In this document: positions 1 through 64,000 of the stretch, piece by piece
Layout: every line of letters begins with the position of its first letter
Position numbering within the stretch: position 1 is the first letter of the stretch
Source: Mactra quadrangularis
Lineage: Eukaryota; Mollusca; Bivalvia; Venerida; Mactridae
Reading direction: 5' to 3'
DNA length: 64,000 bases
Assembly (NCBI GenBank): GCA_025267735.1
Contig: CM046293.1
Coordinates: forward strand, 7,836,560 to 7,900,559
Notes under the pieces: generated by a model
The model's input: only the letters and a program-made list of their open reading frames with translations
Told to the model about the DNA's origin: nothing
Database searches by the model: none
Program-made: the position numbers and the translations under genes

Positions 1-2
1 GC

Positions 3-271
3 AGATGGCATAAACCTAATAAAATTCCAAGAAATGAAAGAAAATGTCAACTATGTAACAGACTGCTTGAGGACGAATTTCACTTTTTACTAGAATGTCC
101 ATTATATTATGATTTAAGAAAAGATCTTATTAAACAATTTATTGGAAAAGACCAAACATTCCCAAATTTTTGGACCTTATATCTTCGACAAATCAATCTA
201 TTTTAAATAAGTTAGGAACATACATTTTCAAAAGTTTTGAAAGAAGAGATAATTTATATTATTCCAATTAG
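3..271 (+). pseudogene. LINE non-LTR retrotransposon, C-terminal fragment (degenerate)
   Basis: Reading from base 3 gives a cysteine-rich tail (CQLC, then HFLLECPLYYDLR) of the kind found at the C-terminus of many LINE polyproteins after the reverse transcriptase. The frame hits a stop at 204-206. One extra T in the run near 166-171 would explain this, because the shifted frame continues as a plausible family tail (SILNKLGTYIFKSF) to a stop at 269-271. The 5' part lies outside the window. A broken LINE copy is seen directly; the exact clade cannot be named from this tail. Confidence 0.7.
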
Positions 272-590
272 ATTTCTCCACCTCATTTATAAATATGCTT
301 TTTAATAACTTTAACGTAGACACTTACTATCACTCGAATATATACCATTATGTAAGACATTGATACATGTACTTTTTTATTTACTACTTAATCTTACTCA
401 CCGGAATGTATAATATTGATATGATATAGATATATTTTCACATTATATGCATTTTGAAATGTATTACATGTATAATTACATTGTTTTGTAATTTCTGCAT
501 TTTATGTATATATGATATCTAAATGTATTTATGCTTGAAGATTCATAGGCCAATGGCCTAATATCTTGAAATAAACTATCAAACTATTAA
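272..590 (+). mobile_element. Probable 3' UTR and tail of the LINE fragment
   Basis: AT-rich, ORF-free sequence follows the LINE C-terminus directly and ends with a polyadenylation-like AATAAA near 570 and a short ATCAAACTATTA tail. Assignment to the LINE rests on adjacency only. Confidence 0.4.
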
Positions 591-1860
591 AATCACTTTT
601 TAACCGCACAATTGTAAATATTTTCAAAAACCAATGCCTTAGGCGAGTAATGTCATGTTTTTGGGGTGTTCAGTAGATCTATGTTATATACATAATTAAT
701 TGATTATTATCGATGCATAATTTTGCCTGCAGTAATATAGTAATTAATTATTAAAAAATACATTTAAATTATGTTTATAAGGACAAACGATGAAGGCCTA
801 CGTACGTTACATATTATTTCGCCAAGGTGCTGTCTGTACTTTTTCGAAAAACCATTATAGATTCATGTAATTTGTTTGTTGCGTCATTTTATACCACATT
901 TAAAAAACATCTCCCTCTTTGTTTTTTGACTGTATAGAAGGTCTGTGTTTTTATGGTTATAGTACCTGATATGTAAACTCCTTCTTTACATTTCATTGTT
1001 ATGGTTTAAATGCACAAACAATTTGGAAATGTATGGTCCAGCTATATTGGCCCAGGGATTTTATTGACCTGAGCTTGACCTTTATGAAAAAATACCGTAG
1101 TTATTATTATATTATTATACTTAGAAATTACTGTCTTGGTTTGGCTTTATGGCTATATCGTGTGGATATATCGCGCATGATTAGAATACTGCAACAGGGG
1201 TCTTAATAGGCACGTAGGAAGCATTTTCAGATTGGGGAGGGGGGCTAATTTGTTCAGATTTATTTAAAGAAAAAGAAAACGTTACCTAATGTTACAGTAC
1301 TTATGTTAAAGTTTAATTTTACGTTGCATTTGAGCATGTTGTTCCATAAAAAGTGTTTGCAATATTGATTTTGTCGAAAAGCACACATGTATCAGTCAAT
1401 TTAGTGTGACAGATTAAACAAAGATCCTCAATCACTGTAACTGATGTAAATATTGGGGGGAGGGGCTAAGCCCTCCCCTAGCCCCCCCCCCTGTTCCTTC
1501 TTAAATTCGTAAAATTTGCACAAAAAAGCTTTGATAATGATATAATTAGTAGTATAATCACTGAGTTGCTAGGGGAGCATAGTATACAAGTTACAGAGAA
1601 TATCCAATGGATCCATTCTTGATGACACCTCTGCGTTTGTTATATGTACAGTAGAAAATACGATAAGTCCATAGAAATCAATAGGTATTTCAATCTCAAG
1701 TCAGTGTTAAAATCACATGTGTTTCGGAATTTTAAAATATTATTCCAGTTAGAAATCAGGAGTATCAACTATAGATTTTTTATTTGGTTTTTATATTGTT
1801 TATTAGGATATATATGGTAGGAGTCTGATCTAAAACATTCCTGAACATTTCACTAACCTT
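591..1860. other. Non-coding, repeat-derived stretch
   Basis: No ORF or splice-bounded exon is recognisable. Around 1069-1090 it shares the word CTGAGCTTGACCTTTATG with the MITE at 14969-15351, so a fragment of that family lies here. A G-rich then C-rich block at 1454-1497 can fold on itself and looks like the end of an unclassified repeat. Confidence 0.5.
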
Positions 1861-2045
1861 ATTGCCTCGATAACCTAGTGGTAGAGGATCTACTCCAGGC
1901 CTGGGAGGTCCTAAGTTCAATCCCTGGCTGTGTCATACCAAAGACAATGAAAAATGGAACTAGCAGTTCCGTTGCTCTGCATCACAATAGTAGTCCTAGG
2001 GAGATAAAGCAGCCAGATACCTATCTATTAGTAGATACATTAGTC
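1861..2045 (+). mobile_element. tRNA-derived SINE (family 1)
   Basis: The first 75 bases resemble a tRNA gene: a box A-like segment (TAACCTAGTGGT) is followed by a box B-like segment (AGTTCAATCCC). A non-tRNA body follows. The head does not fold as an intact tRNA, so it is read as a SINE. It abuts another SINE at 2071. Confidence 0.55.
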
Positions 2046-2070
2046 GCATAATATCTTCAACCAGATAAAC

Positions 2071-2285
2071 AGTAGGAGCAGTACTCCAGTGGTAAAACAT
2101 GCTATTAGGGATAGAGAGGTCCAGTCCAGGGTTCGAACCCCACTAGTGGCACTGCTAATTTCCTTTAGCAAGAAATTTACCTTACAATTGTTCCACTCCA
2201 TCCAGGTGTAATGGGCACAGTGAGGGATCACCTGCCTGAAGGAGATATAAATGATATGGGGTTATAGTACAAAACTGTAGTCAAC
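2071..2285 (+). mobile_element. tRNA-derived SINE (family 2), copy 1
   Basis: The tRNA-like head has box A-like TACTCCAGTGGT and a perfect box B GGTTCGAACC at 2130-2139. The body (TTAGCAAGAAATTTAC and CCAGGTGTAA) is shared with the copy at 8913-9125, which shows this is a dispersed family. Confidence 0.75.
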
Positions 2286-2334
2286 TAAACACACGGGGGC
2301 CCAACTCCGTCACAACATGAGTGGATTTCTGTCG

Positions 2335-2615
2335 AGATTATGTCACGGATGCCTGTCGATAGTGTTACAAATTTTTGACGAGCACTGAAAAACTTAACGG
2401 ACAGAAAAGTGTAGTTACGTATTTTCCTATCAATAAGAAGCCAATGATAAGAAATTTTTGATAAGAGATGATTTTTAAACTCATATCAATGTCTTTTTTA
2501 TTGAAGAATCAACTAAATTGCAAAACCTAGATGTCACGGATTTTTTCCCGTCATGTCACAGTTTATATGACGATACTTGTGTTAATGTCACAGTATTACT
2601 GACGATAGTTTTCTT
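2335..2615 (+). repeat. Cluster of spaced TGTCACGG/GACGATAG motifs
   Basis: Four copies of ATGTCAC(A/G)G occur in under 300 bases, most followed within about 20 bases by (T/G)ACGATAG or GTCGATAG. The spacing is irregular, so it is not a simple tandem array. It may be the remnant of a motif-studded element like those at 28.7, 45.4 and 60.8 kb, but no inverted ends were found. Confidence 0.5.
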
Positions 2616-2623
2616 TTTTTTAG

Positions 2624-2777
2624 TCTTCCCGGGCAAGATGTAGATGTTGTCCCGAGTTGTTTACCTTTGAAACGGAAGCCGTTCATAGCGTGGCTTCATT
2701 TCATCCAATATGGTAGATTTGACTCAGATTCTTGTGGCACCACTTTGCACAGTAATACTTGTGATGTTGTTTTCTAG
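2624..2777 (+). CDS. Candidate terminal coding exon, unknown gene
   Basis: A pyrimidine-rich tract ending in TAG at 2621-2623 looks like a 3' splice site. It is followed by an open frame of 50 codons (from 2625) to a TAG at 2775-2777. The stretch is more GC-rich than its surroundings, and an AATAAA lies about 200 bases downstream near 2970. The peptide (KRKPFIAWLHFIQYGRF in the middle) is not recognised. The rest of such a gene would lie upstream of the window. It could equally be a repeat fragment. Confidence 0.22.
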
Positions 2778-4499
2778 ATGAATTGCATGTGTCTCTAAAT
2801 GTTGAAGTTTTTGACAACAATAACAACTTTGCAAAGCGTCTGGAACGTATATAAATGTCCACACAGGCCACATAAAGTAGTAATTCAAGTAGGCACCATA
2901 GAGCTGTTCAAAGGATCTTCAGTTTGAATATACAACAATGTTTTTGTTTATGATAATTTTGTAATCATATGTTTCTTAATAAATAGATAATATCGTTACT
3001 TGTAGATTTATAACCTCCTTTTGTTTATCAACAGTTATTATTAAACATCTTTTTGTAAATGAATGATTAGTTTTGTTTTATTTATCATGTAAAGGATACA
3101 TGTTTACTTGTACATTTTTGCCTTATATATATGTTTTACTGCAAGTTAACTTTTACTGTTTTGCTTTGGAGACAATCAATGTTAAACAAGATTTGTTCAA
3201 TGTTTCTACAAGCTTTGAATTCTCTGACTAGTAGATTTTGAGAATTCAAGCACAGCTCCGACCTAAACTTTTTTATGTAAAAGTATGGAACTGCTTGTGT
3301 AAAAAATAATCTAGTACTGGTTAGGAAGATGTTTGTTGAGCTGCATACATTACTGTTTTGAGTTTTGATTAGTGCACATGTCATGAAACTTTAAGTTTGA
3401 TCAACAGACTTACTGTTATTTCAGCTGTTCAGATAGTCCCTGGACAAACTGATTATTTGTTCTGATCTGTTATGTTTTATATTGGTTGAAATAGTTAAAT
3501 GTTTTTACACTATAATGCGTTTGAGATCAGCTCGGAGATTATTCACATTGGTGTACTGTTCATTGATAACTCACAATCATAAGTTATGATGAACAAAAAA
3601 AAACGGGATTGGAGCTATTGAATGAGAATTGATTATCCTATTTATAGGCCTTGGTGACATTGTCTTGCCAGATTTCAACATGAAAATACGTATAAAATAA
3701 TTTTTGTAAAGTGCTTGTAAATGTCAGTCATTGTAAATGAAGCACATATTTGAACATGTTACTCAAATTATGTGTATGAATGAACAAACCATGACGCGTA
3801 TCAGTGAAATCTTTTGATATAAGTCCATTATATCTATGTATATATATATATACGAGTTAGTATTTGAATTCTAAAAAAAACATGAATCAATTCTAAGGAT
3901 ACAAATTCCAGAAACAACTAATGTACAGTATTTTTGGTGCAATTTCCGACCATTGGAGTTGATAAAAATGAATTGAAGCGTTCCAGCTTTTTTCTTATTA
4001 AGGCAACTATGAGTTATGTCTTAACATTTCTTGTGAAACTATCTGCATGTATAATTAAGGAACAATAAACAGAAGTATAAGACAGCAAAACTGTATGTAA
4101 TCGCTGTTGTAATAAGATGTAAGTTAAAATTAAAACTTTACAATAAGAAATTGTGCTCACAGATGATATCAAATTTTAATATTAGTCGATACATCAAGGA
4201 CATGAGGCAATATTTTCGATGGGTAAACTTGATGATGGTCTCTGATTGGCTGTGAGCCTTTTTCAGGTTCATGTAAGCCTGGTACCCTAACTGACGTACG
4301 TGATAGTTCATGTCGACACGTATCAGGTAAAATACATGGTTCCTGAAAAAAGTACAATTTTGAAACATAATCGATTTTTGAAAAAATATACTTTTGTTTG
4401 CAACGTTTTTACGCTTTGTATTCAACGCATTGAGTGGATCATCAAGTCATACACACAAGTCAGAGTGATCAACTATGCTATTCCAGTTAGTTAGCTCGT
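2778..4499. other. Non-coding stretch, nothing recognised
   Basis: AT-rich sequence with frequent stops in all frames. The short ORFs at 3136-3384 and 4138-4494 have no recognisable domain and no splice context. If the exon at 2624 is real, the first 200 bases would be its 3' UTR. Confidence 0.5.
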
Positions 4500-4725
4500 A
4501 CAAATTTATTTCAGCTAATTTGTGAAACAAGTTCTTACAACTTAGTTTAATCACTTTCAAGTTATCTTCCCAGTTTTGAGCTAGTAGGATAAAGTTTCTA
4601 GCTTGAGGAAACATTGGGATAAGTTTTGGATGGGATTTGAACCAACGGGGAGCTGGCTATCCAATGACTTCCAGTCCAATGTTATAACCACTCCCGCCAT
4701 GCTCGCTATTCCACTTGATACATGA
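4500..4725 (-). mobile_element. tRNA-related SINE (family 3), copy 1
   Basis: On the minus strand a tRNA-like head with a box B-like GGTTCAAATCCC is followed by a body containing TAGCTCAAAACTGGG and a tail rich in AAGTTGTAAGA. The same body and tail occur on the plus strand at 10322-10505. Confidence 0.55.
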
Positions 4726-4833
4726 ATGAAACAATAAACAACAATATCAGTCTTAAAATGATTTATTGCAGGTAAGTTAACATACATGTATATAATATGT
4801 ACTGAAACACACAACCTCTCAGTAAGAGACATT

Positions 4834-5400
4834 TAGTCAGTTATTTCCCCTTGCATACTCTTCAAATAGGTAGGTCAAATTAGTTGGATTACTCAGATTT
4901 TACTCTTTCAATGTCAATTCGCCACAGAGAAAATTGAATAACTTTTATGTAATCCTTTGATTTGGTTGAAAATTCAGCAAAGTATTGTTGGGTGAAGTGA
5001 TATTGCATATCATTGATTATAGTCCATTTTTTCTCAATTGTCCAAGCTTGAAAAAAATATTTTGGTGCCTCAATACGTTACAATTAGGCTCCTACCTCTG
5101 GCATAATAGGAAAATCTAGACTAAAAACCCATCATACAATACAAAAAGTTCCGCCAGACTTTAAAACACATTATCAGAAAATCACTAATGCAAGCCGCTG
5201 ATTATTTTTACACATGAAGTTGCCATGAAATTATTCATGTTTTGGCAGTTGAGAAAAAATGAACAATAATATCTAAGTTAATGAGAGCAAAATGTATTAT
5301 TTACCATACTTAAAAATTCAACAATAAAATCTGAGGATTCCAACTGACAGGACGTACTTACCAATTGGATCTCTCCAGACTTTATCAAGGAAAGATAACT
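4834..5400. repeat. Dispersed repeat shared with the ends of the 39-56 kb duplication
   Basis: The start (TAGTCAGTTATTTCCCCTTG) matches 49764 onward. The end (about 5315-5395, with ACTTACCAATTGGAT and TTATCAAGGAAAGATAACT) matches 39410-39490 and 50015-50085. This repeat therefore sits at both left borders of the duplicated FGFBP-like unit as well as here. Confidence 0.6.
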
Positions 5401-6566
5401 AAAAATATCCCTTATTCATAAAATAACTAATGACAATGTATGGTAAATACTTCCAATGTAACATATATATCAGATAAAAAATAACAAACAGGTAAAGATA
5501 ATGATAAAAATGTTCTCTATTATTTAAGATTAAGTCTTATTGAAAGAGCATGTGATTAAAAACAAGAAAATAAAGAAAATAAGCACAATCCAACATTTTT
5601 TGTGTAAAAATTATATAATTGCATGTTAATGACAATGATATTTGAATTCTTCTGTTTTCAAACAAAATTTGATACACAAAGATATTTTTCTTCATATATT
5701 GCTCAATCATTTATTTGTATTATACAAAGGGGCAATAACAACCCTATCCTGGGTACAGAAATAGCTCAGTTCAGACTTACACCTCACTGTTGACTTGATC
5801 AGCTACTATGACCAATTTGTCCGTCTTATTACTACCGGTAATCATGTGAAAAATACTTCTATAAAATAGATTAAAACATTTTCTCATTAATAAAACAACT
5901 TACATAAATTTAAAATCCAGATATAAAAGTAAGATGGTTCCATCTACATTTGACAGAATTATAAAACAGGTCTTAGTAAAGAAGTTTGAATCAAGTCTGC
6001 ACAATAGGTGCTGAAAAATGAGCCAACAAATTTTTTCATTAAAGGGCCATAAATTGGAAAAACCTCAATGGACTGTAACCAAGATGAAATATGCACACAC
6101 CTGTTTGATACTCCATCTATGTGTTAAGTTAGAATTAAATACAGATAGACCGACCAACCAATAACCAATAAAATGACCCTTATATACCCCTAAACATAGT
6201 TTTGGGAGGTATGATTGATAACATAAATAGAAATTTTTCATGAGGACAAAACTATGATACCAGTCAGGTCCTGAAACATCAGGAAGGTGTCCACACATCA
6301 AAAATAAATTAGATCTTTTTTGTGTTCATCTCAGGAACTTTGAATAATCATAAAATTACAAACATAAAAATATCAATAAAACTTTAATATATTAAGTAGA
6401 TAATTTACTACTGAGCCATTTATAATGGACATGAAACAACAGAAAGCATGCAAATTGAATTTAGTAGAAAAAGGTAATACCTAATTAGGATTATCAAATA
6501 GAACATTTGAGTTCAAGCATATCCATACCAATATATCGAGTCAAAACCTTGTAACTTCAATTCCAA
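5401..6566. other. Non-coding stretch, nothing recognised
   Basis: AT-rich, ORF-poor sequence. The 78-codon ORF on the minus strand at 6065-6301 has no recognisable domain. Confidence 0.5.
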
Positions 6567-7348
6567 CAAGAGCTGTCAGAGGAGACAGCATGCTCGACTA
6601 AGTAAGTATTTGTCACAGGAGATGTGGTTGATGAACATACATATTTTAAAATTTTAAAATATAACCTAAAACATATTTAAGGTAAAATATCAAATAAAAA
6701 TTAAAAAAAGTAATAAGTTCATGGGAGACAATGCTGAACAAAATGTACTTAGAGTTATGAACCTTGTCACATGAGATGAAGTTCTAAGCTCAAGGGGGGA
6801 TAATTCTGAAAAAAAATGTATTAGGAGTTAAGAATCCTGTCAAATGAGATGAGGTTGATAATAAGGAACATACATTTATAGTTTGAAGTCAATACCTAAA
6901 GAAATAAAACAGTTGCAGTAAAAACAAACATTTTTTAAAGGAAACTCTAAGTTCAAGGGGGGATAATTCAGAAAAAAATGTATTTTGAGTTATGGACCTT
7001 GTCACATGAGATGAGGTTGATAATAAGGAATATACATTTAAAGTTTGAAGTCAATACCTAAAGAAATAAATCAGATGCAGTAAAAACAATCATTTTTTTT
7101 AAAGAAAACTCTAAGTTCAAGGGGAAATAATTCTGAAAAACAATTAATTGGGTTTATGAACTATGTCACATGAGATGTGTTGATAATAAGGAATATACAT
7201 TTAAAGTTTGAAGTTGATACCTTAAAAAATAAAAAAGTTATAGTAAAAAATATTTTACTGCACAAAAACTTTAATCAGAAATATGCACGCAGACGCCGAT
7301 GCTAGGGCGAGTAGGAGAGCTCTCCATTTACTCCGTAAAGTCGAGCTT
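6567..7348 (+). mobile_element. Pearl-like element with ~164-bp tandem cores
   Basis: About three and a half tandem units (units begin near 6785, 6948 and 7112, spacing 163-164 bases) are bracketed by unique ends. The left end has the stem-loop GCTGTCAGAGGAGACAGC and then GCTCGACT. The right end has GGCGAGTAGGAGAGCTCTCC and then AGTCGAGC, the complement of the left word. This architecture matches the bivalve 'pearl' elements (tandem ~160-bp cores between unique flanks, thought to be Helitron/Helentron-related). The family name is inference. Confidence 0.6.
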
Positions 7349-8912
7349 AAAAGGTAAAGTTATGAGGCCTTGACTAGACAACAAACATATAGAGAATTCT
7401 AATTTACACCAAATATCATTTTACAAGATTAGCCTATTCATTCAAGAAATCCAACAGCTCATACAAATATAGCATTAATAACAAACAATTCAATATAGAT
7501 GGCATCATGCATTTCTGGGGTAGATGGCCAAGGAATAGACACAGGAGAGGTGCTTGTAAGCAATATGAACAAAAGAGGGGAACTGTAGTCATTGCCACAT
7601 TGATATATCCAGATACTACTTGTATTTTTACAGCAGTTGGTACAGGTTTCAGCCAATTATTTTCCAGAGTTGAAAGTCATATGGTGTAAACTAGCGTAAA
7701 TATTATTTTGTTCAGTCTTTAAAATATGCATTGGTTTGGACATCCTCAGAAGGAGGGCATAATCACTGATGATTTTTCAACTCAAATGCAAATTTACCAT
7801 GGATTTGCTGGGCTTGAAATCAAAGAACTGGTTATTCTCAAGGGGTGAGGGTGGGGATGGGTAAAAATGACTGATGTATAACAAAGACATAGTTAGAATA
7901 AAGACAAAAGTATGGATGATAAGAACAAATATGTAGAAATATAAAATAAAAGTATAACATTCCTGATATAAAGTTTATATTAAATAGAATAAGGATTCTA
8001 CATCAATAAATAAACAAGAGACAAATCTAAAAAAATTAATATCAACAATAATCAAAGATCAATAGACCTAATTCAGAACTCCAAATAATGTTTTTTCCAT
8101 CCATTTGTGCAAGCAGAACAAAATTTTTTACACATCAGTCTACAAAATTTCGATATGAAAGTGGTTGCATGAACAGATCAATTTAAGGTCAAGCACTATA
8201 TCTCATTTGGAGAATTTTGGTTGCCCAAAAGAAATTGTTGGTTGCCCAAATTAAAATGTGGTTGCCCTGTACCTCAGGAAAACCCCAAATATTTGAATTC
8301 AAGATACAGTCTACTCAACTCATAGCAAGATACAACTATTACACAAATGAAGGATCATAAATCAGAAATCTCTATTGCGGGCTTAATGCAAAACGGTCAT
8401 AACTCACTCATTTTTAAATTGAATTATGACCATTTTGCACTTAGCCTTGGCTATGAAGACCTAAATTTGGTTGATTAACTAAGCTAATTTATAGAGTAAA
8501 AACATTTCTGAGGTATAATGTAACACTGTCACATAGAACAAATACTTGCATAAAAGTTATTGTCATTCAAACAGTCTTGACTCTAGGACTGCACTCAAAA
8601 TATGATTTATTTATAATGCAAAATTACAAATGGCATGCATCATTTACTTTTGACTTGACTACAATGCTGTTCTATTACCCAAACTTAAAGAGCTGCCAAT
8701 ATAAACTGAAAAAGGTCAACCTTTAAAAAACTCATCAAATATAGAGACAGTTGCCATTAACTAAGACAAATCAAAATTAAATACAGATTAATAGAAAAGC
8801 ACATAATGTTTTTTTTTTCAATTTTATATCATATATTAATTTTATATACATCTATGCCCTATGACTCACCAATAAACTCAATTTTATGGGTTTTCCATGA
8901 AGGTACAGACCA
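7349..8912. other. Non-coding stretch with small repeats
   Basis: No coding exon seen. GGTTGCCC is repeated three times at 8219-8265, and an imperfect foldback lies at 8389-8442. Confidence 0.5.
8389..8442. repeat. Small inverted repeat
   Basis: Two 20-base arms (TGCAAAACGGTCATAACTCA and its complement) match at 18 positions across a short loop. Likely a MITE remnant. Confidence 0.5.
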
Positions 8913-9125
8913 TGTAGGAGCAGTGGTCCACAGGTAGAACACGCACTTGGGGATCATAAGGTCGGGAGTTCGAAACCCCACCTGGGAACTTTTAAATTCC
9001 TTGAGCAAGAAATTTACGTACAGCTGTTCAAGTCCATGCAGGTGTAAAAAAGGCATCATCCGTCTCAAGGTGATTTCATTTAACTGAGGTTATCATACAA
9101 AATTGTCAAGTCGGATGAACATGTA
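8913..9125 (+). mobile_element. tRNA-derived SINE (family 2), copy 2
   Basis: Same head (TGTAGGAGCAG, box B-like AGTTCGAAACC) and body (GAGCAAGAAATTTACG, GCAGGTGTAA) as the SINE at 2071-2285. No protein is encoded; ORFs across it are by-products. Confidence 0.75.
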
Positions 9126-9267
9126 TGGAAGCGCTCAAACTTTTTTCCACAATTTTGTTTTAAATAGTTTGTAACTCAATATGTATCATGTTCTTTTTGA
9201 ACGCATATTTTTCATTCAAACAGTAAATGATTGGTTGTACCTAAATGGAAAATCCCTCAAAAGATCT

Positions 9268-9508
9268 GTGGTGCTTTTCACAAAAATTCTTAAGAAAAAA
9301 ATCTTTGTAAGTCAAAAGCAAGAAACATTGATAATATGCTCATTTTTTTACTTATCAATTCTGAATATTAAAGAATTGTGTAGAATTGTGTATACCTTTT
9401 GAATATTATATCATAGTTATGCTTATTATCTGTCTGACTTTGAAGTGCTAATTATATGAAACTGACTTACAAAGATTTTTTTCGTAAGAATTTTGTGAAA
9501 AGCACCAC
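9268..9508. mobile_element. MITE with GTGGTGCTTTTCAC inverted ends, copy 1
   Basis: The left end GTGGTGCTTTTCACAAAAAT and the right end (TTTTGTGAAAAGCACCAC) are inverted repeats 241 bases apart. A second copy with the same interior (AGCAAGAAACATTGATAAT) is at 43826-44046. Confidence 0.8.
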
Positions 9509-10321
9509 TGGTTCATTTTATAACAATCTATGAATATACAAAGTATACAGAGTTAATCAACACATATAAACATCTGTCAACCATAACAAATCTGAGGAAA
9601 CATTACAAAATGTTTTTCGGACATGATTAGATAATTTATACAAATTGAAAATAATGGAATATTTTGTGACTACGTCAAGTTGCACACTATTCATTAAGTG
9701 TGCATTTAATTCATAAATACGATACATGTACCTACAAAAACTGACAAAAACTACAATTCACACTTGTCAAATAATTCCCTCACAGAATAAAGTTTGTAAC
9801 ATTTTTATAACACATTAAGTGACCATTCTTAAAAAAGATGAGCAGCACTTTTCAACTTCTCTTTCTAATAGAGTCAATAAGCAGAAACATCAATGAAGAA
9901 ACAAATACAGGAAAAAAGAAACTTCATCATACACACTGTCTTAATTGGCTGCCACACTATAATTTTCTGAATTCAAGAACAACTACTCATACAATTTGAA
10001 ATCAAACTTAACATGTTCAGAAAAATATTAAATACAACAGGATTGCAGTAGTTGTTTCCCCCACACACACAAAATTAATAGAACCACCATGTGTATTATC
10101 TCTTACACCAGAAAACAATTGCATAATTAGTCACAATGGCTTTAACAGCCAAATCTTAATAAAAACACATTATGTCAAAATATTGACATATGGCCATCTA
10201 CAAAAAATGATTTTTTTGCAGTTTCTAAATCAACCCATGCATATGCCATGACTCACATTACATCGTGGACAATCCTGTAAAAAATTTCATTTACTATGTA
10301 GAGAAAAATCACCTAGTAATT
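9509..10321. other. Non-coding stretch, nothing recognised
   Basis: AT-rich sequence without an ORF over 60 codons or an evident repeat boundary. Confidence 0.5.
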
Positions 10322-10505
10322 GGAAAGCCAGCTCCGTGTTGGTTCGAATTCCATCCAAAACCTACCCTGTTGTTCCCTTGTGCATGAAACTTAATCCTAC
10401 TAGCTCAGTGTAACTGGGGGACCAGGAAGTGGACTTGAAAGTAATTAATCAAAGTTGTAAGAGCTTGTTTCTCAATCAAGCTAAAATAAATTAGTATAAG
10501 AAAAG
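10322..10505 (+). mobile_element. tRNA-related SINE (family 3), copy 2
   Basis: It contains GGTTCGAATTCC (box B-like) and the body words CTACTAGCTCA and CAAAGTTGTAAGAGCTTG, shared in opposite orientation with 4500-4725. Confidence 0.55.
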
Positions 10506-11061
10506 AATTATTTAGTGATTATTCTAGAAATCAGAAAAGGGCAGGGAATGTAGAAAAAAGGGACAGGGTACAGTTGAGTGGTGATGATTCAATTAAGTAT
10601 TTCTGCAGAGGGTTCTGGAAACAAAAAAGAACAGGAATGAGGAAGGAAAGAAAAGGGAAGAAGGAAGAAAAAGGGCAGGGCATTAAATGCTCAATGCTTA
10701 AGTTTTACAACTAAGTCTTTATATTTAACTGATGGCTCTAAATTAAAATCAAGCTTTTTGCTTTCTACCCACTTTAAAAATTCTGGGCTGTGAAAGTGCA
10801 AACAAACATATCTATAGAAAGGCCTAATATATAAAAAAGCTACATGTATAACACAACAGTACTATTCTAAAAGTTATAACAATGACATGAATGAACACTA
10901 TCTACTTTAAATGGTTTTCATACAATATTGTAGAAAAATGGAGAAAAAACATTTGAGAACAGTGTTGGTATTCAACAGATGGCACAAAGATTTGCAGTTA
11001 TTAAAACACAAGTTTTCTACTGGCACATATCTGTACATTTTAGTTTTTGCATAAAAAAAAC
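10506..11061 (-). other. 3' flank and probable 3' UTR of the RNF168-like gene
   Basis: This lies directly downstream of the stop codon on the minus strand. It is AT-rich with a purine-rich block at 10600-10680. I found no clear AATAAA on the minus strand in the first 500 bases, so the polyadenylation site is not placed. Confidence 0.4.
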
Positions 11062-12129
11062 CTACACATCCAAAGCCTTGCGATTTCTAGTTTTCCGCAA
11101 TGAATATTCTTCCTCCGTGCCTTTCAGTCGTAAAGCATTCAGACCAAATTTATGTTCGTATTCAAATTGTTTCTGTAACTTTAAAGCTATCTTGTGATCT
11201 CTTTCTTCCTGATTTAATGATTCGTCATCGTCACTTTCATCATTATCATCACCAACACAATTACTAAAGAAATCATGCATAGTTCTAACTGGTTTGGAAA
11301 CAGGTTTCGCACACCCACTTCTAGACAATTTCCTTGCATTAAGACTAGTTTTTGTCTTTTTTAACCCAGATTTGACATTACTAGATTTAGTTTGAGCTTT
11401 GTGGATTACTGGTTTTTCACTTGTTTTTAATCTTTTTTGGGGAGATGACTTAGTATCCGATGCTTTTCTTTTCCGCGAATTATCTGACGTAAAAAAGTCT
11501 CCACTACCATCGTGTGAAACTGAATGATGTTCTTTTGAATTCGAAGCACTATTCTCGTAAATAAAGTCAGGGTCCTGGTACATAGAAGTATGTCGTCTTG
11601 AGCGTTTAGGATTATGATAATCATTTGTAGATACACAAACGTCTTCGTCATTATTATCCCGACCATTACATTCAAGACAATCCCCTGAACCGTTACTACT
11701 GTTCAAACATACAGAGTCTCCTGTCTTGATCCAATTCATTAATGAAGATTGAGAGTTATCACTCGAATGCTTATTTTTGGTGGTTTTACTTCTACGATTC
11801 AGAGATAGTTTACCAAACTTGAGCTCTTTTTTATTCTCCGATTTCTGCAGTTCCGGGGAACTCTTCCTAATTGTCAAAGGGGAATAACTTGTACCTGAAG
11901 GTGTCCAATCAATGTCCAAGTCGGGCTCTAAAGGAATGATCATTTTACAACCTGTATTTTTATCATGTGTGGTTAAAGGCGAGTTAGAAATATCTTTAAG
12001 TTCAGTGGTACGATTTCCAGTATGTGTAAATGTAACCAGTCTTGACACGTCATTTGACCTCTCAGGATTTTCATTCTCATTAGGGGAGATCACTCCTGCT
12101 GTATTTGTAGATTTACTCAATTTTTCAAC
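11062..12129 (-). CDS. RNF168: RNF168-like exon 8 (MIU2-LRM2 and C-terminus)
   Basis: 355 codons plus stop after ATTTCCAG|. It has basic NLS-like patches (KRSRRH, SRKRKASD, QKRLKTSEK), then a MHDFFSN segment, an acidic run and, in the last 60 residues, a MIU2-like helix (RDHKIALKLQKQFEYEH) and an LRM2-like GTEEEYSLR. In vertebrates the MIU2-LRM2 pair is the second ubiquitin-dependent recruitment module. The antisense ORFs overlapping this exon are by-products. Confidence 0.88.
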   Translation of the reverse strand, partial: VEKLSKSTNTAGVISPNENENPERSNDVSRLVTFTHTGNRTTELKDISNSPLTTHDKNTGCKMIIPLEPDLDIDWTPSGTSYSPLTIRKSSPELQKSENKKELKFGKLSLNRRSKTTKNKHSSDNSQSSLMNWIKTGDSVCLNSSNGSGDCLECNGRDNNDEDVCVSTNDYHNPKRSRRHTSMYQDPDFIYENSASNSKEHHSVSHDGSGDFFTSDNSRKRKASDTKSSPQKRLKTSEKPVIHKAQTKSSNVKSGLKKTKTSLNARKLSRSGCAKPVSKPVRTMHDFFSNCVGDDNDESDDDESLNQEERDHKIALKLQKQFEYEHKFGLNALRLKGTEEEYSLRKTRNRKALDV

Positions 12130-15100
12130 CTGGAAATATTTCAAAGTTAAAATAGTCTAAAATAAAAGCATTGATATCAAAATAAGAATCAATTGTAACT
12201 TGAAACATAAAATGTCATGCATCCATTTAGTATTTCTAAAGTATATGTTACATGTACATGTACAAAAATAGCTTACAGGGATTTTATCTATAGCTGATGA
12301 ATACAGTCACAAGAATTTTGAAATTGATAAATCTTTATCTTAATATTAAGTTATGATAAACTTTGAAGCTGCAAAGCTAACTAAGTTGGTGGGACACAAC
12401 TCTACTGGTCAAAGGATTACAGGTTCAATTCCAAAGCAGGGCATACTTTATGTGGGGCTTGGTCATGAAATAATTTTGATGCCCATTCTCCCACCTACAA
12501 CTGATTCCAAATCATGTATGGCAGTTTTCAGTCACTGATAAAAGTATGCGCCAAGTAACTATTTAACAGCTAAACCCAAAGATTTAGACTTTCCAGGAAC
12601 TGTGAGCAGCTTGACTGACTGCCATAATACGATCTATAAAATGTGTTGCTATGTTGTTAAACTGAATACCAAAAAAATCAGTTTTCATACCTGATCCTTT
12701 CTTTCATCAGCCAATTGACTGAGTCGTCGTTGCATTACTGGACTGCCAGCATCTATGTCTGATAAGTTAGTTTCAACAGGGGAGGTAAATCCAGATCCAC
12801 TCAAATTTCTTGGAGTTGTTCTGATAAGTTTTGGCTCTATAACTTTTCCACTAGGTAATCTACGGGGTGGGGTTAGAGGACAAGATCTGATTGGTCGAAA
12901 ATGATTCAATTCTATTGATATACTGTCAATACTATGGCTGCTTATACTTCGAGGCATTTCTTGACCTAAAAAAAGTTAGAAATATACAAATAGATAAATT
13001 CACATCTTTGACAACAATCTCACAGACATTCCGAAAATTTCCAGTCTGACAGACCTGACCAGTGAAATTCCTGCGGGTCCAGGAAAAAGTCTGTCGTAAC
13101 CAGTCTGAATGTCCAGTTAAATTTCATTTTTTAAAATTAAAATGATTATGAGGACAACTATCAGTCCTTTTATCTTATTTAATGGTATGAATTGAACTCA
13201 TTTTGATGTTAGTCTTCAGTTAAAAGTTATAATATGACTGATTAGCAACCAGAACAGTAATGATTGTTAGTCTTCAGTTAAAAGTTATAATATGACTGAT
13301 TAGCAACCAGAACAGTAATGATAAGTCAAGACCTATTGACATTTTGATGATTTCTTCCAGTCCAGTGAAACCTGATTCGGTCCAGTAATTTTTGGAGATC
13401 ACTGGACTGAATGTGCAGTATTGTCAAAACTCTGCAATCTCAAAGACAAACTAGAATATTTCATTTAACATCATCCATACAATCTTTTTAAAACTTCAAC
13501 TGTATTTCAAATTAATTGGATTTTACTTGGCACAAGTATGTAACTTTACATGAGTATGTGTCCAGTGAACATAAGGTTTAATTTTGTGACTTGTTATTTT
13601 TCAGCAGTAAAATGACTAAGGCAGACTATAGTTAACTTGGGATGACCTGGTTAAGTGAGACTGGCTGGTACTAAAAATGGACAGTGCCAACTCTCAGGAC
13701 TGCCAGACATGGAAAGGGAGACTTAGCTCTAGACAAGACAGACAGCCCTCATACTTGCCAAAGGAATAATAACGGCCAGTTCTAAACTAAACCAGATGAT
13801 AAATAAAATAACGTTGTTTGTACCAAAATTGTTTGATGGAAAAACCCAATATTTTGAGTTACAGATTACATGATATATTCAAAATTTATAAAATGGACTA
13901 TCAGTATCAAGAATTCATTACAATTTATCACAAGTACTAAAGCCATCTAATCATCCAAAGCTGCTTGTCTAACACATTGCCATTGGAAAAAAATATATAT
14001 AGACAGCCCAAGTTTGATGATAAAAAGTGCATTTAATAGCAGAGCCCAGCACACTGTCCTTTTTGTTCCAGCCATTGCACAATAGCACAGAAGACAGTTC
14101 AAAATTTCCAAAATCTTGTAATTTCTGAATTTTAAGATTTGATCAGCTTCTACAATTGTACAGAATCTTTTCTCAGAGCTAACAAATCCTAAGCTTTAGT
14201 ATAAGTAGGGCTGTCATTGATATAAAATTTTGTATCAAAAGGCAAGTATTGGTGATATATCTATGTATTGAGTCAGACAAGGAGTTTAATAGAAGCCGCT
14301 AGAACTCCAGTACATACATACTTAATAATGCCCACAAGCTGTTTCTGACATAAAACAAACTAAAACAAACTGTATTTTCTTGTTTTTAATTCTTAACAGA
14401 AAACATTAAAACTCAGAAATATAAAATAGTCCTATAGCTTATAGCTATATAAAATGCTAGATTGTGTCAATATTCTAAATTTCGAATCAATATCGTATCG
14501 TCTGTCAATAATCGGTGATACATCAATATCACGATTTATGATGACAGCCCAAAGTATAAGTCCTGAAAACTTTCACCCAAGAAATAGTTACTTTGAAATA
14601 TCAACCCTCTGATGGACCCAGCCCCATTTTTATGCCTCCCTGCCCTTTTCTAAGTAACTAAATACAAAGTTAGCATACCTGTATCTGGCGATGTGGAGAT
14701 ACATAAAATATCATTACTATTACTTTCTTCATCAACTAAATTAATACAAACATCTGTAGACATTTGATCTAATATTTCACTTTGATGTAAACTTGCTGTA
14801 CTTAATGTATTTGTTAGAGTTGATGGAGATGAGGTCTTCACCACTGTAATGAATTTATGACAAAATTAGTAAGTATTCATTAGGACCAGGGCTTGACATT
14901 GATTTTTAAAGTAGATTGCCCTGTTGGACAACCAGCTATATATTTTACTTGCCTGACTAAATGTCGAACAATATTAACCTGAGCTTGACCTTTATGCAAG
15001 AATATATTTAACTATGTATTTACTGTCTATTTTTGTCTATGTTTGTAAATCGCGCTTTATCGGAAGCTTTCGGCAAAATACATGTACTAAACAATTGATT

Positions 15101-18100
15101 TTGTTTTCGTAAGAAAAAATACTTAAAAACAGTGCCACAATATTGCGGATTTGCGTTTTTTCCCCATAAACGAATGCTTCAAAAATTTAAAGTACAATAA
15201 CATGCATGTTTATAAAATTGATTTATAGTCACATAGGTCGTTATAAAAACTTGCACAATCTAATACATGCATAATTATGGAGACTCATGATTTAATGTAA
15301 GTGGAGTGTGTAATTATTATAATAAGGTAGTTCAAGCTCAGGTTAATATTGTAGCACTATAACAAGTTGCCTGAACCTAAATACAGGTAATAAGGCCAGG
15401 GGGCAATAGGGTGACTTTTATTGTCAAGCCCTGAGAACCTTAGCAGAATGCTTAGTATGATGCTGTTCCATTTTTTAGCACTAGCCTGTTTAATTATGTT
15501 ATATATAAGAGCAAAACTATCAAATAGCCTATGTTTATAAAAAAAGGTATTCCAATTAGCCTAAGTCAATTTCCTTAGTTAAGTCAATGAATAGCTGTTT
15601 TCCCTTCTTCAAGGTACTTGTCTTTCCTTCAATTACTTATTATTCTGCTAAAATGCAACTTATATACATGTAGAGCCATGCACAGTGAACTTAATATTGA
15701 TGTACTCAACCTCAGTCAGAGGCAATTATTTCTCTTTTAAATCTATTAATATCTATGATCTATTCAAACTGCATGATCTTTACTTCTGTTCTTATTTATT
15801 CCAATCAATTGTCTATCCCTCATTAGTTCACTGCCTGATTTCTAGAAGTAAGAAATAGGCGGATACAGTTTATGGCCCAAGGAAACAACAAGGTTGGTAT
15901 AGGTATCTATAGTCACAAACCTGGCTGGGGAAGTTCAGGAATGGCTATTTCAGTAGAAGAAGCTGTCTTTGATCTAGCTTTAGAAAATGACAGTTCAAGT
16001 TTCTCAATATCAGTAGTTGTTATTAAATTTTTATCTTTCCGTAACTTTCTCTTCATAAAATGATCTTCTAGTTGTTGAGCTTTGTCTTTGTCACTACAGA
16101 TTTTCCCTCCACCACTATTTATAGGTGTAAGACAACCATATGGGTATGGACTTTTAGATTCACTTCGAGCCTCAAGGTGGGAGTCTTCCTGTAGCCTAGA
16201 AATAAAGTTCTCCATGGTTGTATCTGTACTAGGTGTGGAGTCTATCTCATTGCTAGCGTTAGATCTTGTCCTTATATCTGTCTCTTCACCTGGTATCTGT
16301 GTATAACAAAATAGATAATGCGTATATACAAATACATGGGTCAAAATTCATAGTTTCCAAATCCTGAAATCCTCAATTTTTCATGATTTTAGCAGCATTT
16401 CTTACATATAGGAAAAGAACACTTTCTCAGAAACAAAAAAAAAACCCTGAACTTCAGAAAAATTTCTAAAGACTTTTACTCATGCAAATAAAGTTCATTT
16501 ATATAGCACAAATATTTATCAAACAATTGAGATATTCAATAGTGCTTAACAACACAGTTAATGTATTAAGTATCTAAAATCTCTCTTTAACAAAAATGCG
16601 CCAGAAGTAGTGATTCTAATTTTCTGATGTAAAAATTGTCTGAAATAGGGATATTTTAAGCTTTTTCTTGAATCTGGACGACTATAAAACGTGATACTGT
16701 TAAGTTTCGGTATGAAGACCACCTTTGTTCATGCAAAATAATACAAAGTCTTTTCTGTGTGAAGCCAAATCACTAATAAGTGCTGTGAGTTATATGTCTG
16801 AGTAACATTGTCTCAAACTCCTCTCGTCACAACTTTAATGCCTCAGTCTTTCAATATACTTTTGAACATATTTCAATACGAACAGAGCGCAATACAAATG
16901 TAGTACATAATAATATATGAAATGACTGCAGCGATAGTTTAACATCATCTATGTAATAGAATAGTTTCAACAATTTGTCCACATGAGAAACTGGGTCTGA
17001 TTTCATGAGTTTGATTAGTATTAGGAAACAAATCCTGGAGATCTCAAAAAAACCCTAAACACCCCCTAGCTGAATTTACCATAAATTATTAAATGGCAAT
17101 TTAAGCCATACATGTATATTCAGAATGTTATATATTTCATTAAGATCAAGTTCCAACCTGAGATAATTGTTTAGCTAATTGTTCATCTTCTTTTTCTAAA
17201 GCCATTAATTGTGCTTGTTTCTTTCTTTCTTCTTCTTGTAATTGTTTTATAAGTCTTTCACTGGCTTCCATTTCCTTTCTTCTTTCTTCAGCACGCTGTT
17301 CCTGAAGCTGATTTAAATAAAAACAAGAAATGTAATGTGGAAACCACATTAAAGCCGGATTTAAAAACTTTAATGCAAAAATTTCAAAGGGAATAATCCA
17401 TATTAAAGCCAGATAGAGTTGCATTTACTTTTTAATTCTGTCATTACATAGTATGTTATCATTGTATAAAATTTTGTAAAGATCTGAAATAAATCGCAGA
17501 AATGCTAAATTGAAAACTTTAACGCAATTGTTTAACGACACCTGATGCCTGCCCCACAACCCGCCTGTGTTTCGCCAAACTATTAGCAAAAGTTTTTCAT
17601 TGAAAAATCCGGCTAATAAAAATATGTAATTAAACTTTATACTTTTACTTACCACTTTCAATTGTTGTAGGTATTCGTTTCTTATTTCACCTGGTTCAGC
17701 AAGTTTTATTGAAATATTCAAAGCTGGAATAAATATTAATTATTAAATGCATTAATGATTAAGCCAATTTAAGGAAAATCATTATACAAAGAATAAATAT
17801 CATTTGAGATCACAGCATGTAATCAGCCTCGTGGGTAGGCGATCAAACACATGTATTGAAATTTTCAATACATGTTTTTGATCTCATGTTTTAGACAGCA
17901 CTTTCAAGAGTTTAGCAAGATTTTGTCTTACTTTTCAAAAGTAAGACAAAATCTTGCTAAACTCTTGAACGTGCTATCTATAGGCCAGTAAAGTTAGCAC
18001 AATATGCACCTTGACGTCAAACAAATTGCAACAAAAGGTTTTATTGTTTTTTTGTCATCTATATATGAGTATTGATATCAGAAAAAAAAACGGAAAAAAA

Positions 18101-21100
18101 ATTCCTCCGGAAACTGGACTTATGGCCGATAATATAAGAGTAACTATTTCGGGGGAAAAATCCTCAAAAAATATTTTTATTTTAATAAAAAGATTATTCA
18201 AGTGTTTTTTTATGCAAAAATGTCATCAATACATGTTAAAGAAAATTTTGAAATAAACAATTTATGTATACTTCGTTATATTTCATTATAATACAACATT
18301 TACACGTTACAATATTACCCCACCCACTCGTAAATATTGATTATTGTTAACATATATGTATCTGGATTATTTATAAAAGCATTAAATGAATTACATGTAT
18401 TTGTGATTCTGAAAGATAAACATAATATATACTTACAACAATCCCATCGATTCAAATATAAAGCAATAAAATATAATTGTAATCTACGTTACATAACAAC
18501 CATGTAGGTAATAGCTATTATCAAAAAGCGTTGTTAAACAGCAACTTTATACATATGTTGAGTTGATTAACATGGCAAAATAAGACGCATGTATGATCAA
18601 GTTAAGCAAATGTATCCACTTTAGCAACATCAAAATTTTCACTTCAGTAAATTCAGGGTAATTTACTTTACCAGTAATTATGTAACTAAATTCACTTTTT
18701 CAAGCCTCAACAACTAGAAATGAGAATTCGAAGAAAATAATTCCCATACAGTAAAATTGCTGCATAACAGTTTTGATGTAAATTGGCACATTGTTTATAA
18801 GATGGCAACACTTCATGTCAAACAGCAGAACTTGGTACGTTACGGACGTAGTTTTTAACAAAACTAAAACAAACTAAAACGGGTATAATACGCATTAAAC
18901 ATTTTAGGGGAAGCTGATAAAATCTGCCGATTTGTTCGGCGAAATAGAGAAAATCAGCCAAGTTTTCGATGAAAAAGTAAAAAAATCGGCCGATTTCTTT
19001 CGCAAAATCGAAAAGAAAAGGTTTCAGCGGATTTTTGGGCGAAATCGTTATTTGATCAGGTCGCATAATTTTACTCTGTCGTGAAACACGCTAACAGGAA
19101 CGGTGCAACGAACCATAATCATACGACCAATTATTAAGAGTGTACGTATTCACTTATTACCAACCACACAGATCTCAAATCAATACAGAATTTAAGTCGG
19201 CAGTATTCAAAGAAGTTGCCTTGACCAACAGTTCAAAGGGACTCGCATCTGATATCTAATTCCCTGTTGGCATTTAATTGCCCAATAATATTACGATATT
19301 TTATGGATATTGATGAATATAAACAATACCAAATTAAGACAAAGTTAACTCAAACTGTCGCTACTGGATGCTTATTCGATGTTATCACCTGACCTTTTAT
19401 GTGTAAATTAACTGCCAATACGAAATCATTTCCAAAGGATTTAACAATTGACAATTGTCAAGTTTTTACAATATAAATCTATAAATTCTTTTGTTTGCCG
19501 TTTGTTTTTTCACATCATGTACTGTGCCGTATGGCAAAAAAAATTGAGAAATTGCTCAAATCAAATCCTGTATGATAAATACGCCAGTTTTATGTTACAA
19601 AATTGAACCATTTTTTACCTTTTCAATGAAGTTTAAGCTATAAAATGGTAAACTAGTCGACCAAATTTTTTTGCATACCGAACAGGTACGAACTTTCAAT
19701 TTGTTGTGTTCGAGGTAAATACCTGGTGACTCTGACGCTGAACGCTCGGCAAAATAATCATTGCCGAAATTCATGAAAATTTTTCCACTTTTTGATAATT
19801 TTTTATACTGAACAAGGGAAAATAATTAAACGGGGAACATGATTTTTTATGGGGATTTATTTTTCGAGCGAAAGATGCCAACTATCGGCGACAGTTTGTT
19901 AAGGAAAGAAAAACCGGGCCCCTACTATTGAAAATAGATGACTTGAATATATCTTTGGTGTTGTCTAGAGCAGAGTCAGTAACTAAAAAACCGTTGATAA
20001 AAAAACTTTGGGATCTACATCAATAAATGCTTACTTGTTTTGCATTGTAATGTGACTGCTGTGTTCCTGTGCCTTAGAAAATCAAACACTGTCCTTAGAG
20101 TCTCTTTCAATATTTGCTATTGAAATTTCCTTGTGATGGTCATTTGAATCCGTTGTGACACCAGTGAAGTCTTGCAAAGCCTGGTTCACTTCGTCCATTG
20201 CTGGAGCAGACAACAGCCACCGGGCTCTTTGTGATTCTGTCATGTCTCTCCCTCGAGTCCCTCCTCCCAGCCGATTTTAAACTTCTCATTAAAACCCGTT
20301 TGATTACCAGATCACAAAAATGACCGGTGCTCAACGCGCAAACTGGAACAAAAAAGCCCTATGTACTTAGATCTTATGTAGGTCTCAGATTTTATGATGT
20401 CCCGAACAAATATATCTACCGTATTTCAGACCATCCCTGATTTTAAAAATTGGCCCAGTCCAGAAGTAGTCCCTCAGTATATATGTATAGAGCATTTTAA
20501 AATTATCGTCTGCCATGACAGGCGCAATAATTCCTGAAATACACTTGTTAATCGGTCATTCTGAAGCGTATGTATGATAGCTTGCGAGTTAGGGGTCTCA
20601 GTAGAGATCTGTAGGTCATACTATGTTATAGAATGGTATCAACTATCCAATAACGACCTGTTGTTTGTGTCAATTTTCAGTATAGATTATACATCAGCTT
20701 ATGTAATGGAATGGTTCTACAGGAAAAGTTTAAAGAATGTAGTTGATGACTTTGATGTCTGAATAGAGGACTTCATTTATTTTACATACAGATGCAGAAG
20801 AATAAATGAGCATAAATGATAACTTAAAATAGTTTATTATCGGGATATTGCATTGTTCTAAGAATAACCCCTTAACTTGTTGTGATTCGACACAAATCAT
20901 AAGTCATGACCGGTTTACCTTCTGTATTCATAGGTCGATTTTTAAAGAGTTTTGAACCATAGCAACGATGTTCTACCTATCACTAAGCTGTCTTTTGTGT
21001 ACAAACGTAGTTGGAGCCGGAAATCTCATTTTACCTTTTAAACCCGACAAAATTCAATGCCTTCAGCGCTTTGATTTGTATACAAGTAAACATACGAAGA

Positions 21101-24100
21101 TTTTAAACAGTTTTAATGATATGTCGCCGCGAAATAAGGAAGCATTTTTTGTGAGTTTAAAGATGGAGACTCCAATTCCATGTTCGTTCTGCTGTTATTA
21201 ATGCTTTTGATAAGTCAATAATGTCCATGCAAGTTTATCAAAATAATTAGTTAAATTTTACCCTAACACGCTTCCGTACAATAATTTTGATGCATTTTGA
21301 ACGACCTTGACCTTTCTTAATATGACATTTGCGTACATGATTCACACAGTTAAACGCAAATCTATGTAAAATATGATTAGTTGTAGATGTTTATACAGTT
21401 ATATTGAAAAAAATATCAACAGTTTAATGCAACAAACGCAATATTTGGACACTCGCGAAATCATATTACTTTCTTCAGAATATTTGATATTTGAACATGG
21501 TTAGGTTAAATATTTCACATAAATCTTTAATTTATCATATTATATCATATTACAACTGAAAACAATACCATACTTGTGTTAGAAACTTGATTTTCTAGCT
21601 TAAACCAAAATTCAAATGATTCCCACGCAAAACTTTTGTTTACATTGACACCGGTTATCGATAAATTTTCGAGTATGGTGTACGTTAACGGCCACCTCAA
21701 AAAGCAAAATCAATGCGTAATTAAAATTGATTTTTCTCCAAAACCTATTGTTCGATTTTGTTCGGGTTTTTACTGGTTATCTTAATTATGTTTGGCAGTA
21801 GATTTACGTAAAAAAACCTTTTGTTGCAATTTGTTTGACGTCAAGATTTATAATGATCGGACTACTACTTGTCACAAGCAAACTGCTAATATGATGAATA
21901 TATAATAACAAAACAATAGGCAAGTGAACTTTCCAGTATAATAGAATGTGATATTTTCATATACTATCATAACAAAAAAAATATATTTCTTGATCTAGGG
22001 TCTATTAGAATTGCTCAGTCAAAGTCCTCACAAGTTTCGTACAAATGTTTTGTACTCTTCAGAGGTATTAGATTGATGGGGACAAATCTGACTAGTGCGG
22101 ATATGTTGGCATGGGGTATTTATATACCCAATGGTGCAGGTATAGGTGTCAGTGATAGTGTCATTGATGGTATTTTTATTAATATTATAATCACAAATGA
22201 GTTAGTTAAATAGTATTTAGAAATACAATGACTACAGTCAACACCAAACATGGTGGACCAACGGACGATTGTACAAAATATATGAAGGTCTGTCTAGATG
22301 GGCAAGTTTACAGGACAGACTGTCAGGCCAGAAATTTGATATCCTTGATTCATTCAGTGATTCACACAATTTTCAATTCATAAAAATAAGTAAATTGACT
22401 TCGGTCCAGCAGGGTTTTACACAGCCATTGATAATTGGGGGTCCACTGGATGCAGGACTGACAAAAACAGGGGTCCACACAGTGAAATCAGGGGTCCAAT
22501 ACCAAACTGCAAACAATTTTGTTGTATCAAAGTTATGATAGTTGTTTTATATGTTTAAAATAAAAAAAGGAAATAAAGGAAAATTAAACCACCAGAAAAC
22601 TTGTATCTCAGTTTATTGAACATTGGTAGTAACAACAGTGACCGTTGGATAGTCAAATTTTATTGAGTAGACACAAAATTCATACTCTATTTGTTCAGTT
22701 TACTTGAAGGGGGGAAATTGTTAGAATGTAAACATTGCCACGTGCTTTCAGGTAAATAAACAGTTACCCGTGATGCGCGGCGTCTCCGTACAAAGGTCAG
22801 TCAGACCGTAAAGTGTACAGAATGCCCTCTACTTAAACAACCGAAAGTTCCGAATGCGCGCCTTCTTGAGTAAACATCCCGCAGCGGTTATTTCCCTTTA
22901 TCAAATATATTAGAGTAGCAACGCGTGACGTAATCGCTACGAGGAGTTTGCTTCTTTGGCTTACTCAGGAAATACCCTATTACGTCAACAGTGTTTACAG
23001 CCGGGGTATTGAAATGGAATTTCTTATTTGATTGCCTACAAATACGGTCAATCTTAGCTTAAAATATAAATGTTTCCAGTTAACTTGTGCAGTTGAAAGA
23101 ATATCTGAGGATGTCGCTATGTATTTTATGCGTCCAAGTGGACGCAGGCTTTAAAATGTTTGCGTCCACACAGGTAGTTTATGCGTATATGGACGCGGAT
23201 TTGTGCGTCCCGTAAAACCCTGGGTCCAGTAAGAAATGGTTAGGTCCTGAAAAGTTTTGATCTTCACAGGACATACTGTCTAGTATTAAACTGTTTAGTG
23301 CCTACTGACCATATAAAAATGATTCAAGTAGTTTAAACTAACCATTCATTTCCTCGTCATCTTCATCGTCAGCTCCTTCCAAACGTCTTTTTACTTTATC
23401 AGGAAAACTTTTCTGGATATCTTCCCATTTCTTTTGATTCACCAGGCTATTTGTTCTTGCCTTTTTCCTAGCCCAAGATGATATTCTCATCCTATAATAT
23501 AATGACGTGACAAGACTTCTCAAATAATTTCCTTATAAATGTATGCATACAGTAAATTAGAATACATTATTACATAACATATTTTCAAAATTGGTTAACA
23601 CCGAACATGTCCTCCACAATAAATAAAGTTGTTATTATTATCGTTATTATTACATCAGATCAAAACACAAGTTACACATTTAAGATTCATGTGTGGGGTA
23701 ACAGGAGAAAGGTTACAAAATAAATTAGGAATCATAATCTTTGAAGACTTAATTCTAAACAATCCATCAAATAGACCACTATCAATCTTAAGATGAACTG
23801 TTATTGAAATATCACCATTACGGAAAAGTGAAAAACGATAGTGGTGTGGGATTGTATGTAAAGATTTTCTTTTTGGGAGAGTCAGTTGGATGTGGAGATA
23901 AGTAGAAACATTAAGTCATCTTTATGTTCACTTTATTTGTAAATAAATAATAAATGCTGCGAGTTTTGTAAAAATACCAATACCAATAATAACCTTATAA
24001 AAATTTGCCTAATTAAATTATAAAAATTTGCTTAATTCAGTTATAAAAATTCCCCAATTTTTTATTGTAAAATCGCTGAATTTAGAGGCGATTAAATTGA

Positions 24101-27100
24101 CTGCATTGATAAAACAATAGATAAAATAAATAAATAAAATGCCCAGAATTTTATAAAAATACCAATAATAACCTAATAAATCAAAGTATTGAAATACAGA
24201 AAGACTTTCTTGCACATTGAAACCTAACGAACCCATCCTTACACATTATATTCAAGTATGAACCAAGCAGGGCAAAAATACTATTCTATACTGTATAACT
24301 GGCAAATACTACTGCTTAGTGTATTAACGAGATTTGACTCCACCCATTCACACACTTATCAATATAAGTAAATACCTGTCACTGACACTGAAACTAAGAC
24401 GCATCAGCTGATTGACTGAACTAATTTTATCTTATCAACCTAGAAATAAACTGCGGAGTAAATCAGAGACACATGTATCACTCTGCAGGTTAATCTGGTC
24501 AGGCATTTGAATGGTGGATAGTTTTCGACTTGTGGTATAACTTAAGCCTTTAGGCGAAATCGTGGAAAGTATAAAAATTGCCAAATTAATTAGGAAATTC
24601 GCCAATTTTTCTCCGTAAAATCTACAATTTTATAGACGATTATTATTATTATTATATACCGCATTTGTATAGCGCTCTTTTCATATTAAATAAATATGTT
24701 CAGAGCATTATACAAATGCGGTATATAATAATGATAATAATTGTCTATAAAATTGTAGATTAAGGAGAAAAATTGGCGAAAACTAATATGTGTATTAACA
24801 AGATTATATTAACTGCATTGATAAAACAATTTATAAAACAGCAACATGTATATTGTGAGTTTTCGAACGTTTAACAGCAGATTTAAGTAAATGTAATCAA
24901 AAAATGGAAATATTTGGTAATATACATAAAACAATTCTAAGTGTTGAATTCAAAATTTTGTATTAATTTTTTTAATTATCTTATCTCCAAAACCACTTTT
25001 AGAACTGTCTGTTGTGATTTAGTGGTCTGTGGCCGGAGTGATTTGGTGGTGTGTGGCCGGGAGCCTCGTTTTGAGGTCTTCCGCCATGACGGGAACAGAA
25101 GCAGACGCGAAAAGTTAATTAAGGTAAAGTTTTTACACTTTAATGGTGTCAGAAGTTTAAAAACTAAATAGAATCCGCGTAATAGTATTGTTTTTTGGTT
25201 GATAAAGAAAATAACGGATTAAAGATCTTTATATTTAGAGTTTAGAGAAGAATTTGACAACAAAAATTGGGTGAAGCTGAACTGAGTTTATGATCAGATT
25301 GAGTCATTGAGTGCAATAATTCGTAGCTTTTAGTTGGTTGGATTCCAGGTACAACATTTTGCTGGCAGTCTGGTTTTTATCGATCATATTTTCTTTAAGT
25401 TTCACTTTATTGAAAATTGATTATATTGGGTTACACCTATATGGTTGAATAAACATGGCAAGTAAGCCAGACAGAGAAGCTGGTTTTCAAGATTTAATTG
25501 ACTTGAATACAGCAAATGAAAGAGAACTAAGGGATTTCATCCCGGGGGTTGGTAAGAAAAAAGCAAAACAACTTGTCAGATTGCGCAGGTCAAAAGGACA
25601 GCTGACATTAGACATGGTGGAAGACACAATTGGAAAATCATTAAGGGGAAGTGGAATCCATGATAGGGAGGATTGTGGTCATTCTCCTCAGTATAAATTT
25701 GGATACCACACTCCCCCCAATCCTGACAGTATTACAAAAATGAAACCAAAACAGGAGATTTATGACAAGAAATCACAAGAAATGAATGGTACAGAGTTAC
25801 ATAAGGACCTACAAGGGGATGCGGATTTCATCCGCAGATTGTCTGAGTTGCGCAAGCAAAGGTCAAGTGAGGTGCAGGAAGTTACAAGAAAGCAGAGTAA
25901 AGGTGGTGAAGGTGATGAGTCAGACGATGCAAGCGATATAGCCTTGAGGTTTGCAGCAATTGTAAAAGAAAGAAAAGAAAGAGAGGCTAAGAAAAGTAGG
26001 GAACCAGACATGAGTAAGAACATGGAAGAATTATTAAAAAGAGGGTTCATAAAGGACAAATTTGCTAAGACTTACAGTGATAGTTCTTCTAGCGAAGATG
26101 AAAGAGCAGCAATGAAGGCTAAAAAGAGCAAGAAGAAAAATAAAAGTAAAGAAATAGAAGCAGTACTCAAGAAAGTGTTAAGTAAAGACAAGTTTGAAAG
26201 TGATAGTTCATCTAGTGAGGATGAAGTAGTAGTGAGGGGTAACCCCAGGAGGGTACCCAAGAATTTAAGATACAATGGAAAAGAGTCATGGTTATCCTTC
26301 AAACTAAGATTCACCAGCATTCAGCAAAATCTAAAATGGTCTGCTCAAGAAAGCATGGACTACCTTGGCTGGTGCCTGGAAGGCAAAGCTTTAGATTATT
26401 TTGCCATGACAACCCAGGCAAAGAGAAAGATGAATTTTGATGAAATTTTTGAGAAGCTAGAAAAAAGGTTTGGAATAAGTGAAGTAGAAGGAACAGCTAG
26501 GATGGAATTTCAACAGATTGTCCAGAGGGGTAATGAAAGTTTGGAGGACTGGTATGACAGGGTAGTTACACTAGCCATGTCAGCATTTCGTGATGTTCCT
26601 GAGAGTTTTACCCAAGGGGAAATGATCACCAGATTTTGTCAAGGTTGCATGGATTCAGAGGCTGGTAAACAAGCACTATTTAAAGACCCCAAAACCATGG
26701 AAGAAGCCCTCAATATCATCAAGAACTTTCAGTTCATAAGCATGGCAGTGGAGAGTGAAGGAAAAAAGAAGAAGAGAGATGACAGGGTCCAGGTCAACAG
26801 CGTGGATGAGGATGTGGAGGATAGGACATCTCAAATGTTAAGGGAGGTCATGAAACGCCTGGAGCGTCTAGAAGAGAAGATGGGTAATACTTGCAGCAAT
26901 CAAGGAAAATCTGCTGATGTTTCTGTAAAGATGGAAGGCAGTAAGAAGAACTGCTATTTCTGTAACTTGGATGGCCACTGGAAGAGGGACTGCAAGAAGT
27001 ACCAGCAGTGGCTAGAGAAGAAGGCCAAGGAAAAAGCCTTAAATGATGACTTAAAAGGTCAAGGGCAAAGGGGTTTGATCCAACCTCTGAGCCCACAAGA

Positions 27101-30100
27101 ATAGGAAAAGAGGGTCAAAGGCTTCAGACAGTTGGTACAAAAGGGGGGCAAGAAGTTGAAGCTCTAGACAGGGGCAAAACCAATTTCATTGGTGTCTTGC
27201 AAGTGAAACTTGAAACGGATTACATCTATATTCAAGCAGGCAAGAATGCAGAAATTGATAACATTCAACCCAGACTAGTTCATCCAAGGGTCAGGCCAGT
27301 AGATATCCAAGTTCCAACTAGTGTACCAATTGTTGCTGAAGCCAAGGATTCAGACAGTGAACATCATAACCTGTCTGGAGAAATAAGAAAAAGGAATTTC
27401 ATTCCAAGTACTGTTAAAAGAGAAAAAGACATTGATTTCATTAATGTCGTAGACAGAAAGGTAACCTCTGAGATTTCATCACATGTTACAGTGAAGGGAA
27501 TTAAACAATTCCAAATTGCATGCCACCCTGGGAGAGTGGGAATTTACCATGGGGGGGGTGCAACTACAGCACTAAAGCTGATCAACAATGGGGAATCTTT
27601 TCAAGATCAGATGTTGATGAAGTTGGACTTTCAGTCCAATCAAAGGTTGTCGGCAGGGTTCCAGCCCTGTCCTGAAGGCAACTACAGACACTCTTTGTTG
27701 TTGGGGTTTCACCTCAACAGAAGTGCAAGAAAGCCATAAGGCTGATATAGATCTCAATATCATTCTGGGATACTACGGATGGTGTTGAGCCGGATATGGT
27801 CGAACTGGCTCTTTGTTCTCCAGCAGTCAAGTATACTTAGGTGAATAGAGAACTATTCATCCTTAAAGGTGGGATGCTCTTTAAGCAAACCACAAATTCG
27901 GGCAAGTTGACTAGCAATTCAGGTTAGTTGACTGGCAATAGGGGTTAGTTGACTGGCAATACGGGCAAGTTGACTAGCAATTCAGGCACGTTGACTAGCA
28001 ATTCAGGCACGTTGACTAGCAATTCAGGCACGTTGGCTGGCAATTCAGGCACGTTGACTAGCGATTCAGGCACGTTGACTAGCAATTCGGGCACGTTGAC
28101 TAGCAATTCGGGCACGTTGACTGGCAATATGGGTTGGTTAACTGGCAATTAAAGCAATTTGACTAACAATATGGGCAGGTCGGCTGGCAATACGGGCAAG
28201 TCAACTGGCAATACGGGCAGGTCAACTGGCAATACGGGCAAGTCAACTGGCAATACGGGCGAGTCAACTGGCAATACGGGCGAGTCAACTGGCAATACGG
28301 GCTAGTCGGCTGACAATACGGGCTAGTCGATTGGCAATATGGGCAAGTCAACTGGCAATACGGGCAAGTCAACTGGCAATACGGGCTAGTCAATTGGCAA
28401 TACGGGCGAGTCAACTGGCAATACGGGCAGGTCAACTGGCAATACGGGCAAGTCAACTGGCAATACGGGCGAGTCAATTGGCAATACGGGCGAGTCAACT
28501 GGCAATACGGGCGAGTCAACTAGCAATTCGGGCCGGTTGGCTGTCAATTCGGGTTGGTTGACTGGCAATAAAGGTTGTTATCTAGCAATTTAATTTATTT
28601 AAGTGACATTCTAGATTTGATTGAAGATCATAGGAAATTTAGGGATATTGAATTATATACGGCCTGATGCACAGTATTTGCCCCATTTTTGTTAGCATCT
28701 AAGTCAAAAAATAAAGTTCTTGTAATTGAAATTATTTTTGTATTTTTATACAGAAAAATGCTTTCTGAAGAATGATTCAGTAGTAAAAAGATAAGATATG
28801 TGACCATATTCTAGAAATTTGACTTGCAAAAGAGTTGGTCTGGTTGGGGACGGACATTACAGATTGTGGAATCCTCAAATACTAAAAAGCTTTAAAAAGT
28901 TATTTAAGCATTATTTTGTAAAAAAGTTGATAAATTCAGTTAATAGAATCAATCTGCAGTTAACTACAGCGAAAGAAATTTTAAAATCAAGAAATTTAAA
29001 CGCTTTTGGTTCAAATCTTTATGATAGTTGATTGGCAAGTAGAAAATTTCAGATAATCAAATCTTATAGTTTTCCTCTCTTTTACCATTCCTTTCTAAAT
29101 ATTGATTGTGATATCTAAATGCAAAGTAATGGATATTAGGAGTAAAATGAGTCATAAATTATTGTTGTAAACCTTTGAATAAGAAAGTTATAGCATATTA
29201 AAGATGCTCAGTTACTGTGGGACGGACATTACAAAATTACCAAATTTGTCATAAATACTCATACAAAATTTTTATTTTGCAAGTGTTTGGTATTATTCTT
29301 TATAATTTATGCTAACTATGTATAAATAAACATATTTCTTAAGATACTTACTAAAAATGTTATGTTTTAATATGAATATTTACATATTTAGTAATAATTT
29401 ATGTAACCTTTTCTGTTTAGAGTATAACCCCAAAACAAGATAAGTCCATAACAGTTGTTGAAGTATTATGAAGAATTATATCTTAAAATACATAAATGCT
29501 ATTTTTACAGACAGCTACTCCAAAAAGTATCTGTTACAAATGTTTAATGAATTTGCAGTCATTTGAATTTTATCAATAGATTGTATAAAATTTAACTCAA
29601 TAAATAATTACCTCACATTCTTCATATATGTTTTTTCTTCACAAGATATTCTATAATCTTGGGCTGATACTTAACACTGAATTCCTGATAGTTTATGAAA
29701 ATGTTACACCCACTCATTTAAGTATTGATAAATGAATGTATGACTTAAATAACACTGTAATTTATGACACTTCAGACAATGCATCACAAAGCATCCCTTA
29801 ATTGGACTCCTACTGTGATACTGATGTGATTAACAGATAAGATCATACAGATCAGACAGACAGTGGATTATCTTATTACATAATCTTACATAATTGACCA
29901 CTACAGAATATTGCACCATTCAACAGTAATGTTACTTAAATATTGTATTATTAATTACAGAGTTATTAAATGCAAATAGTTAAAGAATAATGCTGGATTT
30001 ATGATATAACAGATTTTGTGTTTTATTCCTTACTGAAACTATTTTTAAGATTTATTTGCTAAATTTGGGATGAAAATTTTATTGTGTTGCCTTTTCACAT

Positions 30101-32590
30101 GCTGTCAAAACTATGAATATTTGTATGACAATAATTTCCATTTGTTCCTAAATACTTCAAGTTAATTATATTTTATGAAAATAAAAAATAGATGATACTT
30201 TTACGTAAGTTAGAGGATTTTTAATTTCGAAAGGGTTTTTCTTAATAATTTTATTGACTTAGACAAAAAGTTGTAGTAGAACTAATGTTTAAATAGAGCT
30301 AAATCTGATGAAAAAAGACTCAATAAGAATTTATTTTAAAATATTTATCATACTACAACTGTCAACTACAGATTCTTTTTGAAGGAGAAGAATAAGTTGT
30401 AAAATTATGGAAATCTGGTTAAATTGATCGTATTGATGGAAATTGGTGATTTTAGGACTACAGACAGCTTAAAATAGCTTCTTAATTTTAGCTTATAATT
30501 TCATAAAAAATGATTTTTGGTTGATGTTTTTGGATAATTGTGTATTGTATACTAAAGATACATTGGATATATAGCTTTTGATTGACATTTTTGGAAAATT
30601 AGTGATTTGAGAGAGGGGACAGACATTACTGTTATTTTTGGGGTTTCAGCTAATAACTCTTTTAAAAATACAACTAGGTTGGTCTTTTTTGTTTACCTGA
30701 TGTATTTTCACTGTAATACATTAAGTTAAGCAGAAAGTTTAGATAAACTTGGAAAAAATAGCAATTTTAAGCAGGGCGGGACGGACATTACGCGGGACGG
30801 ACATTACACAACTTTTCTATTTTTGCTATTTATTTCTTAAAAATGTAAATATTTTTGGGTGTTTTGGCTTATTTACTATCTTGTCACATAAATGAATAGT
30901 TCCATATGCTTAGTTTTGATATTTTTCATTAATTAGCAATTTTAGGAGGGTGGGACGGACATTACGGTTTTTTCGACACATTTCAATTTTTGTTCCAAAT
31001 TATGGAAATAACAAATTTACCATTATTTCAATACCTCAAGAAGTGATGAAAACTTGTACTTGTACCATATTTGAATGATATTAACTAACATCTATACAAA
31101 TCTTATGTTTTTATCATAAAAATTTATCAGTTACTGAAGTATATGGTTTTCTCAAAAATAAGACCATTACATCAGCACCATTTTCATTTTCCTTCAAATA
31201 AGAAAAAACGAACAATTTTACTGTAAATTGTTATCACCCATGTTTTAAAGCATGAAAATTTCTATAAAATGATCTTATGAGTTTTAAATTACAGTTTAAT
31301 TGCTCCAAAATTAAAAAATTTAAAAAAAGGTAAAAAAACTGATGCTAATTCATTACACCCCAAAATGGCCATTTTTGGACCCTAAAAATTACGATAACTC
31401 AAAAATGACTTGTGATAATTCAATATTTTTTTGCGCACACCAGCAACATGTAAGACTTTATAAGATAGAACTTTGTTTTTAGTATTCAAACTTTTACTTT
31501 GCAATTTATGTCTTTGTACATCTTTTTTGAAAAAAATGGGGCAAATACTGTGCACCAGGCCATACTTAACTAGTATACTATGATCTAATCTGGGATGTAG
31601 CGTCAAAGTGATTCCATCACCAGTTATTCAGACAGACGTCATTTCAGGGTGATTTCATCACCAGTTATTCAGACAGACGTCATTTCAGGGTGATTCAATC
31701 ACCAGTTGTTCAGACAGACGTCATTTCAGGGTGATTCAGTCACCAGTAATCCAAACAGACGTCGATTCAGGGTGATTCCATCACCAGTTATCCAAAAAGA
31801 CGTTACTTTAAGGTGATTCCATCACTACTTATCCAGTTAGAAGTCTTTTCGGAATAGCCCTCTTATCAGTTTTACTGATGGTTGGCTAAAAATTGATGTT
31901 GGTTTCTGGCCAGATTATCAAGAGAATCTCAAGCCTCCCCAGACCAAGTCCTTCTCATGTAAGGTTGGGGAAAGTGTTGTGATTTAGTGGTCTGTGGCCG
32001 GAGTGATTTGGTGGTGTGTGGCCGGGAGCCTCGTTTTGGGGTCTTCCGCCATGACGGGAACAGAAGCAGACGCGAAAAGTTAATTAAGGTAAAGTTTTTA
32101 CACTTTATGTCTTTGAATTGTTTGTCTGTCTGTCTGGTTAACTAAAACTCTATAATTGGCAATTATGGGATAAAAAATTACAAACATTCTGATACAATTT
32201 GGCAATATGTTATAGGGTTATAATGGCTATTTTTACAAAATTCACTTTCATATCCTAATTTCGTAGACTGATTTAGTGATATGGAACTGGAAGATTCATC
32301 AATCAACATTAATAACGGGACTGACAACAAAGATTTAACTGTCTTATATATTTATCTTATAGTAATGTCTACTAACCATAACGTCTGATCAGTGATAAGT
32401 TTAACCAAACATTGCGTTTTGGATTGTTTACAAACATCAAAATAACAAACCTGCAACAAGGACAACAGAAGTTGGCTTGCTGGACATTTTCCTCAAAACA
32501 TGGCAAGCACAACTCATGATCGCACGGCATTGTAACCGGTTGAACCAATATGTGCAAACATATTGGACAAATACTATCCTCCAGCCTCAT
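11062..32590 (-). CDS. RNF168: RNF168/RNF169-type E3 ubiquitin-protein ligase, eight exons
   Basis: Joining eight exons gives 2394 bases, 797 codons plus stop, with consensus GT/AG borders and matching phases throughout. In order: a C3HC4 RING (residues about 8-48, CPIC...CCPCCR); a basic stretch RMRISSWARK; an LRM1-like EPGEIRNEYLQQLK; a charged UMI helix; a MIU1-like EDEQLAKQL; a long serine-rich disordered region with basic NLS-like clusters; and near the C-terminus a MIU2-like DHKIALKLQKQF and LRM2-like RLKGTEEEYSLR. This order defines the RNF168/RNF169 family, which ubiquitinates H2A N-terminal lysines at DNA breaks and reads ubiquitinated H2A through the MIU/LRM modules in the nucleus. 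It is longer than human RNF168 (571 aa). RNF168 is favoured over RNF169 because the RING is canonical, but a pre-duplication ancestor of both is possible. Function is inferred from the family. Confidence 0.9.
12375..12665 (+). mobile_element. tRNA-derived SINE (family 4), copy 1, in RNF168 intron 7
   Basis: A degenerate tRNA-like head (AACTAAGTTGGTGGG, box B-like GGTTCAATTCC) is followed by the same body as the better-preserved copy at 44744-45051 (GCTTGGTCATGAAAT, AAGTATGCGC, TAAAATGTGTTGCTA). It ends about 26 bases before the donor of exon 7. Confidence 0.75.
12691..12965 (-). CDS. RNF168: RNF168-like exon 7
   Basis: 275 bases between a TTTTTTTAG| acceptor and CAG|GTATGA. It encodes a Pro/Arg-containing linker (CPLTPPRRLPSGKVIEPKL) and ends in a charged helix (MQRRLSQLADERKDQ). 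A tRNA-derived SINE sits only about 26 bases beyond the donor, inside intron 7. Confidence 0.8.
13208..13323. repeat. Perfect two-copy 58-bp tandem duplication
   Basis: Two directly adjacent, essentially identical 58-base units start at 13208 and 13266. They lie inside a degenerate repeat (13020-13440) whose ends share the words CCAGTCTGA and CAGTCCAGTGA. Confidence 0.9.
14679..14843 (-). CDS. RNF168: RNF168-like exon 6
   Basis: 165 bases between ATTACAG| and G|GTATGC. It encodes low-complexity Ser/Thr-rich sequence (VKTSSPSTLTNTLSTASLHQ, then STSPDTG). Phases fit exon 5 (one base carried in) and exon 7 (one base carried out). No domain is recognised; the support is splice signals and phase. 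Confidence 0.75.
14887..15433. mobile_element. hAT-like element with CAGGGCTTGACA ends
   Basis: The ends CAGGGCTTGACA and TGTCAAGCCCTG are inverted repeats, and the adjoining TGATTTTTAAAGTAGATTGC and GGGTGACTTTTAT are also partly complementary. CAGGG-type ends suggest hAT. No clean 8-bp target duplication is left. Another MITE is nested inside. Confidence 0.65.
14969..15351. mobile_element. MITE nested in the hAT-like element
   Basis: A perfect 20-base inverted repeat, CAATATTAACCTGAGCTTGA and its complement, bounds 383 bases of AT-rich sequence. A related fragment lies near 1069. Confidence 0.75.
15921..16296 (-). CDS. RNF168: RNF168-like exon 5
   Basis: 376 bases between ATACACAG| and G|GTTTGT. 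It encodes a Ser/Thr-rich linker (TPSTDTTMENF, SKSPYPYGCLTP) and a basic stretch (HFMKRKLRKDKN). The TPIN/PYGCLTP part may correspond to the linker segment after MIU1 in vertebrates. No domain is recognised. Confidence 0.8.
16297..17157. other. RNF168-like intron 4
   Basis: About 860 bases of AT-rich intron with no recognisable repeat boundary or ORF. Confidence 0.6.
17158..17307 (-). CDS. RNF168: RNF168-like exon 4 (UMI and MIU1)
   Basis: Exactly 50 codons, phase 0 at both ends, between ATCAG| and |GTTGGA. It is a highly charged helix (RAEERRKEMEASERLIKQL) ending EDEQLAKQLSQ, the MIU-type ubiquitin-binding signature. A second AG six bases into the exon (CTTCAG|GAACAG) could remove two residues by alternative acceptor use. 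Confidence 0.88.
17653..17723 (-). CDS. RNF168: RNF168-like exon 3 (LRM1)
   Basis: A 71-base exon between TATTCCAG| and |GTAAGT. The peptide LAEPGEIRNEYLQQLKV aligns with LSKPGELRREYEEEISKV of human RNF168, the LR motif that helps target RNAi-independent ubiquitin reading at damaged chromatin. Phase closes exactly with both neighbours. Confidence 0.85.
17841..17883. repeat. Near-perfect palindrome
   Basis: The arms GATCAAACACATGTATTGAA and TTCAATACATGTTTTTGATC meet with almost no loop. It lies beside a second palindrome and the left end of the 18.0-21.8 kb element. Confidence 0.8.
17897..17975. repeat. 39-bp-arm palindrome with one-base loop
   Basis: The arms 17897-17935 and 17937-17975 are complementary at 38 of 39 positions with a single-base centre. 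This is a strong cruciform. It starts 14 bases after the previous palindrome and ends 34 bases before an inverted terminal repeat. Confidence 0.9.
18010..21845. mobile_element. Putative DNA transposon with perfect 33-bp inverted ends, in RNF168 intron 2
   Basis: Bases 18010-18042 and 21813-21845 are exact inverted repeats (33 of 33), beginning CTTGACGTCAAACAAATTGC. No target duplication was recognised. The 3.8-kb interior is mostly non-coding, but it holds a short minus-strand ORF at 20082-20243 in a GC-richer patch and a run of CGGC/GCGAAATCG words at 18910-19050. A decayed or non-autonomous element is the simplest reading; two separately inserted fragments facing each other is the alternative. 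Confidence 0.6.
20082..20243 (-). pseudogene. Short ORF inside the TIR element, possible transposon protein N-terminus
   Basis: 53 codons from ATG (GAGACATGAC context) to TGA in a locally GC-rich block (20100-20340). The peptide has a well-composed N-terminus (MTESQRARWLLSAPAMDEVN) and an acidic-basic middle ending IERDSKDSV. This composition recalls N-terminal segments of large uncharacterised proteins common in mollusc genomes, but I cannot name the family with confidence. The stop after KDSV suggests truncation. It could be the first exon of a spliced gene, although no donor is evident. Confidence 0.35.
21846..23342. other. Rest of RNF168-like intron 2, repeat-rich
   Basis: No exon seen. 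It contains a dispersed repeat at 22620-22780 (also at 57765-57930, inverted), the word CGGTTATTTCCCTTTAT at 22884, and GGACGC-rich repeats at 23125-23210. The 89-codon ORF at 22269-22538 has no recognised domain. Confidence 0.5.
22620..22780 (+). repeat. Dispersed repeat, partner of 57765-57930
   Basis: It contains GAATGTAAACATTGCCACGT followed by GCTTTCAGGTAAATAA. The complement of both words, in the same order, is at 57770-57800, with matching flanks (CTATTTGTTCAGTTTACTTG). Confidence 0.65.
23343..23491 (-). CDS. RNF168: RNF168-like exon 2
   Basis: Acceptor ..TATTATAG|G completes the split Arg codon of exon 1. The peptide RMRISSWARKKARTNSLVNQ aligns with the RING-proximal basic segment of human RNF168 (RRVSSWTRY...NSLVN), which contacts the nucleosome. 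It ends in an acidic run (DDEDDEE) at donor G|GTTAGT. Length is 149 bases; one base carries into exon 3. Confidence 0.88.
23524..24597. other. RNF168-like intron 1, distal part
   Basis: AT-rich with a small repeat (TATAAAAATTTGC/TATAAAAATTCCCC at 23998-24052). The 20-base word ACTGCATTGATAAAACAATT recurs at 24100 and 24811. No exon seen. Confidence 0.5.
24598..24780. mobile_element. Foldback MITE
   Basis: Arms of about 80 bases (24598-24678 and 24700-24780), starting TTCGCCAATTTTTCTCC, are complementary with few mismatches around a 20-base centre. They include the TATATACCGCATTTGTAT and ATACAAATGCGGTATATA pair. Confidence 0.85.
25010..25142 (+). repeat. 5' LTR
   Basis: It begins TGTTGTGATTTAGTGG and ends ACACTTTA. 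It differs from the 3' LTR only in TTTTGAGG versus TTTTGGGG. It is preceded by TGTC. Confidence 0.85.
25144..25155 (+). other. Primer binding site-like sequence
   Basis: TGGTGTCAGAAG lies one base after the 5' LTR. TGG is the complement of a tRNA CCA end, and the rest fits a leucine-type tRNA acceptor stem. The tRNA identity is inferred. Confidence 0.6.
25455..27104 (+). CDS. Gag polyprotein with N-terminal helix-hairpin-helix, capsid and CCHC knuckle
   Basis: Uninterrupted 549-codon ORF. Residues about 10-50 (LIDLNTANERELRDFIPGVG, then KKKAKQL) match a ComEA-type helix-hairpin-helix DNA-binding motif, unusual for a Gag. A Lys/Glu/Ser-rich linker follows with two near-identical DSSSSEDE segments. 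Residues about 270-440 (LRYNGKESWLSFKLRF...) match a retrotransposon Gag capsid. A CX2CX4HX4C zinc knuckle (CYFCNLDGHWKRDC) is near the C-terminus. The protein would form particles and package RNA. The intact frame suggests recent activity or selection. A minus-1 frame remains open across the stop, as in gag-pol overlaps. Confidence 0.85.
   Translation: MASKPDREAGFQDLIDLNTANERELRDFIPGVGKKKAKQLVRLRRSKGQLTLDMVEDTIGKSLRGSGIHDREDCGHSPQYKFGYHTPPNPDSITKMKPKQEIYDKKSQEMNGTELHKDLQGDADFIRRLSELRKQRSSEVQEVTRKQSKGGEGDESDDASDIALRFAAIVKERKEREAKKSREPDMSKNMEELLKRGFIKDKFAKTYSDSSSSEDERAAMKAKKSKKKNKSKEIEAVLKKVLSKDKFESDSSSSEDEVVVRGNPRRVPKNLRYNGKESWLSFKLRFTSIQQNLKWSAQESMDYLGWCLEGKALDYFAMTTQAKRKMNFDEIFEKLEKRFGISEVEGTARMEFQQIVQRGNESLEDWYDRVVTLAMSAFRDVPESFTQGEMITRFCQGCMDSEAGKQALFKDPKTMEEALNIIKNFQFISMAVESEGKKKKRDDRVQVNSVDEDVEDRTSQMLREVMKRLERLEEKMGNTCSNQGKSADVSVKMEGSKKNCYFCNLDGHWKRDCKKYQQWLEKKAKEKALNDDLKGQGQRGLIQPLSPQE
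27059..27790 (+). pseudogene. Degenerate pol start with protease-like remnant
   Basis: The minus-1 frame relative to gag is open from before the gag stop to 27739 (its first Met is at 27197). Near residue 120 of that part, YHGGGATTALKL sits where retropepsins carry DTGATT, with a G-run replacing the catalytic Asp codon. After a frame slip, ADI...IILGY at 27745-27770 resembles the C-terminal ILG element of the protease. Homology stops there and the minisatellite begins. The protease reading is an inference from two short motifs. Confidence 0.4.
27895..28592 (+). repeat. 21-bp minisatellite, about 33 copies
   Basis: Units of the form ACGGGCAAGTCAACTGGCAA plus T repeat with a 21-base period. 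Two homogenised blocks are visible: a GGCACGTTGACTAGCAATTC type (about 27.96-28.13 kb) and a GGGCAAGTCAACTGGCAATA type (about 28.17-28.52 kb). Because 21 is a multiple of three, several frames stay open on both strands, which makes spurious repeat ORFs. Confidence 0.95.
28657..31565. mobile_element. AT-rich, ORF-less element with inverted ends and six GGGACGGACATTAC motifs
   Basis: Inverted ends 28661-28690 and 31532-31561 (GGCCTGATGCACAGTATTTG onward) match at 29 of 30 positions. Between them lie 2.9 kb of very AT-rich sequence without a credible ORF. The 14-base word GGGACGGACATTAC occurs at 28847, 29219, 30778, 30794 and 30952, plus one variant (GGGACAGACATTAC) at 30616, all on the plus strand. 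Such a GC-containing word recurring exactly in an otherwise AT-rich background is not chance. It is nested in the LTR element. No transposon family is recognised. Confidence 0.65.
31608..31840 (+). repeat. 41-bp minisatellite, about 5.5 copies
   Basis: Units start GTGATTCCATCACCAGTTAT and contain AGACGTCATTTCAGG. The first three are nearly identical and the last ones diverge. GTGATTCCATCAC is itself a small palindrome. It lies between the inserted AT-rich element and the 3' LTR. Confidence 0.9.
31963..31974 (+). other. Polypurine-tract-like sequence
   Basis: GGTTGGGGAAAG directly precedes the 3' LTR, where plus-strand priming would start. It is interrupted by TT, so the assignment is moderate. 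Confidence 0.45.
31975..32107 (+). repeat. 3' LTR
   Basis: 133 bases, identical to the 5' LTR except one base, followed by the TGTC target duplication. It lies about 340 bases from exon 1 of the RNF168-like gene. Confidence 0.85.
32451..32590 (-). CDS. RNF168: RNF168-like exon 1 (RING domain)
   Basis: It encodes 46 codons plus two bases. All eight RING ligands are here: CPIC, the C of MPCDHELC with its H, CLPC and CCPC. The start is firm because an in-frame TAA lies six bases before the ATG and ETS-type promoter sites lie just beyond. The exon ends ..TGCAG|GTTTGT. It is followed by a roughly 9-kb intron holding an LTR element. Confidence 0.9.
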
Positions 32591-32700
32591 AATTTAAAGA
32601 AATACGCCAATATCTTAATTTAGGTCCATTAAATCACCGGAAGTTTGAAATTGAAATAATCCACTTCCGGGGACATGTGTATTCCCCGGACCCACCTAAA
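32591..32700 (-). promoter_or_regulatory. Promoter region of the RNF168-like gene with ETS-type sites
   Basis: Upstream of the start codon are ACCGGAAGT (32636-32644) and CACTTCCGG (32661-32669), two ETS/GABP-type sites in opposite orientation, in a small GC-richer patch. There is no TATA box. Paired ETS sites are usual in housekeeping promoters. A divergent plus-strand transcript is possible but no coding exon follows. Confidence 0.5.
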
Positions 32701-33138
32701 AATAATCAAAGCACTGACAGCGCTGCCTGGACATGGGTTTGTGGGATTGTCTCATATATCAGAAAATTACTTTTTTCTATCACAACAGACGTATAACATT
32801 ATTTCGATAAAAACAGAGAAGTATTTATGTTCATATGTAGATCTGGGATTGATTTCAAGCACTTAAGTTCCATGAACTTTTTAATATAATGTTGTTTTTT
32901 AATTTTCAGTGAAGTTTTTGCTTTATGATCCAGGATAAGCTAGTACCATAGAAAAGCATACAGAAAAGCTAGTACATTGTAATTTGTGACATTTCAACAA
33001 AATTGACTTAATTCTTAAAATAATAGCATTAACTTTATTGTTACAACTATATCACATCAACAACAGTGGTCAAATAGTGTGCAATATGGCTCAATTCAAC
33101 TTAAGTTGAAAACCATGGAGTTATGTGACCTTTCTTCA
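32701..33138. other. Non-coding stretch, nothing recognised
   Basis: AT-rich, with no recognisable exon; the short ORF at 32675-32866 lacks features. Confidence 0.45.
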
Positions 33139-33416
33139 TGGGCGGATCCAGCAGGGGTAGGGTCAGGGGGGTCCGGACCCCCTTAGAATTTGGAAAATGT
33201 ACATGTCCATTAGTGTATTTTTTGCTTGTAAGTAATTTTTAAGTAGTATGAAGCAATTTTTCTCGGTGATATTTAATTGTTATGTAGTTTTTATTATCAA
33301 TATGTTCTGCAAAATGTGTATAATGTGGTTGTGGTTCGAGGTTTGGACCCCCTAGAAAAGTTCGGACCCCCCTAGAAAAGTTCGGACCCCTCCCTAAAAT
33401 CCTGGATTCGCCCCTG
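33139..33416. mobile_element. MITE with GGGCGGATCCAG ends
   Basis: TGGGCGGATCCAGCA at the left and CTGGATTCGCCCCTG at the right are inverted. The interior is rich in GGACCCCC and has AAAAGTTCGGACCCC twice. Similar sequence flanks both ends (TTTCTTCA and TTTCTTTCA), consistent with an 8-9 base hAT-type target duplication. Confidence 0.7.
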
Positions 33417-34325
33417 TTTCTTTCAGAATTATGAACAGCGACTTCTGTTGGCTTTGTTTTAGTAATATATATTATACCTCATTTGCATACGCCCTTCTAT
33501 ATTTGATATGACGTCATCCAGTCCATAAATCGCATATTGACTGGCTACTCAGTCCATAATTCTTATATTGACTGTTTATGACGTCATCCAGTACATAAAA
33601 AGCATACAACCAGCTACTAAGCGATTTGACTCTTTAAAAGTCATCTATATAGAGTTTGGGGAATCCTTCAAGTCCGGGTTGCATTGTTTGAAAAAAATCG
33701 ATTGAGATATTTCAAACACTGAGCAAATAAAAGTATTATTTGAAAGCAAATTACAGTAAAAATGACAAAAACAAAAGGGGTAAATGACTTAAATTCGGTA
33801 TAATAATAACAAATAAAACATGGCCTTCATGAGCAATATGCAAGTCAAAGCCCTGATTTACAATACCCGGTGCAACACATTTTTGTGAATTTTACAGCTG
33901 CGCTTTGGTCCACACACCTCCCTCAGTCTGACCAACCAGTCCGTAAACTTGCATATTGCCCTCAAGACCATATGCATTATTTGTAAAATATCGAACATCA
34001 GAGCCACGATACGTATCGTGGCCTATTATATCGGGATACGACCCTGACATTTGTAATCAGGGATTCCCGGAAAGTTCGTGCGCCGATACTGTATTTTCAA
34101 TATTCAACAGACATATGATTTCTGTGGCTCTTTGTAAAATGAGTCCTGTACAACTCAACCTGTTATCACCGTAAACTTGTACATGTTTACAAGGATCCCT
34201 TGTCATCCCTCAGGGGGTCAGGTCAAGATGATCTTTTTGTATACCAGTCAATGTAAAGCTTTCATCTGGATGAGACATTATTAATAACATCCTGATTGCT
34301 AGATTTCTCTTGTTTTAGACCGAGG
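33417..34325. other. Non-coding, small repeats
   Basis: ATGACGTCATCCAGT occurs at about 33510 and 33580 within a degenerate direct repeat. At 33910-33970 a GC-richer patch (CAGTCTGACCAACCAGTCCG) resembles 22796-22840, so it is a dispersed repeat and not an exon. Confidence 0.45.
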
Positions 34326-34436
34326 TTTGCAAGCACAGGTGACAGATTCAATTTTTCCTTATTATAGTATATATATAGATAGTCTTTATATATACTATAA
34401 TAGGGAAAAATTGAGTCTGTCACCTGTGTTTGCAAG
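34326..34436. mobile_element. Foldback MITE
   Basis: Arms of about 50 bases starting TTGCAAGCACAGGTGACAGA are complementary with few mismatches around a TA-rich centre. ORFs found on both strands across it are artefacts of the palindrome. Confidence 0.85.
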
Positions 34437-35925
34437 CAAATCGATGAAGGTGACATTCACATGCTGCGGTTGGTCGGTTGTTTGCAGAATGCGTGTTGTA
34501 GACAATGTAAACAAGTTCATATCGTAAATAATCACATCGTCCCATTTTTTATCCCTACGCATCGATTCGTGTGATGACTATGTCGTTTCAAACTCTAGTA
34601 AACATCAGATCATGACAAAGTATGATTGTGTACTACACTTTTAGAAACTAATAGAAGTTTTTAAAAAAAGTATATGATACTAAATGATATATAGCATTTA
34701 TATATTAAATGACTAAAATAAATATAATAATCCATCTAATGTGTTTGCTTATAGAAGACTAAATTTATTAGAAATAATGAATTGTAAAAGAAAAAAAAGA
34801 AAAAAAAAGAATTCGGCTCTCTGAGGGACGAATTCACTTCTGGTGGCAGAAGAAACATTCATACCGTCCACAGGAAAATGCGGATCTACTGATCATGATT
34901 TGCCGCACGTCAGTACATTAACTTGACACATGTATATGATCTATATTTGTAAGTGGAAAATTACAGGCATGTATATTTTTAGCACTTTGGGATTCAGTTG
35001 AATGTAGGCATGCACAATGCAATTATAGAAAGAATAAAAGTAATAAAATTGTTATAACATAATAATTCCATTTCAAACTACAAGAGTTTGTTCATTAAAT
35101 CACAGTTAATGAAAAACTTGTGTTGTTGCAATTTTTTCATCGACGAAATTGAAGATGCGAACTATTTTTTTCCGAATGTCTACGTCCGCGACAAATTTAA
35201 TGGGAACTGAAGCATATCGTATACTAAGACATTGGTTGCTAAGCAACTCATGTCATAAAGTAAATCATAAACTCTTAAATAGAAAAAAAATATGGTTTCA
35301 AAACTAAATTGGAAACATGTACGGGTTAATTGAAAGCCCTGTACGGGACAATGGTCATATTACAGAGTAGAGTAATAATGTCATATTAATCAAATTTTGT
35401 GATGTATAAAATAACGCAGTAATTGACAAATAGGATCATTCAAGTTCAAGCCTTAAATTTTGCTTTACTTATTGATACTGCTTTGTTACAGATGTAAGAC
35501 GGTTAATACAATCTTGTTTGGCACTGCATTTTAAATTCTGTTGAATGTCATAAAATTAGCTACATTTTAAAACTTTCATTCTCGTTCCCAGAGTCTAGTA
35601 GGATTCTCAATACATGTACTAGCGGTTTTTTTTCTAGATAACCTCGGCGTACGAGAATGAAAACTTTAGGCATTGCGTCAGTTTTACAAGCAACTTTTTG
35701 ATGTTAAAACAAGGACAAACGTACAATATTTTGCCTCGTTTTTATTTCATTTTAAAAGTCATGTACGAACAAAAATTACATGATATTGACTCGTGCATGG
35801 CTTGAGATTTCCATTCGTGCCATCATTAGCTATGTTATAGCATGAAAAGTATTTTATACTTGTAATGATGAAACTTTGGATTTCAACGTTCCAGATATAT
35901 ATCTTTCAAAAAATGGACACAGGTT
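34437..35925. other. Non-coding stretch upstream of the LINE
   Basis: AT-rich with an A-rich run at 34788-34811 and a small inverted pair at 35569-35585 and 35651-35667 (TTTCATTCTCGT type, about 15 of 17 matching), probably a short MITE. No coding sequence seen. Confidence 0.45.
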
Positions 35926-37923
35926 ATGAATTGTAAGATCTTCACCAACGTACCTTTTTCACCACAGGAAGGGATATTATATTTTATTTATGAAACTAGA
36001 CAAGCCCATAATAAATTTTTAAAGTTTAGAAATCCAAAAAATTGGGAATACTATAGAAAGCTTAGAAATCGTAAAGAAAAGATTAAACGTAACTTAATAT
36101 CAATGTATTTCTATGAAAGATGTAGTGGTGGACCGAAATCAAAGGACTTTTGGAGTACCACCAAACCATTTTTATCTAATAAATCATCAAATAAGTCATC
36201 AGAAATCATATTAAAGCAAGAAAATAAAATTATTTCAGATCAAAAAGATGTCTGCTCAATTTTAAATGACTATTACATAAATATTGCCAAAAATATTGGA
36301 ATCACAAACCAAATTGTTTTAGATGAAACATATCCAAGTATTATTCAAATAATAAAAAATAACCCAACAGTTGAACATTTTAATTTTAGTCATGTTTCAC
36401 AAGAAACAATTCTCAAATGTTTTAACTCATTAAATACCAAAAAGCCACAGGTTGTGATGGTATTCCTCCTACGATTTTAAAGATTGCGGGTAAAACTCTA
36501 GCGGACCCCACATCTAAAATTATAAATGCTATGATTGATTCATCTACCTTCCCATCAGACTTAAAACAAGTCCAAGTTACCTCTATTTTTAAGTAAGAAG
36601 ACTCTTTTATCTAAAAAAAATACTACAGACCTGTAAGTATACTTCCTACCATGTCCAAAATCTATGAAAGAGTTTTAAATGATCAACTCCATTCCTATTT
36701 TAACAGTATTTCTAATGTAATTTTATCTGCTTTCAGATCTGGTTAGTTACAGCTGTCAGACAACACTACTGCGCGTGGTTGAGGACTGGAAGATTGCTTT
36801 GGACAAGGGTGACCATGTGGCAGGAATTTTAATGGATCTGTCGAAAGCTTTCGATTGCATCCCCCACAACCATCTAGTCTTAAAGCTGCGGGCGTACGGG
36901 TTGTCTGACAGCGCGACCAAGCTCATACATAACTATTTATCAGAAAGAAAACAGAAGGTGAAAATTGGGGAGGCATCAAGCACATGGCTTGAAATTTTAA
37001 AAGGAGTACCACAGGGTTCTATACTAGGCCCTATGATCTTTAATATTTTCATTAATGATATTTTTTACTTCGTAGAACAATCAGAACTTTACAATTATGC
37101 CGATGATAACACTCTCTCTTTTAATCACTCAGATATTAATGTTTTGAAATCAGTTTTAGAAAAAGAAAGTTGTAATCTAATTGATTGGTTTAATTTCAGC
37201 CAAATGAATCCAGATAAATTTCAAGCTATTGCAATTGGGAAACATACTCATGATGCCTCCCCAACTTTCAACTTTGGTGATGTACATATAAGTTGCGATG
37301 ACACGGTGAAGCTGCTTGGGGTAGATCTTGATTTCATATTAAATTTTAATTATCAAATTACAAAAATGTGCAGAAAACCTGCTTTGCAACGTAATGTTCT
37401 CTTGCGTTTGAGTAAATTACTTGATTTTAACAACAAAATTCGTATATATAAATCTTTTATAAAATCCAACTTTAACTACTGCCCTCTTGTTTGGCATTTT
37501 TGTAATAAGACAAATACTGAAAAACTTGAAAAATTACAACACAGGGCTCTCAGAATTACATTTAATGACTTTTCACCATCTTACAGTGAACTTCTACAAA
37601 GAGCAAACATGCCAACATTACACCTTAGCAGACTGAGGGAACTAGCCACTGAAACCTTCAAATGCTTATATAACATCTCAACCTCTTATCTCCATGACTT
37701 GGTTCATTTTAAGTCAAACAATTATTCTTTCAGATATTCTAATACATTAGAACTACCTACAGTTAAAACAACTACTTATGGTAAGAAATCATTCAGATAT
37801 GAGGCAGTGTATGTGTGGAACAGCCTTCCGAATGAATTCAGACAGGTAGACAGTTTTAAAGAGTTCAGAAGGCTGGTCCGCACCTGGACTGGCCACTCAT
37901 GCAAATGTTCATTATGTATTTAG
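35926..37923 (+). pseudogene. LINE reverse transcriptase, frameshifted
   Basis: Two open parts, 35926-36480 and 36775-37923, belong to one ancestral ORF. The first (YRKLRNRKEKIKRNL, SLNTKKP) is the region before the palm. A frame slip near 36450 and in-frame stops near 36595-36610 break the middle, where GCDGIPPTILK and YYRPVSILP are still legible in other frames. The second part has the catalytic blocks LMDLSKAFDCIPH, GVPQGSILGPMIFNIFIND and YADDNTL, then the thumb and the C-terminal LEKLQHRALR domain. The YADD catalytic box is intact but the copy cannot make a whole protein. Confidence 0.85.
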
Positions 37924-39380
37924 AAATGTGTTGTATGGGTTTTGTGAATTAGCCACCACCCATAAATCTGTGTTTTTTTGTTGTTCTTAATGTATATGAT
38001 GCCTTGCTTTTAGTATGCATATGTCTATTCTTATGTTTATTCTTCATTAAAATGCTTTATTTTGCTATGTGTTGCTATTTTTTTATTTTATTTTGCTATG
38101 AATATATTGTTCTTTTATTTTTCTATGCATGTTTTTCATAATTGTTTCTACAAATGTTCCCCGAGTGTCTGCACTTAGTTCTAGTCATTATGACCGCTTG
38201 TGCATCTGTTTTTACCTACATTTATATATGATTGCTTCTTATTTGCTGTAAATAATGTTCTCTGCATGTGTTAATGGTTTTTTTTCAGTAATTTTTTATG
38301 TCAAATCTGTGTTTTTATATGTACCATGAATACACTCATTTATTTATTTAGATACCTGTGTACCCATGTACGTATGTATGGACACCCTGGTTAGTTTATG
38401 TGGTTAATGCGGATCAGTTTTTTCCAAATCGGATTTGGAAATTTCTATGCCTTTTTAATCCATTTCTTATGTGTCACACTTTTGTATTACTTTTGCTTCT
38501 CAGGATTTTTTTTCTGCTGGCAGTTTTTAGACTTATGTCAATGATCAGCAAATTCCGTCATAACTTTTACTTGATTATTTATCTATCTTGAAATTACTCA
38601 CATAATGTTGACTGTGCTATTTTGTACTTTCTTTTATTTCATTTTAATTTTGCTTTGTTTGTGCTATTACCTGTTTGTATTTACTGCTTGACATGTATGT
38701 CTAAAAATATATTGTATTCTTTATTTGTATCTTTCTTTTAAACATAAAATAACTTAATTTTCTAGGTACAAGTATTTTTCTTATAATTAAATTTTTGAAA
38801 TTACCTTTTTGCCTTTTTCTTAAATGTGATAGTTTTTTATTTTTAACTTTATATGTATATGTATGTCTTATTCATAGTAATTCTATGAAAGTCTTCATAT
38901 GATATGATGTAGCTGCTGATCAGTTTCTTCCAAATTTGATTTGGGGGGATAATAGTTTTTCTTAACTAATTTTTTAATTGTCACACTTTTGTGTTTTCAT
39001 TGAATGTCAGGATTTTTAGATAACCTTTGTATGATAGTTTTTAGGTCAGCAACAGGTCAGGATCAGCAGCCTCATCATATATTTTATTTTATTATTTGTT
39101 ATATAACATTTAAATTGTCTATGTATTTATATATTTATTCATTTCGTTGACAATGTTTTATATCTATAACATTTGTTGTATGTGATCTTCGATCAATTTT
39201 AGTTTAAAATAATTGTATCGTGCCATTTTAATTTATCCATATTTCAATTTGTTTAACTTGTATTTATTTTGTTTAACTCATATTAATATGTTATACTCGG
39301 TTGTAAAAATTTAATTAAGCTTATGTTTTTTTGATATATTAACTTGCCGACTTTAAATAAAATTTATTTTATCTTATCTG
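35926..39380 (+). mobile_element. 5'-truncated LINE (CR1/Jockey-like)
   Basis: A degenerate reverse transcriptase region is followed by about 1.45 kb of AT-rich 3' UTR ending AATAAAATTTATTTTATCTT. The endonuclease domain is missing, as in 5'-truncated LINEs. The 3' UTR contains two copies of a segment starting GATCAGTTTTTTCCAAAT (38412 and 38917). Confidence 0.75.
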
Positions 39381-39657
39381 AAATATTTTGTTATCCTTAC
39401 ATAGGAATTCAGTATTAAGATCCAAGTATTCCAACTGTAAGGACCTACTTACTAATTGGATTGCTTCAAATTTCATCAGGGACAGATAACGGACCCAAGT
39501 TCCTAATGAACCTTTGAATTTCTGCACCTGACTTTTTTTACAATGACCATGATTCATAATTATATGAAACAATCATCATCGTTTGTAAAAAGTTCGCCTG
39601 CCGACGTCTGCTGAGTTTGAATTCATAGATATAAGATCATTTGGTCATGAATAAAAA

Positions 39658-39728
39658 GTTAGCAGAAACAGCAGGAGCAGCAGAAGGATCGAACCGCTGT
39701 TCCTGCTAAGTATGCTGTTTCTGCTAAC
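39658..39728 (-). ncRNA. Conserved stem-loop downstream of FGFBP-like gene A
   Basis: GTTAGCAGAAACAGCA and its complement bracket an inner imperfect stem of AGCAGGAACAGC/GCTGCTCCTGCT. On the minus strand the loop contains GGTTCGATCC, a box B-like word. The 71-base block has a near-identical counterpart at 50236-50306 (two differences), more alike than its flanks. It may be a 3' UTR structure, a tRNA-like relic or a MITE; no function is assigned. Confidence 0.45.
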
Positions 39729-40072
39729 GTTTTATTAATATTTGGGAGAGGGGGTGTCGTGGGATGTTGAAAAAATAAAGACTGAATTATAAGAAAGATT
39801 AATTTTATTGATCAAAAATATTATTTGTTCCTTGATAAGGGGTTTAATGAAGTAGCAATACTAAATTTAAGACAAAAAAGCCTGACATGATTATTTGATA
39901 TTTATAATCAACTGTATCTTTTAAATAAAAAGTAAGAATATGCGTTCTTTGTTGTAGGTCAAACTGAACCAGCTATATTCCATGAGAAATAGATTTTATT
40001 GATTAAAAAGTCAGAATATGTATTTTTGTTTCTGGTCAAAATGATCAAGCTATAGTCCATTATTGTTATTGA
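39729..40072 (-). other. 3' UTR/flank of FGFBP-like gene A
   Basis: AT-rich. TTTATT at 39995-40000 is AATAAA on the minus strand, about 75 bases after the stop, a candidate polyadenylation signal. Confidence 0.4.
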
Positions 40073-40594
40073 TTAAACGTATGGTATAAATATCATTTCT
40101 TCATCTTCTTCGTTTTCTTCCTCGTACATTTCTTCCGGATATTCTTCAGGGCTTTCATCAGATTCTGAATCAAAGATATCTGATTCTGCTGGTTCTACCT
40201 GTTGCCATGGATCATTGTTGACATTGTTGTTATGCTTGTTGAAGGTGATCTCCTGGCAATGGTTGTTACACTGAACTGATTCAACAGTACACAAGTTATC
40301 CTTACCAATCATCACGTTGACCAGGCATTGGTAGAAACCTTTCTGATTCTTGTTATACCAAGCACAGGGATGTGGATCACCTCTGTATGAACATTTTGGT
40401 GGGTTGGGATTTTTCTTGTTTTTGGTGCAAGTAATGGAGAGAGAACGCTCGTGTTTTCCACAATTATTTGGATGTTGTTCACTCCATTTGCATTGCATCC
40501 CTTGATATGTGAATTTCACATTTTTCGTGTTGTCACAATTGACGACATAAACGGTTGCCATAACAACCGCTAGAAGCAACAATTTCATGGCCAT
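40073..40594 (-). CDS. Secreted FGF-binding-protein-like protein, copy A
   Basis: 173 codons in one exon. Residues 1-20 are a signal peptide (MKLLLLAVVMATVYVVNC). The body has the spacing of the FGFBP family: CKW, L-x-I-x-CT, CSYRGDPHPC, an aromatic pair in KGFYQ, then C-x6-C. It ends with an acidic tail (EEYPEEMYEEENEEDEE). In vertebrates FGFBP proteins release FGFs from matrix heparan sulfate; here only the cysteine frame supports the assignment, so secretion is firmer than function. A TTTATTTCAG acceptor 13 bases before the ATG implies a 5' non-coding exon. Copy B at 50653-51180 is the paralogue. Confidence 0.75.
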   Translation of the reverse strand: MAMKLLLLAVVMATVYVVNCDNTKNVKFTYQGMQCKWSEQHPNNCGKHERSLSITCTKNKKNPNPPKCSYRGDPHPCAWYNKNQKGFYQCLVNVMIGKDNLCTVESVQCNNHCQEITFNKHNNNVNNDPWQQVEPAESDIFDSESDESPEEYPEEMYEEENEEDEEMIFIPYV

Positions 40595-40695
40595 ACTGAT
40601 TAGTACGCTGAAATAAAGATGGAATAAAATCTTTGAAGTAAATAAAAAAGATCACGTGACTCTACGGTTAAGTTATACTATTATGACCATCAAAA

Positions 40696-42048
40696 TATAG
40701 AGGATATTCGCCAATTTTGGTGTAAGATCGATTTATATTTCACCGAGTGAGCTTAGAAAACATATTTTCACGAGTGGCGTAGCCACGAGTGAAAATGTCA
40801 TTTTCTGAGCTCACAAGGTGAAATATAAATCGATCTTACACCGAAATCGGCGAATTTTCTGTTTCTTTCATGCTGTTCACCTGAAAAATGATGCAAGACT
40901 ATCTAGATCTACCTGTGCCAGTTCATGGACAGACCGTATGACTCATTATTAATGTGATAGAGCGAAAATAAGTAGTTCCAGTGTGCATAATTTATTGTAA
41001 TATAATCGTTCATTTCTTAAGACACTACCCATCCAAATTTAATTAATCCATGTTTGTTACATTAAAGAAGTATGAGGGAAAACAATTTTAAACTCGAAAA
41101 TCGTGTAACAGTTTCCTCACGCGGAAGGAGACAAATGTGTACTGCATGAACAGTCAATGTCAAGGTAAATGTGTTTACGTCTGAGTTGGTCTACGCGAAT
41201 TTTAAATCAATACAGTTTTTATTGTGATGTCATATTACGCGGTTAAACGGAAGGATTTAAACGATATTATCAAGCGACTGGAAAGTACATGTTTCACAAT
41301 TATGATATGGATATAAGGATTATGTAAGGAAACACATAGAATCTAGATCTACGCGCTGAAGGGATGTTTCATTGATTTGTCAAAATGGCGAAGACTCAAG
41401 AAAGCCGATGATTTTTAGCCAGTTCATTATATCTAATTTATGCACAGATTGGCTTGGATTTATACTAGCCAACCTTTGTATTTACCGTATAATGACTGGA
41501 TATTCGTCAAATGAATCAACGAATGGAATCCAATGGCAATGCACACGATGCAGCTTTGATACAGTCAACGTTCAGACATGTTTGAGTATTTCCTCGCTGG
41601 ATTTGAATGGTGACGTAAGTTATTCTAAGATTTGTAATGAATTTTCTCATGAAAACCTGTATCAGACGATTCATTAAAAGCGCGAAACTCTCGCATTTGA
41701 CCACAATTATGTACAAAAAATCTCCATTATGCAGTCGCTTGATTGCCGTGTAATCTGGCCTGAGCTGTGTCGACTAAATTTGTAGACTTTCGTTTTAAAA
41801 ATTAGTTAGCAACAGGATATGTTGAATTTGTTTATATCATCTCCTGCTTTAGCACCAACTAATGCATTTGTCACCATTGAACTCGCTTATATGATGTTTG
41901 AAAAAGCTCTAGCTTGTCTGTCTCCCTTGAAAAAAGTAGTCCGTCATTTTTTATATTTTCACCGTAGTGAAAATATAAACCGATATTTTCATCGTTTATT
42001 TTCATCGTATAACACAGCATTTCATCGTAAAGCATGAAAGAATATGGT
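40696..42048. mobile_element. Composite foldback insertion, unit A only
   Basis: It begins with a 150-base near-perfect palindrome (40706-40857, ATTCGCCAATTTTGG arms, centre GAGTGGCGTAGCCACGAGTG) followed by TTTCTTTCATGCT. It ends with ATTTTCATCGT repeats and AGCATGAAAGAAT, the complement of that word. Copy B at about 51.28 kb lacks it. The 101-codon ORF at 41372-41677 inside has no recognised domain. Related shorter copies are at 42506-42890 and 55645-55960. Confidence 0.7.
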
Positions 42049-42133
42049 TTTCTAAAGGAAACGATCTAAAGATTGAAACCAATATCATCTGAAATTAAGC
42101 GATTATGACTTAGAAAGTTCCCATCTTTGGTCA

Positions 42134-42406
42134 TATTTATTTAATTGATTTAACGCCGTATCAACACAATTTAGGTCATTTCACGGCGTCCAGCGCACCT
42201 AACCTAGCTTTCCTGGACCATTGTCTATAACCAGTACTCACCTACCCTTCCATAAGGCCGGAAACTTCTCCATATCATCTAACCAATGGAGGAAAATCGA
42301 CATTATTGTCAAATTTTCATGGAAGGGTATAACCTCCCCGGGTGGGATTCGAACCCGCACCCCCTCGGGCACGAGTATCCCAATCCCGGCGCGCTACCAA
42401 CTGCGC
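42134..42406 (-). mobile_element. tRNA-derived SINE (family 5), copy 1
   Basis: On the minus strand a tRNA-like head (GCGCAGTTGGTAGCGCG, box B GGTTCGAATCC) leads to a body ending in an AAAT-type tail. It is flanked by a perfect 15-base target duplication, TCCCATCTTTGGTCA (42119-42133 and 42407-42421). Unit B has the single, empty site at about 51364. Confidence 0.9.
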
Positions 42407-42505
42407 TCCCATCTTTGGTCAGATTAGGGCTCAAGTTATATACAATGATATGACGTCAGTTACTATAACAACTCAACAACGGACGCGGATGAATTAAATA
42501 CTAGT

Positions 42506-42890
42506 AGAGGATATTCGTCAACTTTGGTGTAAGATCGATTTTTATTTCACCGAGTGAGCTCAGAAAACATATTTTCACGAGTGGCATAGCCACGAGTGAA
42601 AATGTCACTTTCTGAGTTCACGAGTTGAAATAAAAATCATCTAACACCAAAGTTGACGAATATTCTGTTTCTTTCATGCTTAGTTTTGCGTTTGTTTATT
42701 TGAATTATTTTACACAAATTATAACGTGACGTCATTTCTACCCCAAGATGACGTCATTTATCATTTAATATGACGTCATAAACGATGAAAATATAAGGTT
42801 ATATTTTTACTGCGATGAAAATATAAAATTTATATTTTCATCGTTTATTTTCATCGAATAACGTGACGTTTCACCGCAAAGCATGAAAGA
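42506..42890. mobile_element. Foldback element, short relative of the 40.7-42.0 kb insertion
   Basis: Palindrome 42511-42665 with the same GAGTGGCATAGCCACGAGTG centre, then TTTCTTTCATGCT, ATTTTCATCG repeats and AGCATGAAAGAAT. Absent from unit B. Confidence 0.75.
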
Positions 42891-43458
42891 ATACAAGGTT
42901 TTTTTCAAATTTCGCCATCAAAATGGTCACCATCTTATCCTTTTGCACTTATGACAACATTCGAATGTCTGTCCAGAATGTTTTGAAGGTGTAAGGGTAA
43001 TCAGTTTTACAATAAAATAATGTACATTGTAAAGGAGAGTACAAATTAAATATTCATTTTTGCATTTTAGTAAGTAGCGCCCATAGATGGTCGGCATGGT
43101 TTCGAGACATAGTTTTTTGTCTTGGAACCTAGCCGGCTACCTATGATAATGACCATTGGCTATTTTGCTAGTGTATCAGAATTATAACAACAATCAATTT
43201 ACAATTGCAGGGAAATTATTCTGAACGTGAAAGCCCCTCGCGGACTATGGATTAGAACATAAAATTCAAAGAGAAGTTAAAAAACTGTACGAAAACTACA
43301 TTCTTGTTCAAGTATTTCAATTATCCATTTATTTCAACTCTTAATGGTAAAAAATGCCAGTGTTAAGACAAGTCAGAATTGAAAAATCTCCTATTCTGCT
43401 TACATGCGTTAATGAAAATATTTCATGCAATCAATTAATTTAATATTTAAATACTTAC

Positions 43459-43563
43459 ATATAAATGTGACGATATCACAAAATATAAAGAAACTTTTCA
43501 AGTCTGTAAATCACCCAGACACCGAAATGTAGCAAAAGGGAGTGAAAACTACTGACTTTTATA
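43459..43563 (-). promoter_or_regulatory. Inferred promoter and non-coding first exon of FGFBP-like gene A
   Basis: On the minus strand TATAAAAG (43556-43563) is followed by about 95 bases and a perfect donor ATAT|GTAAGTAT. The same layout occurs in unit B and, inverted, at 58.23-58.35 kb. The start site would be near 43530. The exon is inferred from splice signals and conservation, not from transcripts. Confidence 0.45.
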
Positions 43564-43825
43564 GTGTCATTACAAGAATTTCAAAACGAGGTAAGCCTAT
43601 AATCTACAAGGGACGTTCAATAAATTGTCAATCAACAATTAAAATGAATAAAGTATTTAAAAACAGTATTTGACTTGTTTACATTTTAGCTGTAGATCTA
43701 CTTAGACTTTTCGTGTTTAAATTACATACTATGTATATAGTAAGATATTGTTCTGAAATTGTAATGTTTATTGTGATAAAGTAAACCAAAGTTATGTACA
43801 TGTACTTATCTTCAGTAAATTATCT

Positions 43826-44046
43826 GTGGTGCTTTTCACAAAAATTCTTCGTAAGTCAAAAGCAAGAAACATTGATAATTATCTCATTTTTTTTGGCTTA
43901 TCAATTCCAAATATTGCAGAATTGTGTAGGATAATGTATACCTTTTGAATATCATATCATGCTTATTATCCATCTGACTTTGAATTGCTAATAATATGAA
44001 ATTGACTTACGATAATTTTTAGAGAATTTGTGTGAAAAAGCACCAC
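43826..44046. mobile_element. MITE with GTGGTGCTTTTCAC inverted ends, copy 2
   Basis: Same ends and interior as 9268-9508; the right end has one extra A. Confidence 0.8.
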
Positions 44047-44164
44047 GGTTCTGTTCAGTTCTTATGTTAGATTCCTTTATTTCCTCCTTATCTGGAGAGT
44101 AGTTGACATGGAGATTACAAGTACAGTCAGCAATATGATGATAAAATATACAACAATATTATTG

Positions 44165-44500
44165 TAACCTGATGAAAATTCATGGTCCGAACTGAGATTC
44201 GAACCCACGACCTCACGAGTCGTTAGCGAACACTCTACCACGTCGCCATAAAAGCTAGTTTGAAGGCAAGGGAGTACAAGTGCCGTATTATACCTCTGCT
44301 ACATACATCCCCTCTTTAACAGAATTCGTCCTCGAATTCATACAGCTTGATTGTCCGTGGGACTATCTAAGGATGCAATCACGGTTCCTAGTGTGTTAAT
44401 TACGTTGGGCGCCAAATATAACCCGATGAAAATTCATGTTCCGAACTGAGATTTGAACCCACGACCTCTCGAGTCGTAAGCGGACACCCTACCAATGTCA
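44165..44500 (-). mobile_element. Two direct copies of a tRNA-like SINE fragment
   Basis: The words GATGAAAATTCATG and CCGAACTGAGATT(C/T)GAACCC occur at 44172-44210 and 44425-44460. The complement holds a box B-like GGTTCGAATC and a tRNA-like head. The copies are truncated, and the second ends abruptly at 44497. Confidence 0.6.
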
Positions 44501-44743
44501 AATATTGACAATGTCAAATTTAATTGAAATACAAGGAGGGACATAAAAGGAAATTAATTCTTATTTCCGTTGTGGTCTCTATAAATAAAATAATGATATC
44601 AAATAAAATCAGAATACTTTGAATACTTAATATGTACCAGTCAATATATTAAGGCTATTAGAACACTACATTGCATGTTTTGGGCTTTTTTAGCGCGAAA
44701 ACAGTTACAGGGCAGTCGCTGAGCAGAAGAGTGAAGGTTATTG

Positions 44744-45051
44744 TTGTTGGGTTTAACGCCTTAGCAACACATTTTATAGGTCATATAACGACGGTCAGTC
44801 ATCCTACTCACTGTTCCTGGAAATGCTAAATCTCTGGATTTAGCTTTTAACCAACTACTAAGCGCATACTTTCTTCAGAGACTGACAACAGTCCTAAATA
44901 ACTAAGAATCATTGGTAGGAGGGAGAATTGCCGTAGAAATAATTTCATGACCAAGCTACACGAAAGTATGCCTCGCCCGGGAATGGAACCCACTACCCCT
45001 TGGTCAATGGACTTGCGTGCTACCAACTGAGCTAGCCGGGCGGCTATTTAG
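44744..45051 (-). mobile_element. tRNA-derived SINE (family 4), copy 2, well preserved
   Basis: On the minus strand the head reads GCCCGGCTAGCTCAGTTGGT (box A) and GGGTTCCATTCCCGGGC (box B with closing stem), an almost complete tRNA shape. The body is shared with 12375-12665. It is not an independent tRNA gene because the body is attached in both copies. Confidence 0.8.
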
Positions 45052-45424
45052 AGTGAAGGTAAAAGCACGATTTGATTCCCCAGCAATTCCTTGCTTTGTC
45101 CGGGGGATGAGATGCTTGTTAAATATAACACGTTACATTCTCATCATCCCCTCTTCCCCTCACGTACATACATTTAAGTATATTGACACAAGTGCTAGAA
45201 ATATCTTGGTCATTTTATAAGAGGCGGAAAATAAATGGAGTAAGTTTCCTTGATAAGATCTTAACCAGAATTCACCCAGATTTCATCTAAAAGTTCACAT
45301 GTTTACGTTATATTAAGGAAGGTACTTTAAGATGATCCTTAGTTATTTTATCATTATCATCAAATATAGAATCCACGTCAGCATCAGTAACACTTATAAT
45401 ACAGATATACAATAATACAGAGCC

Positions 45425-45852
45425 CCTAAAGTGACATTTTGAAATACATTTACTATTTTTAATTTTACAATTATTTCGATTTTTAGGATAATATCATTTC
45501 GGTTGTTTTTATTTTCAAAATAAATATTTTGAGATAATTATTTTCAGAATACTTTTTTTGTAATTACGAAATATCATTTCGTTTAAACTGAATATTATTT
45601 CGTAAATTAGACAAAATTTAACATTTATTTACGTAATACATCATTACATAATATCATTTCGTTTTGACGGATAATTTTAACGCAATATTATTTCGTACAA
45701 AAGGAAGTAATATTATTTAGAAAAACTCGCAATATTTACGCAATATAATTCGTTTAAACAAAATAATACATGCATTATTTGTAAAAAAAAAATATTTCGT
45801 GTAAACGAAAGATTCGTAAAAATAAATAAGTATTTCAAAATGTCACTTTAGG
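45425..45852. mobile_element. AT-rich element with perfect 23-bp inverted ends and AATATCATTTCGTTT motifs, unit A
   Basis: 45425-45447 and 45830-45852 are exact inverted repeats beginning CCTAAAGTGACATTTTG. Inside, about eight or nine variants of ACGAAATATCATTTCGT (itself near-palindromic) recur every 20-80 bases. No ORF. Unit B has a decayed copy at 54182, so it predates the duplication. Confidence 0.75.
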
Positions 45853-46560
45853 TACTCCATATTAACATACTACAACTTCTTGGTTAAAACGATTTGAATA
45901 TTTCAAAAACAATTAAAACCACAGGAAGTTAGATGATTAGATCATGTATTATAATATACATGTACATTCAGATGTTTTATATTGATAAACATTTTTAAAT
46001 CACAAAATCACGAAATACTAAGTGATCTGAAAGTGTTTAAATATTTTAAATTTTCATGTATCAAACAGATAAAAACTTTAATTAAGTGGACACTTAACCA
46101 TTATTATTGCTATACATGCTGTACATTTTTATATACATTACATACATGCAACGTCCTCATGTCAATTATAATAAATTAGAAATTGTTTTATATCTAATTC
46201 TTGCAGCAACCAACACATAAAAATCAATCAGTAACTCATGAAATAACAATTACTCAATAGCATGTGAATTTATACCATTGCTCATTCTGAATCTTCTTCA
46301 CAAAATATTTTGACAAGTTCAAGACCTTTGTATAGCTCAACTCAGTCAATTTTCGGCTGAGGGCGTAGAGTTTACGATTTAAGTTTACAGGAGAGGATCG
46401 ACAGTACATAGAAAATTGGAACTGTCTGAGTCGTTCTATTGTGTATAAAGTACATCGAAAGAAGAAATGTTCAGCAACCTCGCGAACTTTACAATGATTT
46501 CATAATTTATTATCAAAAATTAAGACTAGCACTATAATGTTAGTAATAAAGTGTTAATGG

Positions 46561-46672
46561 GCACACTTAACTAACTATTCAATTTTATTGATTAACTATA
46601 CAATTTTATTAATTAACTATTCAATTTTATTAATTAACAGTACAATTTTATTAATTAACTATACATTTTTTA
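46561..46672 (+). repeat. 24-bp tandem repeat
   Basis: About five units of the type TTAACTATTCAATTTTATTA. Not present in unit B at the corresponding place. Confidence 0.85.
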
Positions 46673-46684
46673 AAAAAGTACGAT

Positions 46685-46930
46685 CTATAGGGGATATCGC
46701 AGATAGTTTCCTATAAAACACCCAGATTGTACCAACATTCAAAGTGGCGGCATTTTTTTCTGTAAAGAGAAAAACACGGCTTTTCTAAGAAAGCTCAGCC
46801 ATCATGTTACTCGGAACCAATAAAATGCCCGAATCTCATCAAAGCCGGGGTATTTCATAAAGGCCGTGTTTTTCCATAATGGCCGAATATTTGGTTATAA
46901 TGCCGTAGTGAAATTTGAAGTCTAACAACG
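46685..46930. repeat. Dispersed repeat, partner of 59260-59515
   Basis: It shares CAGATTGTACCAACATT, TTTCCATAATGGCCGA and TATTTGGTTAT in the same order and orientation with 59260-59515. GGCC/CGGC words alternate along it, giving internal foldback potential. Confidence 0.7.
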
Positions 46931-48739
46931 TATAGCTAATAAATAATTCATCATAAAGAGATTGTTCTCGAATATCTTATACTAAAGTAAGATATTATAT
47001 AATACATTTGTACACTACAAGAAAATCTGAACATGTTTTAAATTTAACTTGATACTAGACTATTTCGGTATATGTGACCCGGCTATGATAACAGTTTTAA
47101 GAACAGATAAGCAGTAGCTTCTATAATGTTAGTAAAATTTTTCTAAGCATATAAATATCAAAACTCCATGCAGCGGTTAATTCCCTTTATTAAATCAATA
47201 ACCACTGCCACCACACGTAAATTCGTTCCTCAGAAAGCCGAATATCTTTTTCATCTTTTCTTTTACATTTCAATATTTTTTAAAAATTGTGTCTCCTTGT
47301 AGTAAATTATTATGTTCATAGTACATAAAAAATAGTTTAGACCAAGAAGTTTTAAAAAATAAAGAAATTACTTTTCACACGCAACACATTGGTGTCACAT
47401 AGTTTTTCTAGCGTTACGTGTTGGCAGTGATTAAGAAGCAAAGCTTTACGTAAGCACTGTGATGAGTTTGATAAATATCGTAAATAAGCTGTAATATATC
47501 AACATTTCAAAATGTTATCTGGAAAACTTCACTAAATAAGTTTAATGTTTATTTGTCTTAGTTCAAGCAAGGACCTAAAATAAACAGGACCCATCGTTAA
47601 AGATTGATTGATATAATCATTTCGGCATAGTATACATACATACAAATGTACAATACAAAATTAAATATGAAGTAAAAATGTGATATAGTAAAATTCTTGT
47701 CCATGATATGCACACCAACGCCAATGATAACACAAGAAAAAAGACACTCTTATTTCCATTGTGGTCCATTACTCATTGAATAAATAATTTAAATAAAACA
47801 TGTATTATTCCAAATTCCTTTTTAAAGGTAACGTCACACAATAAATTTTACCATTTAGCAAAGGGAAATAACCGCTGTGGGCAGTTTGGTATTAATCATT
47901 GAATTAACCCCCTTTAATTAAAATCCAAATATGTATAATTAACACTGCATTGTTTAAGTCCATATACCGTTTTTATTGTTAACTGATCTAAAATTTATTT
48001 TTCTATGATACATTTATATTAATTTAAAGGCAGAAAGTGCAACAAGAGTACCAAACAGATTTCAATCGTAAGAAAAGTTGATCTCACTTCTTACTGACTA
48101 TGTACAGTACATGTATATATATGTATACCATACTCTGACATAGGATTTAATTTATTTATGCATCTGAAGTACAGAGTAAAACACTACTTATTTGGAAATC
48201 TCCAACTTTATGGTGCTAAATTATCAATGAGGAGATAACCCACCATTGGCAATAACAAAAACATTTTGGCAAATAATAAACTACCCTGATATAAATTAAA
48301 ACTGGATTTTTTCGAAATTTTTAATTCAATTTAGACTCAAACACCAATCTTTAAAGGGATGAAGAGTCACATCCTGGGGTCTGTATATAATGCATCCTTA
48401 TGGATTAGACGGATCCTAAATCAATTCAAACTAAACGAAAACACAATATAAATAATTGTTATTAAACAACAATTTATATCTACTAGTAAACCAACAGTCC
48501 CATGTTAAATAATAATATTTATTTGGCATAGTGTACACATAGCATAATTACATTAACATATATCACAGTATGTTGTAATTAACCATGACAAACACACCAA
48601 CACCAGGGATAGCACAAAAAAGGGCAATCCCTTATTTCCATTGTTGTCCAATTACATGTAAAATTACAACTGGTGTTTTTTAATAACATGAGATCGCAAT
48701 GGCCCTCATCATAATTGTTTGTGATGATTACAATGATGA
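46931..48739. other. Non-coding, paralogous repeats
   Basis: No exon found. The segments at 47610-47770 and 48510-48660 are themselves related (TCGGCATAGT or TTGGCATAGT through CTTATTTCCATTGTGGTCCA-like ends) and also match 55490-55625. The word AAAGGGAAATAACCGCTG is at 47860. Confidence 0.5.
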
Positions 48740-49030
48740 TGTTTTCAGTTTTAAATGTGATAACAGCATTTCAGACTCATTGATGATAGCGGTGGTCATT
48801 ATTTGTTGCTGCTGTTTAATACTGATGATCACAGTATTTCTTATTTGATGTTAGTGTTGTTTATAATGATGATGATATTAGTTTAGATTTGTTGTTGTTG
48901 TCGTTTATAATGATTATGTTGGTAGTTTAATTTGTTGTTTGTGTTGTTTATAATGATGATGATAGTTTTAATTTGTTGTTGTCATTGTTTAAAGTGATGA
49001 TTTTGGTGGTTTTAATTTTGTTATTCGTGT
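48740..49030 (+). repeat. Degenerate GAT/TTG-rich tandem repeat
   Basis: Repeats of the type TTTGTTGTTG...TTTATAATGATGATGAT with a period of about 60 bases, strongly degraded. Confidence 0.7.
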
Positions 49031-49968
49031 GACTTGTTATGGTGTTTTTGGATTAAGCTCTTCTAAGTTCTTGGTAGAGAAATGGGTCAACCGATGCATC
49101 GTACCGGGTCGTCTGAACTAGCATACTGAGCATTCTACTCCACCATTACATAGATGTAGGCTTGAAATGGTCTGTTAAATGTAGACCATCTGCAATGAAC
49201 TGATGACCTTATATCCAGTATGGGGATGACTTGGGATTGATTCAAACTTTGCAAAATCAAATAACAATAGTTTTGTCAGGATTTATAGTTTTACAGTGAC
49301 GCATACATTATTAATACATGTAAAATATTCACTACAGTACGTAAGCATTTATAATATATTTAAATCAGTGGGGTCAATATATGCACCACTGACAGTTGAA
49401 TGAAATTGAACAATACATTGTCAATAATTTCATAATAATTTATCGAATGCAAGTAAGTATAACTTTCCTAGCAAGGGATCTTGATGCACATTGATGCTAA
49501 GATCATTATTTAGTTACAAGTTTAGGTCTGAAAAGCGTTAAGCCCCTTAACACAATCCATTGCTTGTTTAGCTATAAGTTGTGTGCTTATATATCCAAAC
49601 ACGTAAAAAAGAAACGCGTTACGCGTAATGAAAAGTGTTTAGACTATAAACGTCGTTTAACATTGTACCAATCGGCGATTGCAAGTCAGTTCTATTTGGC
49701 AAATTAAAATGTTTGCAATCACCGTCGCCTCATAAGGTAGAATTCTACAATTAGGGACTTTAGTCAGTTATTTTTCCTTGTATACTCTTTAAATAGGTAG
49801 GTCCATTATTAGTAAGTATAAATGGATTTTACCCTTACTTTTCAATGTAAATTTGACAAAATTAATCTTTAATAACTTTTTTGTAAATCATTTAATTTGT
49901 TTGAAACTCAGGCTAAGTATTTTCAAGGTAAAAAACTATTAACATCTTCATTAACAAGAAATATATTA
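49031..49968. other. Spacer at the junction of duplication units A and B
   Basis: No gene seen. From 49753 it matches the dispersed repeat at 4834-5400, which marks the start of unit B. Confidence 0.5.
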
Positions 49969-50235
49969 GATGAAATAGTTTATTATCCTTACATAGAACT
50001 TCAATGATAAAATCCAAGGATTTCAAATGTTAGGACCTACCTACCAAATGGATTGCTTCAGATTTTATCAGGGAAAGATAACAGACTGAAGTCCCAAATT
50101 AACCTTTTTATGTCTGCATCTATCTTTTTACAATGACCATGATTCATGATTTTATGGAACAATCATCATCGCATATAAATCGTTCGCCTGTCGACGTGAG
50201 TTTGATATATAAGGTCATTTGGTTATGAATAAAAA

Positions 50236-50306
50236 GTCAGCAGAAACAGCAGGAGCAGCAGAAGGATCGAACCGCTGTTCCTGCTAAGTATGTTGTTTCT
50301 GCTAAC
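50236..50306 (-). ncRNA. Conserved stem-loop downstream of FGFBP-like gene B
   Basis: Counterpart of 39658-39728: same outer GTCAGCAGAAACAGCA/TGTTTCTGCTAAC stem, inner stem and GGTTCGATCC loop. The two substitutions seen both fall in the outer stem. Confidence 0.45.
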
Positions 50307-50652
50307 GTTTTATTCATATTTGGGAGAGGGAGTGTCGTGGGATGATGAAATAATAAAGACTGAATAAAAATAAGATTAATTTTATTGATAAAAAAAGTTA
50401 TTTGTTCCTTGATGAGGGTTTTGATGAAATAACAATACTAATGTAAAGACAAAAAAGCCTGGCATAATTATTTGATATTTATAATCAACTGTATTCTTTA
50501 ATATAAAAAGAGAATATCCGTTCTTTTGTGTAGGTCTAAATAAACCAGCTGTATTCCATGAGAAATAAATGTTACTAAAAAGTCAGAATATGTATTTTTG
50601 GTTTAAGTCAAAATGATCCAGCTACATTCCACGAGAACAAAAAGATTATTAA

Positions 50653-51180
50653 TTAAACGTATGGTATAAATTTCATTTCTTCATCTCCTTCGTTTATCTC
50701 ATCGTTTATTTCTTCCGGATATTCTTCAGGGCTTTCATCAGATTCGGAATCAAAGCTCTTTGATTCTGTTGGTTCCACCTGTTGCCAAGGAAAATTGTTG
50801 ATATTGTTGTTATGCTTGTTGAAGGTGATCTCCTTGCAATGGTTGTTACAGTTAACTGAAGACGTAGTACACAAGTTTAATTTTTTCTCACCAATCATCA
50901 CGTTGACCAGGCATTGGTAGAAACCTTTCTGATTCTTGTTATACCAAGCACAGGGATGTGGATCACCTCTGTATGAACATTTTGGTGGGTTGGGATTTCT
51001 TTTGTTTTTGGTGCAAGTAATGACGAGAGAACGCTCGTGTTTTCCACAATAATTTGGATGTTGTTCACTCCATTTGCATTGCATCCCTTTATATGTGAAT
51101 TTCACCTGTTTCGTGTTGTCACAATTGACGACATAAACGGTTGTCATAGCAACCACTAGAAGCAACATTTTCATGGCCAT
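50653..51180 (-). CDS. Secreted FGF-binding-protein-like protein, copy B
   Basis: 175 codons, paralogue of 40073-40594 with every cysteine conserved: signal peptide MKMLLLVVAMTTVYVVNC, CKWSEQHPN, CSYRGDPHPC, KGFYQC, an acidic tail and a shared C-terminal FIPYV. Copy B has two extra residues (an EKK insertion before LNLC) and a changed loop (TTSSVNC). Substitutions cluster in the loop and tail, while the segment from PPKCSYRG to NVMIG is unchanged. A TATTTCAG acceptor 13 bases upstream of the ATG is kept. Both copies are intact, so both are probably functional genes. Confidence 0.75.
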   Translation of the reverse strand: MAMKMLLLVVAMTTVYVVNCDNTKQVKFTYKGMQCKWSEQHPNYCGKHERSLVITCTKNKRNPNPPKCSYRGDPHPCAWYNKNQKGFYQCLVNVMIGEKKLNLCTTSSVNCNNHCKEITFNKHNNNINNFPWQQVEPTESKSFDSESDESPEEYPEEINDEINEGDEEMKFIPYV

Positions 51181-51193
51181 ATTGGTTAGTACT

Positions 51194-51896
51194 CTGAAAT
51201 ATAGATTGGATAAAATCTTTGATGTGAATAAAAAAGATCACGTGACGCTACGGTTAAGTTCTTCTATTATTCATTCACATCAAATTTATGGTTTTCTTAA
51301 GGAAACGACCTAAATATTGGAATAAATTTCATCAGAAATTAAGCGATTGTGACTTAAAACGTTCCCATCTTTGGTCAGATTAGGGCTCAAGTTATAAACA
51401 TTGATATGATGTTATTTACTACAACTTAATAACGAATGTCTGTCTAGAATGTTTGAAGGTGTAATCAGATTTAAAAAAAGAATTTACATTGTAGTGGAAA
51501 ATACAAATTAAATATTCATTTTTGCATTTTAGTAATTGAAATAGCGCCCATAGGAGGTCAACATGGTTTTGAGGCACAGTGTTTTTGTCTTGGAACCGTG
51601 TTTGCTACCTATGACCATTAACCACTCTGATAGCATATAAGAATTATAACAGCAATCACAACAATGATACGATTATGGGGAAATTATTCTGCTAATGGAA
51701 GCCCCCCCCCCCCCCCGCAGACTATAAAAGTCAAAGAGAAGTTCAAAAACTGTACGAAAACTACATTCTTGTACAAATATTTCAAATATTTCATTTATTT
51801 CAACTCTTAATCGTAACAATGCCAGTGTTAAGACAACTCAGAATTGCGTTTATGAAAATATGCCATGCAATCAAATAATTTCATTTAGATACTTAC
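51194..51896 (-). other. Inferred 5' UTR intron of FGFBP-like gene B
   Basis: Donor GTAAGTAT (51889-51896) and acceptor TTTCAG (51194-51199), 703 bases. It keeps the empty SINE site near 51364 and a C-run of about 14 at 51703. Confidence 0.5.
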
Positions 51897-52004
51897 ATAT
51901 GTATGAGATGATATCACAAAATATGAAGATCCTTTTCAATTCTGTATATCACTTAAAGACACTGAAATGTAGCAAAAGAAGACGGGAAACTATTGGCTTT
52001 TAAA
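51897..52004 (-). promoter_or_regulatory. Inferred promoter and non-coding first exon of FGFBP-like gene B
   Basis: Same layout as unit A, but the TATA-like box reads TTTAAAAG (51997-52004) instead of TATAAAAG. CTACATTTC and the donor are conserved. Confidence 0.45.
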
Positions 52005-52059
52005 GTGTCATTGCAATTTCAGAACGAGGTATATGCCTCATTTAACATGGGGCGTTCAA

Positions 52060-52835
52060 TAAATGCATCAGTTAGTTATCAGTAAAAATTAATAAAGTAA
52101 CTAATAAGAACAGATTTGTCTGACCTTTTAGCTGTTATTTGACTTTTCGTGTTTGAATTGTAGACATATTATGCACCAGTCATTTGTAACCGTGCCACAC
52201 CCACTAATGATATAACAGGGACTTTGACGTTGAACCGTGCAAACCTGAGGAAAGATAATTGCTCTGCTGGGACTTTCGGATTTAAAATTCCCGGTTAATA
52301 CTTCCACTATGTTGGAGTCTAAATAATGACTTTTCATTTAAGAAGAAACACAATAGTCCGCCATTTTTGAATATTTTGTTTTGATGTTCACATGACGTAA
52401 CGTCATAATGGTGTCTTCTCACCGGTTCGCGCTTTGTGAATATATACTCATTCGGAACTAACTCGGCGATCTGCTACGCAGATAAACCTCGGATATCAAA
52501 AGGTGAAAAAGTAGATCCAGCCGAATTTGTTTTCTGTGGTATTATAGCCTGAACTACACAGAAGTATGACGTAGGATACATTGTACTGATGAAATGATTT
52601 GATAAAGCGTGTAATAATGTTATTATTAAATGTTGGCATGAAAATTACATTCGCCGGACCTCATAACTTGGTTGTATTCCTACAACGTCTGATTTCCGAG
52701 GTATATCTTCGTAGATGATCGCCGAGGCAATTCCGAATGATATATACTATGTGCGTACTGTAAATAAAGCGGGAGTGGAAAAAGTCAATTCGGAGAGTTA
52801 ATCTCAATTGTCAAAAGTTAGGAAGTCCAGCGATA
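52060..52835. other. Non-coding stretch
   Basis: No exon recognised. It contains TCGGCGATCTGC/ATCGCCGAGG words at 52463 and 52718 in inverted orientation, probably the ends of an old repeat. Confidence 0.4.
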
Positions 52836-53020
52836 CCATCGAAGACCTGCTTTCGAGAGATAAAGAGAAGATCTGCTTCCGAGAGATAAAGAGGAGACCT
52901 GCTGCCGAGAAAAAAGAGGAGACCTGCTGTCGAGAGAAAAAGAAAAGACTTGCTGCCGAGAGTTAAAGAGAAGACTTGCTCCATAAAGAAAAGAGCATAC
53001 CTGCTGCGATAAAGAAAATA
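52836..53020 (+). repeat. Degenerate ~30-bp minisatellite
   Basis: About six units of the type GAGACCTGCTGCCGAGAGAA with AAAGA spacers. It merges into the hairpin array that follows. Confidence 0.85.
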
Positions 53021-53021
53021 C

Positions 53022-53227
53022 GGGCTTGCTTGGATGCAAGTCCACTCAAGAAAATCAGAGAGACTTACTTGGGAAGCAAGTCTCTCTAAGAAAAACAGGG
53101 ACTTGCTTGGGAAGCAAGTCTCTCAAAAGAAAACAGGGAAGCAATTCCCATAAACAAAATAAAAGGAAGGCTTACTGAGAAGTAAGTCTTCCGAAGAAAA
53201 CCAGGACTTGCTTGGGAAGCAAGTCCT
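53022..53227 (+). repeat. Array of six short hairpins
   Basis: Hairpins centred near 53033, 53072, 53110, 53144, 53178 and 53215, most of the form GACTTGCTTGGGAAGCAAGT plus C, are separated by AAGAAAACAGG-type spacers. One (53164-53192) has paired changes in both arms that keep the stem (CTTACT with AGTAAG). Confidence 0.85.
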
Positions 53228-53382
53228 GTAAAGAAGCAGACCTAACTTTTCATCTACGTTTGTTGCTCCGGTCGTCATTTTTGCCGTGTTAGGAACTATC
53301 AAGGTCACGTGATTTCCCACTCTGAAGATTCTCGCTAGATCAAGAATCTTGATAACCTCTGATAACCCAACATCCCTTTCAC

Positions 53383-53843
53383 TAGGGGTGTAACAATACG
53401 GTAAAAACCGTATTGCAATATATTGCAATACACGAAACCCGTATTGCAATATATTGCAATATATTGCAATACATAATGTTCTTTGCTCATACATGCATAT
53501 CATACATTAATGCATGTGCATCGTCTCAATTTTATCAACATTGTACATAGATATTTGTATTTTCAAATGATCTACACGTATTACGCACATGTTTGAATAA
53601 GTTAGAAAAAATGTTTTGATTGGACTTTCAAAGATAATGATTCTCTCACTTTACAAAAAATATTTCAAGTTTCTGAACACATTTATCATTAATGCAGACA
53701 TTTAAATTTCAGACTCTGATAAAACAATCAGTATGGTACATAGAAACTAGAAAACCCGGTTCAGAGAAAAACGAACCGGTTAAAAACCGCCAGAAGTCGT
53801 ATTGCAATATTAACCGGTATATCGGTTAACCGTTACACTCCTA
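53383..53843. mobile_element. hAT-type MITE with 8-bp target duplication
   Basis: Ends TAGGGGTGTAAC and GTTACACTCCTA are inverted (11 of 12), flanked by CCTTTCAC at 53375-53382 and 53844-53851. The sub-ends carry CGGTAAAAACCG and TATTGCAATA palindromes. No ORF. An 8-bp duplication is the hAT signature. Confidence 0.88.
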
Positions 53844-54181
53844 CCTTTCACTGCCGTGGGGCAAGAGTATGGGTCAAATGGCTGGTGTATTACTTTTTTA
53901 TCATCCCCTTTTCTCTTCACGGACATACATATAATTTTATTGACTTATTTACTGAAAGTATCCTGTATCCTGGTCATTTTATAAGAGGCGGAAAATTAAA
54001 TCTAGCAAGTTCCCTTGATAAGATCTTAACCGGAATTCACCCGGATTTCTACTGAAAGTTCACATGTTAACGTGATATTCAAGAAGATACTTTAAGATGG
54101 CCTTTAACTGTATATCATTATCATCAAATATAAGATCCGTGTCAGCATCAACAACATACACGTACGCTTCAATACGGACCC

Positions 54182-54480
54182 CCTAAAGTGATACTTTGAA
54201 ATACATTAATTATTTTTAATTTTACAATCATTTCAATGTTTGAGATAATATTACTTCGGTTGTTTTTATTTTCAAAATAAATATAATGAGATTTTTTTCG
54301 GAATATCTTTTTTGTAATTACGAAATATAATTTCGTTCGATCAAAATATTTCGTTAGATAGGCATAATTTTAACATTTTTACGTAATACATATAATATCA
54401 TTTCGTTTTTACGTATACTTGTAACTTAATATCATTCGTATTAATTTTATTTAGCAAAAATCGATATCTTTAGTTTTTAT
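54182..54480. mobile_element. Decayed unit-B copy of the AATATCATTTCG element
   Basis: The left end CCTAAAGTGATACTTTG matches 45425 with a few changes, and AATATCATTTCGTTTTTACG-type motifs remain. The right inverted end is lost. Confidence 0.65.
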
Positions 54481-54906
54481 GTAATTATAATTATAAAAAT
54501 AAATTAGTAACACATGACATTACAATCACTCAGTATAATGTGAATGACCAATGCTCATTCTGGAATCTTCTTCACAAAATATTTTGGCAAGTTCAAAACC
54601 TTTTTAAACGCCTATTTCTATATTACATATTCAATGGCGTTGTACAAAAGATAAATTATAAAAACTAAACAAGTAAAAACCCTCCACCATGAATATACAA
54701 TAACACAGAACAAAATAAAATTCATTACGCATGATGTTACATAGTGTGATTATGCATTTGGTTTTCATATATCAAGTTTATAAGACCTATATTAATCTTA
54801 GTTCATGATTTGACTTAATTTTTACATAAAGTACATCGAAAGAAGAAATGCTCAACACCCTCGCGAACTTCACAGTGATTACATAATTTAATATCAGAAA
54901 TTAAGA

Positions 54907-55198
54907 ACCCGGCTCGATAGAACAGTTGGTAGCGTTCCGGGATTTGGAATCTCGTGCCAAAAGGGGCGTGAGTTCGAGTCCCTTCCGGGGAGGTTATACT
55001 CTTCCTTGAAAATTTTACAATAATGTCTATTTTCCTCCAATGATTAGATAATATGAAGAAGTTTCCGGCCTTGTGGAAGGGTAGGTGAGTACTGGTTATA
55101 GACAATGGTCCAGGAAAGCTAGGTTAGGTGTGCTGGACGCCGTAAATGACCTAAATTGTGTTGACACGGCGTTAACTCCAAAAAATAAATAAATAAAT
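54907..55198 (+). mobile_element. tRNA-derived SINE (family 5), copy 2
   Basis: The head CCCGGCTCGATAGAACAGTT with box B-like AGTTCGAGTCCC, the body shared with 42134-42406 and an AAAT tail are flanked by AAATTAAGA (54898-54906 and 55199-55207). Unit A has the empty site near 46523. The minus-strand ORF here is a SINE artefact. Confidence 0.88.
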
Positions 55199-55644
55199 AA
55201 ATTAAGACTAGTACTATAATGTTAGTAATAAAGTGTTAATGGGTACCACATAGTTTTTCTAGCGTTACGTGTTGGCAGTGGTTAAGAAGCAAAGCATGAC
55301 GTAAGCACTGTGAAGAGTTTGATAAATATCTTGATATTTACTGGGGGCTATGATGGAATATCGTAAGCTGTAGTAAATCAACATTTCAAAATGTTATCAT
55401 AAAATCTTCACTGAATAATTTTAATGTTTATTTGTCTTAGTTCAAGCCAGGACCTAATATAAACAGAACCTATCTTAAAAAAGTGATGGATATAATTATT
55501 TCGGCATAGTATTCATACGTACAAAGATACAATAAAAATATAAATATGAAGTAAAAATGTGATATCGTAAAATTCTTGTCCATGATATGCACACCAACCC
55601 CAATTATAACACACGCAAAAAAGATGATATTTGTTAATTACAGT

Positions 55645-55960
55645 ATGAGATCGTTTTTTATTTTACGAGTGAGCTAAGGATGCAATATTTTCACGAGTGG
55701 CATAGCCACGGGTACAATTATAATATCATTAGCTCACGAGTGAAATAAATAGATCTTACATCGAGATAAACAATTTTTCTGCGTATCATATGATTTGAGC
55801 TGGTTTTTTTAGTTTAAGTATGATATGTCATCAGAACGGCGCACAAAACAATGAAAAATAACGAATTTATTTTCATTGTTTCAAAACAGTGAATTATCTA
55901 TTTAAACTTCACCGATAAATCCCGGTATTCCACTGGAAAGCATATAATAAACACTCTGAT
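55645..55960. mobile_element. Foldback element, third relative of 40.7-42.0 kb
   Basis: A palindrome with centre TTCACGAGTGGCATAGCCAC is followed by TTCATTG repeats and AAGCATATAATAA at the end. It is more diverged than the two unit-A copies. Confidence 0.6.
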
Positions 55961-56354
55961 GAATTTATAATGTAAAAGTAGCAAATCCTTCATAAAGGTT
56001 AAGTCATGCAATGAATATTACTATTTAACAAAGGGAAATAACCGTTGTAGGTAGTTTGGTATTTGTCATTGAATTAACCCCCTTTAATAAAATCCAAATA
56101 TGTATAATTTACACTGCATTGTTCAAATTCATACACCGTATCTATTGTTTACTGATTTTAAATATATTTTTCTATGATTATAGTTGTTATATATAGTAAT
56201 TTTTTTATAAATACCTTTTAAAAATATTTGCACTTTCTTGAATGAGAAAAACTGTAAAAAGTAATTTGATCACTCTATTTCAAGACACTACTTATTCTAA
56301 ATTTAGACACCTGTGATGAATGCTTTTTGTGGTTAGATAATAGATATAACAAAT

Positions 56355-56900
56355 TATAGTGCGTACAAAAAACAAAACACTGTTTATAATAACAATACAG
56401 TGAACTAACCCTCGACAAGGGATGCCCAGAATGACTTTAAAATAAACAATTGTGATATGTATTATAGTTCTATTACATTAACCTGTCACAACTTAAATAA
56501 TTACACGGTCACTGAATCTATTTTTTTAAACCCCTTTCGAACTTGTTATTTCCCCGATAATCAAAATTGTCGCATATATAATTAGATTATCAATTATTAA
56601 TATTGATTGGTGGCTCAATGTTTTAAAACAGATTAAATAATAACACATTAAGTGACCGTGTAATTATTCAAGTTGTGACAGGCTAATGTAATAGAACTAT
56701 ACAAGTGTCTTAGTTGTTGGGGTAATGGAAAGCGTTCTATCATAACAAGCATGATTTACAGTGGTGGTGGTTTATCAACCATGCTAATTTTGTTAAGATG
56801 AATTACACAAATTTTATTTTCAATACTGCCTACCCCTGAAATGAATTGTCTCAATTTTAATGTTTACCAAAACACGTTTTGTTTTTTTGTACGCACTATA
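56355..56900. mobile_element. Tc1/mariner-like MITE (A1) interrupted by another MITE
   Basis: Ends TATAGTGCGTACAAAAAACA and its complement (TTTTTGTACGCACTATA). TA at the tips fits a TA target duplication. B1 is inserted at 56463-56701. Confidence 0.8.
56463..56701. mobile_element. MITE B1 nested in A1
   Basis: Ends TATAGTTCTATTACATTA and complement; the inverted similarity runs about 50 bases (to ACACGGTCACT/AGTGACCGTGT). 239 bases, TA-type target. Confidence 0.85.
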
Positions 56901-56904
56901 CGAG

Positions 56905-57147
56905 AAACGCTCAGGATGACAATAACATGAACATGTGATATGTTTTACGATTGTCTTAGTTGTTAGTGTAATGGAAAATATTTTTACCAACACAAGCATG
57001 ATTTACCAACAAATGGTGGTATCCATCATGATAATTTTGTTACAATGAATTACACACATTTTATTTTCATTACTGCCTACCCCAGAAATGGATTGTCTCA
57101 TTTCTAATGTTTACCAAAACACGTTTTGTTTTTTTGTACGCACTATA
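56905..57147 (+). mobile_element. MITE A2, left-truncated, left arm of a long inverted repeat
   Basis: Same family and orientation as A1 but lacking its left ~70 bases. It is complementary to A3 over 241 bases. Confidence 0.85.
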
Positions 57148-57180
57148 AGTTAAATCGTTTGTGTACATAATGGAACGAGG

Positions 57181-57488
57181 TATAGTGCGTACAAAAAAAC
57201 AAAACGTGTTTTGGTAAACATTAGAAATGAGACAATCCATTTCTGGGGTAGGCAGTAATGAAAATAAAATGTGTGTAATTCATTGTAACAAAATTATCAT
57301 GATGGATACCACCATTTGTTGGTAAATCATGCTTGTGTTGGTAAAAATATTTTCCATTACACTAACAACTAAGACAATCGTAAAACATATCACATGTTTA
57401 TGTTATTGTCATCCTGAGCGTCCCTCGTAGTGGATTAGTTTGTTCTATTGTTATTATAAACAGTGTTTTGTTTTTTGTACGCACTATA
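57181..57488 (-). mobile_element. MITE A3, inverted, right arm of the long inverted repeat
   Basis: 57181-57421 is the reverse complement of 56907-57147 with very few differences, across a 33-base spacer (57148-57180). It keeps both family ends. Confidence 0.88.
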
Positions 57489-57724
57489 TAGTTCTATTAC
57501 ATTAACCTGTCACAACTTAAATAATTACACGGTCACTGAATCTATTTTTTAAACCCCTTTCGAACTTGTTATTTCCCCGATAATCAAAATTGTCGCATAT
57601 ATAGTTAGATTATCAATTATTAATATTGATTGGTGGCTCAATGTTTTAAAACAGATTAAATAATAACACATTAAGTGACCGTGTAATTATTCAAGTTGTG
57701 ACAGGCTAATGTAATAGAACTATA
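57487..57724. mobile_element. MITE B2
   Basis: Second copy of B1, nearly identical, inserted exactly at the terminal TATA of A3. Confidence 0.85.
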
Positions 57725-57764
57725 CCTTTGTACTGAGACGCTGAGCATCATGGGTGAAACTGCT

Positions 57765-57930
57765 TATTTACATGAAAACACGTGGCAATGTTTACATTCT
57801 AATAATGTCCCCGTTCAACTGTACTGAACGAATAGAGTAAGGTTTTTGTATCTATTCAAATGAATTTAACTATCCAACCTACAATGCACATTTAATTAAA
57901 CTTTTGAACCGGTATTTAAACCTCCATCCT
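57765..57930 (-). repeat. Dispersed repeat, partner of 22620-22780
   Basis: ACGTGGCAATGTTTACATTC and its flanks are the complement of 22725-22750. Confidence 0.65.
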
Positions 57931-58224
57931 AACGTGTTTACATTTGTCATTCTTACACAGTAGTTTGAAATCAAAAGTAGAATACACGGTTTAACTAATA
58001 TGCACCTGTACCTTATGAGGTTTAAAAGTACTTTGTATCTATGGATTGATATTTCTGTAGTTATAAGAAATCATTTAGTTTACAATTTAGTTATGATTGT
58101 ATCAAACAACGAAAATATCCAACGGTTTTGTCTTCATGCGCCGCACTATATTATGTTGCGTACCAAATCGCCGAATAATGAGAATAGTTGTGCTTCTTAG
58201 TATTGAAGTGATATTATTACCTGC

Positions 58225-58562
58225 TATTTATAGAATGACCTCGGTCTGAAATGTTGTAATGGCACTATAAAAGCCAGTAGTTTTCCGTCTTATTTTGTTA
58301 CATTTCGGTGTCTTTAAGGGATATACATTATTGAAAAGGATAGTTATTGTTTGGTTTTTTTTCAATGAGGTACATTTTGTATTTATATATAAAATTATTT
58401 GATTGCATGACATATTTTCATAAACACATGTAAGCAAAATAATTATGTTTTATCTTTTCAGTTCTGACTTTTCTTAATGTTGGCATTTTTTGCGAAAAAG
58501 AGTTGCAATAAATGAAATATTTGAACAAGAATGTAGTATAATTTCCCCGTAATCGTATTATT
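58225..58562 (+). repeat. Inverted, truncated third copy of the FGFBP-like promoter region
   Basis: The reverse complement matches 51.67-52.03 kb in order: the GGCACTATAAAAG box, TACATTTCGGTGTC, the coding-free exon and the segment ending near CGTAATCGTATTA. Coding sequence would be expected to the right, but homology ends at about 58562. Confidence 0.75.
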
Positions 58563-58599
58563 AGTCCGGCCAACACCAAGAATGACCTTGCACGAAAGG

Positions 58600-59110
58600 A
58601 TGTAGAAAATGTTATTCAATTAATTGGTAGACATGGTCTTACAGATTCCAAATTCGATAAATGCCCCTTTGTCATCCTTAGGCAACTCCCATAATCCAAG
58701 ATGGCCACCAAGACGGCGGCTAGAGGCTAAATTATACATGCAAAATGTGTTTTTACACATAATGTTCTTAAAATGAAGGACAAAAATGATTTCAACACCT
58801 GCAGATCCTGTTGGTTGAATTTTGTTATTCATATATAAATCTTTAAATTCAAAATGGCGGTCAAATGGCGTCAAAATTGCGGATAAAAGCTATTAGCTCA
58901 GTATATAAACAACAAACTTGCAGAAAGAGACTGACTGATGTAGAAATTTATTTACTTATAGAATAGATACTTATAGAACTCATGAAATTTAAAAAAACCC
59001 GATTGATTTCACTAAGTTATAAGTTATTATAAACAATTATAAATCCAAAATGGCGGCTAACATAAGTGATATGATCTAATAGTGTAGTATATAATATTAC
59101 GGTAACGAAA
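58600..59110. repeat. Degenerate repeats with AAAATGGCGGC words
   Basis: Variants of CCAAAATGGCGGCTA occur near 58700, 58852 and 59048, at spacings of about 150-200 bases, each followed by a GCTATTAGCTCAGTATATA-like stretch. The word resembles a YY1 site; a decayed tandem repeat is the simpler reading. Confidence 0.5.
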
Positions 59111-59259
59111 GAAATTCAACCAGTTCTAATTTTTTGAGCAACAATATAATGTAAATAATACAATGTTTTCATAATGGTTAAGTTATTTGGCTGAAGACAG
59201 TCACATTAGCCTTCAACCTGCGGCCTCAGGCTATAATGACTGCCATTATGTAAACACTT

Positions 59260-59515
59260 AATACACCATCAGACAGGATCCCTATCAAAAACACTCAGAT
59301 TGTACCAACATTAAAAATGGCGTCTTTTTGTGGAAGAAAAATACGGCCTTCATGAGAAAACTCGGCTATGATGAGAATCGTAACCAATCAAAATGTCTGA
59401 ATCTCATAATAGCCGAGGTATTTATTAAAGGCAGTGTGTTTCCATAATGGCCGAGTATTTGGTTATCATGCCATAGTGAACGCCATATCAGCCCTGAAAT
59501 TGAAGTCCAATATCA
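59260..59515. repeat. Dispersed repeat, partner of 46685-46930
   Basis: CAGATTGTACCAACATT, TTTCCATAATGGCCGAG and TATTTGGTTAT are in the same order as the 46.7 kb copy. Confidence 0.7.
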
Positions 59516-59699
59516 TACAGTAAATTAATATGTTACTAATTTACTGGATATAATAAATGAAAATTTGATTAATAATTTGAGTGGACAAACTAATTTAATT
59601 GCCAAAATGTAAGCCATTTATATAAAGAAAACGGGAAAATGGGGTTAATATACAGTTTACAGTAGACAATTTATTATAGGATCATTGGGAAGTGCTATC

Positions 59700-60157
59700 A
59701 TTAGGGATGCGCGATAATACCGGTATACCGGTATATTGCAATACGTCTAAAACAATACGTACCGGTACGGTCCCGCAATAAATCGCGATATTTTGATCTT
59801 AATCTTATAGACTAAATTTGCATACTCGAACCTGTTTTGCATTATTTGTGGCCGAATATTTGACCGGAATCTATTTCATTTTTGGTTTTCCTTTTATCTA
59901 TTTTTAGCATAAAGATCTAGAATAAAGTATTGACATATCTACTTTAGACGACTTTAAAATTTAGTAGAGGTGTTGGAACTGACGAATGTTTTTTATCATT
60001 AGCCATTGAGTTAGATACGAAAAGAATATATGTTTTCGTAAAATTCAGTTGGCATCATTAATATTTTATTTCACTTTAACCATTTCTTATTTTGTACGCG
60101 TCCGCATTTTTACTCTTATCCTTTAAATTGTTGACCGCATTTTCCCTCTATATCTAT
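59700..60157. other. Non-coding, possible one-ended hAT remnant
   Basis: TTAGGGATGCGCGATAATAC followed by ACCGGTATACCGGTAT and TATTGCAATACG resembles hAT-MITE sub-ends. No matching right end was found. Confidence 0.35.
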
Positions 60158-60741
60158 TAGAGCTGCAACGATTCACCGGAAAGTCGATTCGATGCGATTC
60201 GATATTTTTCTTTCGATTCGATTTTTTTCGATTCGATTTATCTATTAGAATAATTTACTCCAAATATGCATTTATACATTTATTTGAGATTAAAACTATT
60301 TATTATTGATAAAATAAAAGTGTTACTCAAATTAAATTCACATGAAACCCGAAAATCTGCTAAATTAAGATTGCTTCTTTAAGTACGAAATGGACTGGGT
60401 ACGAATATAAAGGTCGCAAAAATGTATCATTAATATAATATCAACTAAAACGTATCTATTATAGATACGAGTCTATATATACAACATGAAACATAAATTG
60501 TATCAGAATATGCAGCTCTTAATATACTGCAGATAACGCCTTGCTACTTGATTTAATAAAGGGAAATAGCCGTTGCGGGGAGTTAGTGTCATTTAGGTGC
60601 CCTTTTGCTTTTATGCTTATAACTTATGTAGATACGTTTAAAGGTCAGTATCGAATCGAAATTCGTGGGTCCCGAATCGAAATCGAATCGCCGCCCTCGC
60701 AGTCGAGTTTCGATGTATCGAATCGAATCGTTGCAGCCCTA
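60158..60741. mobile_element. hAT-type MITE with 8-bp target duplication
   Basis: Ends TAGAGCTGCAACGATTC and GAATCGTTGCAGCCCTA are inverted (16 of 17). ATATCTAT flanks both sides (60150-60157 and 60742-60749). The sub-terminal regions carry many GATTCGAT/ATCGAATC words in opposite orientations, typical transposase-binding repeats. No ORF. Confidence 0.9.
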
Positions 60742-60785
60742 ATATCTATATCGTCTGCCTAACGCGTCCGCCTTTTGGACTTATC

Positions 60786-63700
60786 AGTGCAGCCGTTCTC
60801 CAGAAATCGTTACCATTTGAAAAGTGAAATGTCGAAAAATGAACTTACTGTAAACATTCATTTTTTACCATAATTGCAAAATTCAAACCTTCGTGGTCTC
60901 GAAACAAAAATATAACGCACACCATTCTAAGACTGAGAAAGATATACGAGTTCAAAAAGTATACGTCAACTACTACGTTACGGAGCATAGAATCACGAGC
61001 TCAAGAAGTAGATACCTAGTTTTAAAATGCAAGTCTGTATTTCTGTCCATGTAAGTATGGAATATCATTCAATGGTGAGTAGTGAAACAAATTTAAGCAA
61101 ACTACTTCGCAATATATACATGATTGTCAGAATAGCGCATGTAGAAGTCATCATCATTTTTTGTTTTTAAGATAAGATAACGTAACACAATTATGTCATC
61201 ATGTGTATTTGTCATATACAGACATGTGGACCATTCTTTTCCAAATTCATGAAAACTACAACATATAAGGCACAAAATAAAATGTAAATTAGTTTGAAAC
61301 ATGACACTGTATGCTCATACATAATGACATATTTGATGTGCCATGGAGTTACGGAACATAGTAAAAATTAGAAAGTCTTGCCAATTCGAACAAAACTGCA
61401 TTTTAATATCGATTAAACAATACAAAAGTATGATTTATTAACAGCACAGAGTATTTCCTTATGTTTTTAACAAAATTTAAGTTTAAGTGTTGCCATATTA
61501 CAAAATTACAATAATACTGAGCTTTGAAACAAATGAGACATATGAAGTAAGTATGATGGAATTAACCTAACTAAAATGCACTTTTACTGATATGTTCTAG
61601 AGTGTATACCATGTAGATATATGAAATATACGACACTGATCGTGATGAACATTATAAATAGTCAATAAATTAGCTATTTGCGAAAAATTACTACGCTAAG
61701 CGGCGTTACGGAACATATGCTAAGCACCACGATGGGAAATGATTATATTAACAACCCATTCGTTTGGGTTTGACATAGTAATTTTTAGTGACCGTGTAGG
61801 CCAAATAACTATTATGCAGTAAAATGGGTAAATTTTAATCCGGGCGAATTAAAACTCGAGGAAGCGATCAGACTAAAACTAGTGAGAAACATTTTTATAT
61901 TAACAATCACATTTTGGAATGAAATCAAATCCAGAAACATTTTTTATAAATTTTATGCATAGTTTAGCTTAAATTTAACTTTGGTCAAATATTGCATTTG
62001 ATATATATACCTAAAATGAAAAGAACTGTTTTGTCATATGTGTATTTACAAAGTATTTCTAAAATTGAACTGGCAAACACTTTGGTATTGCTAAATTTAT
62101 TTTGTAATATATTTTATTTTCATTAAAATACTGCAATCACTTATTAAAGTATTTACTTGTTTCTTACCCCATGATAAAAGTTAATAAAGTAAGAATATCA
62201 TTAAATAATTATAAATAGTATGGTATCTAAAGTTAGCTTAGCAGATGTGGTCTTTAAAGAAATTTGATAAGATATTCCATCATATGTTATGCGTTCCGAA
62301 ATTCCGAGCTGTTTTATTCGGATTTTGAATATATGTGTCGTAGGTGCAAGAGACGTTTAAAATTGTCTTTGTGCAACGTCTCTGATGGGTGCTCATGTTG
62401 ATATTGGTCATCAGTGGTAAAGACATTTTTTCGAAGCAATAACTGGAAATGTCAACTGATAACGTACAAGATAAAATGAAACTTTTGAATGATATCAACA
62501 TTCTCAAATCTTTAGACATGCTGATTTTTAGGTCATTGTTTTAATGTGTAAGAATCATTGTTAATTCGATTCAGACATTGCCAATTTGTTAAATATTCTT
62601 TATTGTTGTTATGACCATAATTTTGCATAAATTGGCTACACAAATATTGTTTTGTTACAAATTTGAAACACATACAGGTGTGTCAAATCTGAAAATCTCC
62701 ACGGACGCAACTATTTTCATCAATTTTCATCATATAAGACTGGAAAACGTTCAGTTAGTCTGTTTACGTAGTAAAAGTACTGTGATGATGTGAAATGCAT
62801 TCAATTTAATTCAATGATCGCATAAATCGTTATTATTACAATCTATGTTCCGTAACAAGCCCTCTATACTCCGTAACGAAATGAATTTTCATTCTCAATT
62901 AAGAGACATCAACATTATGTCAATGAATGTATATATAATTGTAATATTAATACTATGACAGTCATCCATTACACAGATTTCATATTTATCCTTCATCCTG
63001 TACCTGCACTAAAATATGTTTTCTTACACATGTACCGTAATTGTTAGTGCTAAGGCCTAATTTTGCTTTTAACATGATCAAATGATCAAAAGAGGAATAT
63101 CGAAAACTATAACAGCTTGTTTCTTCCATAAATTATATCATATAGCATGTCAAATACTTGTTACGGAGAATAGTCGTTACGGAATCCCTGTGTTCCGTTA
63201 AAGTTTCCCTAAATAAATATAGAAGTAACAATAAATGTACGCGTTACTTGCACTTGATCACACCAATGTACAGTGGCAAACAACAATTCAATGTAAAAAC
63301 ACCTATATTGTCGATAGCAACTGTGCTACGCTCGTTATGGAAGCATAGTTTCTTAAATGCGACATTTAAAAATTTGAGTTTGGGGTTAATTTGTTCTTTC
63401 TCCTTAGGACAGATAAGATTCAAACTTTGTTTCCCACGATATTTGACTCATTTTAGTATTAGTAAACGGTTTAACAATTAACAACCACACCTTTTGGAAA
63501 GTAATTTAACCATGCAAAAATAGTTACGGTAACATAGGACTGTTTTAGAGACAACCCTAAAAAGTAGAAAATCTTAGAATTTTATATTCGTATCAGTAGA
63601 ATATCTTTAAAATCATACAAGTCACTACCCACATATGGAAAATAAATACATATTACAAGCAATAACAAACCTTAGATTAATTATTTTTCAAAGCAATTAT

Positions 63701-63944
63701 TAAAAATAGAGCTGGAGACACGGCCTTTTTCTACTTATTGAAGTTTTTGCTTAGCAAACTTTTGCCAAAAGGCGTAAGTTTTCAATGTTTCTTTTGTACC
63801 ACTTTAGCAACAACAATCTAAGTTAACATTTCCAAATGATTAAAACCATAAGTGTTGTTTCACGTTGTGTATATAGTCGTATATAACCTGGAGACACGTG
63901 TTTTTCAAAATGGTTACCATTTCTGGAGAACGGCTGAGTGATGT
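60786..63944. mobile_element. AT-rich element with inverted ends and dispersed GTTACGGAACATAG motifs
   Basis: CAGCCGTTCTCCAGAAAT (from 60790) has its complement at 63918-63935, and similarity extends outward (GGACTTATCA/GGACATCA) and inward (GTTACCATTT). Inside, the motif or close variants occur at 60977, 61348, 61705, 63160, 63176 and 63523 on the plus strand and 62843, 62864 and about 63190 on the minus strand. CTGGAGACACG recurs at 63714 and 63889. No credible ORF in 3.15 kb. No transposon family recognised. Confidence 0.6.
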
Positions 63945-64000
63945 CCATCTATATAAACATGTATTAAAGCTGAACTTTATAATACATGTATGACAATAAA

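What the first reader, a model, noticed from the sequence alone, without database searches (positions are those of the whole stretch)
28657..63944. A recurring element design: inverted ends, no ORF, AT-rich body, one private motif per element
Three separate stretches (28657-31565, 45425-45852 and 60786-63944) share a design but not a sequence. Each has 20-30 bp inverted ends, a body too AT-rich to code, and five to nine copies of one element-specific motif: GGGACGGACATTAC, AATATCATTTCGTTT or GTTACGGAACATAG. Two of the motifs share an ACGGA(A)CAT core. Seen directly: ends and motifs. Inferred: the motifs are binding sites for a trans-acting transposase or host factor, or remnants of a replication strategy. 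I know no named family with this description, but I cannot search.
Basis: partly seen in the sequence, partly recalled or inferred. Interest (0 to 1): 0.8.

Follow-up and report, generated by a model that had tools for sequence, protein, structure and literature searches.

The report
Long non-coding transposons with conserved motifs
Two of the three stretches are real jumping-DNA families, about 3 kb long and without genes, that carry a repeated short DNA word at similar positions, possibly a docking site for a protein made elsewhere; the third stretch looks like an ordinary small transposon of another kind.

Summary
E1 (28661-31561) and E3 (60790-63936) are real, recently mobile, protein-less TIR transposons. 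E1: 21 end-to-end genomic copies. E3: 37 of 40 scored loci match over at least 3.0 kb at 95-100% identity, from 778 candidates. Both make 4-bp target duplications: exact in 16 of 21 E1 copies and 16 of 17 full-length E3 copies.
Each carries its own motif. In E1 the six sites vary eight-fold less among 21 copies than the whole element; 0 of 5000 circular shifts matched that. E3 shows only a non-significant trend (436 of 5000).
New: the bodies do not align, yet the motif lies at nearly the same places: 190/563 against 192/563 from the left, 781/765/607 against 774/758/600 from the right; 8 to 17 of 200,000 random placements do as well. But copies of one family tolerate spacing changes.
E2 (45413-45864) does not belong: its ends suggest a TA-flanked mariner-type MITE, and its second copy sits in a segmental duplication.
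Best mechanism: transposons moved in trans, the motif being a binding site for the unseen transposase or a partner. The search for an autonomous partner did not complete.

The parts
28661..31561 (+). E1: non-coding TIR transposon, 2901 bp
   Evidence: 21 end-to-end genomic copies; ends and TSDs; no ORF beyond chance
28657..28660 (.). E1 left target-site duplication ATAC
   Evidence: exact 4-bp duplication in 16 of 21 copies
31562..31565 (.). E1 right target-site duplication ATAC
28661..28690 (+). E1 left TIR
31532..31561 (-). E1 right TIR
28847..28860 (+). E1 motif site 1
   Evidence: identical in 21 of 21 copies
29219..29232 (+). E1 motif site 2
   Evidence: identical in 20 of 21 copies
30616..30629 (+). 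E1 motif site 3 (ACAGA variant)
   Evidence: variant itself kept in 19 of 21 copies
30778..30791 (+). E1 motif site 4 (first of the 16-bp pair)
   Evidence: 20 of 21 copies
30794..30807 (+). E1 motif site 5 (second of the pair)
   Evidence: 21 of 21 copies
30952..30965 (+). E1 motif site 6, 158 bp after site 5
   Evidence: 21 of 21 copies
60790..63936 (+). E3: non-coding TIR transposon, 3147 bp (the other 16 full-length copies fetched: 3173-3181 bp)
   Evidence: 778 candidates, 40 scored, 37 of them matching over at least 3.0 kb; TSDs in 16 of 17 full-length copies
60786..60789 (.). E3 left target-site duplication AGTG
63937..63940 (.). E3 right target-site duplication AGTG
60790..60823 (+). 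E3 left TIR
63903..63936 (-). E3 right TIR
60977..60990 (+). E3 motif site 1
61348..61361 (+). E3 motif site 2
61705..61718 (+). E3 motif site 3
62843..62856 (-). E3 motif site 4 (reverse)
62864..62877 (-). E3 motif site 5 (reverse)
63160..63173 (+). E3 motif site 6 (first of the 16-bp pair)
63176..63189 (+). E3 motif site 7 (second of the pair, core only)
63334..63347 (+). E3 motif site 8, 158 bp after site 7 (core GTTATGGA)
63523..63536 (+). E3 motif site 9 (core GTTACGGT)
45413..45864 (.). E2: unrelated short TIR element, probably a mariner-type MITE (span of the inverted arms; exact ends and TA flanks inferred)
54171..54472 (.). second E2 copy, without the right end, inside a segmental duplication

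Best explanation
E1 and E3 are two families of long, non-autonomous cut-and-paste (TIR) DNA transposons of one mechanistic type. Shown: fixed ends with ~30-bp TIRs, 4-bp target duplications, a ~3-kb body without an ORF beyond chance, multi-copy and recently mobile families, and an array of one private motif. Inferred: a protein made elsewhere, the transposase itself or a DNA-binding partner encoded by an unseen autonomous element, docks on the ends and on the internal motifs; each family has its own version of the motif because it follows its own version of that protein; copies that lose motifs multiply less, which keeps the motif nearly unchanged in E1. E2 is an unrelated, probably mariner-type MITE.
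For: E1 has 21 end-to-end copies with 4-bp duplications in 16 of 21. E3 has 37 of 40 scored loci matching over at least 3.0 kb and duplications in 16 of 17 full-length copies out of 18 loci fetched. Longest ORFs are at shuffle level. E1 motif sites: non-modal fraction 0.0023 against 0.018 overall, 0 of 5000 circular shifts as low; the 7 CpGs inside motifs average 0.43 variants in 21 copies against 3.45 for the 11 outside. Matched offsets between E1 and E3 with bodies at background identity. Random placements that do as well: 2 of 200,000 with window-copy offsets and 1-bp tolerance; 8 of 200,000 (7 plus-strand sites) and 17 of 200,000 (all 9 sites) with majority offsets and 2-bp tolerance. A spacing-only scan for the 16/158 triple scores 27 or more of 36 in 18 of 21 full-length E1 copies and 15 of 17 full-length E3 copies.
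Against: E3's motif is not significantly more conserved than its body (436 of 5000 shifts), and CpGs in its motifs are not more conserved than others. Within each family the motif spacings are no more constant than other intervals of the same length, so the matched spacing is not an absolute need. In diverged E1 relatives (L025-L028, pieces at 74-87%) the motif is kept well in L026 (0-1 mismatch at three sites) but decays in L025 and L028, and the first spacing ranges from 354 to 374. E1's motifs all point one way and the sites lie from 0.19 to about 1.1 kb from the nearest end, unlike classic sites within 200 bp. No transposase or binding protein was found. The E1-E3 TIR likeness is weak (14 matches reached by 1275 of 20,000 shuffles; run of 7 by 194 of 20,000).
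Confidence: 0.6

Rival explanations
1. The motif is not for transposition but for expression or anti-silencing in trans: a family-specific protein binds it and keeps the element open, as VANC proteins do for plant VANDAL elements.
For: Several copies of a private motif in non-coding DNA, all in one orientation in E1, with a related but different motif in E3. [quoted passage not shown]
Against: VANC motifs accumulate by tandem repeat formation (same passages); here the tandem repeat finder reports only the 16-bp pair as a motif array. No VANC-like protein was sought; VANDALs are plant elements. E3 has two reverse sites.
Confidence: 0.2
2. A host protein binds the motifs, and the conservation reflects use by the host or descent from a master copy rather than a need of the transposon.
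For: Both motifs share an ACGGA core, as two sites for one host protein might; young families descend from few master copies, so low variation can be inherited (general knowledge).
Against: Descent from a master does not explain why motif sites are 8-fold less variable than the rest of the same 21 E1 copies, CpGs included. The motifs differ outside the core.
Confidence: 0.12
3. The matched motif positions in E1 and E3 are a coincidence, and the two are unrelated ordinary non-autonomous transposons.
For: Bodies at background identity and no significant profile hit; spacing not constant within families; TIR likeness weak; other sites do not match; the test was chosen after seeing the match.
Against: Two left-end sites within 2 bp and a triple with gaps of exactly 16 and 158 bp; 8 of 200,000 random placements (7 sites) or 17 of 200,000 (9 sites) do as well, with the tandem pair granted. 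A scan of the whole window with E1's spacing alone ranks E3 next after E1 on the + strand, though only 1 point above the best minus-strand hit (28 against 27 of 36).
Confidence: 0.2

Closest known systems
Academ (AcademX) DNA transposons
   Same: 3-4 bp target duplications (stated in PMC10045372, passages); a bivalve-specific amplification is reported (PMC10294476, passages, abstract included)
   Different: Defined by a coded protein; E1 and E3 have no ORF beyond chance and no partner was found. Termini were not compared.
KolobokP
   Same: Especially rich in bivalves; solo repeats flanked by TSDs of 3-4 or 4-5 bp (PMC9587614, passages)
   Different: Built as long terminal direct repeats around an internal region; no long direct repeat was reported at the ends of E1 or E3.
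Ac/Ds (hAT) subterminal motif arrays
   Same: Several copies of a short transposase-binding motif, also in non-autonomous elements (AAACGG; PMC3260210, passages)
   Different: Ac motifs lie in the terminal 200 bp; hAT makes 8-bp duplications (recalled). Here 4 bp, and sites 0.19 to about 1.1 kb from the nearest end.
VANDAL / VANC (plants)
   Same: Private, same-orientation motif arrays in non-coding DNA that differ between related families (PMC5735166, passages)
   Different: Plant elements with coding genes; motifs accumulate as tandem repeats; no matched layout between families in the passages read.
Tc1/mariner MITEs (for E2 only)
   Same: Short, AT-rich, TIRs, TA next to both inferred ends
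   Different: No independent second insertion examined here; superfamily inferred from ends and flanks alone.

Membership tests
Non-autonomous TIR DNA transposon (E1, E3) | inverted ends shared by independent copies | tested here: met
   both ends in 21 of 21 E1 copies (one with a changed left tip of 5 mismatches) and 17 of 18 fetched E3 loci
Non-autonomous TIR DNA transposon (E1, E3) | target-site duplication of fixed length | tested here: met
   4 bp exact in 16 of 21 and 16 of 17
Non-autonomous TIR DNA transposon (E1, E3) | no own transposase | tested here: met
Academ (AcademX) | 3-4 bp TSD | tested here: met
   length. Also fits Ginger1 (4 bp)
Academ (AcademX) | Academ transposase in an autonomous partner with the same ends | not tested
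   TIR pattern search of the genome did not complete (and 23 repeats)
KolobokP | long terminal direct repeats | tested here: not met
Kolobok / piggyBac | TTAA target duplication (both stated) | tested here: not met
   varied 4-mers, none of the exact ones TTAA
hAT (Ac/Ds) | 8-bp TSD (recalled) | tested here: not met
   flanks repeat over 4 bp, not 8
VANDAL/VANC-type anti-silencing | family-specific motif array in non-coding DNA | tested here: met
   (resemblance, not membership)
VANDAL/VANC-type anti-silencing | VANC protein and loss of silencing | not testable with these tools
   needs expression and methylation data
Tc1/mariner MITE (E2) | TA target duplication | tested here: inconclusive
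   TA next to both inferred ends of one copy; no independent insertion fetched

The most novel reading that the evidence does not exclude
E1 and E3 stand for a large, unrecognised group of animal transposons defined by a layout rather than by a sequence: a ~3-kb non-coding body in which a short word sits at set distances from the ends, each family with its own version of the word, co-evolving with a family-specific binding protein; an animal counterpart of the plant VANC system, or a new way of building the transposition complex over kilobases.
Probability: 0.18. Interest if true: 0.75.

Novelty: new variant of a known kind. Interest (0 to 1): 0.5.

Why it matters
Non-autonomous DNA transposons are usually thought to need little more than their ends, and so to shrink (general knowledge). 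Here two families hold many ~3-kb copies without genes, and one keeps an internal word under clear selection. If that holds, the interior of a gene-less transposon has a job, and families with unrelated bodies share its layout. It gives a concrete handle (a 14-bp bait) to fish out the protein. If only coincidence links the two, they remain two good, catalogue-worthy families.

Tried and rejected
Class of three: rejected, E2 differs in ends, length and flanks. E1-E3 homology of bodies: blastn within the window gave only short weak matches, ungapped registers and a profile search found none. Strict functional spacing: not supported by within-family length variation. Coding remnants: no ORF above shuffle level; ORFs listed for four diverged or interrupted relatives (L029, L028, L026, L025; L023, L024 and L027 were not listed) showed no evident transposase by eye and were not scanned; a reverse-transcriptase-like ORF in L028 lies beyond the E1 match. 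Rfam (gathering threshold) and tRNA: nothing in the window. E1 TIR, E1 double motif and E3 TIR: 0 exact hits in viral contigs; E3 TIR: 0 in genome contigs. E1 motif as a text string in papers: 0. Topic searches showed, by titles and abstract starts, no such layout: 1 paper; 0; 10 of 18 listed; 10 of 60 listed. Generic over-represented-word test: too weak for E1 and E3. My first chance estimate (2 of 200,000) used window-copy offsets with 1-bp tolerance, under which the majority offsets would miss one of the two left sites; the rerun with 2 bp gives 8 and 17 of 200,000.

Full report
What was checked. The window lies in a 979-Mb assembly of 447 contigs.

E1 and E3 are real transposons. E1 spans 28661-31561, E3 60790-63936. 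A genome search with E1 returned 301 candidates, of which 40 were scored; 21 rows cover the query from end to end, at 92-100% identity including the window copy. I read these 21: both ends are present, with a changed left tip in one, and the 4 bases outside the ends are identical in 16 of 21. E3 returned 778 candidates, 40 scored; 37 of those 40 match over at least 3.0 kb at 95-100% identity. Of 18 E3 loci fetched, 17 are full-length, and 16 of these 17 have an exact 4-bp duplication. Because only the best 40 candidates are scored, these data cannot say how many shortened copies exist.

They have no ORF beyond chance. The majority sequences have longest ATG ORFs of 64 aa (E1) and 79 aa (E3), which 31% and 18% of 200 shuffles reach. 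One stop-to-stop ORF of 111 aa in E3 (63146-63481) has no Pfam match. The families are young: mean pairwise divergence is 2.9% among the 21 E1 copies and 2.0% among the 17 E3 copies.

The motifs. At up to 2 mismatches, GGGACGGACATTAC occurs six times in E1 and nowhere else in the window, and GTTACGGAACATAG six times in E3 and nowhere else. In the 21 E1 copies the six sites have a mean non-modal fraction of 0.0023 against 0.018 for the whole element; none of 5000 circular shifts of the site pattern reached so low a value. CpG positions, which usually mutate fast (general knowledge), average 0.43 variants at the 7 CpGs in motifs and 3.45 at the 11 outside. This is good evidence that E1 needs the motif. 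For E3 the nine sites have 0.0065 against 0.0122, and 436 of 5000 shifts do as well: a trend, not a result; CpGs in E3 motifs are no more conserved than others (0.56 against 0.51; all).

The matched layout. Measured on majority sequences, the ACGGA core starts at 190 and 563 from the left end of E1 and at 192 and 563 in E3. From the right end the offsets are 781, 765 and 607 in E1 and 774, 758 and 600 in E3: a triple with gaps of exactly 16 and 158 bp in both. The bodies between are at background identity: 45 of 146 positions against a background of 43.2 with SD 5.7 in the right block, and 100 of 359 against 107.6 with SD 8.7 in the left block; a profile of E1 does not find E3 (best E 1.7). 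In random placements with the tandem pair granted, 8 of 200,000 (six against seven plus-strand sites) and 17 of 200,000 (six against all nine) match as well at 2-bp tolerance; with window-copy offsets and 1-bp tolerance it was 2 of 200,000. These tests were designed after seeing the match, so they overstate the case. A scan of the window by spacing alone ranks E1 first (36 of 36) and E3 next on the + strand (28), with T-rich hits on the other strand at 27. The same scan gives 27 or more in 18 of 21 full-length E1 copies and 15 of 17 full-length E3 copies. Remaining sites do not match: E1 has one at 1961, E3 has others at 924, 2765 and two reversed at 2065 and 2086.

What speaks against a strict spacing rule. 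Within E1, the 187-560 interval has changed length in 29% of copies and the 2135-2293 interval in 14%, about the same as other intervals of equal length; E3 is alike, except that its 158-bp interval changed in none of 17 copies, as is also true of a third of comparable intervals. In diverged relatives of E1 the motif is partly kept (L026) and partly decayed (L025, L028), and the first spacing ranges from 354 to 374. So the layout may be preferred, inherited from a common design, or a coincidence. I put coincidence at about one in five.

E2 is something else. Its ends (35 nt, 89%) can be read with TA on both sides, as a mariner-type MITE; this is inference from ends and flanks. The second copy at 54171-54472 is part of a larger segmental duplication, with paralogous blocks scattered over about 39.4-48.0 kb and 50.0-56.2 kb, and shows no right end. 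It is therefore no independent insertion. Its repeated word is more than chance (five copies at up to 1 mismatch; at most 3 in 60 shuffles). The genome search for E2 did not complete.

Mechanism. The simplest reading is cut-and-paste transposition in trans. Facts: ends, duplications, absence of ORFs beyond chance, motif conservation in E1. Inference: the motif is bound by the transposase or a partner protein. Ac/Ds shows that short repeated words can be the transposase's docking sites (PMC3260210, passages); VANDAL/VANC shows that such words can instead be targets for a family's own anti-silencing protein and can differ between related families (PMC5735166, passages). The one-way orientation in E1 and the internal positions fit the second case at least as well as the first; I rank docking for transposition first because it is the commoner need of a gene-less element (judgement).

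Family. The varied 4-bp duplications do not fit hAT (8 bp, recalled), mariner (TA), Kolobok or piggyBac (TTAA). KolobokP is not met for want of long terminal direct repeats. AcademX (3-4 bp) and Ginger1 (4 bp) remain among those I considered; bivalves are reported to have amplified Academ (PMC10294476, passages). I do not file E1 or E3 under any of them.

Literature. In the parts of their lists that I saw (titles and abstract starts) no such layout is described; no repeat catalogue such as Repbase was available, so either family may already have a name there.

Noticed in passing
25010-25142 and 31975-32107: Two direct repeats, 132 of 133 bases identical, flank a gag-like ORF (25449-27104, Retrotrans_gag/PNMA) and E1: they look like LTRs of a retroelement into which E1 has jumped. 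Target duplication of that element not settled.
   Followed up: partly
40073-40651 and 50653-51237 (- strand): Two diverged copies of an FGF-BP1-like secreted protein gene in a segmental duplication (E-values 5.8e-07, and 4.2e-05; the second falls just below Pfam's cut-off).
   Followed up: partly
about 18000-21855: Another TIR pair (46 nt, 89%, 3.76 kb between) without an evident private motif.
   Followed up: partly
27895-28533 and 31608-31850: Tandem arrays with 21-bp and 41-bp units lie close on either side of E1.
   Followed up: no
56899-57429: Near-perfect palindrome: arms of 249 nt, 99% complementary, with further repeats around it.
   Followed up: no
36721-37923: Reverse transcriptase ORF (RVT_1, 1.9e-17), probably of a LINE-like element.
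   Followed up: no
L029 (G000:C3:15557000-15566999): An E1 copy split by two insertions, with 2 and 4 bases of E1 repeated at the break points.
   Followed up: partly
L028 (G000:C2:7127000-7136500): Three diverged pieces of the left third of E1 recur at about 2.0-2.2 kb steps, as in a tandem array.
   Followed up: no
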